A DNA stretch of 36,922 bases, taken from the IMG/VR virus record IMGVR_UViG_3300048573_000149, positions 1 to 36,922 of that record. One strand, 5' to 3'. Positions within the stretch are counted from its first letter, which is position 1. Every line of letters starts with the position of its first letter. Below the pieces are notes generated by a model, which saw only the letters and a program-made list of their open reading frames with translations, was not told the DNA's origin and did no database searches. This DNA is from a virus. This document shows positions 1 through 36,922 of this stretch, piece by piece. The position numbers and the translations under genes were made by a program.

Positions 1-2145
1 ATTCATAATTGAAGCAATTAATTTATCTTGCTCTGCTCTTGCTGTAGTAGCGTTTGCTTTCATTTGTGTGCCAATTTCAGCAGCTTTACCAAAATCACCA
101 GACATTACTGCTTTAATTTGAGAAGCTATTCCTGAAATTTCAATTCCGGTTTGTTTTAAAACATACCAAACTTCTGCTACAATTACAGCTACTGTTTCCC
201 ATGCGGTTCTAAAAATATTAACAACTGCAGAAGACTTTAGAAATTCGTACAACTCTTGACCTGCACCACTAATACCGCTTTTTATATCTAACCAAAGGCT
301 TTGCAGAGGGTCGAGATTGTTTTTCATTCTCTTTACAATTTCATCGTTAGACTTTTGTAAAGCTTCTTGTGCTACTCTGGCAGCTTCTGCTGTCTTACCT
401 GCTTTTACAAAAGCTTCCGCTTGTAAGATTGTTTCAGCACTGACATTACCTGTACTCTTAGCAAGTTTAATCAAACCTTCTACTGGTTTTTCTGATACAT
501 CTGAAAATGCTTTTACGGTATCTTTAGTTGCAATACCTACGTACTTTTCCATATCAACAGCAGATTTTATAATCTCTTTTAGTGGTATACTGGCATCTGA
601 ACCTGTGTTAGCAAATTCACCGATAATCCGCATTGCATCTAGAGTAGTAATACCAACAGAATTCATTGAATTTGCATACTCAATTGCTGTAGTTGTAGAC
701 ATGCCCAAAGCTGCACCAGATAAAGCTAAAGACTTTGTTAATTCTTTTTCAGCAGCGGCTACCTCTGCGTATTTAAAAGCAAGAGCAGTCAATGCCGCTA
801 TGGCTGCAAAAATACCAACTTTACCCAGAGACACAAATGACTGCAATGCTCTACCATTGGCAACTTCAACTAATCTTGCATGACGAAGATTTGAAATCAT
901 ACCATCATCTAATTTTTTCTGTGCTTCTCTAACTTCAGCAAATCTTGTAAGTGGAGCAGCTACACCATCAGCAATTGCCTTACCTGTACCAGCGATTGCA
1001 CCAGTTACTAATTGACCAACAGCAAGACCAATATCTTTAACACTAGTAACCATTTCTTTACTAGCTTTAACAAGCATTTTACCCATCTCTGCACCAGCTA
1101 CACCAGCCAATGCAAATTGATCTCGTAACTGACCACCTTGTTGTAGTAGAATAGTTAAAGGTGCTTGACCTGTAGCTAAACCTACACCAATATCGGTAAT
1201 CTGTGGACCTAGTGCTCTGGATAGATAATCAATCTGCCGATTACCTGCAGCTTTTTGAGAAGACAACAATGCAGTTTTGTAAGCTTCAAGTTTAGTAGCA
1301 GCCTCTGAAGCACTTACACCTGAGGCTTTTAATTCTTTTTCAAATCTAATTAATCTGTTGTTAGTTGCACTAGTAATATCGCCATTGGATTCAGTTAAAC
1401 GATTAACTCTTTCCATTTCATTTGCAAGGTAAGCATTTGCCTTAGCAGCATCATCTTGAGCTTTAATCTGATCACGCATACTTTTCGTACGTGCATCATT
1501 AGATTGATTGAGCATTACACTCTTGCGAATCAACTGATCATATTCACCAGCTAATTCTTTAATATCTCTACCTTCAATACCATAAAGTGCAATCAGACGC
1601 TCTTTCTCACGAGCAAGGTCGATCATTTGTTTTTCAGTTAAACCTAAGTTCCTGTTAAACAAATCATTAACTTCACTAGTAATTCGAGTCTCGTTTTGCA
1701 ACTTCTGCATCAACCCAATGCTCTTATCGAATGGGTCGGTTCCCATTAGTGTACGCTGTAGTTTTAAGGTGTTGCCTAATTCTTTAAGAACGTCATCTAG
1801 AGCGCCAGAGGCTTTAGCTGTAGCCATGATAGAGGCTTGTCCTTTAGAATAACCCTTAGCTTGGTATTCAACAATAAGGTTGTGACGTTCCAATAAACTT
1901 GTAGACTTACCAATAGTTTCTGCACTTTTACCTTGTGCTTGTTCTAACTTGTGTTGAGCAAGTGCAGCTTTAGCAGCAGCTTCTTCAGCTTTGGATAATT
2001 CTTTGTTAGTCTTTGCAGATTCTTTATTTAAATCCTGCATTGGTTTATTTAATTTACTTACAGCTACACCTAATGCTTCAATCTTAGTTGCTGCTTCATC
2101 TAGTTGTTCGGTTTTGACAACGAACTTTAATTCTGCTAATTCCAT
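1..2145 (-). CDS. Tail length tape measure protein (N-terminal 715 residues; continues off the left edge)
   Basis: The frame is open from the ATG at 2145 to the window edge. An AGGAGAAA ribosome site lies just upstream. The protein should set tail length and help DNA ejection. The first 200 or so residues are rich in Lys, Glu and Ala and look like long coiled coil. Around residues 300-340 there is a stretch beginning LGPQITDIGVGLATGQAPLT and continuing into LLQQGG, which matches the lambda gpH/TMP_2 type of tape measure as I know it. Hydrophobic Ala/Gly-rich segments follow at about 430-460, as is usual in this family. It sits directly after the tail chaperone genes, the standard order. The C-terminus is not in the window. 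Confidence 0.93.
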   Translation of the reverse strand, partial: MELAELKFVVKTEQLDEAATKIEALGVAVSKLNKPMQDLNKESAKTNKELSKAEEAAAKAALAQHKLEQAQGKSAETIGKSTSLLERHNLIVEYQAKGYSKGQASIMATAKASGALDDVLKELGNTLKLQRTLMGTDPFDKSIGLMQKLQNETRITSEVNDLFNRNLGLTEKQMIDLAREKERLIALYGIEGRDIKELAGEYDQLIRKSVMLNQSNDARTKSMRDQIKAQDDAAKANAYLANEMERVNRLTESNGDITSATNNRLIRFEKELKASGVSASEAATKLEAYKTALLSSQKAAGNRQIDYLSRALGPQITDIGVGLATGQAPLTILLQQGGQLRDQFALAGVAGAEMGKMLVKASKEMVTSVKDIGLAVGQLVTGAIAGTGKAIADGVAAPLTRFAEVREAQKKLDDGMISNLRHARLVEVANGRALQSFVSLGKVGIFAAIAALTALAFKYAEVAAAEKELTKSLALSGAALGMSTTTAIEYANSMNSVGITTLDAMRIIGEFANTGSDASIPLKEIIKSAVDMEKYVGIATKDTVKAFSDVSEKPVEGLIKLAKSTGNVSAETILQAEAFVKAGKTAEAARVAQEALQKSNDEIVKRMKNNLDPLQSLWLDIKSGISGAGQELYEFLKSSAVVNIFRTAWETVAVIVAEVWYVLKQTGIEISGIASQIKAVMSGDFGKAAEIGTQMKANATTARAEQDKLIASIMN

Positions 2146-2173
2146 AGCACTTTCTCCTGTTGTGGATGTAATT

Positions 2174-2239
2174 ATCTATGTGTATAAACTACACTAATTT
2201 GCACACATAGATGCTCTGGTTATCCGTTAAGATAAACCA
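2174..2239 (-). other. Two hairpins between the chaperone and tape measure genes
   Basis: A perfect 10-bp inverted repeat (2174-2183 with 2203-2212, 19-nt loop) is followed by a second stem (2217-2224 with 2231-2239, one bulged base). They fill the gap between the frameshifted chaperone gene and the tape measure start. Neither is followed by a U-run on the transcribed strand, so they are not simple terminators. A processing or translation-control role is inference. Confidence 0.5.
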
Positions 2240-2248
2240 AAGCAACTA

Positions 2249-3041
2249 TCACTTCTTAGATGATTTCTTTCGTTCTGCTTCTGCTTCTTTTGCATAAGCG
2301 GACAATGCTTCGTTATCAAATAACTTAATTAACGTAACTTCCCAATCTTCAGGTTGAACTTCAATTAAGTCAAAGTACGCTTTAATCTCGGTATAAGGTA
2401 TAGGATTAACACCGAAACCGTTTGATCCTCGTGCGTTATGAAGATCAATAAACCATTTCCAAACTTGAATACAACTTTCTGGTAATTCAATCAGTTCTTC
2501 AAGTTCTTTAGGTTTGACTCCAGTTTGACGCCAAACAGAAAGAAGTTGATCTTTTAATGTAGAACCATCTTTAGAACGCTTGCCGAAGCCGAACTCTTGT
2601 TTAGCAAAAGCTACAGCTTCTTCAATTTCACTCGGAGCGAAAGTTTAACAGCTGACCTGATTCCTCCATCACTGCGTCTTTAATCCAAGGATATTCTTTG
2701 AAGATACGCTCTGCATTTTCTTTTGTGAAGTCAACCTTCTTACCATTCTCGGTAATGTTCTCCCATCCGATTACACGGATAACAGCAGATTCAATGCTTA
2801 GTTCTTCCGCTTCTTCTAACGTCATATCATCAACGTCTTTACCCCGGCGTTTAGCTTGTTGTTCACGAAGCTTAAACTCTGCATATTTTTTACGACCAAA
2901 TGCTTTAACGGTCTTGGATTGATCACCACGCACGGTAATGAATACTCCAGTTGCTTCACCTGTACCGGGAAGCTTTAATTCGAATTTGTAGCCTACTTCG
3001 GCAATCTCTGTGTAATTATGTTTTGCTAGATCAAAAGCCAT
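2249..3041 (-). CDS. Tail assembly chaperone G-T fusion made by ribosomal frameshift
   Basis: A second open frame of about 130 codons ends at 2249 and has no start codon. It is closed upstream by a stop at 2645-2647. It overlaps the end of the 2628-3041 frame and is shifted +1 (equally, -2) from it, so it is best read as the T-like extension of a G-T chaperone, as in many siphoviruses. A plausible slip site is AAC-UUU-C at 2645-2639, where the Phe tRNA could move from UUU to UUC. The joint product would be about 263 residues, passing through LLNFAPSE. It ends in KKSSKK. These proteins bind the tape measure protein during tail assembly. The exact slip position is inference. Confidence 0.75.
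2628..3041 (-). CDS. Tail assembly chaperone, short (G-like) product
   Basis: 137 residues, mixed charged, with no catalytic motif. It lies between the tail tube gene and the tape measure gene, the fixed place of gpG-like tail chaperones. Its ATG at 3041 follows AAAGGAAA and the promoter at 3077-3105. The last codons (LLNFRSE then UGA) overlap the start of the T-like frame, so most ribosomes would make this short form and a minority the fusion. Assignment rests mainly on position and the overlapping frame. Confidence 0.8.
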   Translation of the reverse strand: MAFDLAKHNYTEIAEVGYKFELKLPGTGEATGVFITVRGDQSKTVKAFGRKKYAEFKLREQQAKRRGKDVDDMTLEEAEELSIESAVIRVIGWENITENGKKVDFTKENAERIFKEYPWIKDAVMEESGQLLNFRSE

Positions 3042-3076
3042 AATATTTCCTTTCTGTTAGTGTTAATGAAGTACTG

Positions 3077-3105
3077 ATTATAGCATATTATTTCAGATAA
3101 ATCAA
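3077..3105 (-). promoter_or_regulatory. Sigma70-type promoter for chaperone and tape measure genes
   Basis: On the minus strand: TTGATT (3100-3105), 17-nt spacer, TATAAT (3077-3082), with TGC before the -10 (extended -10). It lies just after the tail tube terminator, so it restarts transcription for the chaperones and tape measure. Confidence 0.8.
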
Positions 3106-3143
3106 GGGGTGTAAATGATAAATTAAGGCAGTATAATAAACAG

Positions 3144-3173
3144 AAAAACCCCCAAGGCTTTTGACCAAGGGGG
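3144..3173 (-). terminator. Rho-independent terminator after the tail tube gene
   Basis: On the minus strand a CCCCC/GGGGG stem (3169-3173 with 3149-3153), with a UU/UU internal loop and an inner GG/CC pair, is followed by five U. It ends the operon containing the tail tube gene. Confidence 0.85.
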
Positions 3174-3183
3174 CTTATTCAGA

Positions 3184-4395
3184 TTAGACTAGTGTAGAAT
3201 CTTGAATCTGTACAGTTGTAGCAGGTAGACCTGCAGAGGTGTCTGCATTTAGCAAAGCTTGGAAGCTTGTAGAAGCAACAAGACCGAGTTCGCCATCATC
3301 TTTGGCAAAGCTACCTAGTTTAACTTTTGGTAGTGTGAATGTCAAGAAATCAGCGTTAGCTTCAGAACCTGTGGTCAAAGCGAACACGATAGACACTGGA
3401 GTTTCATCATCAAAGTAGTTACGGAATGTAGCATCTTGGAAGTAAACACTCAAGTTACCTGTTACGCGAATACGACCTAAGAAAATTTCAGCTACTGAGT
3501 TAGAACCTACAGCAGTTGCGTTTTCCATAGCACGTTCTACAGTAAAGTCAGCACTTGTTACTAGAGCAACAGGTAGACCGTTAACGATCATAGCGCCGTT
3601 AACAGCAGCGAAAATACCATTAGTACCTTGTGCAGTTGGTGAACCGAAATACTGAGTAGTGCCTTTAGAGCTGAGGTCTTTACCCATGAAGCTAAAGTCA
3701 ACAGTAGTCAAACCAGTTGCAGGTAATTGCAAGTTCATTGAACCTACTCGCATACCAGTGTATACTTCTGATTGTGAAATATCTTGGAACCATTGCTCAA
3801 TAGTGTATGAGTCTTCGGTGTGACCAGTTGCGGGTACAATAGTTTGCTTACCAACAACAGTAGCTGTTACGGTTGCAATTGGACCTTCAGCGACTAGAGC
3901 AGAACCATTAAGTGACTGTACAGTAAGAGCTAAAGCTGTCATGCTAACAACTAGTAAGTTTTTACCAACGTTTGCTGCGTTCAGACCAGCACCTGTTAGA
4001 CGAATAACCATACCTACTTTGATATCACTAGTCAAGAAAGTACCAGTACTACGGGTAACTGTCCACAAGCTACCAGAAGCAGCAATAGTGACAGATAAAC
4101 CTGTTACAGCAGTGATAGCAGCGAAGTCTTTAGCTACCAGAGACTGCATGAAATCAGAGTATGAGTTGGGTGAAAGTTCACCACTTAGTGTACCATCTGC
4201 ACTGCGAACACCGTGTCGGAAGTCAGCAAGTTGACGGTCAGTACGAATTTCATTAGATTCGTAAGTTTCTTTTGTTAAGTTAAAGTCAGCGGTAACGCGA
4301 CGAACTTGTTTACCACCAGTTGTACCAGCGGCAGTACCCCAAGTAGTTTCTTTTTTGTAGGCTACAACTTTTGCAGTCCCCTTCGAAATTGACAT
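3184..4395 (-). CDS. Major tail tube protein
   Basis: 403 residues, soluble, rich in Thr/Ser/Val/Gly. The start MSISKGTAKVVAYKKETTWG and the segment RRVTADFNLTKETYESNEI are typical of siphophage tail tube proteins of the Phage_tube_2 kind as I know them. It precedes the tail chaperones and tape measure, and follows the tail terminator gene apart from the inserted endonuclease gene. AAGGAAAATATATAT precedes the ATG. The C-terminal third (residues 270-400) reads as a second beta-rich part. It has its own downstream terminator, as expected for a highly expressed structural protein. Confidence 0.9.
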   Translation of the reverse strand: MSISKGTAKVVAYKKETTWGTAAGTTGGKQVRRVTADFNLTKETYESNEIRTDRQLADFRHGVRSADGTLSGELSPNSYSDFMQSLVAKDFAAITAVTGLSVTIAASGSLWTVTRSTGTFLTSDIKVGMVIRLTGAGLNAANVGKNLLVVSMTALALTVQSLNGSALVAEGPIATVTATVVGKQTIVPATGHTEDSYTIEQWFQDISQSEVYTGMRVGSMNLQLPATGLTTVDFSFMGKDLSSKGTTQYFGSPTAQGTNGIFAAVNGAMIVNGLPVALVTSADFTVERAMENATAVGSNSVAEIFLGRIRVTGNLSVYFQDATFRNYFDDETPVSIVFALTTGSEANADFLTFTLPKVKLGSFAKDDGELGLVASTSFQALLNADTSAGLPATTVQIQDSTLV

Positions 4396-4412
4396 ATATA
4401 TATTTTCCTTAT

Positions 4413-5180
4413 TTAATTTTCATTTGCAAATGATTGCCTTTCGGCCTGTATAGCTTTCTCAGCTAATTTCTTTTCTCGGGCGATTTTTCTAGCTTCAAGC
4501 ATCTTAGCTCTGTATTTAGGGTCTGCCCATTTTAATTTCATATTCTCACGGGTAACGTCCGCATTCTTTTTCTGTGATTCTTTTTGAATTTGTGAGAGTC
4601 TCTTTTTATAAGCCGGATCTGCCCATCTTTCAGAAGTAGCTTTTGATATTTTAGTTCTAGCGGAATCATTGTTTGTTCCACTTCTCATTTTATTTATTTT
4701 AAGCTGCTTCTCTTCATCACTTAATGAATTCCACCATAGTTTATTTTTTTCAGAGTGGATGTCTCTCATACTCGTTCGTATGGAACTAAGTTTTTTCTTA
4801 GTCTCATCTGATACGATTACTCCAGTTGGACCGATTTCTCCGCCATCCGTAAGGTTAGATAAAATACCACCTTCAGCTATTCTTTTGAAATTAGAAATTA
4901 ACTTCTTTTCTAAATCTAAACAAAATTCTCTTGATTTATGTATAACAAAAAGCACAAACTTTGGAGAATTATTTTTAATCTCTTTCTTGGTTATCGAGGT
5001 CTTTAATTTATTTGTACCATTTAAAAGCTCGTGTTGAGACACATGTACAAGTGCTCTACTTCTAATACCAACGCCAACATAATAAAGTGTACCATCATCT
5101 CTGCATAAACCGTATGTATAAGATTTGGTTTTATCTTTATAAATTAAAGACTTAATTTCACTTTGTGTTAAAATTCTCAT
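4413..5180 (-). CDS. GIY-YIG homing endonuclease with NUMOD3 repeats
   Basis: 255 residues from the ATG at 5180, chosen because GGAGAAAGTT precedes it; the frame could extend to 5195. The N-terminal nuclease domain shows YTYGLCRDDG then LYYVGVG (the GIY and YIG strands), an Arg after it, and EKKLISNF with the likely catalytic Glu. From about residue 120 the repeats SDETKKKLS, DSARTKISKATSERW and WADPKYRAKM are NUMOD3-type DNA-binding elements. The gene separates the tail terminator from the tail tube gene and is best seen as a free-standing mobile endonuclease. Its leader carries the conserved pseudoknot RNA at 5201-5265. Confidence 0.93.
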   Translation of the reverse strand: MRILTQSEIKSLIYKDKTKSYTYGLCRDDGTLYYVGVGIRSRALVHVSQHELLNGTNKLKTSITKKEIKNNSPKFVLFVIHKSREFCLDLEKKLISNFKRIAEGGILSNLTDGGEIGPTGVIVSDETKKKLSSIRTSMRDIHSEKNKLWWNSLSDEEKQLKINKMRSGTNNDSARTKISKATSERWADPAYKKRLSQIQKESQKKNADVTRENMKLKWADPKYRAKMLEARKIAREKKLAEKAIQAERQSFANEN

Positions 5181-5200
5181 AACTTTCTCCATCAAGAAAA

Positions 5201-5265
5201 CATCACAAATAAGATAAGGCAGGACGGTGATGAATCGTCTTTTCCCCCGCTAAAGGTAGCCATTA
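5201..5265 (-). ncRNA. Pseudoknotted leader RNA, copy A (upstream of endonuclease 4413-5180)
   Basis: Read 5' to 3' on the minus strand. P1 is UAA-bulge-GGC (5265-5259) pairing with GCCUUA (5220-5215). Then come UA (5258-5257), a short CC/GG hairpin, GAAAA (5244-5240), P3 GACG/CGUC (5239-5236 with 5226-5223) and CUGC. Six loop bases of P3, CAUCAC (5232-5227), pair with GUGAUG (5206-5201), forming a pseudoknot 20 nt before the AUG. It starts 12 nt after the stop of the tail terminator gene. Two further copies share the frame with different helix sequences. Confidence 0.72.
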
Positions 5266-5277
5266 AATATTGTAGAA

Positions 5278-5685
5278 TTAGTTAGAATAAACTTCTGCTA
5301 CTAATTCAATTAATACAGGACAGATTATTCTATCCGAAGCGATTGTTGTACCAGCTACTTGAGGTGTGCGTAATACATGGATATGTACACCATCTTCTGT
5401 AAACACAGTACCTTTTTTAAAGTGATTTCTTACAAGTTCTGCTCTAGAGATAACTTCAGAAGTTCCTTTGTTTGCAGCACCTACAATAAATACTTGCATT
5501 GTCATTCGTTCTCTATAAAAACCCGTACCAAGCACAGGATCATCAGGAGACTGAATCATAAATTGTACACGCTGATAAACAGTATCTGGCGGTGTAAAAC
5601 TAACACCTTCCCATGCCGTTGGAACAATGGGTATTAATGTATTTAATTTACGTTCGGCTGCTCTTTTTACTTGAATAATTGCCAT
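5278..5685 (-). CDS. Tail terminator protein, DUF4128-like
   Basis: 135 residues. The segment RAAERKLNTLIPIVPTAWEG, then a middle part on the range and size of a gpU-like fold, and ending VLIELVAEVYSN, matches DUF4128 tail terminator or completion proteins as I know them. The protein would cap the tail tube and join it to the connector. It overlaps the preceding gene by one base (TAATG), so the two are translationally coupled. Family assignment is moderately sure; role follows from position between connector and tube genes. Confidence 0.75.
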   Translation of the reverse strand: MAIIQVKRAAERKLNTLIPIVPTAWEGVSFTPPDTVYQRVQFMIQSPDDPVLGTGFYRERMTMQVFIVGAANKGTSEVISRAELVRNHFKKGTVFTEDGVHIHVLRTPQVAGTTIASDRIICPVLIELVAEVYSN

Positions 5686-6230
5686 TAGCTTGCCTTATAA
5701 TAGTTGTTAAGTTCCGCTGTATATATACCATAAATAGCATGCAATGTTGGTTCCATAATACCATTAGGCGCTTGTGAAGATGCACCACCTTCAAGTGATC
5801 TAACAGGGGAACCATTTTTATAAGTATCGTAAGGCCATGCATCTTTTGATACATAAGGAACGTTGTTTGTAATGTAGACGGTATTACCAAGCTTATAATT
5901 TTCAGATCGGTATTCTGCAGATTGTTTTACATTGAGTGCATTTTCACTGTCTGCTTGCATGAACCACCAACTGGTATAAGGTTTATTCATTTCAATGATC
6001 CAACCACCTTTAGCCATACCAGCTTTTGTATTTTTCAATACTCTTTTACGTGCAGGATTATTATAAAGTGCAGCATATTCTACGTCATCACCAAAGGGTG
6101 TATTTTCGATAGCTTCGAAAGCAACATGGTATATAAACAATTGAACCATGCCTTCCATCTTACGAATCGCTTCTTCATGGAACTTCTTTAAGCTTTGTTG
6201 TAGTTTTGAAGTATCACATGAAATATACAT
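5685..6230 (-). CDS. Head-tail joining/tail completion protein (HK97 gp10-like)
   Basis: 181 residues. It starts MYISCDTSKLQQSLKKFHEE, with a helical N-terminus and later TPFGDDVEYAALYNNPARKR and PYVSKDAWPYD, the usual layout of HK97 gp10-like neck proteins (N-terminal helix, then NTP-x-DTG-like turn, and a conserved aromatic core). It lies between a stopper-like gene (6232) and the tail terminator (5278) with one-base gaps or overlaps, so all three are one translation unit. Confidence 0.7.
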   Translation of the reverse strand: MYISCDTSKLQQSLKKFHEEAIRKMEGMVQLFIYHVAFEAIENTPFGDDVEYAALYNNPARKRVLKNTKAGMAKGGWIIEMNKPYTSWWFMQADSENALNVKQSAEYRSENYKLGNTVYITNNVPYVSKDAWPYDTYKNGSPVRSLEGGASSQAPNGIMEPTLHAIYGIYTAELNNYYKAS

Positions 6231-6231
6231 A

Positions 6232-6588
6232 TCAACCCTTTATAGCTAAAAGCTTATATAATATTACAGCACCATCTGCAGCGTGTTCCGTAAAAGAATC
6301 AACTACATATGTAACGGAATCAAAAGTAATTTTATCTTGTGCAGCAGGTTTAAATGTTAGACTGTTATTGGCTAAATAAAATACAGCAGAGTCTTTACCA
6401 ATCATGTTAGGAAAGTTATACTGATTAGCACGAATATGCTTCTTATACATTTTTAAAGTATGCGATGTTTCAGTATTAGTTGTAGAACCTGTTTCGATAT
6501 TGTATGTACCTTCGGTTACTACAGTATATGTACAAGTTTTACCGTGCTGATTAATTGCTCTTAATGTTATAGCAAGATATCTATCCAT
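6232..6588 (-). CDS. Head closure (stopper) protein, putative
   Basis: 118 residues, beta-rich, with no catalytic motif. The order adaptor, stopper, gp10-like, terminator, tube is standard in siphophages and places this protein as the connector plug that keeps DNA in the head. The phrase ITFDSVTYVVDSFTEHAADG near the C-terminus resembles the last strands of SPP1 gp16-like proteins. Assignment rests on position more than on sequence. Confidence 0.6.
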   Translation of the reverse strand: MDRYLAITLRAINQHGKTCTYTVVTEGTYNIETGSTTNTETSHTLKMYKKHIRANQYNFPNMIGKDSAVFYLANNSLTFKPAAQDKITFDSVTYVVDSFTEHAADGAVILYKLLAIKG

Positions 6589-6601
6589 ATTAGTCCTTCA
6601 G

Positions 6602-7009
6602 TTAAATACCAAATGAACTTGGTCGATATGTAAATGTTTCAGCAGTAGGTTGTACAATAATATTATTATCTAAATTGCTGTCATTCTTTAACATATCTTC
6701 TTTTGAGATGCCACCAGCATAACCTTGAATCTTGTCGTACATTGTGTTAAGATCAGGATTCTTAATGTACATCTGCAAAGCTTGCATGTAATTCTTAGCA
6801 GCAGCAGTACCTTTGACGCTAAAAATATCGACCGTTTCATCGCTACGCATAGATAACTTAAGCATGATACTTTTAGCTGCATCCATAGCTGAACGTTGAA
6901 GAGCGTTTGAATTCTTGGTTAAAAAATACTGATACTCAGCGTCAGACATGATTGGAAACTCTGGTGAAGTATCACCTAACTCGTATCGAAGGTCTTGAAT
7001 TGTAGCCAT
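6602..7009 (-). CDS. Head-tail adaptor protein, putative
   Basis: 135 residues, mostly helical: TIQDLRYELGDTSPEFPIMS, then SDAEYQYFLTKNSNALQRSA and a helical middle. This is the typical pattern of phage connector adaptors that dock under the portal. AAGGAAAATACAT precedes the ATG. In an uninterrupted relative it would directly follow the capsid gene; here an endonuclease gene (7022-7846) lies between them. Confidence 0.65.
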   Translation of the reverse strand: MATIQDLRYELGDTSPEFPIMSDAEYQYFLTKNSNALQRSAMDAAKSIMLKLSMRSDETVDIFSVKGTAAAKNYMQALQMYIKNPDLNTMYDKIQGYAGGISKEDMLKNDSNLDNNIIVQPTAETFTYRPSSFGI

Positions 7010-7021
7010 TATGTATTTTCC

Positions 7022-7846
7022 TTATGTTCCATGTCGCTCTGTGTAACCTGCACCGTTATCGTTTAATTGTTCTATTTGTTCTTTGCGCCATTGGCAAGCT
7101 AGACGGAAAGCTTCATCTTTACCGTATTTTGAGATGCTGAAAGATTTCTCTAATCTCACACCGGATTCATCTAAAACAGATGCTCTGTATGTATTTTTTA
7201 TAGTAGATGAAACACCCGTAACACCTGTAGAATTTCTTTTATCAATTTTAAGATTTCTTCTATTGACTTTACTACACACTTGTCTGAGATTCTTCAAGGA
7301 ATTATCAGAAGGATTTCCATTTATGTGGTCAATTATTTTCGAACTATCAATAGATTTATTAGCTAAAAGATAAATTACTCTGTGAACTTTTACAGACTTA
7401 TTTTTATGTGTTATTGACCAAGAACCATCGGGCGAAAGTACACCAGCAACAGAGTCTTTGGAATTAACCAATGAGTTATAATTTTTACCAGCATACACAT
7501 TAACTCTAAATCTTAAACCAGAAGGACTAGTTTCATCAATATAAAATTTTTGATTAAAAGTATCGTAATCAAGTTCTTTTGTTTTAGAGGATGATGTTTG
7601 TAAGTTAACAACTGACTTTTTATATTCTTCTATTTTAATTGATTCTAATGCTATAGCAGCTTCTTTACTCAAAGAATCTTCAATAATCTCTACGATAAAA
7701 CCACCAGCCTGTTTTACCAAATCATTCCAAGCTTTCAATTTTCTAGTTGTAACATAAGGTCTTTTTAAAGTTCCTTGACCAACATAGAAAATGTCATTTG
7801 TATCTTTTCTTCTGTGCAAATAAACACAGTATTTACTGTCTTGCAT
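7022..7846 (-). CDS. Homing endonuclease fusing GIY-YIG, HNH_3 and AP2 domains
   Basis: 274 residues from the ATG at 7846, chosen because GGGAGAAATT precedes it; a GTG at 7867 is possible but has no good ribosome site. Residues 5-90: GIY-YIG nuclease (YCVYLHRRKD, IFYVGQG, later ALESIKIEEY). Residues 150-205: HNH_3 nuclease (KVHRVIYLLAN, IIDHINGNPSDNSLKNLR). Residues 210-265: AP2-type DNA-binding part (NSTGVTGVSS, YRASV, KSFSISKYGKDEAFRLA). Two complete-looking nuclease domains in one chain is unusual. It sits between capsid and adaptor genes, and has its own promoters and the leader RNA copy B. Confidence 0.9.
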   Translation of the reverse strand: MQDSKYCVYLHRRKDTNDIFYVGQGTLKRPYVTTRKLKAWNDLVKQAGGFIVEIIEDSLSKEAAIALESIKIEEYKKSVVNLQTSSSKTKELDYDTFNQKFYIDETSPSGLRFRVNVYAGKNYNSLVNSKDSVAGVLSPDGSWSITHKNKSVKVHRVIYLLANKSIDSSKIIDHINGNPSDNSLKNLRQVCSKVNRRNLKIDKRNSTGVTGVSSTIKNTYRASVLDESGVRLEKSFSISKYGKDEAFRLACQWRKEQIEQLNDNGAGYTERHGT

Positions 7847-7862
7847 AATTTCTCCCGAAATT

Positions 7863-7928
7863 TCCACTTAAAGACAATTAGCAGGAACTGTGGATAGTAG
7901 TTCTTTTCGGGGATCAGCCTAGCTAATT
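7863..7928 (-). ncRNA. Pseudoknotted leader RNA, copy B (upstream of endonuclease 7022-7846)
   Basis: Minus strand. P1 AAUUAGC (7928-7922) pairs perfectly with GCUAAUU (7882-7876). Then UA, a GG/CC hairpin, GAAAA (7908-7904), P3 GAACU/AGUUC (7903-7899 with 7889-7885), CUGC. Loop bases UCCAC (7894-7890) pair with GUGGA (7867-7863), 16 nt before the AUG. The linker between P1' and the pseudoknot is 8 nt, as in copy A. This copy has the cleanest P1. Confidence 0.72.
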
Positions 7929-7948
7929 TTATCTAACGTAAAGACTGT

Positions 7949-7977
7949 ATTCTAACACAAGAAATGTTAGATTGCAA
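7949..7977 (-). promoter_or_regulatory. Promoter of the GIY-YIG/HNH gene, within nested inverted repeats
   Basis: Minus strand: TTGCAA (7972-7977), 17-nt spacer, TAGAAT (7949-7954), TGT before the -10. The spacer and -10 lie in a 7-bp inverted repeat (TCTAACA/TGTTAGA), which itself is bracketed by a 10-bp inverted repeat (7932-7941 with 7981-7990). The arms could be operators. Confidence 0.7.
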
Positions 7978-7987
7978 TACTTACGTT

Positions 7988-8006
7988 AGAAACCCGCCGA
8001 AGCGGG
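7988..8006 (-). terminator. Terminator downstream of the capsid gene
   Basis: CCCGC-UUCG-GCGGG stem-loop (8006-7993) followed by UUUCU on the minus strand. A weaker GCCC/GGGC hairpin with UUUCU lies nearer the capsid stop (8039-8028). Confidence 0.75.
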
Positions 8007-8012
8007 AATCTA

Positions 8013-8041
8013 ATTATACTACAGAAAGCCCCAAAGGGCAA
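8013..8041 (-). promoter_or_regulatory. Candidate second promoter between capsid and endonuclease genes
   Basis: Minus strand: TTGCCC (8036-8041), 17-nt spacer, TATAAT (8013-8018). It overlaps the weak hairpin after the capsid gene. The predicted start (about 8006) is the first base of the UUCG hairpin, so the RNA would begin at that stem. Confidence 0.5.
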
Positions 8042-8044
8042 TCA

Positions 8045-9058
8045 TCAGTTAGAAGTTGTTAATTGAATAACAGCTTGTGGGCGGCGAATCAAGTTCAAAA
8101 AGTTTGACTCAGATTGAAGTAGGATTTCGCTATCCTTAGGGTCTTTGTAGCTAAACACGTAAGCAGCTTCACCCAAAGTATTCACATGAGAAAATTTATT
8201 CGCTGGGCTAAAATAAGTCAAGAACATGTCAGAAGTACCTTGTGGTAGCATGTAAGCTTCACCAGCAGGAATCAAAGCTGTACCGTTGTAGGAACCACGG
8301 TATTCAATGTAAGTCACACCTGAATGCACGAAACGGCGATATAGGCCAGAACCTAGACGGTTACGTAGTGGCTCTTGAGTGCTAGTGTAATACTTGTAAG
8401 CTTCTTTAACAGTAGCGTGGTTAATTAGCTTACCGAAGAATGCTGGAGAGCATAGTACGATAACTTCATTAACTACTTCACCGCTTTGGATGTTATCCTG
8501 AATGTGCGCGATACCTTCTTCTGACTTAGCTGTTAGGTCAGTGGTAGAAGTACCGAGTACGAAATCGATAGACTTACGTGTGATACCGAAATCAGTGTAA
8601 AAGTTGCCAGCTACAGTGCCGTTAGGAGCATAGATAGCGCCAGCAGTGATAGCATAAGCACGAGCAGCTTCTAGGGTGACAGCGTGGTTCATACGGATAC
8701 GCTCTAGCTTACGAGCGATAACGGCAGCTTCAGTTTCAGCTTGATCAGCAGAACCGTAAGCACGTTTACCTTGAATGTCTTCAGGTTTGACAGAATCGTC
8801 AAGTGGGAAATGGGCGACTGGGAATGAACGGAGTGAACGGGTGTCGTTCTTGTTTACGTTGTTGCGTTCGCCACGAAATTTATCGGTGATTAGACCGAGA
8901 GTACCTTCGCTGGATTCAACGGTAACGCTGTGTTGGGATACGCCTTCTTCACGGAAGATACCTAACTCTTGGATCAAACCCCAAGCGTTTGGGATGAGCA
9001 AAAGTTCTTCTGTGTAATCGACTAGCTCAAATGGTTTTTCAAAACTACGAGTTTGCAT
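8045..9058 (-). CDS. Major capsid protein, lambda gpE-like
   Basis: 337 residues, matching the size of gpE-family capsid proteins. The start has FEKPFELVDYTEELLLIPN, then WGLIQELGIF; the middle has TLEAARAYAITAGAIYAPNG; the end has LNLIRRPQAVIQL. These are the usual conserved parts of Phage_cap_E proteins as I know them. AAGGAAATTATA lies ahead of the ATG. The downstream double hairpin terminator agrees with very high expression. It follows the gpD-like decoration gene, as in lambda (D then E). Confidence 0.93.
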   Translation of the reverse strand: MQTRSFEKPFELVDYTEELLLIPNAWGLIQELGIFREEGVSQHSVTVESSEGTLGLITDKFRGERNNVNKNDTRSLRSFPVAHFPLDDSVKPEDIQGKRAYGSADQAETEAAVIARKLERIRMNHAVTLEAARAYAITAGAIYAPNGTVAGNFYTDFGITRKSIDFVLGTSTTDLTAKSEEGIAHIQDNIQSGEVVNEVIVLCSPAFFGKLINHATVKEAYKYYTSTQEPLRNRLGSGLYRRFVHSGVTYIEYRGSYNGTALIPAGEAYMLPQGTSDMFLTYFSPANKFSHVNTLGEAAYVFSYKDPKDSEILLQSESNFLNLIRRPQAVIQLTTSN

Positions 9059-9096
9059 TATAATTTCCTTATTTTATTGTAGGTGTCTATCAGATA

Positions 9097-9492
9097 TTAA
9101 ACTGCATCGTTGCAGTTAATACCTTTAGCTTCTAGAGCAGCGTATACAGCAGCTTTTTCAGCATCTAGGTTGTATGTAGCGTCTAGAATTAGACCATCTT
9201 TAGATACAGTGGCTGGACCTTTTACTAAGCATAGAACTTTAGTATCGGTAGTAGCAGCAACGGTTTGTTCAACCATTACGATTGCATCAGCGACTTCTGA
9301 ACCATCAGTTGCAGTTTGTACAGCGATTTTGTACTTACCGCCTTCTGTAACTTTACCTAGCACAGTACCGGGAACTAGAGTAGCTGCAGTGCCGTTATAA
9401 GTAACAGCTAGACGGCAGTAAGCAGTCTCAGGGAAGAGTTCTTGTTTGACAACGTTAGAAAGACGTTTTGCTTCTGTTGCGATTAGTGGCAT
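9097..9492 (-). CDS. Head decoration protein, lambda gpD-like
   Basis: 131 residues. TLVPGTVLGKV, a Val/Ala/Thr-rich beta part and GPATVSKDGLILD are typical of the HDPD (gpD) family, which trims the capsid surface and strengthens it after DNA packaging. AAGGAAATAAA precedes the ATG at 9492. It lies directly upstream of the capsid gene. Confidence 0.87.
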   Translation of the reverse strand: MPLIATEAKRLSNVVKQELFPETAYCRLAVTYNGTAATLVPGTVLGKVTEGGKYKIAVQTATDGSEVADAIVMVEQTVAATTDTKVLCLVKGPATVSKDGLILDATYNLDAEKAAVYAALEAKGINCNDAV

Positions 9493-9508
9493 TTTATTTC
9501 CTTAAATA

Positions 9509-10726
9509 TTATTTGGCTTGCTTGGCTTTAAGTAACTTTGCCACAGCAGATTCTTTAACAGCAGGTTCTTCTTGAGTAGAAGCACCCTTTTCTACGAACA
9601 TCTCAGATGTTTCTACGGTTGCTACCAGTGCTTCAACAGCAGATAGGAACGCATTAAAATCATCCTCGGATTCTAGTGCCAGTGCAGCCTTAGCGATTGC
9701 CTGTACTTTGCTTTCGTCTTTCACGATAGCTTTAACTTTTTCAGTTTTTGCTTTATTCACAGCTTCTTTTTTCTCAGCTTCAAATAGAGCAATTGTTTCG
9801 AGAGCTTTTTGTAGTTGTACCTTCTGCTCGTCTAGAGCTTTTTGCACAAGTTCAAACTGAGCTTTTTCAACGGTTTCGACTTTTACTTCGTCTTCCATCT
9901 TAGATTTCTCCAATTCTTCTTTGTTAACAGAGGTAGACACCCCTTCAATATTCTCAACGCCAGCGTTTGTTGAGGTATCATTACCGTCTGCAATAGCAGC
10001 AGGTGCAGATTCTTTTGTTAGAGATTTGGATACTTTGCTGAGTGTTCCAGCTTTGTGACCAACCATTGTGTCGGTAGGTTTACCATCTCTATATAACTTA
10101 ATCATGACAGCAGGATTTTGTTCAGTGCCATTTAAAGTAAATTCTGTATTAGGTACTTGCATAGAACCATCATTTACGATCTTGGTAACTTTACCTGTTG
10201 CCATACCACCGCTGGAATTCCATGAAACCATGTCACCAACTTTAGGTTTATATGCTTTTTCTAACTGTGTGAATGCTTTTTCAATTTGTTCTTGATCGGT
10301 CAACATAGCCAGATATTCTGTTTCATCCAAGGTAGATAGTACGTCAGCTAGACTATCAGCTTCATGTGCAGACTTTAAAATCTCAAAAGCTTCCATCTTA
10401 GATTGAATGTAATCTTCATAGCTTTCCATTGATTCATACTCTTCAGACTCAGGCTTCTCATAACCCATCATACGAGCTAGGATTTCAACGTCATCGCCGT
10501 AGAGTGAGAAAAATTTACGTAGGAAATCTGGTAACTCCATAGTTACTCGAACTTGTTGCATCTTTTCAATGAACTCTTCACTAAAGTTATTAGACTTTAA
10601 AATAAGCGCATAGTCGTGACCGTTTGCAGGGCCAGATTGTTGTTTGCTAGTTAGAGCTACATGTGCTCCTTGCTTTTCAAAACTAATATCAGATAGCTTT
10701 CTTTTAGCTTTACGTTGTGTTGCCAT
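9509..10726 (-). CDS. Capsid scaffold-like protein with a TUDOR-like (DUF2945) insert
   Basis: 405 residues. The C-terminal part (about 270-405) is a highly charged helical, coiled-coil region, as in scaffolds. Residues about 160-225 contain KVGDMVSWNSSGGMATGKVT then a short beta stretch ending TMVGHKAGTL, which resembles the HVA1/DUF2945 TUDOR-like domain. The helical N-terminus has acidic repeats (PESEEYESMESYEDY). The ATG (10726) shares one base with the protease stop (TAATG), so the protease and this protein are coupled. In this gene order (portal, protease, scaffold, decoration, capsid) a scaffold or scaffold-fusion is expected. A role for the TUDOR-like part is unknown. Confidence 0.7.
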   Translation of the reverse strand: MATQRKAKRKLSDISFEKQGAHVALTSKQQSGPANGHDYALILKSNNFSEEFIEKMQQVRVTMELPDFLRKFFSLYGDDVEILARMMGYEKPESEEYESMESYEDYIQSKMEAFEILKSAHEADSLADVLSTLDETEYLAMLTDQEQIEKAFTQLEKAYKPKVGDMVSWNSSGGMATGKVTKIVNDGSMQVPNTEFTLNGTEQNPAVMIKLYRDGKPTDTMVGHKAGTLSKVSKSLTKESAPAAIADGNDTSTNAGVENIEGVSTSVNKEELEKSKMEDEVKVETVEKAQFELVQKALDEQKVQLQKALETIALFEAEKKEAVNKAKTEKVKAIVKDESKVQAIAKAALALESEDDFNAFLSAVEALVATVETSEMFVEKGASTQEEPAVKESAVAKLLKAKQAK

Positions 10727-11520
10727 TATTCATCCTCTTCGATTGATTCGACAGATGCTAAAGCACCAATACTCAAACCATTGATTTCACCAGACTTGAT
10801 TAACTCCCAAAGATCATCATCTAAGGCTTGAATAGTAGCTAACCAAGTGCCCTTTTTTACGAATTTATCACCCAATACAAAATCAGTTGGGCAGCAGTAA
10901 CTCTCGCAGAACTCAAAAGTATCTGTTTCAACTAAGTGAAATAGATTAGCTTTCATGCAGTATTTATTGAAGTTTGTCATTGCTTTACGAACTTCAGATT
11001 CATTAGTTACATCACCATGAAGATCGACTTCATCAGGAACCATAACTATAAATGTAGCTTGCTTTAGCTCTTCGTCAACAGCTTTAGTAATCGGAAGTTT
11101 AACTCCCGGTAACTCATCTTCAGTGCTTAATTCCACGTCAGTAATGTCTTTAGTGTAGGACTTTACGATACCTTCTTTTTTCAGAATGCTACGTGCCCAT
11201 GCGAAACCTGCTGATCCGCCCCAAGTTAACCATGCGATGGTTCCCGCTGTTGCGCCACCGTCTGGCATTTTCTTTTTAGGTTGGTAGTTCTTCTCATGCC
11301 TACTGAAGAAGCTATACATTCGCTTAACAGTGTCTAAGCTGAGATTGCCCTCTATAATATCTCTCGCTCTCGCCACACCGGACCCAATACCTTGTTTTCC
11401 AGCTTCACGAGTATCTAATCCACCTCTGCCATATTTCTCACGTAAGGCTAAACCTCTTCGTGCATTATTTCGCATTGCATCTGTAGGAGCATAGCTTTTA
11501 GTTTTATTAATTGTTTCCAT
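10726..11520 (-). CDS. Prohead maturation protease, XkdF/S78_2-like
   Basis: 264 residues in two parts. Residues 10-110: AMRNNARRGLALREKYGRGG and GSGVARARDI, RMYSFFSRHE, IAWLTWGGSAGFAWAR, an accessory domain often found on phage head proteases or portals. Residues 130-262: ATFIVMVPDEVDLHGDVTN, FHLVETDTFEFCES, WLATIQALDDDLWELIKSGE and NGLSIGALA, the XkdF (peptidase S78_2) pattern, with a probable catalytic His in FHLVET and Ser in GLSIG. It should cleave scaffold and capsid during head maturation. Confidence 0.85.
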   Translation of the reverse strand: METINKTKSYAPTDAMRNNARRGLALREKYGRGGLDTREAGKQGIGSGVARARDIIEGNLSLDTVKRMYSFFSRHEKNYQPKKKMPDGGATAGTIAWLTWGGSAGFAWARSILKKEGIVKSYTKDITDVELSTEDELPGVKLPITKAVDEELKQATFIVMVPDEVDLHGDVTNESEVRKAMTNFNKYCMKANLFHLVETDTFEFCESYCCPTDFVLGDKFVKKGTWLATIQALDDDLWELIKSGEINGLSIGALASVESIEEDE

Positions 11521-11550
11521 ACTATTCCTATTTAGCGCAATATAAACATA

Positions 11551-11579
11551 ATTATATCACAATGTTGCTAATAAATCAA
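11551..11579 (-). promoter_or_regulatory. Promoter for the protease-scaffold-decoration-capsid operon
   Basis: Minus strand: TTGATT (11574-11579), 17-nt spacer, TATAAT (11551-11556), TGA before the -10. The -35 lies in one arm of a 10-bp perfect inverted repeat (11573-11582 with 11620-11629) that fills the gap after gene 11638-11910, so the same repeat may form an RNA hairpin ending the upstream transcript. Confidence 0.78.
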
Positions 11580-11637
11580 GTGAAATATTTATTATTCATA
11601 TATTAATGCACAATAATATCACTTGATTTTATTTAAG

Positions 11638-11910
11638 TTAAACTTCAGATACTTCTTGAGTAGTAACTAGTATTAGATTAGCTTTTTGTAATCCTGCGTC
11701 CAATGCTCCAAAGTAAACTTTGCGAGGCCAATTAACATCGTTACAGATAGTATCTAATTCAGTATCATCAAAATAACCATTAGTTAAGTAGTGAGTGACT
11801 GGTAGTTCTCCAGTAGCAGATGCAGGTGCTGTAAAATACTCAGGAAAAGCAGCTTGCGCCACCTCCTGATCTGCTGCAAGAACCACTACGGTTGCTAGTG
11901 TTGAGTTCAT
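11638..11910 (-). CDS. Hypothetical structural-region protein
   Basis: 90 residues, mildly acidic, with no recognised motif. It starts MNSTLATVVVLAADQEVAQA after AAGGAAAATAA. It sits between the GC-rich lectin-like gene and the head protease. The C-terminal part reads VYFGALDAGLQKANLILVTT. No function is claimed. Confidence 0.65.
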   Translation of the reverse strand: MNSTLATVVVLAADQEVAQAAFPEYFTAPASATGELPVTHYLTNGYFDDTELDTICNDVNWPRKVYFGALDAGLQKANLILVTTQEVSEV

Positions 11911-11950
11911 TTATTTTCCTTATTGTTTTTACTGATGTTACTATTCATGG

Positions 11951-13693
11951 TCAAGCGAAAGCCCTAGTTTTTGAGTTGATGTATGCTTCCCCAGCCGTGA
12001 TCTGCGCTGCGGTAGATGCTGCGCCACGGGCGATTGAGCCGTAGTCGTGGCCGTTGAACGGGACGGTGGTTCCGGTACGCATGTAGAAGTAGGCAGGGAA
12101 GTTGCCATAGTTGCCTGCACCTTGGTCACCTGTGGCCTGTGAAACCTGAGCGCCGTTAATGCGTAAAGTGTTGAGGTCGCCTGAAATGTTACCAAGGCCT
12201 GTTATTACAGAAGTGTTAGGAGCGGTATAGATTGAACTTCTTGTGCCCGCCGCTTGCGTTGCAAAAGAGTAAATGTTGCCATTACCAAGCCATGTGTAAC
12301 GGTCTGGGGTAATTGGTGCAAACACCGAGAAGCCGCCTGACGCCCCACCAACACCAAGTTCTAAAAGCACCGCACTTTGCGCATCACTCAACTTCCGCAC
12401 CCCCTGCCACACGGTCATCTTGTCCGTAGCGGTGAAGTTGATGCTGTTGGTCTGCATGAACTGATTTGAGCCGTTGGGCTTGATATAGACAGGAAAGCCT
12501 GTGCTGTCGTAGTCCGTGCTGGTGTTGACGCGCTGGTATGCGGGGAGGCCTACGCCTTGGTTGGTGGGCCGGAGGTCTGCACCCCAGATGTAAGAAAATT
12601 CACCGGCTGTCTCATTTGACCCATTTGACCCCAAAGAAAATCGAATGGTGTGTCCAGAAGTAATTGGAACAACCATCCGCACGACAAACCAGCCATCTGC
12701 GCCAGCGGTCACGGTTGCGCCGGTGCTGCCATTTACATAAGTTATTACACCATTATCCAAATTTACTGCAATTGCTAGCAGAGTTGCACCAGCAGTGATA
12801 CTTCGAATCTGAAACCTATTCATGTCATTTGCACCGCTCCCCTTTTTGATTCGAGCGGTTGCAATTATTTCTGTCGCAAGAACGGTTGCATCTTGGCGCA
12901 TTTCTGTTGATGCGCTGGCGGTGGCCTCAACTTTGTCTGCCGTTAAAGTCCCATCAGGTGCGACTATTGCATTTGCAGTTACCGTGACGTTTGTCTTCGT
13001 CCAAGCCGCATCATTAAATTCCTCAGTCTTGGTCAGCAAGTTTACCCGCGCAGATACCACAGGGCGGTTTGCGCTGGTGGACTGGAAGCGGTGGTTGCCG
13101 GGGAGTTCTTTGACGGAGATGTTGTCGAAAATGGCCGTAAGCCCTATCACGTCTCCAGCTTTCAGCGTTATATATGTTGTCGCTGTAGTCGCAAGAAATT
13201 TGATTTTATAGCTGCCGTCTACTGTTGTTTGATAGTATACGGCGTTGTCTATCGAAACCCCAATTCTTACAGATTCAACTGCCGTACCACCGCCAAATGT
13301 GAATTGAGCTTCGTACCAAGTGTTTGCGACTGTTGTTACAGCTTGTGAAGCGCGAGATGAAACGCCTGCTGCGGTTACTACTAATTTTCCGTCTGAAACG
13401 GACAGCGTTGAGCTACTCGGCGTCCACCCCGTAGTCCCGTTGCTGAAGTCACCATTCGTCACCAACTCAGGCCCAAGCACCAACCCCTTGCTCAAGTCCA
13501 GTTGCAACCCCACAGGCTGCTCTACCGCTGTTACAGGCGTGGTGCCTGCTGCGTCTTGGAAGAGGGTTGAGAAGTTCGATGGGTCATACCACCAGCCCTG
13601 CTCACCGTTGGCAAACAGAGCTTTGATTTTACCTGCAAGCGATAATCCACCTGCTTTTGGTCTATTTCGCAATAAACGATCTATTGCTCTCAT
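11951..13693 (-). CDS. Large beta-rich, lectin-like structural protein, probably acquired
   Basis: 580 residues. The start has KAGGLSLAGKIKALFANGEQ then GWWYDPSNFSTLFQDAAGTT, followed by two Thr/Ser/Val-rich beta-sandwich-like parts (about 75-195 with ELVTNGDFSNGTTGW, and 215-370 with LLTKTEEF). The C-terminal 200 residues resemble a concanavalin A-like or LamG-type fold (GLPAYQRVN, MTVWQGVRKLSD, PFNGHDYGSIARG). From memory such proteins occur in betaproteobacterial prophages. GC content is clearly higher: hand counts give 34/60 and 31/60 at 12361-12480, against 13/60 at 14401-14460. It may bind carbohydrate on the virion, as a head fibre or receptor-binding part. Function is inference. Confidence 0.7.
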   Translation of the reverse strand: MRAIDRLLRNRPKAGGLSLAGKIKALFANGEQGWWYDPSNFSTLFQDAAGTTPVTAVEQPVGLQLDLSKGLVLGPELVTNGDFSNGTTGWTPSSSTLSVSDGKLVVTAAGVSSRASQAVTTVANTWYEAQFTFGGGTAVESVRIGVSIDNAVYYQTTVDGSYKIKFLATTATTYITLKAGDVIGLTAIFDNISVKELPGNHRFQSTSANRPVVSARVNLLTKTEEFNDAAWTKTNVTVTANAIVAPDGTLTADKVEATASASTEMRQDATVLATEIIATARIKKGSGANDMNRFQIRSITAGATLLAIAVNLDNGVITYVNGSTGATVTAGADGWFVVRMVVPITSGHTIRFSLGSNGSNETAGEFSYIWGADLRPTNQGVGLPAYQRVNTSTDYDSTGFPVYIKPNGSNQFMQTNSINFTATDKMTVWQGVRKLSDAQSAVLLELGVGGASGGFSVFAPITPDRYTWLGNGNIYSFATQAAGTRSSIYTAPNTSVITGLGNISGDLNTLRINGAQVSQATGDQGAGNYGNFPAYFYMRTGTTVPFNGHDYGSIARGAASTAAQITAGEAYINSKTRAFA

Positions 13694-13696
13694 GAT

Positions 13697-14134
13697 TTAT
13701 GCCTTGTTGAAATAAACAACTTGAACGTTTGTTGTAGCACCACGAGCAATTAGTTTAACGGCGGCAAGGCTAGTGTCTACATAGTAGAATACGCCATCAT
13801 CAATGCGAGAACCTACGGATGCAGTTGGGGTGGTGCCGTCTAGTGTAATACTTACTGCGCTACCATCTGCTTGAATACTAGCAGCTACAGCACCCGTAGG
13901 AACTGTAAGAGTAACCACTGCTCCTGTAGTGACACTAATAGTTTGGCGACCTACGCATGTTCTTGTATTGATTGAAATAGGGATAGGATTACCTGTATCA
14001 TTCGTGATTTCAACTTCAGAACTAATTGTAGCTGTAGCTGTTGTTTGTAAACGACCAATTGAATCTACTCTCAATGGGATGACTTGATCTGCTTGACCAA
14101 CTTGCGTAAATACGCCTTCAATTACTGTACTCAT
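13697..14134 (-). CDS. Small beta-rich structural protein, putative
   Basis: 145 residues, Thr/Val/Ile-rich, no membrane segment. It starts MSTVIEGVFTQVGQADQVIP. The middle reads GAVVTLTVPTGAVAASIQAD and the end VQVVYFNKA, the look of a small virion beta-sandwich protein. It lies three bases from the next gene, with which it is probably co-translated. No family is recognised. Confidence 0.6.
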   Translation of the reverse strand: MSTVIEGVFTQVGQADQVIPLRVDSIGRLQTTATATISSEVEITNDTGNPIPISINTRTCVGRQTISVTTGAVVTLTVPTGAVAASIQADGSAVSITLDGTTPTASVGSRIDDGVFYYVDTSLAAVKLIARGATTNVQVVYFNKA

Positions 14135-14157
14135 GATTTTTCCTTAATATGTTTTGT

Positions 14158-15558
14158 TTATAAATTAATCTGACTTACACGCAATGTAGCAGAAGGTGTT
14201 GCTGGTGCAAATGCAGTATTTGCAGGAGCGTTGATTGAAATAGCTGTATCACTTACTGCGTACATTAATTCAAAATAATCGTTGATTTGCATACTGACTG
14301 AAAAACTCCAAGAAGGTACTAACTCTACACCGTTACCAACAATAGTAACTTTAGAAGTACTTCGCGGCATGTCTACACCGTTCTTTCTAGCCCATATGTA
14401 AATTACTTTTTGTGATGAATTAGAAGATGTTAATTGCAATCTAAAATCAAAAGAATAAAGACCTGCATTATCTGTAGTGATCTTATTTTGATCAACTACT
14501 CGTACACCACTTGAAATATCTGTGTTTTCAAAGTTTACTTTATATGCAGTGTTAACAGAAAGTGCTGTTTGTGTGACAGAACTTGAAAATACTCCATAAA
14601 ATAATCTAGGAAATATTACAGGTCTTGCTAGAATAATACCTTGCGTTGCATCTGCTTTTAAAACTGCAGCTACTGAAATTACAACATTAGGTGCAGTGGG
14701 TTGAACACTTGTCATCTTTCCCGGTAGAGTAGGATGTGCCCAAAGTAAAGTACCTTTTTGCCAAGTTTCACCTACATCTGATCCAGTTGTATTAAGATTG
14801 CGTACTTTACCTAAAATAGTAGCTCTACCTCTTTGACCGGGAATAAGAGTATTAGTCAATACACCGATAATATACAGTGAAGGCACACTACCATCTGCAA
14901 GTAAAGGAGAAGCTTCAGGAATTTCTTCTAAGCTTACACCTGAAAATTTTACAACAGAACCATTGGGTAAAGTGCTACTTGTTTTATTAATAACTTCAAT
15001 ATATTGTTCAAGACCAACTTGCAATACTGAACTATCACCTTGCACAATATCTAAACAATCTTCAAATTCATTCCAAGTAAGCATACCGGGAAGATAATCT
15101 TCTGAGGTGTAATTGGCTGTGGTGTTCATCTGCACATGATCGAATACAGGGTTTACACTAACTCCGATTCTTTGATCAATGTGCTGTTCTACAGCTTTAC
15201 CTTTGGTTACTACTCGCCTACCATCGGACATTAGAATCACGAGATGACCTTGTGCATCGAATTCTGCAGCTTTTACTGTAGCGGCTATGGGTAGATCATT
15301 TTCAGCCTTAGAAACCATCTCAAAAGGGCTTGTATAGCTTCTTAGTGATTCTACATGTGAAGGAAGCTTAGGTGCTTTTACTTTTGCAGGTTGATTTTTA
15401 CGTTCTTCTATTTTTACTGCGTTAGTTCCAGCGAAGATTGATTCTTCTTTTGAGTATCCTTTGTCAAGAGAAGCATTGGCCACCTTTGCAAATAACTCCC
15501 TTAATTTTAAAGATTTACTCTTCATGGAAGCTGGCAGGTTATCTGCAGACCATTGCAT
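14158..15558 (-). CDS. Structural protein with ChaB-like N-terminus and C1q-like C-terminus
   Basis: 466 residues. Residues 5-52 (DNLPASMKSKSLKLRELFAK then GYSKEESIFAGTNAV) resemble a ChaB-type helical domain seen on phage head-region proteins. Residues 160-310 contain MLTWNEFEDCLDIVQGD and QYIEVINKTSSTLPNGSVVK, typical of virion proteins near the capsid. Residues 330-466 read as a jelly-roll like C1q/TNF domain (TALSVNTAYKVNFEN, AGLYSFDFRLQL, INDYFELMYAVSDT). It is probably a head fibre or decoration. AAAAGGAGAAAAT precedes the ATG. Confidence 0.65.
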   Translation of the reverse strand: MQWSADNLPASMKSKSLKLRELFAKVANASLDKGYSKEESIFAGTNAVKIEERKNQPAKVKAPKLPSHVESLRSYTSPFEMVSKAENDLPIAATVKAAEFDAQGHLVILMSDGRRVVTKGKAVEQHIDQRIGVSVNPVFDHVQMNTTANYTSEDYLPGMLTWNEFEDCLDIVQGDSSVLQVGLEQYIEVINKTSSTLPNGSVVKFSGVSLEEIPEASPLLADGSVPSLYIIGVLTNTLIPGQRGRATILGKVRNLNTTGSDVGETWQKGTLLWAHPTLPGKMTSVQPTAPNVVISVAAVLKADATQGIILARPVIFPRLFYGVFSSSVTQTALSVNTAYKVNFENTDISSGVRVVDQNKITTDNAGLYSFDFRLQLTSSNSSQKVIYIWARKNGVDMPRSTSKVTIVGNGVELVPSWSFSVSMQINDYFELMYAVSDTAISINAPANTAFAPATPSATLRVSQINL

Positions 15559-15571
15559 ATTTTCTCCTTTT

Positions 15572-15604
15572 AAAACAACAATAACCCTGAGATTTACTCA
15601 GGGT
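15572..15604 (-). terminator. Hairpin terminator downstream of portal/endonuclease genes
   Basis: Minus strand: a perfect 8-bp stem ACCCUGAG/CUCAGGGU (15604-15597 with 15591-15584), loop UAAAU, then UAUUGUUGUUUU. It lies only about five bases after the predicted start of the promoter at 15616-15644, so it can also act as a 5' hairpin of the next transcript. Confidence 0.7.
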
Positions 15605-15615
15605 ATTTGTAAACT

Positions 15616-15644
15616 ATTATAGCATATTAATCTGGTTAATTCAA
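15616..15644 (-). promoter_or_regulatory. Promoter for the 14158-15558 operon
   Basis: Minus strand: TTGAAT (15639-15644), 17-nt spacer, TATAAT (15616-15621), TGC before the -10. The -35 overlaps the stop codon of the GIY-YIG gene 15641-16006. Confidence 0.8.
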
Positions 15645-16006
15645 GATAAATTGTATTTACATTTTCTATTGATTATTTCAATTGCTGATTTTGAAAGTTT
15701 ACCACCTTCTACAGTGTTCCATCCCATATATTCAAATGGTCTGAGCATTCGTTCAAGTTCGTATGCTTGTTTTACACCGCAAACACACAGGCGAGTTCTT
15801 ACAATCGAATTTATTCCGTGTTGTGCAAAAGCTAAATGCATCGGATTATAAGGATTGTAAGAACTCTTAAATTTGTTACAGTGCTCTCTAAAGCGAATAT
15901 CAATCAAGCGAGTAGTTACACCAACGTATCCTTGTGTGAATACGTCAGTGTCATTCTTTAGATGTAACCAATATACAGCAGCTACTTTTTCAGTATTATG
16001 CAGCAT
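15641..16006 (-). CDS. Small GIY-YIG endonuclease
   Basis: 121 residues, only the nuclease domain: VYWLHLKNDTD (GIY strand), GYVGVTTRLIDIRFREH (YIG strand and catalytic Arg), KQAYELERMLRPFEYMGWNT (catalytic Glu region, then the Asn-containing C-terminal end). There is no DNA-binding tail except a short SKSAIEIINRK end, so target choice may depend on another factor or be lost. Its start overlaps the portal stop by 11 bases; it therefore lacks the leader RNA seen at the other three late-region genes. Confidence 0.85.
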   Translation of the reverse strand: MLHNTEKVAAVYWLHLKNDTDVFTQGYVGVTTRLIDIRFREHCNKFKSSYNPYNPMHLAFAQHGINSIVRTRLCVCGVKQAYELERMLRPFEYMGWNTVEGGKLSKSAIEIINRKCKYNLS

Positions 16007-17471
16007 TCTCTAAGTTACCAGAGCTTGTATCTGCACCAGAAGGCGATGTTGCCGTACCTTCACCTGCAGTTTTAAAACCATCTCCACTGCGAGAAGTCAT
16101 AGCGGGTAAATAGTCTGCGTTTGGCTCTTCATCGTCAGGTAGACTATCTACACCAAGTGATTCTCTGACACGGTTTAATACTGCACGATCAATTTCAAGT
16201 ACAGATGTGCTACTAAATCTTTGGACCGCTTTACTGAATGATTCTAAGTCTTCGATCTCTAGATTATCAAAATCAATGTAACCCATGCGAGAAGTATTCC
16301 AACCGTTTAGTTCATATGTTTGTTTAATCAAATCTTCGTTAATAACATCACGAATCTTTTTAAGCATGGACTCTGCAGCAGTAGCAGATAAAGAGTTTTT
16401 AACTTGACCTAGAGCGTTAGAGCCATTGCCTGATTGACCTAGTACTAGAATATCAGCAAACAAGGAAGTCAAGATTAGATTTTTATAGTATTCTTTAATC
16501 TTAGAGGTATCCATTGCTTTACTACCGTTTAAAGATAGTAGTTCAAGTTCAAACAAAGGTTGCTTTGTATCAGGATCATGCGCTTGTGGTAGAATCAATG
16601 CAGACTGTTGGTTTAACTGCAAGTTACGCATTACGTTTTCATAGTATGCACGAATTGCTTTTTGATCAGGAGAAGCTTCTGAGGATAGGTACTGTGGAGG
16701 TAGCTTTAGCACAGGTAGACCAGCTAAATCTTTAGCTACACCATTAGCTTCAATCTCTTCGATTACGCTTAGGAAACGCCATGCAAGATAAGCATCACGT
16801 AGCATTGATTTACCGAAAGGATCACCCTTGTGTTTACCTGCGCGAAACAGCATAATCTTGCTGCGAGGTAAAATTACTTCATTATTTGTGCGGCTACTGT
16901 ATCGATTGTAAACATCAGAGATAGCTGAAAGGTTTTGCTTTACACCTTTTACTTCGTTACCGTCTTCACTGAAGATGAACTTTTCAATAGTTTCTTGATT
17001 ACGAATTGGTAGTTTCTTCCAACCAATAACACCGTCATTGTATTTTGAACCGTTGGATTTTAAACGTCTACGATATACTTTTTCATGCACAGAAAAACCA
17101 TACATATTAGCAGACATTGCTTCAGATATAAATTCAGACCATGTTTGATCTGTCAAGTCTTGCATCATTTCATTGATGATTTTAGCATGTTCAGTCTCTT
17201 CAGGTGTAGCATCTGCAACAGGCTTGAACTTCCAATCGGCTTTACTTACAATATTTTCAAACAATGTCAACGCAGAATTAATCGTAGCGTGATAAGACAT
17301 TTGTTTATAAGTATTAATACTGTTAGGAAAGTTCAGTTCTCTTTTGAGTTCATCATTAGAAACACCGTTGAAGACATTTAAACCAAGATAACCTGATTCG
17401 CTTAATTTGAAGCGATCTGGCGTATCATCCAGTGCTTTTTGTACTGAGTTGTTTTGTGATTTACGTGCCAT
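15996..17471 (-). CDS. Portal protein, DUF935-like
   Basis: 491 residues. FENIVSKADWKFKPVADATP, MSANMYGFSVHEKVYRRR, VIGWKKLPIRNQETIEKF, SKIMLFRAGKHKGDPFGKSM and LAGLPVLKLPPQYL are the usual landmarks of DUF935-type phage portals as I know them. The C-terminus is disordered (Asp/Ser/Gly-rich). AAAGGAG precedes the ATG. It lies right after TerL. It forms the dodecameric ring for DNA entry. Confidence 0.9.
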   Translation of the reverse strand: MARKSQNNSVQKALDDTPDRFKLSESGYLGLNVFNGVSNDELKRELNFPNSINTYKQMSYHATINSALTLFENIVSKADWKFKPVADATPEETEHAKIINEMMQDLTDQTWSEFISEAMSANMYGFSVHEKVYRRRLKSNGSKYNDGVIGWKKLPIRNQETIEKFIFSEDGNEVKGVKQNLSAISDVYNRYSSRTNNEVILPRSKIMLFRAGKHKGDPFGKSMLRDAYLAWRFLSVIEEIEANGVAKDLAGLPVLKLPPQYLSSEASPDQKAIRAYYENVMRNLQLNQQSALILPQAHDPDTKQPLFELELLSLNGSKAMDTSKIKEYYKNLILTSLFADILVLGQSGNGSNALGQVKNSLSATAAESMLKKIRDVINEDLIKQTYELNGWNTSRMGYIDFDNLEIEDLESFSKAVQRFSSTSVLEIDRAVLNRVRESLGVDSLPDDEEPNADYLPAMTSRSGDGFKTAGEGTATSPSGADTSSGNLENAA

Positions 17472-17486
17472 TAACGGCTCCTTTAA

Positions 17487-18953
17487 TTATGAAACTAGTG
17501 AACTTTGAAATGTAGGGATATTGGAACCTGTGATGCTTCCATCAAATGGGTTAGTACCTGTGAAGTCTGGTAGTGAGAATGTAGGAATAACCAATTCCTT
17601 ATTTAATAGTAAGAATGCATCAGAACAGCAATCTACTTGGTCATCTTTTTTCTTTGGGTCACCATCGAAAATTTCAAGTTCATCGTAAAATGCTTTATTC
17701 CAATCAGCTTTAACTACGTTTACGAAACCAGATTGTGCTACACTTGAAAATGGTGCAAAACGAGTTATCTTCGACTTAACAGGTTTAGAGAGTCTTACGT
17801 TGAAGCCCATCTCTGCCAATCTTCTTTGTAAGTCTCTAGCATATGCACCAGCAGCAGCAGCGGGATCAATTGGAATTGAAATTGTAACTTCTTGTCCGTC
17901 TCTTACTGCAGTTTCGAATATTAACTGCTCAACCTTGTGAACTCTATCTCTTAAAGATACAACATCTTCCACCGTATACACATTGGTAGCGTCTTTAGAA
18001 ATTAAAACACCACGAGTATAATCTGGATTAGGATATTGCTCAGATGGGGCAGAAAAAGCCGTGTCCCATGCTCTTACTCGTCTTTTAGCCCTACCGTTAG
18101 GTAAATAAACTTCTTCTACCCATTCCCTTTTAAACATACCCGATGTCTGCTGACGAGCATACCATGATCCCAGTAAAAGTCTTTCCATTTCAACTCTAGG
18201 TAAAGCTTTCAATTTTGATACATATGTAGGATCAGCCTTCATTAATGGAGGATTATCGTATATCGTACCGGGTACAAACATAAAAGTTAAAATACCGGAC
18301 TGATCACCTGACCCATAAATTGATTCTAATTCTTCTCTGGTGTCGGCCCACGCTAATTGACCACCAGCAACTTGAACCATATATCGCATTGGGTAAACAT
18401 CTTTTCGAATAGGGATACCTCTTTCGTCCAATGCAAATTCAACCCATTCACGAATAAAACTATCATAATCAGGGTTGCCCGTAGCAAAAGCTTGTTTTTT
18501 ATAATCCACAGATGTAGACCGCAATCTAGACAACATATAAACTACGTTATCTTGATTTAATTGTTGTATCTCATCAAAGCCTAAAAATGTCAACTCTGCG
18601 CCCTGATAATTATATTTGTCAGAAGCATTGTCTAGATATCCGAATTTTAAAGTAGCACCTGAACTGAAAATTAACTCTTGTTCCCGAACTTTAATTCTCA
18701 ACTTAGGGTCTACCTTTTTATAAAGATTAATAGCTGAGTCAAACAGGCCACCCGGATTTGAAATCTGTTTAGTGGTACGTCTAAAAATTACACCTCTAGT
18801 TCTAGGGTGATGACAAAACTTTAAAAAAGCACCAAGTAAACAATGTGACTTACCTGCCCCGGCTGCGCCACCATAAAATGTAATATCTGCAGTACTCATT
18901 AAGAATTGTTCTTGAGCACTAGATGCAGGTGAAAAGACTAAATTACTTGACAC
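17487..18953 (-). CDS. Terminase large subunit
   Basis: 488 residues. ATPase: GGAAGAGKSH (Walker A, about residue 28), FRRTTKQISNPGG (adenine/Arg region), LTFLGFDEIQ (Walker B, about 125), AFATGNP (coupling motif). Nuclease: RRVRAWDTAFS (first Asp, about 300), IPIDPAAAAG (second) and KKDDQVDCCSDAF (third acidic set, about 450). It packages DNA into the head. It starts with GTG at 18953; its AAGGGAAATAATA ribosome site lies inside the end of the upstream endonuclease gene, with an 11-base overlap. Confidence 0.95.
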   Translation of the reverse strand: MSSNLVFSPASSAQEQFLMSTADITFYGGAAGAGKSHCLLGAFLKFCHHPRTRGVIFRRTTKQISNPGGLFDSAINLYKKVDPKLRIKVREQELIFSSGATLKFGYLDNASDKYNYQGAELTFLGFDEIQQLNQDNVVYMLSRLRSTSVDYKKQAFATGNPDYDSFIREWVEFALDERGIPIRKDVYPMRYMVQVAGGQLAWADTREELESIYGSGDQSGILTFMFVPGTIYDNPPLMKADPTYVSKLKALPRVEMERLLLGSWYARQQTSGMFKREWVEEVYLPNGRAKRRVRAWDTAFSAPSEQYPNPDYTRGVLISKDATNVYTVEDVVSLRDRVHKVEQLIFETAVRDGQEVTISIPIDPAAAAGAYARDLQRRLAEMGFNVRLSKPVKSKITRFAPFSSVAQSGFVNVVKADWNKAFYDELEIFDGDPKKKDDQVDCCSDAFLLLNKELVIPTFSLPDFTGTNPFDGSITGSNIPTFQSSLVS

Positions 18954-20124
18954 TATTATTTCCCTTGTTTCTAATAATCGTTAAAATGTGTGCAACTACT
19001 TCATCACGAGTTAGAAATTTCCAGTTATAACCCATCGCAGGTTTATTATTTTTACAGCACTTACTTATCCAATCTGCGGTACTTTCAGTAAAATCAGAAA
19101 AAGATTTAGCAGCGTCATTTGGTCCCCAATAAACATTACCATCTGATCTTAACAGTACTTTTTCTAGATTGGTTATAGGTGCTGTAACTTGTTGCATATC
19201 AGAATAATCTGTAGTAAAAGTCTTATGAATTTCTTCATTAAAATCTTCAACAATATAACCAGAAAATATTACAAAAGGATATTTTTTATTACAAACCATT
19301 TTTGCAGCACAGTAAGCAGCAGGACTTCTTTTTATGTAATTCGCAAAATCTCTTTGTGAATTGAATAAGTAAAGACCGTTTACAAGTACCTTAGTTGATA
19401 CAGCATCAATAAGTTTATTATTTTGACCCGCCTCTGACCTTTTACGGTAAATTTCTTTACGTAATTCTCTATTTTTTTCTTTATCAACTGTCAACCAATG
19501 CCTTTTAATTTTTTCTGACATGTCTCTACGGTACTCTTCAGTATGGTGTTCAGCACGTTTTTCAACAGCTTTTTGTACTTTTTCTTTATCTAACAACCAA
19601 GATGTTTTTCTTAACTTGTCAGCTTCTTTTTCCTCGTCTGTCATAGTTGCATATCTTGCTTTTTGAATCTCAGATAACTTTTGATAGTGAGAAGGATTGG
19701 ACTTGTGCTTTTCTACTTCTTTTTCAATTCTTTCAGATAACTCTTGCAGTAGTTCTGGATTTTCCAACAGTCTCTTTTGGAAAGCTTTTCGCATAACTTC
19801 TCTTGTTTCTTCAGTATGCTTATAACCTGTAGTAGAGACACCACCAATTGTCATATTTACCAAAGAACTCAAACCGTATTTTTCGATTTGTTCAATTTCA
19901 AGTTGAAACGCTTGTTCTTCTGTTAAAGATGAGAACAATATTTCAACAGATCGTCCGTGTTTGTTTACAACACGTTTCCAGTGTTGACTTCTAGAACTTT
20001 TATTCCAAGCTCTTTTACCCTTACCTTTACCTACATAAAATACAGAGTTGTCATCTAACCTGCGATGTAAGTAAACATAATAAATAGGATTTGTGTCTAA
20101 CCCGTTTAAGGTTTCTAAATTCAT
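18943..20124 (-). CDS. GIY-YIG homing endonuclease with NUMOD3 and NUMOD1-like repeats, between terS and terL
   Basis: 393 residues. Residues 12-95: nuclease (YYVYLHRRLDDNSVFYVGKG, RAWNKSSRSQHWKRVVNKHG, FQLEIEQIEKYG). Residues 95-230: basic NUMOD3-like helices (GYKHTEETREVMRKAF, YRRDMSEKIKRHW). Residues 235-390: two NUMOD1/IENR1-like modules (NGLYLFNSQRDFANYIKRSP and GNVYWGPNDAAKSFSDFTES then WISKCCKNN). The gene splits terS from terL and supplies the terL ribosome site. GAGGAGAATAAA precedes the ATG, and the leader carries RNA copy C. Confidence 0.92.
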   Translation of the reverse strand: MNLETLNGLDTNPIYYVYLHRRLDDNSVFYVGKGKGKRAWNKSSRSQHWKRVVNKHGRSVEILFSSLTEEQAFQLEIEQIEKYGLSSLVNMTIGGVSTTGYKHTEETREVMRKAFQKRLLENPELLQELSERIEKEVEKHKSNPSHYQKLSEIQKARYATMTDEEKEADKLRKTSWLLDKEKVQKAVEKRAEHHTEEYRRDMSEKIKRHWLTVDKEKNRELRKEIYRKRSEAGQNNKLIDAVSTKVLVNGLYLFNSQRDFANYIKRSPAAYCAAKMVCNKKYPFVIFSGYIVEDFNEEIHKTFTTDYSDMQQVTAPITNLEKVLLRSDGNVYWGPNDAAKSFSDFTESTADWISKCCKNNKPAMGYNWKFLTRDEVVAHILTIIRNKGNNSVK

Positions 20125-20144
20125 TTTATTCTCCTCAGAATAAG

Positions 20145-20210
20145 CCTCAAATAAACAAACTGGCAGGTAAGTGAGGAGCTTACTTTTCGATCCGTCGATC
20201 TAGCCAATCT
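20145..20210 (-). ncRNA. Pseudoknotted leader RNA, copy C (upstream of endonuclease 18943-20124)
   Basis: Minus strand. P1 AGAUUGGC (20210-20203) pairs with GCCAGUUU (20164-20157), with two G-U pairs. Then UA, a GAUC/GAUC hairpin with GACG loop, GAAAA (20188-20184), P3 GUAAG/CUUAC (20183-20179 with 20171-20167), CUGC. Loop bases CCUCA pair with UGAGG (20149-20145), 7 nt after P1'. The whole loop CUCCUCA is also fully complementary to UGAGGAG (20137-20131), which contains the ribosome site, so a switch between two pairings is possible. It starts 6 nt after the terS stop. Confidence 0.72.
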
Positions 20211-20216
20211 ATAAAA

Positions 20217-20558
20217 TTAATCTGCGTTAACCATCTTCAAGCTAAAGACAGGTGCATTATTTTGCTGTACTTCTACACCAGCTTCATCTGCCTTCTCTTC
20301 ACCATCGTATAAATCCAAAGTTAATCTACGGTAATTATCCAAAAGGATAGTTGCAGCTTTTAACTGGTTTTGGTGGCTGGCTTCCTGATTCTTCATGATG
20401 TTAGCTGCCTGTATGATAGCTTCGGCTACGTGAGGTTTTACCTTGCGTAGTAGCATGACTAGCTCACGCTCTTTTAACTCACGGTTAGTTGGTTTATCCA
20501 CGATGCTATCTCTGCGAGGGCGACCGTTCGGATTACCTGATTTACCTTTTTCGAACAT
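20217..20558 (-). CDS. Terminase small subunit, putative (DUF5681-like)
   Basis: 113 residues, starting MFEKGKSGNPNGRPRRDS, the signature of DUF5681-type proteins. The middle helices (ELVMLLRKVKPHVAEAIIQA, LKAATILLDNYRRLTLDLY) fit a DNA-recognition oligomer. AGGAGAATACAT precedes the ATG. It stands upstream of terL, apart from the inserted endonuclease. The role as small terminase rests on position plus this family resemblance. Confidence 0.75.
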   Translation of the reverse strand: MFEKGKSGNPNGRPRRDSIVDKPTNRELKERELVMLLRKVKPHVAEAIIQAANIMKNQEASHQNQLKAATILLDNYRRLTLDLYDGEEKADEAGVEVQQNNAPVFSLKMVNAD

Positions 20559-20570
20559 ATGTATTCTCCT

Positions 20571-20904
20571 GTGTATTAGTCCTGAGTACCGAATTCAGGG
20601 GTAGCATTTCGTTCTACCGGCTCGACAACTCACGCATAAACCTTAATAAAATACTTGGCGGTAATTTACTCAAAGATAACCTTTGTTTTACTTCGTGCTA
20701 TGTATCGAAGGACGCCCGGAGATTACTCTCCTAACCTTAACATCAAAGGTCACCAAGGTAGGTTTGGTATGTCCTTTGTCTATGGACAGTGGACAGTGTA
20801 AGTATGCGTTTTAAATTATAGCGTAGGCGCATCCCCTGCTATCTTCCCGTAATAGCCGAAGCTATCTCTCGAACGGTTCTTTGGTGGGCACTTCTGGTAA
20901 CGAT
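20571..20904 (-). other. Hairpin-rich non-coding region between tRNAs and terS
   Basis: About 330 bases with no convincing gene. On the minus strand I see perfect or near-perfect hairpins: AUAGC-UUCG-GCUAU (20865-20852) inside CCGU/ACGG, a second AUAGC that could take the downstream GCUAU, GGAGA-GUAA-UCUCC (20731-20718), CUUCG/CGAAG (20710-20691), CAAAG-GUUAU-CUUUG (20685-20671), CCUGA/UCAGG (20599-20581). A tandem TGGACAG repeat is near 20783-20797. Short frames such as one beginning MDRYQKCPPKNRSRDSF (start about 20907) exist but are weak. It could be a structured RNA in the tRNA transcript. Confidence 0.5.
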
Positions 20905-20968
20905 CCATACGACCTGTAGTAGCGCTGGTTTTACAGACCAGACCGTCTCCTTAACGGTATACGTATCC
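20905..20968 (-). other. tRNA-Thr(UGU)-like element lacking a T arm
   Basis: Minus strand: acceptor-like AUACG/CGUAU, D arm ACCG-loop with GG-CGGU, a perfect anticodon arm CUGGU-CUGUAAA-ACCAG (anticodon UGU), then only about 13 nt before the acceptor strand returns. No TTCRANY loop is present. It is either a decayed tRNA or an armless tRNA-like RNA. It directly precedes the four regular tRNAs' 3' side in the same transcript. Confidence 0.45.
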
Positions 20969-20975
20969 TAATTGT

Positions 20976-21053
20976 TGGTCTATGTAGATGGATTTGAACC
21001 ACCGGAATCCTGACCCCAAATCAGGTGACTTAACCAGACTAGCCTATACATAG
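20976..21053 (-). tRNA. tRNA-Pro (UGG)
   Basis: Acceptor CTATGTA/TACATAG, anticodon arm CCTGA-TTTGGGG-TCAGG, T loop TTCAAAT, discriminator A and encoded CCA. All four arms form. Confidence 0.95.
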
Positions 21054-21059
21054 ATTAAT

Positions 21060-21149
21060 TGGCAGAAGTAACAGGATTCGAACCTGTGGGCAGCTTTCAC
21101 CACCGATGGTTTAGCAAACCATTGCCATAAGCCACTCGACCATACTTCT
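21060..21149 (-). tRNA. tRNA-Ser (GCU)
   Basis: Acceptor AGAAGTA/TACTTCT, anticodon arm ATGGT-TTGCTAA-ACCAT, a long class II variable arm, T loop TTCGAAT, discriminator G and encoded CCA. Confidence 0.95.
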
Positions 21150-21156
21150 GTAATAT

Positions 21157-21231
21157 TGGCTGGCAAACGTGGGATCGAACCACGGACCGAACGGTTAACA
21201 GCCGTTTGCTCTACCTCTGAGCTATATGCCA
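21157..21231 (-). tRNA. tRNA-Asn (GUU)
   Basis: Acceptor TGGCATA/TTTGCCA with one U-U mismatch, D arm GCTC/GAGC, anticodon arm AACGG-CTGTTAA-CCGTT, T loop TTCGATC, discriminator G and encoded CCA. Confidence 0.95.
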
Positions 21232-21412
21232 AAATTAATCCAACTGTGACCTTATGCTCTTTCCGTTGGCGATTGAGCAGCCGAACTTTTTACGTAGTTG
21301 ACGAACACCTAGTGCCGTACAGCGGAATACACGTTTATTTGAAAGTTCCGATAGCACCCATAGTCACTAACAACCGTTGAATGGATGATCTTACCAGTTC
21401 CATTATTTGCTC
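21232..21412 (-). other. Non-tRNA spacer between tRNA-Asn and tRNA-Glu, with a possible small ORF
   Basis: 180 bases without a tRNA. One frame stays open for over 40 codons and ends at 21235, with a protein-like end LRKKFGCSIANGKSIRSQLD, but no ATG and no ribosome site. Another frame starts MELVRSSIQRLLVTMGAIG (22 codons). A GAACUUU/AAAGUUC inverted repeat is also present. I cannot decide between coding and structured RNA. Confidence 0.35.
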
Positions 21413-21487
21413 TGGAGCTACCACGGAGAATCGAACTCCGCTTCTTAGGATGAAAACCTAATGTCCTGACCGATAGACGATGGTAGC
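21413..21487 (-). tRNA. tRNA-Glu (UUC)
   Basis: Acceptor GCTACCA/TGGTAGC, anticodon arm TTAGG-TTTTCAT-CCTAA, T arm CGGAG-TTCGATT-CTCCG, encoded CCA. Confidence 0.95.
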
Positions 21488-21491
21488 AAAT

Positions 21492-21562
21492 TGGATGCGG
21501 AGGAAGGACTTGAACCTTCTGCGCCGAGCTTATGAGACTGACGGATACCCTGAATCCCCGCA
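21492..21562 (-). tRNA. Atypical tRNA-Met-like (CAU), shortened D region
   Basis: From the anticodon loop CTCATAA to the encoded CCA it fits: variable loop, T arm GAAGG-TTCAAGT-CCTTC, acceptor TGCGGGG/CTCCGCA. But there are only 21 nt before the anticodon stem instead of 26, so the D stem (GGAT/ATCC) would have to share bases with the acceptor. The anticodon stem has a C-C mismatch. It may be decayed, or a tRNA that folds unusually. CAU could also be Ile2. Confidence 0.55.
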
Positions 21563-21569
21563 ATATTCT

Positions 21570-21767
21570 TTATACAGAATCACCTGTATCTTCGTAATCA
21601 TCATAGATTACGGCTTGTGTTTTACCAGAAGGATGTCTTAGTAATTCTACTTCAACTTGCATCTCAGAGTCAATTTCATCTAAAACAATAGACTGACAAG
21701 CATCGCATTCAAAACTTTGATTGAACGCAGAATGTTTGAAATATTTGTCACAAATTACGCATCTCAT
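21570..21767 (-). CDS. Small zinc-ribbon protein
   Basis: 65 residues from the ATG at 21767. The frame extends to 21818, but a strong promoter (21789-21818) lies inside that extension, so the transcript begins about 21782 and the later start is preferred; AAGAAGAATACCT precedes it. MRCVICDKYF and SFECDACQS give two CxxC pairs that can bind zinc. The remaining part is acidic. Function unknown. Confidence 0.7.
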   Translation of the reverse strand: MRCVICDKYFKHSAFNQSFECDACQSIVLDEIDSEMQVEVELLRHPSGKTQAVIYDDYEDTGDSV

Positions 21768-21788
21768 AGGTATTCTTCTTATTCTTTC

Positions 21789-21818
21789 ATTATAGACATA
21801 AACATAGTCGTTTGTCAA
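21789..21818 (-). promoter_or_regulatory. Strong promoter for the zinc-ribbon gene and tRNA transcript
   Basis: Minus strand: TTGACA (21813-21818), 18-nt spacer, TATAAT (21789-21794). The start is about 15 bases before the zinc-ribbon ATG. This is the closest match to the sigma70 consensus in the tRNA region. Confidence 0.82.
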
Positions 21819-21839
21819 GTATGGTGTACAAATTTTATT

Positions 21840-22017
21840 ATTAGCGCTGGTTACTAGTCCAGCTCATACTGAAGCATCTAAAGCTGAAAGGAGGAAAGGG
21901 CAATTAGACTAACATATGAAGGTTTAATTCTATGCAGGTTTTAGTCTTTTGTTTCCTCGGCAGGTTTACACCTCTTAATAGTATAATTTACACAAGGAGT
22001 ATAACTTAATTTACATA
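21840..22017 (-). other. Non-coding transcript region with a long two-part hairpin
   Basis: On the minus strand 21959-21892 folds as GAGGAAA/UUUCCUC (21959-21953 with 21898-21892) and AGACUAA/UUAGUCU (21948-21942 with 21913-21907), with the repeated phrase AAACCUGC inside and before it. At 21842-21868 a GCUGG-loop-CCAGC arm followed by CGCUA matches the anticodon-arm side of the Thr-like element at 20905-20968. No gene is seen. It is transcribed from the promoter at 22027-22055. Confidence 0.45.
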
Positions 22018-22026
22018 GAAGCCTTG

Positions 22027-22055
22027 ATTATAGCACATGAATACTGAAATTTCAA
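22027..22055 (-). promoter_or_regulatory. Promoter upstream of the structured region and tRNAs
   Basis: Minus strand: TTGAAA (22050-22055), 17-nt spacer, TATAAT (22027-22032), TGC before the -10. No gene starts within 250 bases downstream, so its first product is non-coding RNA. Confidence 0.8.
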
Positions 22056-22112
22056 GAGAAATATCAGTGATTCTCACAATATCAGTCAAATACACTTACG
22101 TCTTTAACTGTA

Positions 22113-22604
22113 TCAGTCAAATACACAATACTTGTTTAAAATCTTAGCGTACTTGAGTTGAAGCTTTGTGTATAACCTTTTTGCTATAACTACATCTTGC
22201 ACAACTAAAATTTTATCTTTAGAGTTTTCTTTCCAAGTTAGCAAATATGAGAATACATCCTTAGCATGTGGATTTAGTTTTAAAGCACCAGATAAATTTC
22301 TATGAGCTTCTTTAATAATATTATATATTTTCTTAGGTATTAATTTTAGATTAATATAACGATAATCAGTTTCATCTAAGTTTTTATGTAAGACTACTTT
22401 ATCTTTTTGCACAATAATATTTTGCACAAGTTCAATTGCTAACTTATTAGCTTTAAACTTTAATCTTTTACTATTTTTATAGAATATAATGTATCCATCT
22501 TCATTTGGAAATATTCTCCTGTATCTGCAGTTATTCTTTAAGATGAAGAATGATCCTTCTATAATATCATAATCTATGGTTTCTTTTAGTTCTGTTGTGT
22601 TCAT
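22113..22604 (-). CDS. Hypothetical basic protein, possibly derived from an HNH-type fold
   Basis: 163 residues, Lys/Ile-rich. The part DGYIIFYKNSKRLKFKANKL then VLHKNLDETDYRYINLKLI follows the order of HNH_3 endonucleases (beta hairpin, His helix, then D-x-x-YxNL), but the catalytic His-Asn-His are not all present. AAGGTGCAACT precedes the ATG. It may be a decayed or repurposed endonuclease, or something unrelated. No function is claimed. It is the first gene of the leftward half after the divergent control region. Confidence 0.6.
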   Translation of the reverse strand: MNTTELKETIDYDIIEGSFFILKNNCRYRRIFPNEDGYIIFYKNSKRLKFKANKLAIELVQNIIVQKDKVVLHKNLDETDYRYINLKLIPKKIYNIIKEAHRNLSGALKLNPHAKDVFSYLLTWKENSKDKILVVQDVVIAKRLYTKLQLKYAKILNKYCVFD

Positions 22605-22860
22605 AGTTGCACCTTATATTTTTGCACAATCATAAGTTTAGCTTAAACGCTCTATACGCTCGTTTTAAGCCTTCAGGCTACATACCCCTAGACTATCTTA
22701 AATTAGCTCCTTGTAGCGCCTTCTAGGGGCTTTGCTGAAGGTTTTACCTGAGCAGAATCAACTACAAATGACAAACAAGCCTTCTGCAAGAAAGCCCACC
22801 GGCTTGAGGACATACTTAGCGGAGCACAAAAGAAAATAATAAATCGCGTAAGTTATAATA
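22605..22860 (-). other. Long untranslated leader with hairpins and a possible 36-residue ORF
   Basis: Minus strand features: GCUUAAAACG/CGUUUAAGC stem with one bulge (about 22634-22663), AGCC-UGAA-GGCU (about 22664-22675), CUAGGGG/CCCCUAG arms about 32 nt apart. A frame at 22813-22703 (MSSSRWAFLQKACLS to KPLEGATRS) looks protein-like but has no ribosome site. The leader of gene 22113-22604 would be over 450 nt if it starts at the 23087-23114 promoter. Confidence 0.4.
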
Positions 22861-23086
22861 TAGATTATATTATAAGATAAACATAGGTTATATTGGTTAT
22901 ACCTATATAACACCGTACAATATAGCTTAAGGTATTTTATATCTTATAATATCATAGTATCAAATAACGTTAACATCTAATGTTACTATCTATAGTACTA
23001 TTAGATATTAACATCTAAGGTTACAGATATAGTAACATAGATTATAACATATATTTAACTGTAGTTATATACGTTAGTATATTCTT
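22861..23086. repeat. Very AT-rich region with direct and inverted repeats
   Basis: About 225 bases that are nearly all A and T with scattered GTTA. TTAACATCTAAnGTTAC occurs twice about 40 bases apart (near 22970-23030), each followed by a TATAGTA stretch; TAACATCTAATGTTA is itself palindromic; ATAGGT/ACCTAT arms lie near 22890. It separates leftward and rightward transcription. It may be a replication start, a regulator binding site or both. Confidence 0.55.
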
Positions 23087-23114
23087 AGTGTAGCACAGGT
23101 TTTCAGTTTGTCAA
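23087..23114 (-). promoter_or_regulatory. Leftward promoter of the divergent pair
   Basis: Minus strand: TTGACA (23109-23114), 16-nt spacer, TACACT (23087-23092). Its -35 is 27 bases from the -35 of the rightward promoter. Confidence 0.65.
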
Positions 23115-23141
23115 GTTTTATTTTAAATATTTGTGCAATGC

Positions 23142-23170
23142 TTGACATATACGTTATGTTGTGCTACAAT
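23142..23170 (+). promoter_or_regulatory. Rightward promoter for the phoH-like operon
   Basis: TTGACA (23142-23147), 17-nt spacer, TACAAT (23165-23170), TGC before the -10. It drives 23218-23472 and probably phoH. Confidence 0.85.
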
Positions 23171-23217
23171 GAGTTTACTCAGTTGCAATCTGAGCTTAAC
23201 TTTAATAAGGAGTACCT

Positions 23218-23472
23218 ATGGAAATTAAAAAAATTGAAACTTATAGCTTATATGAGTTTTGTCAGACTGTACAACAGAGTATCATTGATGGTTGGCGATT
23301 TGACTTTGAATCCAACGAAAACTTTCCCACAAGCTTTGGGTCGATGTTAGTTGCAGGTTTAGTTAAAGTACAACCTAAAGTTGTAACTGCAAAAGAAGTA
23401 ACTGAAGCTAATACTGAAACAGTAACCGCAGATAATAATCAAGTTAAACGTAGTCGTAAACCAAAAGAATAA
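23218..23472 (+). CDS. Small hypothetical protein
   Basis: 84 residues after AAGGAGTACCT. The front part (SLYEFCQTVQQSIIDGWRFD) is a helix-turn pattern met in small phage proteins; the last 30 residues are a disordered Thr/Lys tail ending VKRSRKPKE. First gene of the rightward operon. Function unknown. Confidence 0.75.
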   Translation: MEIKKIETYSLYEFCQTVQQSIIDGWRFDFESNENFPTSFGSMLVAGLVKVQPKVVTAKEVTEANTETVTADNNQVKRSRKPKE

Positions 23473-23492
23473 TATAATATAAATATCATGCG

Positions 23493-23518
23493 ATACCTTG
23501 AGATAATACTTGAGGTAT
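23493..23518 (+). other. Intergenic hairpin between 23218-23472 and phoH-like gene
   Basis: 10-bp stem AUACCUUGAG/CUUGAGGUAU with two G-U pairs and loop AUAAUA. It is followed by AUUAUUAAUAU rather than a U-run, so partial termination or processing are both possible. Confidence 0.45.
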
Positions 23519-23556
23519 ATTATTAATATATCCTGTAACAGTAGTAAAGGGGATTT

Positions 23557-24303
23557 ATGAAGAGAAACACTAGAGCAAGTAAAGCTGAAGTTGGAACTGC
23601 ACGTATTGTAAAAGATAAGTTTATGGAAGAAAGGCAAATCAGAGTTAAACCTCTTGTAGCAATGAACCGTAAACAACAAGAGTATATTGATCTACTAGAA
23701 GACAAAAATGTAATTATTGCAACTGGTTATGCCGGTACTAGTAAAACATATATCCCAACCGTAATGGCTGCTGACTTGTACCGTTTAAATAAAATTAATA
23801 AGATTATCATTACAAGACCTGCTGTGAGTTCTAGTCAATCGTTAGGCTACTTTAGTGGAAGTGCCACCGAAAAGTTGCAAGTATGGTTAGGCGCAGTTAT
23901 CCCAATCTTTAATGATCGTCTTGGTAAAGCACAGTTTGAGATTGCACTAGGTTCTGGCGATATTGAGTTTATTCCTTTAGAGGTATTAAAAGGGATGAGT
24001 ATCAACAATGCTTGGCTTTTAGTAGAAGAATCCTCTGATTTGACTAAAGAAGAGCTAGTTAAGATTGTTACTCGAATGGGTAAAAACAGTAAACTGGTAC
24101 TCTCAGGTGATGTTAGACAATCTGAGATTAATAAAGGTTCTGGTTTTACATGGTTGGTTGATTTTGTAACTAGACACAAACTTCAAGATAATTTTGGTTT
24201 TATTGATTTTGGAGATGTTAACGATATTGTTCGATCCGATGCTGTAAAGGAGTTTATTACTGCAATGGTTAGAGATGAACGACAAGCTAAAGGTTTAAAA
24301 TAA
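23557..24303 (+). CDS. PhoH-like ATPase
   Basis: 248 residues. NRKQQEYIDLLEDKNVIIAT then GYAGTSKT (Walker A, about residue 59), ITRPAV (about 87), EFIPLEVLKGMSI, WLLVEESSD (Walker B place, about 152) and LVLSGDVRQSE (sensor-like). This is the single-domain PhoH type common in larger phages. The family usually has DEAQN at Walker B; here it is EESSD. AAAGGGGATTT precedes the ATG. Family members bind and hydrolyse ATP, and RNA-related roles are proposed. Confidence 0.9.
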   Translation: MKRNTRASKAEVGTARIVKDKFMEERQIRVKPLVAMNRKQQEYIDLLEDKNVIIATGYAGTSKTYIPTVMAADLYRLNKINKIIITRPAVSSSQSLGYFSGSATEKLQVWLGAVIPIFNDRLGKAQFEIALGSGDIEFIPLEVLKGMSINNAWLLVEESSDLTKEELVKIVTRMGKNSKLVLSGDVRQSEINKGSGFTWLVDFVTRHKLQDNFGFIDFGDVNDIVRSDAVKEFITAMVRDERQAKGLK

Positions 24304-24306
24304 ACC

Positions 24307-24335
24307 TTGATATTCTTCTCTTATTGTGTTATAAT
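24307..24335 (+). promoter_or_regulatory. Promoter of the HNH endonuclease gene
   Basis: TTGATA (24307-24312), 17-nt spacer, TATAAT (24330-24335). It starts three bases after the phoH stop and gives the mobile gene its own transcription, which also reaches clpP. Confidence 0.8.
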
Positions 24336-24365
24336 TAAATATCCAATAACTAATAGGAGAAGAGT

Positions 24366-25154
24366 ATGTTAAGAATTTCTGAACTAATCCAAACAAATCG
24401 TAGTAAAAAATACGAAGGAATGTCCTTTAATCAAATCAATGTTTTAAAATATGTAGGTTCCAACCCTAAAAGTAGAGTTGCAGCTTATGAGTGCAGTTGT
24501 AATGTTTGTAATCAAATATTTATTTCCAGTAGTAGTAATTTTACTGCAGATAAATACAAACATGGTTGTAGAGAATGCTCAATCAAAGCTTTGTCTCTTT
24601 CTAGAACAACGCACGGTTTTAATCAAACTAACAAAGTATATAAAACATGGTGTAAAATTCGTGAGAGGTGTTATAATAAAAACTCTAAAGATTATCACTT
24701 GTATGGTCAAAGAGGTATTACGATGCAAAAAGAGTTCATAGAGGACTTCTTAGTTTTTTACGCAGAGGTTGGAGAAGCACCTGAAAACACTAAAAATTGG
24801 TCTATTGATAGAATTGATCCGAGCAAAGGATATGTTCAAGGAAATATCCGATGGGCTAATATTTTACAGCAAGCTAGGAACAAACGAAAGAGTTCAGTAA
24901 ACACTACTGGAGTTACAGGTGTTCAATGGTACTCTCAAGAATACAACACAAAATCAGGATTAAAGACTATTTTGTATGCTGTGACTACTTGGAGTGAGTA
25001 TGTAAACGGTAAACCAAAGACAATGAATAAAAAGTTCTCGGTGACTCAATATGGTTTACTCCCTGCTTTTGCAGAAGCTGTTAAATATAGAGTAGCTAAG
25101 ATTGAAGAATTAGACAGAAACGGTTATAATTATGGTAAACAACACGGTCTTTAA
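24366..25154 (+). CDS. Homing endonuclease-like protein with zinc-finger and AP2 parts
   Basis: 262 residues. Residues 40-75: CSCNVCNQIF and HGCRECS, a Cys-rich zinc-binding part. Residues 85-165: YKTWCKIRERCYNKNSKDYH, LYGQRGITMQKEF, WSIDRIDPSKGYVQGNIRWA, a nuclease region common in phage HNH-type free-standing endonucleases. Residues 175-250: NTTGVTGVQWYSQE then FSVTQYGLLPAFAEA, an AP2-like DNA-binding part, similar to the one in 7022-7846. It separates phoH and clpP. TAGGAGAAGAGT precedes the ATG. Confidence 0.85.
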   Translation: MLRISELIQTNRSKKYEGMSFNQINVLKYVGSNPKSRVAAYECSCNVCNQIFISSSSNFTADKYKHGCRECSIKALSLSRTTHGFNQTNKVYKTWCKIRERCYNKNSKDYHLYGQRGITMQKEFIEDFLVFYAEVGEAPENTKNWSIDRIDPSKGYVQGNIRWANILQQARNKRKSSVNTTGVTGVQWYSQEYNTKSGLKTILYAVTTWSEYVNGKPKTMNKKFSVTQYGLLPAFAEAVKYRVAKIEELDRNGYNYGKQHGL

Positions 25155-25168
25155 TAAAGGAGTAACCA

Positions 25169-25849
25169 ATGCAAAGCACAAGTAAATATAAAAATTTTAC
25201 AAGAGTAGCCCGTAATGATGACGATGATGACGAAGGTGAAGTAAATATCCGTAATTCACCGTATCTACCTTACTTTGAAAGCACAAAGGTAAATCGCTGC
25301 ATTAAAATTCATTTAGATGAAAATATTAAGGAACCTAAGTATTATCGTACAGTTCTACAAGGTATTGAATCTTTAGGTGAAGGGGATGTTATCTTACTTA
25401 GTATTAATAGCTATGGTGGACAGCTAGATGGTGCAATTGCAATTATTAACGCTATTCAAAACACAGATGCTGATGTTCACGCTAGTATTGAAGGTGTAGC
25501 AGCATCAGCAGCTTCTCTTATTGCACTAGCTGCACCAAGTATTTCTGTTTCACCTTACGCTACCATGATGGTGCATTCAGCTACGTTTGGAGCTTTCGGT
25601 AAGCAGTCAGACGTTATCTCACATGCTTCATTCGTAGATAAACAAGTCAGAGGCTTAATGAATAGTGTCTATAAGGATTTTCTCAGCGATAAAGAACTTG
25701 AAGAAGTTATCATGGGTAAAGAGTTGTGGTTTGATGCAGAAGAAATTGTACGCAGGTTAGAGCTTAGAGCAGAGCTACAAGAAAAAAGAGCTAAAGCTGA
25801 AGATAAAGCACTAGCAACTGAAGTTAAGAAAAGCAAAATTAAAAATTAA
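25169..25849 (+). CDS. ClpP-like serine protease
   Basis: 226 residues. LLSINSYGGQLDGAIAIINA (oxyanion region), GVAASAASLIALA (catalytic Ser, about residue 114), MMVHSATFGAFG (His, about 134), ELWFDAEEIVRRL (Asp, about 190). The C-terminus is a Lys/Glu-rich tail of about 30 residues not usual in cellular ClpP. The front carries a DDDDDEGE stretch. No Clp ATPase gene is in the window. It could act in head maturation or with host Clp. AAAGGAGTAACC precedes the ATG. Confidence 0.9.
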   Translation: MQSTSKYKNFTRVARNDDDDDEGEVNIRNSPYLPYFESTKVNRCIKIHLDENIKEPKYYRTVLQGIESLGEGDVILLSINSYGGQLDGAIAIINAIQNTDADVHASIEGVAASAASLIALAAPSISVSPYATMMVHSATFGAFGKQSDVISHASFVDKQVRGLMNSVYKDFLSDKELEEVIMGKELWFDAEEIVRRLELRAELQEKRAKAEDKALATEVKKSKIKN

Positions 25850-25855
25850 AATTTT

Positions 25856-25887
25856 ATCCCCTTGGTGTAACAGCCTTGGGGATTTTT
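25856..25887 (+). terminator. Terminator of the rightward operon
   Basis: AUCCCC/GGGGAU stem with UU/UU internal loop and inner GG/CC, then UUUUCUU. Its design matches that after the tail tube gene (3144-3173). Confidence 0.88.
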
Positions 25888-26440
25888 CTTTGGGTAAATA
25901 TCAGAGGTTTAAAGGCATTAAACGCATTATTCTATACTTACTATGTCGAATAAATATTGAAGGCTTCTAGATAGGTTTTAAGTCGTTTGTTGATGCTTTG
26001 AACGCTTATACTAAAGCTTTGATCAATTGTTTGAGTACTTGTTTCACCTCTGATTTAATTTTGATTCAGTAGTTGTTGTAATCTTGGGTTATCCGTGGCA
26101 TGTTTGGTAACTGCTGTAAGTCATGGGTGCTTGATGTAGGAACCACTCCTACCTTCCGATAATACTATGATTTTAAAATATCCGCTATACTTTGCACTAT
26201 GTTTACATCACTTATGGTTTTCTACATAGTTCAATTATCGTTTACCTTTTGATAATCCTAGAATGATACTCTTTGAATAACTACTAACGATAGTACGGGC
26301 AGGGAAAATTTTTTTATGCTATTATTCGTTTTATGAATGATACACTCTATGATTATTCGTTTTATGAATAGTGTTCGTTTTATCTGCCGTCACTGGCGAA
26401 TGGTTTAAGCCTTTCCAGATACCCCTATAATTTAACTGCA
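25888..26440. repeat. Non-coding region with direct repeats and long-range inverted repeat
   Basis: No gene seen in 550 bases. ATTATTCGTTTTATGAAT occurs at 26321-26338 and 26352-26369 (31-base period) with a shorter TTCGTTTTAT at 26374-26383. ATCAGAGGT (25900-25908) and ACCTCTGAT (26046-26054) could close a 155-base element. GTAGGA-ACCAC-TCCTAC forms a hairpin near 26137-26153. It lies between convergent operons. Confidence 0.5.
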
Positions 26441-26441
26441 A

Positions 26442-26478
26442 TAAAAATAGCGGGTCAACCTTTCGATCAACCCGCTAT
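26442..26478 (-). terminator. Terminator of the leftward early operon
   Basis: Minus strand 9-bp stem AUAGCGGGU/ACCCGCUAU (26478-26470 with 26455-26447) followed by five U. It ends the operon at 26492-27666. Confidence 0.85.
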
Positions 26479-26491
26479 ATAATCACTCATT

Positions 26492-26611
26492 TTAACGTTT
26501 GATTTTACGTCTAATGCTTTGCCGTATATACGTTATGAGTATCAACATTAGCATCAAAACCCATGTTCCCAAGTACAATATTGCGATAAAAATTGAGGTT
26601 GTTTTTATCAT
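26492..26611 (-). CDS. Small single-pass membrane protein
   Basis: 39 residues, from ATG at 26611 after AAGGG-TTAACCTT. Residues 4-29 are one hydrophobic segment (SIFIAILYLGTWVLMLMLIL) followed by a very basic tail (RQSIRRKIKR), so an N-out/C-in or similar membrane peptide is likely. It starts four bases after the stop of 26616-27389 and precedes the terminator. Function unknown; a lysis or membrane-modifying role is possible but only inference. Confidence 0.65.
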   Translation of the reverse strand: MIKTTSIFIAILYLGTWVLMLMLILITYIRQSIRRKIKR

Positions 26612-26615
26612 AAGG

Positions 26616-27389
26616 TTAACCCTTAAAATTATGGCCTGTTGCACCGTGCGCAACTATTGCAATATTTTTACCCTTAGATGTTGCACCAGTGCAAAGCATA
26701 CAATCTTTACAGGTCACGCCTCTATCATTTTCCTGGCTTGCGGGACATAGTATTTCATTATTCAATAATGCCGTTTTGCCGTTATCTTGCCATTGTTTAA
26801 CGGGTATAACTCTAAACGTTCGATAGCCCTTAAAATGCGCTTGCTTTGCATCCTCTATATTGTCGGCGCTATACATCATGCGTTCATAAGTTGTTTTATC
26901 GTTGGTCTTGTGCTGGTGTGTGTACCCTGTCCAGCCTGTAGCGTTTTTTAATAGTGCATCCCAGATGTCGCCGGGTACTGCCGCCGGGTCGCCGTATGAC
27001 CCTATACGAATTGTTTTACCTGATCCAATGCGGGTTATATCCTCTGGTGTTGCAGTAGGGTATACTCCGCGTTTAAATGCCTTGTAGACAGCGTTAGGCC
27101 CTTTCCCAATGTTAACATAGCAACTACGGTTGATAGCAGTCTTTTTAAGCGGGTTATCAGTAGCTTGCCCCCTATGGATACAGTCCCCACAAATAGAGGC
27201 ATCTGCGCCCGTTTTGCTGGCTTCTAGGGGGTTAATATCTGCTCTCAGAATGTAGGTTTGAATCATGCCCGCGCCGGTCTTGCTGTTTTTACTGCCGATA
27301 ATCGCAACTACAATGATAGGTTGTCCGTCTAGCATGGACGGATTATTGTATATAACGCTCGAAACTGGTTTTACTGTTTTGATTTTCAT
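26616..27389 (-). CDS. Conserved phage/plasmid protein of unknown function (DUF7227-like)
   Basis: 257 residues. Landmarks: SKTGAGMIQTYILRADINP, GADASICGDCIHRG, INRSCYVNIGKGPNAVYKAF, GKTIRIGSYGDPAAVP, and a Cys-rich end CPASQENDRGVTCKDCMLCT. I know this pattern from proteobacterial phages and plasmids as an uncharacterised family. The CGDC and CKDCMLC motifs suggest zinc or metal binding. AT content and codon choice are less extreme than in the next genes. Confidence 0.75.
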   Translation of the reverse strand: MKIKTVKPVSSVIYNNPSMLDGQPIIVVAIIGSKNSKTGAGMIQTYILRADINPLEASKTGADASICGDCIHRGQATDNPLKKTAINRSCYVNIGKGPNAVYKAFKRGVYPTATPEDITRIGSGKTIRIGSYGDPAAVPGDIWDALLKNATGWTGYTHQHKTNDKTTYERMMYSADNIEDAKQAHFKGYRTFRVIPVKQWQDNGKTALLNNEILCPASQENDRGVTCKDCMLCTGATSKGKNIAIVAHGATGHNFKG

Positions 27390-27402
27390 GATAATCTTTG
27401 AT

Positions 27403-27666
27403 TTATTTATGAGTCAATCCGATAAGGTAAGCACTCATTAAAGCAGCTAATTCTCGTGCTGGTACATGCCCGCATGAAAAAATATCAATTGTTCCTCCAG
27501 ACTCGTTCATGGTGCGCTGCAAAGAGTATCCACCATACGATCGACTGATATGGTAGTGCCCAACGTTTATCGTTTTATCAGCATTGAAATACTCATAAGG
27601 TGACTTTGTAACCCCGTTGATTGTTTTAACTTTGGATTGCAAAAATTTCATTGTGATTCGTTGCAT
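27403..27666 (-). CDS. Hypothetical small protein
   Basis: 87 residues from 27666, or 82 from ATG at 27651; neither has a clear ribosome site. VKTINGVTKSPYEYFNADKT then NVGHYHISRSYGGYSLQRTM suggests a compact beta fold; the last 25 residues are a helix. A family resembling this is common on phage/plasmid modules with the DUF7227-like protein, from memory. Function unknown. Confidence 0.65.
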   Translation of the reverse strand: MQRITMKFLQSKVKTINGVTKSPYEYFNADKTINVGHYHISRSYGGYSLQRTMNESGGTIDIFSCGHVPARELAALMSAYLIGLTHK

Positions 27667-27760
27667 TATAACTACCTATTTTGTTGGTTATGGATAATGA
27701 GAATATTATCCCGATAATACCCTATGACATAATCATAAGATATTATCAGAAAATACTATT

Positions 27761-27952
27761 TTACGGTTTATCTTGATCTATTGTACTAACAAGCATTGAT
27801 TCTTTATTTTTCCGGTTGTCGAATCTTTCCCATAATATTCTATTGATTTTCATTTTAGGGTTATTTACTTGAGTATTCGCGCCCTTGAATGTTTTATATC
27901 CATTTTTATTCCCTACAATTTCACCGTTACAATCTCTGAGATAATAGTTCAT
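27761..27952 (-). CDS. Hypothetical small protein
   Basis: 63 residues from ATG at 27952, chosen because GGAGTATTTAAA precedes it; the longer frame to 28006 would overlap the upstream gene. It starts MNYYLRDCNGEIVGNKNGYK. The part NPKMKINRILWERFDNRKNK is basic. One base separates it from the preceding stop. Function unknown. Confidence 0.6.
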   Translation of the reverse strand: MNYYLRDCNGEIVGNKNGYKTFKGANTQVNNPKMKINRILWERFDNRKNKESMLVSTIDQDKP

Positions 27953-27953
27953 T

Positions 27954-28313
27954 TTAAATACTCCATAAATTAGATTGACTACCTGATAAGGTAATATCAT
28001 TATCAATAAAATGATTCAATAAAAATACCCTGATAACCCGATATTCAAAATTATCAGGTTTCTCACACGACTGATAATCCCAGCACTGTATTAACCTAAT
28101 AATATCGTATTTAGTATATTTTACATTATTATAATTATTGATAATCTTGCACTTAGATTTGCGGGTATTTTCTTTATACCGATAATTAACGCTATCAATA
28201 TTAATTGATTTAAGCTTATTAGCTAACTCTTGAATACCTATATTATCATTCAAATGATGAATATATATTGCAATAGTTGAAAAGTGCAAATCCGATAGAA
28301 TAAATGCCGACAT
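27954..28313 (-). CDS. Conserved hypothetical protein
   Basis: 119 residues from ATG at 28313 after GGAAGGGTTAATT. SAFILSDLHFSTIAIYIHHL, ELANKLKSINIDSVNYRYKE and IIRLIQCWDYQSCE correspond in order to a widespread small family in phages and plasmids that begins with a short hydrophobic phrase and ends with a YQxCE helix. Function unknown. Very AT-rich. Confidence 0.65.
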   Translation of the reverse strand: MSAFILSDLHFSTIAIYIHHLNDNIGIQELANKLKSINIDSVNYRYKENTRKSKCKIINNYNNVKYTKYDIIRLIQCWDYQSCEKPDNFEYRVIRVFLLNHFIDNDITLSGSQSNLWSI

Positions 28314-28315
28314 AA

Positions 28316-28531
28316 TTAACCCTTCCAATTGATACGGTTAACTTGAATAGAAAATTCACAATTAGCATTATCTCGCATATTATGCAAATAATCTAATGCT
28401 TGGGTTTCGTCATCATACTGTCGATTAAATGAGTTAGTATTTTCTCGACTGTCAATATATACGCCCTTACAATAAGCGCCGTTTTCGTTAACTGTCACAA
28501 TAATGCGGGGGTTCGATTTGAATTTTGACAT
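28316..28531 (-). CDS. Hypothetical small protein
   Basis: 71 residues: SNPRIIVTVNENGAYCKGVY, then RQYDDETQALDYLHNMRDN. An alpha/beta fold is likely. No clear ribosome site before the ATG. Function unknown. Confidence 0.6.
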   Translation of the reverse strand: MSKFKSNPRIIVTVNENGAYCKGVYIDSRENTNSFNRQYDDETQALDYLHNMRDNANCEFSIQVNRINWKG

Positions 28532-28618
28532 AATGAATCATTTTCATTTACGGGCGATATTACCCGAAAATAACCCCTAATATAATCAAGGGTTATTATC
28601 TGATATTATCAGGTTTAA

Positions 28619-28882
28619 TTAGCATTTAATCCGGGCAAAATCACGTAACGACTTGTTTGATTTAAATTGACTTTTCCAGTTTAACGGTGATTTAACCCGG
28701 TCCAGTCGAAAATTAATAACGGGTTGATTATCATTATCAAACCCCATAAATTGACCCCGATATAATCCGGATTGATTGTTCAATGATAATCCTGTTACCC
28801 ACTGCCCAATCTTGAGCTTATTAAATTGATTATATTGATCAGTTGATTTAATGAACACTGTTTTTGTATATAGTTTTTGCAT
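28619..28882 (-). CDS. Hypothetical small protein
   Basis: 87 residues from ATG at 28882; a TTG at 28909 is preceded by GGGATAATA and is an alternative (96 residues). IGQWVTGLSLNNQSGLYRGQ and FMGFDNDNQPVINFRLDR look like a small beta-barrel. The C-terminus is basic. Function unknown. Confidence 0.58.
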   Translation of the reverse strand: MQKLYTKTVFIKSTDQYNQFNKLKIGQWVTGLSLNNQSGLYRGQFMGFDNDNQPVINFRLDRVKSPLNWKSQFKSNKSLRDFARIKC

Positions 28883-28952
28883 GATGTTTTGATGTGCAAA
28901 ATAGGACAATATTATCCCGATATAATCCCATAATTTAATATAGGATTATAAC

Positions 28953-29039
28953 GTGAGAATATTAAATGTAATGACTGATAATCGGGCAAATGATAAACCA
29001 CAAAATAATGTTGATGCCGATGATAATTTGATTGTCTGA
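28953..29039 (+). CDS. Possible small ORF (28 residues)
   Basis: GTG at 28953 after AGGATTATAAC, or ATG at 28971. Acidic and Asn/Asp-rich (TDNRANDKPQNNVDADDNLI). It would be the only rightward gene here. Weak evidence. Confidence 0.25.
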   Translation: MRILNVMTDNRANDKPQNNVDADDNLIV

Positions 29040-29068
29040 CATTTTTTGTTCCTTGTTGAATTCTAGGC

Positions 29069-29212
29069 TTAATTATACAGCATCCAGACAGAGGTATTCT
29101 TTAGATACATCTCATTGTAGCCGTTAACGTTGATTCTAACCGATGAAAATTCCCGCCCGGCTAGAATGGCGTCAATTAATGCATTAGAATAGTCCATTTT
29201 GAATACTTTCAT
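29069..29212 (-). CDS. Small hypothetical protein
   Basis: 47 residues, MKVFKMDYSNALIDAILAGR to a Trp/Leu end. The composition is protein-like throughout, with a helix then beta strands. The only Shine-Dalgarno-like GGA before the ATG lies inside the 17-bp stem at 29218-29263, so translation may depend on opening that stem. Confidence 0.6.
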   Translation of the reverse strand: MKVFKMDYSNALIDAILAGREFSSVRINVNGYNEMYLKNTSVWMLYN

Positions 29213-29217
29213 TTGTT

Positions 29218-29263
29218 AGTTTTCCATTAAGTATACTAGAATTAGCATACTTAATGGAAAACT
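29218..29263. repeat. Perfect 17-bp inverted repeat
   Basis: 29218-29234 is the exact reverse complement of 29247-29263, with a 12-base spacer. On the plus strand CUCAAUUUUU follows, as in a terminator. On the minus strand the ATG of 29069-29212 follows within 6 bases. Confidence 0.85.
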
Positions 29264-29393
29264 CTCAATTTTTAATGAACATGTAAACTTTCGCCTACTA
29301 TGCACTAGCCCGATCTCCGGTGCATGGCTCTATTGTATAGGGTTTTATGCTGTTTTTAGGCTTTGCTCAAATTATTTTTATAGGATAAACCCT

Positions 29394-29516
29394 ATGTACA
29401 CTTCAGTATTCACTTTTGTTCATTATAGGAATAACGCATACGCGCACGCGAATAGCAAAAAGCGTGCCAGTATTACACCGATAAAATTAGAACTGTGGTT
29501 TTATCCATGCCCTTAG
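29394..29516 (+). CDS. Possible small ORF (40 residues)
   Basis: ATG at 29394 after AGGATAAACCCT. The product begins MYTSVFTFVHYRNNAYAHAN and ends LWFYPCP. Its start codon lies in a 9-bp inverted repeat (29337-29345 with 29387-29395). Weak evidence. Confidence 0.28.
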   Translation: MYTSVFTFVHYRNNAYAHANSKKRASITPIKLELWFYPCP

Positions 29517-29627
29517 GATGTGTTTTAAGGCGTTTTTATGTTCTAAGCTACTACCCTATTGAAAAAAGTTGTCAACACCTATTCATGAGTTATAAACAGT
29601 TTGAACTCTTATATAAGACTGACAACC

Positions 29628-29696
29628 TGTGCATAGCTCAGGCACGAAAATTGCCACCTGTGGACAATGTATAACCTGTGGAAAACCTGTGCATAA
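29628..29696. other. DnaA-box-like cluster, candidate replication origin
   Basis: Four 9-mers on one strand resemble the reverse of TTATnCACA: TGTGCATAG (29628), TGTGGACAA (29659), TGTGGAAAA (29677) and TGTGCATAA (29688), all preceded by ACC. The last one is an exact match to TTATGCACA. AT-rich sequence and repeats are on both sides. Confidence 0.55.
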
Positions 29697-29699
29697 CTT

Positions 29700-29870
29700 A
29701 TTTTGTGACTGCAGAGTTCAAATTATTACTGCAGAGTTTACCTTATAAACGTACAGTATATTTTGCGACTACTTCGTTTAATAAAATACCGAATAGTTCA
29801 ATAGCAGAATATACTGTATGGTTTCTGACTGAACGGTCTGGTTTCTGACTACTTGGTCGGCGCAGCCGGA
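29700..29870. repeat. Short direct and inverted repeats beside the DnaA-like cluster
   Basis: ACTGCAGAGTT occurs twice (near 29708 and 29728); GGTTTCTGACT twice (near 29820 and 29839). TACAGTATATT (29752-29762) and AATATACTGTA (29808-29818) form an 11-bp inverted repeat. I see no convincing gene; a TTG-started 61-codon frame at 29743-29928 has no ribosome site. Confidence 0.5.
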
Positions 29871-29939
29871 TTACTTTCAGGTCTTTTCTTGTGCAATTAG
29901 GCAAGCGGGTTTTTAGAAATTTTACCAACAGGGGTTTTT

Positions 29940-29982
29940 AAAAAGAAATACCCCTAACGGATTTTTATTTCCGAAAGGGGTA
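29940..29982 (-). terminator. Terminator after the GIY-YIG gene 29997-30476
   Basis: Minus strand: UACCCCU/AGGGGUA outer stem and CGGA/UCCG inner stem (29982-29949), then UUUCUUUUU. Confidence 0.88.
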
Positions 29983-29996
29983 CGAGGATTTTTAAT

Positions 29997-30476
29997 TTAA
30001 CGTTGAATTAATTCAATACCTTCAATATCATATTCAATTCTTTCTAAGTAATCTACTTTAAATTTTGATGCTATTGCTCCAACAATTCTTTGATTGTATT
30101 TAGGTTTCTTTTGGATAATATATTGTGCTTCAAGAAAAGTCATGTCAGGTAACGACTCTGTTATATTACAAACTATTCTAGTTATTTCTTTATAAAATAC
30201 AGCATTACATTTATGATCGTTTAATCTTTGTATGAAATTTACACTCTGTCCAATATAAATACACTCTTCATTTATATTGTAGAACTCATATACAATATGC
30301 ATTCCTCTTGTTTTGTCAAAGACATCTAGAGGTTGTCTTGTACCTCTTGGTTTGTTTCTGGTTGACTTTTTACATTCGATGCAGTAATTAGCGTAACCGA
30401 ACTTTCCTGATTTATTCTTGTGAAACTCTATAAAAGGTTTCTCTAATCTGCAGCAACTGCACTTCTTAAATTGCAT
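29997..30476 (-). CDS. GIY-YIG endonuclease with N-terminal zinc finger
   Basis: 159 residues. Residues 4-36: CSCCRLEKPFIEFHKNKSGK then YCIECKK, a four-Cys finger common on phage endonucleases. Residues 58-150: GIY-YIG domain (HIVYEFYNINEECIYIGQSV, NFIQRLNDH, FLEAQYIIQKKPKYN). The Arg (FIQRL) and Glu (LEAQ) of the active site are present. It has no leader RNA of the A-C kind. It lies between a terminator and the origin-like region. Confidence 0.88.
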   Translation of the reverse strand: MQFKKCSCCRLEKPFIEFHKNKSGKFGYANYCIECKKSTRNKPRGTRQPLDVFDKTRGMHIVYEFYNINEECIYIGQSVNFIQRLNDHKCNAVFYKEITRIVCNITESLPDMTFLEAQYIIQKKPKYNQRIVGAIASKFKVDYLERIEYDIEGIELIQR

Positions 30477-30508
30477 TATATTCTCCGATAAATACCCGTG
30501 TTATAAAA

Positions 30509-30534
30509 GCAAAAAGCAGCCACGGAAAGCTGCT
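30509..30534 (-). terminator. Terminator or attenuator 60 nt after a promoter
   Basis: Minus strand: AGCAGC/GCUGCU stem (30534-30529 with 30520-30515), loop UUUCCGUG, then UUUUGC. It lies only about 40 nt downstream of the start from promoter 30577-30605, before the GIY-YIG gene. Confidence 0.8.
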
Positions 30535-30576
30535 CTTATCGTTAAAGCTCATGACTTCTTTAACTATTGCTTTATA

Positions 30577-30605
30577 ATTATAGCATTTATCTTTACATAA
30601 TGCAA
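30577..30605 (-). promoter_or_regulatory. Promoter for a short RNA or attenuated endonuclease transcript
   Basis: Minus strand: TTGCAT (30600-30605), 17-nt spacer, TATAAT (30577-30582), TGC before the -10. A frame of 28 codons (MSFNDKSSFPWLL...) crosses the terminator but is weak. Confidence 0.78.
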
Positions 30606-30622
30606 GGATTATATTAGTCAGT

Positions 30623-31045
30623 TTACTTTACTAACTTATACGGCTTATTCCAACGACCAACACTAATATTTACATAGTAAGCACAATTGAAGTAGTCAGA
30701 CTGAATGTCACTGTGATCATAGTGATCTACAAGCATAATCTCTTTAGCTTTCTCCAGATATTCCAGTGCAATACCATCAAATGAACTATCAAGATAATAC
30801 TGATTTACACTAATGTTTTGCTCTTTGATAACCCAAGCAATAACCTGCTGTGTATCATGCTGCCTACGTTTAGCTAGTGTATTTTCACAAAAGTTATTTA
30901 TAAAGTCAATCTTACCCTCTGCAATAGTCAAGTACAAAGTGCTATCGCCTTTACCGCTGAGTGTAGCTTTTACACAGTACTCTTTATTTAGTGCTTTAAG
31001 AGCAGCACGAGCTTTAGTGATAACTTCTTGAGATACATTCGCCAT
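30623..31045 (-). CDS. Conserved hypothetical protein
   Basis: 140 residues. VITKARAALKALNKEYCVKA then TLYLTIAEGKIDFI is a pattern I know from many phage small proteins of unknown function, often encoded on early operons. The C-terminal half (DYFNCAYYVNISVGRWNKPY) is beta-rich and aromatic. AGGAGTTTCAA precedes the ATG. A TGC-TATAAT extended -10 lies 30 bases before the start (31075-31080), with a poor -35. Confidence 0.72.
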   Translation of the reverse strand: MANVSQEVITKARAALKALNKEYCVKATLSGKGDSTLYLTIAEGKIDFINNFCENTLAKRRQHDTQQVIAWVIKEQNISVNQYYLDSSFDGIALEYLEKAKEIMLVDHYDHSDIQSDYFNCAYYVNISVGRWNKPYKLVK

Positions 31046-31074
31046 TTGAAACTCCTGTTTGTCGGTGTGATTGA

Positions 31075-31103
31075 ATTATAGCATCAATCTCAATCTTGCG
31101 AAC
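31075..31103 (-). promoter_or_regulatory. Extended -10 promoter, weak -35
   Basis: TATAAT (31075-31080) with TGC before it; the -35 place (31098-31103) reads GTTCGC. It would serve gene 30623-31045. Confidence 0.5.
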
Positions 31104-31293
31104 GAACCTTGATAAATTCTCTTGCTGTATCCCAAGTAGGAATAGCTAGTACAACAAATGTATCTCCTACGGGGTCTTGCACATACGTTACCAATGCATT
31201 TGTGTCAACCTTAGCTTTATAACCAAAGCTTCTCAGATATGTAGCAATGGCTTCTGTTTCGATGAATTGATTGAAGTCTTCAAGTTTCTGCAT
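31090..31293 (-). CDS. Small hypothetical protein
   Basis: 67 residues after GAGGTAACACA. ETEAIATYLRSFGYKAKVDT then VQDPVGDTFVVLAIPTWDTA has the order helix, strand, strand of a small alpha/beta fold. Function unknown. Confidence 0.68.
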   Translation of the reverse strand: MQKLEDFNQFIETEAIATYLRSFGYKAKVDTNALVTYVQDPVGDTFVVLAIPTWDTAREFIKVRSQD

Positions 31294-31337
31294 TGTGTTA
31301 CCTCTTGTTGTTGATGAAGATTAAATTATACTATACT

Positions 31338-31571
31338 TCAAAGCTTTTTAACCAGATCAAGACCAGAAGGTTCAATAAATTTAGCGCTACCTTCTGCTTC
31401 CCACACCCAATAATGCTTGCGAATACGTCCCATAGAGTCTGGTTTACCTTCGTAGCTACCTACCCCTTGACCGTTGGGTTTAACGCTGTCTATCGTGGCT
31501 TTACGACCATTTGCCATGATGTAAGTACCTGTAGTAATCCAAACAGCAGGTAAAGTAAAGATAAATTTCAT
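31338..31571 (-). CDS. Small hypothetical protein
   Basis: 77 residues after GGAGGTTGT. GTYIMANGRKATIDSVKPNG and VGSYEGKPDSMGRIRKHYWV suggest a small beta-barrel. Its start overlaps the preceding stop (ATGA), so the two are coupled. Function unknown. Confidence 0.68.
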   Translation of the reverse strand: MKFIFTLPAVWITTGTYIMANGRKATIDSVKPNGQGVGSYEGKPDSMGRIRKHYWVWEAEGSAKFIEPSGLDLVKKL

Positions 31572-31816
31572 ACAACCTCCAGCATTTGAGCTTCTGTTAC
31601 ATCTTTTTCTTCAACCAGAAATTGATATCCTACTTCTCGCAACTCTTCGTTTACAAACGTAGGAGAATCGCTAACGATAGTATGTTGAACCTTACCACCG
31701 TACTTTACACGAGTTTCTACTACAGTACCAGTAACCCATGCTTGATCAAGGTACTTTGCAATAACCCACTGACCTTTGCGATCAAAGTTAGAACCAGTAT
31801 TAAATTTGCATTTCAT
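31568..31816 (-). CDS. Small hypothetical protein
   Basis: 82 residues from ATG at 31816, chosen for AGGTGGTGTAAT just before it; the longer frame to 31978 would overlap the neighbouring gene. FDRKGQWVIAKYLDQAWVTG then TVVETRVKYGGKVQHTIVSD looks like a small SH3-like beta-barrel. Function unknown. Confidence 0.68.
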   Translation of the reverse strand: MKCKFNTGSNFDRKGQWVIAKYLDQAWVTGTVVETRVKYGGKVQHTIVSDSPTFVNEELREVGYQFLVEEKDVTEAQMLEVV

Positions 31817-31848
31817 ATTACACCACCTGACTGAAGCACTGAAGTTGA

Positions 31849-32109
31849 TCAAAGTCCGCACAATTGTAGGCATTCTGATCCCGGTATACCCAAGCACGAT
31901 AGATTGTAACCAGATGCATCTTCGTCTGTGCATATATAAGCTACAGTCTTGAGTACTCGTGCAAAGCGTACCTGACAATCTCCAACGTCTATTTCATGCA
32001 TATAACCTTGCTCAATAGCCCAAAGGTTATCAGTGTTGCGGTAAGTAAAGTAAAGACCGTAGTTGCACTCTTGAAACTCTCCAATGTTGAGTTCACGCAT
32101 TGTCATCAT
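31849..32109 (-). CDS. Small hypothetical protein
   Basis: 86 residues from ATG at 32109 (GGAGATAATT before it). MRELNIGEFQECNYGLYFTY, then DVGDCQVRFARVLKTVAYI. Function unknown. First gene after the 32144-32176 terminator. Confidence 0.65.
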   Translation of the reverse strand: MMTMRELNIGEFQECNYGLYFTYRNTDNLWAIEQGYMHEIDVGDCQVRFARVLKTVAYICTDEDASGYNLSCLGIPGSECLQLCGL

Positions 32110-32143
32110 AATTATCTCCTAGTTTTGAAGCATTGATTGTAGC

Positions 32144-32176
32144 ACAGAAAAGACCGTAGGAATGGCCCCACGGTCT
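32144..32176 (-). terminator. Terminator after gene 32209-32589
   Basis: Minus strand: AGACCGU/ACGGUCU stem (32176-32170 with 32157-32151) followed by UUUUCUG. A TGC-TACAAT -10-like element follows at 32138-32143. Confidence 0.85.
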
Positions 32177-32208
32177 ACTTAAATATTATTACCTTAGCTC
32201 ACTTATGT

Positions 32209-32589
32209 TCACCACCAGCTATCGTAATACACAGCATTACCAGAAAGAGTAATCTCCCATAACGCTTTTTGTGCAAATTCAATATCTTGGTTTGCAATTT
32301 CATCGTTATAATCATACTGAGAACCCCAAAAGAAACCTGTAGCTGACTCAAGCTTGTAACCTTTGGCATCTTCAATCAATGCGTTCAAATCTTCTTTTGT
32401 AAGTCGCACTGGAATGCAGTTGAAACTTTCAGCGTCACCACCTTTAGCACGATACAGGTTTTCCATCCAAGAGTGCAAAGCGTTATGCTTACGCCAGTAT
32501 TGCACTTCTTTTTTGAACTCTGTATTAACATCAAAGTCACCTTTTACCGCAGATGCAGGGACAGAAAAAGCGTACATATCAAGACCCAT
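32209..32589 (-). CDS. Conserved phage protein of unknown function
   Basis: 126 residues beginning MGLDMYAFSVPAS, with EVQYWRKHNALHSWMENLYR. This start and the YWRKHNALH phrase are well known in phage and bacterial proteins of unknown function. The end DIEFAQKALWEITLSGNAVY is a helix then an aromatic tail. AAAGGAGAAAATC precedes the ATG. Confidence 0.75.
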   Translation of the reverse strand: MGLDMYAFSVPASAVKGDFDVNTEFKKEVQYWRKHNALHSWMENLYRAKGGDAESFNCIPVRLTKEDLNALIEDAKGYKLESATGFFWGSQYDYNDEIANQDIEFAQKALWEITLSGNAVYYDSWW

Positions 32590-32631
32590 GATTTTCTCCT
32601 TTAAGTTGAGGTTAGATTGCAGTTTACTTTA

Positions 32632-32970
32632 CTATTCTGTGCGTTTAATCATCTCAACAGACGTAAGTTTACCATCGGTGAATGTAAACTCAAGGTGATT
32701 GGACATATTATTGTTATCGAAATACATCTCTTGTGGTACGTCCTTGGTGTGCCAAAAGTTTTCAGCTACTAACTCTTCAATACCATCATAATGCATATAC
32801 ATCTTTTTGATTACGGGCTGTGGTTTGATGCGGTATTGTCCATGTTTGTTCCATGAAGGTTCACTTGTTAGATACCATACACCACTACCACTTTCGTAGT
32901 ACTCGATCTCACATCCATTCGCCCAAGCAATGATACATTCTGCGTGTTTGTGTGGTTTGTTCATTTGCAT
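32632..32970 (-). CDS. Conserved small phage protein
   Basis: 112 residues. HKHAECIIAWANGCEIEYYE followed by WYLTSEPSWNKHGQYRIKP is a recurring phage pattern (HxxxIxAWAxGxxI then YRIKP). The C-terminal 45 residues vary. GGAGTAATTT precedes the ATG. Function unknown. Confidence 0.75.
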   Translation of the reverse strand: MQMNKPHKHAECIIAWANGCEIEYYESGSGVWYLTSEPSWNKHGQYRIKPQPVIKKMYMHYDGIEELVAENFWHTKDVPQEMYFDNNNMSNHLEFTFTDGKLTSVEMIKRTE

Positions 32971-32973
32971 AAA

Positions 32974-33519
32974 TTACTCCTTGTAAAAATGATGATTGCC
33001 AATTGTAGCATAGATTTTCTTGGTTTTGATCCATGCGTTTGAAATCTTTGTAGTTGCATAGTAGATCACACCGGAAGGTAAAGTAGATTTAAACTGCCCT
33101 TCTACCATGCTATCTGCTACTTCTGATACATACCCATAGGCTTGCTTATCTGCAGCCTTTAAACGCCATTCTATGCGCTCTACGTCAGGTTTACGTTCTA
33201 ATGTATAGCTAAACTGCTTACGCTGCTGAATTACACCACAGTAACTTTCAGGATAATCTGGATGTGTGCGACGATTTTCAATCACAGATGCTACTGCCAA
33301 AATACCTGCACTACCTTCACTTCGTGCTTCATAGTACAGTGCATTTTTCAAGCATTTACGTTCTTGGTCTTTTAAAGCTTCTTTCTCTTGTCTGATCAAA
33401 TCCTTACGTACAGCTTCAAATTCTTTTAGCTGCCTGTACTCACGATATTGATCTGTAATCCACATTGCTACAAAAAATATAGCAATATAGATTGACCATC
33501 GTTTAATTAGTTGCATCAT
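32974..33519 (-). CDS. SleB-type cell wall hydrolase with N-terminal membrane anchor (endolysin candidate)
   Basis: 181 residues from ATG at 33519 (AAGGATACAAAAG before it; a frame to 33552 exists). Residues 6-22 (WSIYIAIFFVAMWITD) are one hydrophobic segment. Residues 58-180: CLKNALYYEARSEGSAGILA, VASVIENRRTHPDYPESYCG, VIQQRKQFSYT, GVIYYATT, NHHFYKE, the Hydrolase_2/SleB pattern with the catalytic Glu in YEARSE. The anchor suggests a signal-anchor-release type lysis enzyme. Its start overlaps the end of 33503-33682. Confidence 0.87.
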   Translation of the reverse strand: MMQLIKRWSIYIAIFFVAMWITDQYREYRQLKEFEAVRKDLIRQEKEALKDQERKCLKNALYYEARSEGSAGILAVASVIENRRTHPDYPESYCGVIQQRKQFSYTLERKPDVERIEWRLKAADKQAYGYVSEVADSMVEGQFKSTLPSGVIYYATTKISNAWIKTKKIYATIGNHHFYKE

Positions 33520-33682
33520 CTTTTGTATCCTTAACTTCATACCAATATTCATAGGAATCGTTTACACCAAAACCCTTTTCTTGTTTGGCGTGTTCATCAC
33601 AAAACGGATGATCACCAGCAAACTGAGTACCACGCACCCATTCAGCTGGTTTATCGCATATTAAGCATTTTTGTTCTTTCAT
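33503..33682 (-). CDS. Small zinc-finger-like protein
   Basis: 59 residues after GGAGTTAAAGA. KCLICDKPAEWVRGTQF then HPFCDEHAKQEKG gives Cys-x2-Cys and Cys-x2-His, a likely zinc site. The start shares bases with the preceding stop (ATGA) and the end overlaps the hydrolase start by 17 bases. Function unknown. Confidence 0.72.
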   Translation of the reverse strand: MKEQKCLICDKPAEWVRGTQFAGDHPFCDEHAKQEKGFGVNDSYEYWYEVKDTKDDATN

Positions 33683-33963
33683 TCTTTAACTCCGAAATGT
33701 TCTTTAATCTTATCTACAATTCGTTGGCTTTGTTGTATTCTTGCTTTATTCCAGTTGGCGTCTTGTTCATTAAACACTTTCATGTCCTCAACCCACTTTT
33801 TCTGCCCATCTGCAATATCCAAACATTCCTTGACGATTAGCTCGGCGAACTTTTCCTTGTCGAAATACTCCGATGTTTTCATATAAGAATCTGTACCATC
33901 ATAAACCAGATCATCGTAAATGAATGTGCATTCTTCAATCAGTTTTTTAATTCGTTCGTTCAT
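33679..33963 (-). CDS. Small conserved phage protein, MNERI type (paralog 1)
   Basis: 94 residues from ATG at 33963; the frame could extend to 34020 but the paralog at 34141-34401 also starts MNERI. FAELIVKECLDIAD and the end IKEHFGVKE are typical of a common tailed-phage family of unknown function. GGAAACTAAC precedes the ATG. Confidence 0.75.
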   Translation of the reverse strand: MNERIKKLIEECTFIYDDLVYDGTDSYMKTSEYFDKEKFAELIVKECLDIADGQKKWVEDMKVFNEQDANWNKARIQQSQRIVDKIKEHFGVKE

Positions 33964-33964
33964 G

Positions 33965-34141
33965 TTAGTTTCCATATGACAAATAATGTAATACTCTGAG
34001 AATTGACAAGAGTGTTCCAATACTGACAGTCAAACCAAAAAGTACTGCAGGATAAACGAAACACAGCATAACCCATACCAGCACTAAAAATACCAATGCA
34101 ACATACACTCCCCACGGTACATCTTTAAATCGTGTTTTCAT
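33965..34141 (-). CDS. Small two-segment membrane protein
   Basis: 58 residues. Residues 12-32 (VYVALVFLVLVWVMLCFVYP) and 33-52 (AVLFGLTVSIGTLLSI) are two hydrophobic segments with a basic N-terminus (MKTRFKDVPW). It shares one base with the upstream stop (TAATG). Being two genes before the SleB-type hydrolase in the same operon, a holin or other lysis role is possible; this is inference. Confidence 0.72.
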   Translation of the reverse strand: MKTRFKDVPWGVYVALVFLVLVWVMLCFVYPAVLFGLTVSIGTLLSILRVLHYLSYGN

Positions 34142-34401
34142 TATTCAACTCCAAAATGTTTATTAAGTATTTCAATTGAGCCATTTATTGCCATTTCGTA
34201 ACCATAGTCATGATCACTCCACAATTGCAGATCATCACATAACTGTTCTTTCTGTGCTTTTATAATTTTAGAACATTCTCTCACAATCAACTCAGCGAAC
34301 TTTTCTTCAAACAGATCGGTAGCTGATTTTGAATATTGATCATCACATGATACTACATAATCCCAAGCCTGTCGAGCAAGTTCTCTAATTCGTTCATTCA
34401 T
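34141..34401 (-). CDS. Small conserved phage protein, MNERI type (paralog 2)
   Basis: 86 residues after GGAGTAGAAAA. MNERIRELARQAWDYVVSCD, FAELIVRECSKIIKAQKEQL and the end LNKHFGVE are aligned with paralog 1, indicating a local duplication separated by the membrane gene. Function unknown. Confidence 0.75.
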   Translation of the reverse strand: MNERIRELARQAWDYVVSCDDQYSKSATDLFEEKFAELIVRECSKIIKAQKEQLCDDLQLWSDHDYGYEMAINGSIEILNKHFGVE

Positions 34402-34419
34402 TTTTCTACTCCAAAATGT

Positions 34420-34563
34420 TTATCTGTCCGCAATCGTTTCAATGTGGTGTCCTGGGCATGCCGCTAAAAACAACTCCTCCGCCTTCTCTTTGGATGAAGC
34501 ACTTAATGTGACCATGCCCGACAACCCCCGGGGGCTTTGGTAATATACAAACCAGATTTTCAT
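34420..34563 (-). CDS. Small hypothetical protein
   Basis: 47 residues, MKIWFVYYQSPRGLSGMVTL then SASSKEKAEELFLAACPGHH. It begins after AGGTGAAGA and shares the ATGA overlap with the preceding stop. It is locally much more GC-rich than its neighbours (a CCCCCGGGGG run at 34526-34535). The helix KEKAEELFLAAC resembles a small ferredoxin-like fold. Function unknown. Confidence 0.7.
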   Translation of the reverse strand: MKIWFVYYQSPRGLSGMVTLSASSKEKAEELFLAACPGHHIETIADR

Positions 34564-34709
34564 TCTTCACCTCGCTTAAATTTACGCTGTGTACTGAAGT
34601 CTTTCTTATCTTTCTTTTTATTCTTTTGATGATTAGGTGTTTCTTCGTAAGATGCATCATCAAATCGTTTTTTCTTGGCTTTGTTAGTCTGAAGGTAAGA
34701 GCTGTGCAT
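34560..34709 (-). CDS. Small Lys-rich protein
   Basis: 49 residues from ATG at 34709 (AAGGAACAAC before it). About one residue in three is Lys or Arg (KKKRFDDASYE, KNKKKDKKDF), with no apparent fold. It may bind nucleic acid. Function unknown. Confidence 0.65.
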   Translation of the reverse strand: MHSSYLQTNKAKKKRFDDASYEETPNHQKNKKKDKKDFSTQRKFKRGEE

Positions 34710-34743
34710 GTTGTTCCTTAGTTGTGTTGTTACGATGATTGAA

Positions 34744-34920
34744 TTATAGCACAGTTCCAAGTTCAGGGAACAAACTCTCTAAAATCTTTTGAGCTTGTTC
34801 AAATGTAGCTGAACGTGCTACATAATTCACGATATCTCCTTCATTATCAATCTCTACTACATCAAACAATGTATTTGATAGTTTACTACGTACAATAACA
34901 ATTTCCAACAAATCTGACAT
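34744..34920 (-). CDS. Small hypothetical protein
   Basis: 58 residues after GGAGTAAT. LLEIVIVRSKLSNTLFDVVE then FEQAQKILESLFPELG shows strand, strand, helix. Its last codons GTG-CTA-TAA form a TGC-TATAAT element, so the -10 of the next operon is built from the end of this gene. Function unknown. Confidence 0.7.
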   Translation of the reverse strand: MSDLLEIVIVRSKLSNTLFDVVEIDNEGDIVNYVARSATFEQAQKILESLFPELGTVL

Positions 34921-34930
34921 ATTACTCCTA

Positions 34931-34965
34931 AAAGAAAAAGAAAGGTAGCACCCGAAGGCACTACC
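34931..34965 (-). terminator. Terminator with UUCG tetraloop
   Basis: Minus strand: GGUAGUGCC-UUCG-GGUGCUACC (34965-34944, two G-U pairs) followed by UUUCUUUUUCUUUU. It ends the 34971-35102 to ThyX operon. Confidence 0.9.
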
Positions 34966-34970
34966 GTAGA

Positions 34971-35102
34971 TTATACCCGATTGTTTAGACGTTGAGCTAC
35001 ATTTTTAGCTTCTGTAAACAAACCACACAATTGCACATCAGTGTATTGCAAGGTGTCAAAGACTTTATGATAACCATTATTGAATTTTACAATGTATCGC
35101 AT
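34971..35102 (-). CDS. Small hypothetical protein
   Basis: 43 residues after GGAGAAATAAA. MRYIVKFNNGYHKVFDTLQY then EAKNV is a pattern (VKFxxGYxKVFD) met in small phage proteins. Last gene before the terminator. Function unknown. Confidence 0.72.
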   Translation of the reverse strand: MRYIVKFNNGYHKVFDTLQYTDVQLCGLFTEAKNVAQRLNNRV

Positions 35103-35113
35103 TTTATTTCTCC

Positions 35114-35281
35114 TTAGAATGATTTTTGTTTATAAGCTTTTTCAATACTAAGCTTCAAAATTGTTTCTGCAATTAAAGTTTGACCATGTAAGATATGATA
35201 GATATCTCCAATATCAATTTCATCTTTATTTGCTTGATGAAATAATTGTTGAATCGCTACGTGAAATTCATCTTTCGTCAT
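35114..35281 (-). CDS. Small hypothetical protein
   Basis: 55 residues from ATG at 35281 after AAGGAGTATT. All helical: KDEFHVAIQQLFHQANKDEI then DIYHILHGQTLIAE. The start overlaps the upstream gene by 14 bases. Function unknown. Confidence 0.68.
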   Translation of the reverse strand: MTKDEFHVAIQQLFHQANKDEIDIGDIYHILHGQTLIAETILKLSIEKAYKQKSF

Positions 35282-35411
35282 AATACTCCTTTTCATTAAA
35301 ATATATCAAACCAGATATAACTTCTTTTTCATCTTCGTATGAATTGTACTCTAGGCACTGTTCATCAAAGATAGATTGTACATCAATTTTCTCAACATCT
35401 TGCTTCTTCAA
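35268..35411 (-). CDS. Small acidic protein with TTG start
   Basis: 47 residues. TTG at 35411 follows GGAGGAAGG and overlaps the preceding stop (TTGA). KKQDVEKIDVQSIFDEQCLE, then YEDEKEVISGLIYFNEKEYY. No ATG is available in the frame. Function unknown. Confidence 0.62.
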   Translation of the reverse strand: MKKQDVEKIDVQSIFDEQCLEYNSYEDEKEVISGLIYFNEKEYYDER

Positions 35412-35557
35412 AATAAACCTTCCTCCATATCTGACAAATCATCTTTGGTTTTACCATGACTTTTCTTGTCTAGCAACTCTTGACTTTCTTTTGTACGTTG
35501 GTTATTGTACATTGCAAAAGGCCAATTACTTGGTGGTGGGTTCTGTTGGTTCAACAT
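35408..35557 (-). CDS. Small hypothetical protein
   Basis: 49 residues from ATG at 35557 after AAAGGAACACT. MLNQQNPPPSNWPFAMYNNQ is Pro/Asn-rich; the end SDMEEGLF is acidic. It overlaps the end of the HU-like gene by 32 bases in another frame. Its last codons include the ribosome site of the next gene. Function unknown. Confidence 0.68.
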   Translation of the reverse strand: MLNQQNPPPSNWPFAMYNNQRTKESQELLDKKSHGKTKDDLSDMEEGLF

Positions 35558-35825
35558 AGTGTTCCTTTAAGTACTCTTTCATGTAGTTGTCTTGAATGAT
35601 TGACAACCTGAATGAATTGTATCCTAATTTTTCAGGTATTTTTAGTTTTTGCATCTTTAATTTACCTACACCAGTTAGTCTTACAGATTCACCCTCAGAG
35701 AGCATCTTTTGTAGTACTTTACTTAGATGCGCCAGTACATCCTCCACTTCATACTGGTGATATTTACAGGACTCTGCTACAGCTTCTATCAGCTTTTTAA
35801 AGCTTATGACTTTACGTTGACCCAA
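35526..35825 (-). CDS. HU/IHF-like DNA-binding protein
   Basis: 99 residues. KKLIEAVAESCKYHQYEVED, VLAHLSKVLQKMLSEGESVR then LTGVGKLKMQKL corresponds to the HU/IHF fold (helices, then GVGKL instead of the usual GFGTF). It starts with TTG at 35825, supported by GGAGGTATACCC before it. It should bend or pack phage DNA or help replication. The beta-arm after GVGKL is shorter than in host HU. It overlaps the preceding gene by 22 bases. Confidence 0.8.
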   Translation of the reverse strand: MGQRKVISFKKLIEAVAESCKYHQYEVEDVLAHLSKVLQKMLSEGESVRLTGVGKLKMQKLKIPEKLGYNSFRLSIIQDNYMKEYLKEHYVEPTEPTTK

Positions 35826-36028
35826 GGGTATACCTCCATAAATCTAGGTAGTGCAAAAGCATAGAAGACTTCTGCAGTTTCAGCAAAAGCAATATCGTTT
35901 GCTACGCACATGAGTTTAAATACTTTATCACTACCTGCTACACTGAACAATTCACCTTCTTTTAACTTCTGTAGTTTCAAAGGTGTAGTTAGCATTTGCC
36001 AGTCTGAAATGTCTATATTACTTATCAT
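35804..36028 (-). CDS. Small hypothetical protein
   Basis: 74 residues. LKLQKLKEGELFSVAGSDKV then FKLMCVANDIAFAETAEVFY suggests a small beta-barrel. Start and ThyX stop overlap (ATGA). Function unknown. Confidence 0.65.
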   Translation of the reverse strand: MISNIDISDWQMLTTPLKLQKLKEGELFSVAGSDKVFKLMCVANDIAFAETAEVFYAFALPRFMEVYPWVNVKS

Positions 36029-36696
36029 TGTAGTCCTTGAAAGTCAAAGATTTTGCTAATAGCTTGAGCTACTGCCAGCGCAATTTCTCTATGTTCTGCT
36101 TGTGTGCTTTCATCTTTACGAACTTCAACATAATGAATAAAACTACGAATAGTACCTTGCATGTACAAACGAGACATTGTGTTACCTTCAGGCAATACAG
36201 CACGAGCTTGCTCTTTGGCAATACCAGCTTCAACAGCCCACCTGTAATTTTCTTTTGCAAGATCAATTACTTGCTGTTGTCTACGATTCCATTCGGCAAT
36301 TAGAAAACGATTATCTTCTGTATGTGTATCAACTACGATGGAATTTTGACGATTCTTTGTATCCTGTAGACGAGCTTCACGTAATACAAACGACAAATCT
36401 TTTACAGGATCAGCGTAACGCTGGCTAAATTCTTGAAACGCAAAACTACGATGACGTAGAATCTGTCGTGCAATATCTCGTGTTGTCTCAATTTCAATCG
36501 TAGCACTTGCCATTTCAAACGGTGAGAAATGCTTATGCTTTAGCAGGTACTTTAGAAGTTTATCTGCTGTATCATTATTGAATTGATTACTAGGATTAGA
36601 TACCCTAGCACAAAATGCAATAAGTTCTTTTGCTGAATTAAAGTCATCCTTAAATTCTTCTGCTGGTTGTGTGTAACCTACTAACTTTACTTTCAT
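36025..36696 (-). CDS. thyX: Flavin-dependent thymidylate synthase
   Basis: 223 residues, normal for ThyX. RHRSFAFQEFSQRY (about residues 80-93) contains the ThyX signature RHRx7S. HFSPFEMASATIEIETTRDI precedes it, and RAVLPEGNTMSRLYMQGTIR with the usual SxFIxxR follows. It makes dTMP from dUMP with FAD and methylene-tetrahydrofolate, supplying DNA precursors for the phage. First complete gene of the operon from the right. Confidence 0.95.
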   Translation of the reverse strand: MKVKLVGYTQPAEEFKDDFNSAKELIAFCARVSNPSNQFNNDTADKLLKYLLKHKHFSPFEMASATIEIETTRDIARQILRHRSFAFQEFSQRYADPVKDLSFVLREARLQDTKNRQNSIVVDTHTEDNRFLIAEWNRRQQQVIDLAKENYRWAVEAGIAKEQARAVLPEGNTMSRLYMQGTIRSFIHYVEVRKDESTQAEHREIALAVAQAISKIFDFQGLQ

Positions 36697-36922
36697 TTAT
36701 AACCTTTCTTTGTGATGATCTGCTACATATACTGAAAGATCTTGCATGTAAACTGCAATATCTTCTTCAGTAAAGAATTTGTGCTCTTTGTAGATATTAT
36801 ATGCTGAATCAATACCTACGTCAAGCATTTTACCTTTGCTATCTGCATGATTGCCGTGACAGTGCCCGTGTAGATGCCAAGAGCCGTGACCTTGTTTGTT
36901 CCAAGAACTCACAGGAAAATGA
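36697..36922 (-). CDS. Metallophosphoesterase, C-terminal part (continues off the right edge)
   Basis: The frame is open to the right edge (HFPVSSWNKQ...). HGSWHLHGHCHGNH contains the GHxH metal-binding motif of calcineurin-like phosphoesterases, followed by VGIDSAYNIYK. Single-domain phage phosphoesterases of this type end about 70 residues after this motif, as here. A GTG in the frame is not taken as the start because the open frame continues upstream. Confidence 0.8.
   Translation of the reverse strand, partial: HFPVSSWNKQGHGSWHLHGHCHGNHADSKGKMLDVGIDSAYNIYKEHKFFTEEDIAVYMQDLSVYVADHHKERL

Follow-up and report, generated by a model that had tools for sequence, protein, structure and literature searches.

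Int-alpA-type 5′ leaders as probable modular translational switches of mobile genes in phages and bacteria

Introduction

Pseudoknotted translational riboswitches such as preQ1-II/III, SAM-II and glutamine-II place the pseudoknot of a hairpin loop close to the Shine-Dalgarno (SD) sequence. The int-alpA RNA (Rfam RF02996) was reportedly found in 2017 by Weinberg and colleagues, who used comparative genomics. In the literature that we searched, its sole mention was in a presence table and no paper described its function; no match came from searches for bacterial mRNA leaders that pair with themselves or for orphan riboswitches of phages.

The genes of the homing endonucleases I-TevI and segB of T4 and mobE of Aeh1 have their ribosome site hidden by RNA hairpins (PMC2988022). 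The HIV-1 DIS loop and the Moloney GACG tetraloop form kissing loops (PMC7357161).

Here we analyze three leaders in a 36,922-base virus record that is related to Limnohabitans phage DC31; this whole stretch of DNA is called the window below. As in the riboswitches named above, a hairpin-loop pseudoknot lies near the SD, but the window leaders match no riboswitch family of Rfam and have neither a known ligand nor a metabolic gene theme. Like the T4-type hairpins, they are leader RNAs before phage homing endonucleases that can hide the SD and have a promoter at the structure; unlike those hairpins, which are simple and gene-specific (PMC2988022), they form a shared family with a junction, a pseudoknot, competing strands, a self-complementary loop and many gene types downstream. 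The kind of control has precedent, and the architecture has none in the literature searched. On comparative grounds we consider it probable that int-alpA-type 5′ leaders are modular cis-acting translational switches of mobile genes.

Identity and anatomy of the three leaders

A covariance model, R1, was built from 49 leaders of other genomes, with the window and close relatives of copy B left out. The model rests on the gapless set A3, and not on an initial alignment, A2, whose P2 region was gappy. R1 matched exactly three copies in the window, C (42.4 bits, E = 6e-10), A (34.8 bits, E = 9e-8) and B (34.0 bits, E = 1.5e-7), and the next best site had 11.6 bits. Judged by these scores, the threefold match is far beyond chance. 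All three copies lie on the minus strand, as do all their parts given below, and every helix of the layout described by the sequence-only reading was found, together with the distance of 16-20 nt from leader to AUG.

Copy C (20122-20210) consists of P1 (20210-20203/20164-20157), P2 (20200-20189, GAUC-GACG-GAUC), P3 (20183-20167), the pseudoknot strand S1 (20149-20142) and the hairpin P4 (20143-20126), which includes the second strand S2 with the SD (20137-20131, UGAGGAG); the AUG is at 20124-20122. In copy A (5178-5267) the corresponding parts are P1 (5265-5259/5220-5215), P2 (5256-5245, loop UAGC), P3 (5239-5223), S1 (5206-5201, GUGAUG), P4 (5199-5184), S2/SD (5194-5188, UGAUGGA) and AUG (5180-5178). 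Copy B (7844-7929), placed by R1 and its MFE fold, has P1 (7928-7922/7882-7876), P2 (7919-7909, with GAUC in the loop), P3 (7903-7885), S1 (7867-7863, GUGGA), P4 (7862-7847, with the SD within its loop) and AUG (7846-7844). The MFE fold of copy C is P1-P2-P3-P4; the pseudoknot-free MFE of copies A and B has a different fold, in which the junction does not appear. The fold of the leaders rests on comparison, not on energy.

Copy C matched int-alpA over the full model with 51.5 bits, above the cut-off (gathering score) of 35.8. Copy A had 28.3 bits over the full model, below the cut-off, and copy B had no Rfam match; both match R1, which was built from int-alpA relatives, with 34-35 bits. The sequence-only reading had not recognised the RNA as a known riboswitch or ribozyme. 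As a claim of a new RNA family this falls with the RF02996 match, while the function is undescribed in the papers searched, and here the novelty stands. The family is thus already known to Rfam. As far as these searches go, the new points are its role as a cis leader, the pseudoknot, the second strand that competes for the loop, the palindrome in the P2 loop and the movement as a mobile cassette. The P1/P2/P3 junction, GAAAA and the U-rich tail of RF02996 are also present in the window copies. In contrast, Rfam gives the family the type of an sRNA gene, with a model that lacks the pseudoknot, P4, S2 and the palindromic P2 loop; this model misses copy B and scores copy A low.

No riboswitch or ribozyme family of Rfam 15 was listed up to E = 10 in a scan of all three copies, nor up to E = 5 in a scan of copy C. 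The idea of a self-processing RNA found no support in this search, and a self-cleaving ribozyme, without a family match in Rfam, was dropped.

Position before genes and promoter

Among 314 distinct copies whose flanking DNA was long enough, 289 (92%) have the start of an ORF (at least 60 aa, or open) 26-56 nt downstream on the same strand, compared with 9% for antisense and 17% for a site 400 nt further on. In 147 of 302 copies a -10-like hexamer (at least 5 of 6 letters of TATAAT) stands 12-23 nt ahead of the GGC of P1, with a peak at 14 nt; further upstream, 22 of 302 copies have one. The TG beside this box is weak, and no -35 box was enriched across the family leaders. In the window, the -10-like box TACAAT (5269-5274, minus strand) directly precedes copy A, at the place of the family-wide enrichment; at copy C the box is weak or absent. 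Placement 26-56 nt before an ORF, often right after a -10 box, identifies the element by sequence comparison as an mRNA 5′ leader, and the position of the box indicates that the transcript probably starts at, within or near P1.

This fixed placement disagrees with the Rfam type 'Gene; sRNA', the one point that speaks for an independent trans-acting sRNA gene. It argues against the label and not against membership in the int-alpA sequence family. For A, B and C no terminator-like site was found between RNA and gene on the transcribed strand, and the loop is complementary to the ribosome site of the very ORF that follows. Taken with the 92% placement, these observations make a trans-acting sRNA very improbable.

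Distribution and downstream genes

Relatives were gathered by RNA patterns, since protein-based searches gave few or no loci. The DNA core pattern was found in at least 120 viral and at least 119 genome contigs, whose record titles name Pseudomonadota, Bacillota, Actinomycetota, Planctomycetota, Cyanobacteria, Chloroflexota, Nitrospirota, Bacteroidota and other phyla. The leader is present in isolated phages, among them Enterobacter phage Tyrion and phage D6E, and in E. coli prophages, and in the order of a Hydrogenophaga genome it was found in 9 of 150 genomes. Most viral records have one copy.

A few planctomycete genomes have six to eight copies each. Examples are the bacterial genomes of Rhodopirellula sallentina (G008, L261-L266) and G063 (L269-L282), where the copies precede integrase genes and, as judged by eye, genes that are YhcG/DUF1016-like or apparently ORF6N. 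Their gene context suggests use by mobile elements other than phages.

The three window copies had been described as preceding three GIY-YIG endonuclease genes, which holds in part. Gene A (4413-5180, minus strand) is a GIY-YIG-type homing endonuclease with a weak Pfam GIY-YIG match (E = 0.0066, below the cut-off) and a match to the homing endonuclease phrog_314. Gene C (18943-20124, minus strand) is a homing endonuclease by PHROGs (phrog_314, E = 1.5e-16), and its GIY-YIG motif, YYVYLHRR..FYVGKG, was found by eye. Gene B (7022-7846, minus strand) is chiefly an HNH_3 plus AP2 endonuclease; its GIY-YIG-like N-terminus was read from the motif, with a sub-threshold Pfam match only in the relative L251.

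Across the family, the link to GIY-YIG genes does not hold. Among 150 downstream proteins we found HNH_3 (14), DUF1376 (9, primosomal), AP2 (8), NUMOD3 (5), integrase (4), Rha (4) and GIY-YIG (2), along with single cases such as C5 methylase and portal; endonuclease VII-like genes also follow family leaders. The same phage has GIY-YIG-like or endonuclease-like genes at 15641-16006, 24366-25154 and 29997-30476, and the R1 search of the window found no leader before them. A GIY-YIG-specific leader was ruled out by this survey together with these three genes.

In Bradyrhizobium and relatives (L136, L144, L155, L203, L211, L223, L228, L229), near-identical leaders stand before unrelated hypothetical genes, as if re-used for many genes.

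In another explanation the folded leader is a site for a protein of phage or host, or for the ribosome, which regulates translation in the manner of many phage translational repressors and chooses the partner of the P3 loop. A protein site would require a constant distance to the start codon and a common core, and the leaders have both. The downstream genes are unrelated, though, and the phages and prophages belong to many phyla; a phage-coded partner is therefore unlikely and a host partner would need to be near universal, and we regard this explanation as unlikely.

Mobility of the leader and exchange of genes

Gene A, RNA A and the -10 box together form a mobile unit (4433-5276, minus strand), with alignment breaks at 4432 and 5277; the segment is absent from DC31, L009, L010, L251, L253, L254 and L256. 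In place of gene B with RNA B (7004-7928, minus strand) DC31 has 19 nt, and the edge of this unit is the first base (5′ end) of P1. In L254, L255, L256, L258 and L259, RNA B is kept up to the ATG and a different gene follows, which is endonuclease VII-like in those tested (L254, L255 and L258). The sequence MW202520.1 has the core of copy A with an entirely different P1, and an HNH gene downstream. Comparison of related phages therefore bears out the earlier proposal that the leader travels with mobile endonuclease genes. From the joint absence of gene and RNA, and from the gene swap at the ATG, we infer that the RNA belongs to the mobile unit but can be parted from the coding sequence at the start codon.

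Pseudoknot and second partner of the P3 loop

The helices are backed by covariation in the gapless alignment. There, 100% of P3 cells are paired and 48 both-side changes occur in P3; over the whole structure such changes number 127, where shuffles give 49. The letters fixed by the search patterns (GGCTAG, CGAAAAG, CCTGCC) are uninformative on conservation and were excluded as evidence.

As in an H-type pseudoknot, pairing of the P3 loop with S1 abuts the 3′ strand of P3 and leaves 1-4 loop bases free on the 5′ side. For 164 distinct loops the mean Watson-Crick run with S1 is 5.07, compared with 3.01 (sd 0.07) after permutation, and this strong covariation between the two strands backs the pseudoknot.

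The same loops are complementary to a second strand. Against the last 19 nt before the start codon (S2) the mean run is 4.99 versus 3.41 permuted (sd 0.07), and 17 loops of an independent scan replicated it (5.53 versus 3.51 ± 0.24). The permutation deals loops to other leaders, and in this way controls for a general anti-SD likeness of the loops. The alternative pairing of loop and ribosome site that had been noticed in copy C is thus a general property of the family. S2 lies 12-16 nt past S1 in most leaders, is inside the P4 loop in 104 of 147, and overlaps the SD by at least 2 bases in 78 of 101.

Both partners (at least 5 pairs, G-U allowed) are present for 105 of the 164 loops, and in 103 of these 105 at least 3 loop nucleotides are common to the two pairings, which makes them mutually exclusive. 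Their duplex energies are near-equal, -7.1 kcal/mol for loop:S1 and -7.6 kcal/mol for loop:S2. An S1 of 5 bp is missing for about a quarter of the loops, and an S2 of this length for about a fifth. Copy B has no S2 complementary to its P3 loop; its P2′/J2-3 strand CCCGAAA (7911-7905) can pair with UUUCGGG (7860-7854) at the SD. In all three window copies the SD falls within P4, either in the loop or in the stem, and by its predicted pairing P4 takes up the SD of an endonuclease gene as the T4-type hairpins do.

Exclusive pairings, one of them touching the ribosome site, are what a riboswitch-like expression platform has, and the anatomy of the leader points to control of translation, as the sequence-only reading had proposed. 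An orphan riboswitch, in which a small molecule at the junction (UA, GAAAA, CU) would stabilise the loop:S1 pseudoknot and thereby free or hide the SD, with the P2 palindrome merely a structural or dimer contact, would explain the similar energies of these pairings, the constant junction amid varying helices and the very wide host range. We consider it somewhat unlikely, as the downstream genes share no metabolic theme, no ligand is known, and the junction letters were fixed by the scan patterns, so that their apparent conservation is partly selection.

Self-complementarity of the P2 loop

A 4-nt internal palindrome is present in 60 of 88 distinct P2 hairpins, compared with 31.4 ± 4.0 when letters are shuffled within columns. 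All 31 hairpins of the 13-nt class have a self-complementary centre, and 29 of the 31 have a Watson-Crick outer pair (CG 12, TA 11, GC 5, AT 1), against 32% expected from the column make-up. With a second scan added, 99 of 100 distinct hairpins have a self-complementary centre, where for the 12-nt class two possible centres were allowed, which raises the chance rate. Tetraloops closed by four pairs are UAGC (12), GACG (8), GAUA (2), GGCC (2) and GCGC (1). Near-identical relatives at the B locus have the loop centre GAUC or GGCC.

A search for a cis partner gave 10 downstream recurrences of the palindrome versus 9.5 expected, which is at chance. A four-base palindrome cannot pair with itself within one hairpin loop; together with this lack of downstream recurrence, the simplest reading of the sequences is that P2 would pair with the P2 of another copy. 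Covariation of the outer bases as palindromes likewise predicts kissing homodimers. As in the HIV-1 DIS, the P2 palindrome may have 2 unpaired nt on its 5′ side and 1 on its 3′ side (AA-UGCA-A), and, like the Moloney GACG loop, P2 tetraloops have an A after which comes a self-complementary dinucleotide, for example GACG in copy C (PMC7357161). In contrast to those kissing loops of retroviral genomes, the P2 palindromes belong to 5′ leaders of bacterial mobile genes, known here from sequence, and have usually 4 nt rather than 6. Without the help of other contacts, kissing through 2-4 bp is weak. As for orthogonal P2 loops within one phage, the loops mostly differ in the multi-copy records, which are too few for a test of this idea.

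If the structure at the 5′ end only protected the mRNA and insulated the ribosome site of an inserted gene from read-through context, with no switching, P1 would be expected to begin about where a transcript from the -10 box does, and the unit to move like a cassette, as was found. Such a passive cap leaves unexplained both the complementarity of the P3 loop to a second, SD-overlapping strand and the covarying P2 palindrome, and appears to us quite improbable.

Possible working of the switch

In the mechanism that we favour, the modular translational switch, the transcript would start at or near P1, and P1, P2 and P3 would form a three-way junction with the joining strands UA, GAAAA and CU. 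The P3 loop would then pair with S1 into an H-type pseudoknot stacked on P3, or the same nucleotides would pair with S2, displayed in the P4 loop and usually overlapping the SD. Because loop:S1 and loop:S2 compete, translation is probably set by the choice of partner: S1 would free the ribosome site from the loop and S2 would mask it. We infer this direction with some reserve, as P4 can hide the SD itself and pairing with S1 need not mean ON; P4 may add repression or may hold S2 away from the loop. The leader would move with its gene, and another gene could re-use it at the same start codon.

The P2 loops probably form kissing homodimers, and through such a dimer the RNA concentration could bias the choice between S1 and S2; a ligand or protein bound at the junction could do so as well. 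Self-dimerization is thus a possible input of the switch. A further-reaching and tentative proposal is that the leader senses its own concentration. Kissing of two mRNAs by P2 would shift the P3 loop between S1 and the SD, giving a protein-free dosage control that moves with each gene, and differing palindromes would separate co-resident copies.

If the favoured reading is correct, a widespread family filed as an sRNA of unknown function is a cis-acting, gene-independent translation switch of phages and mobile genes across bacteria, and sequence alone predicts which loop bases pair with which strand. A swap of palindrome for palindrome should be neutral and a broken palindrome should not, and the leader should be placeable before any gene. 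Should dimerization set the switch, the leader would be a rare example of an mRNA that gauges how abundant it is, and synthetic biology would gain a compact part.

Other features near the leaders

In the planctomycete genome G063, two near-identical int-alpA leaders (L272 and L274) stand in tandem about 120 nt apart, each with an A/T-rich stretch after it and no clear ORF. In the window, Rfam tRNA matches reveal four clustered tRNA genes (20979-21487, minus strand) upstream of the gene that precedes copy C. Between the capsid gene and copy B (7930-7990) lies an inverted repeat, TCTAACGTAA...TTACGTTAGA, flanking an extended -10-like TGTGTTAGAAT; the repeat is retained in the relatives L251-L259 with its letters changed.
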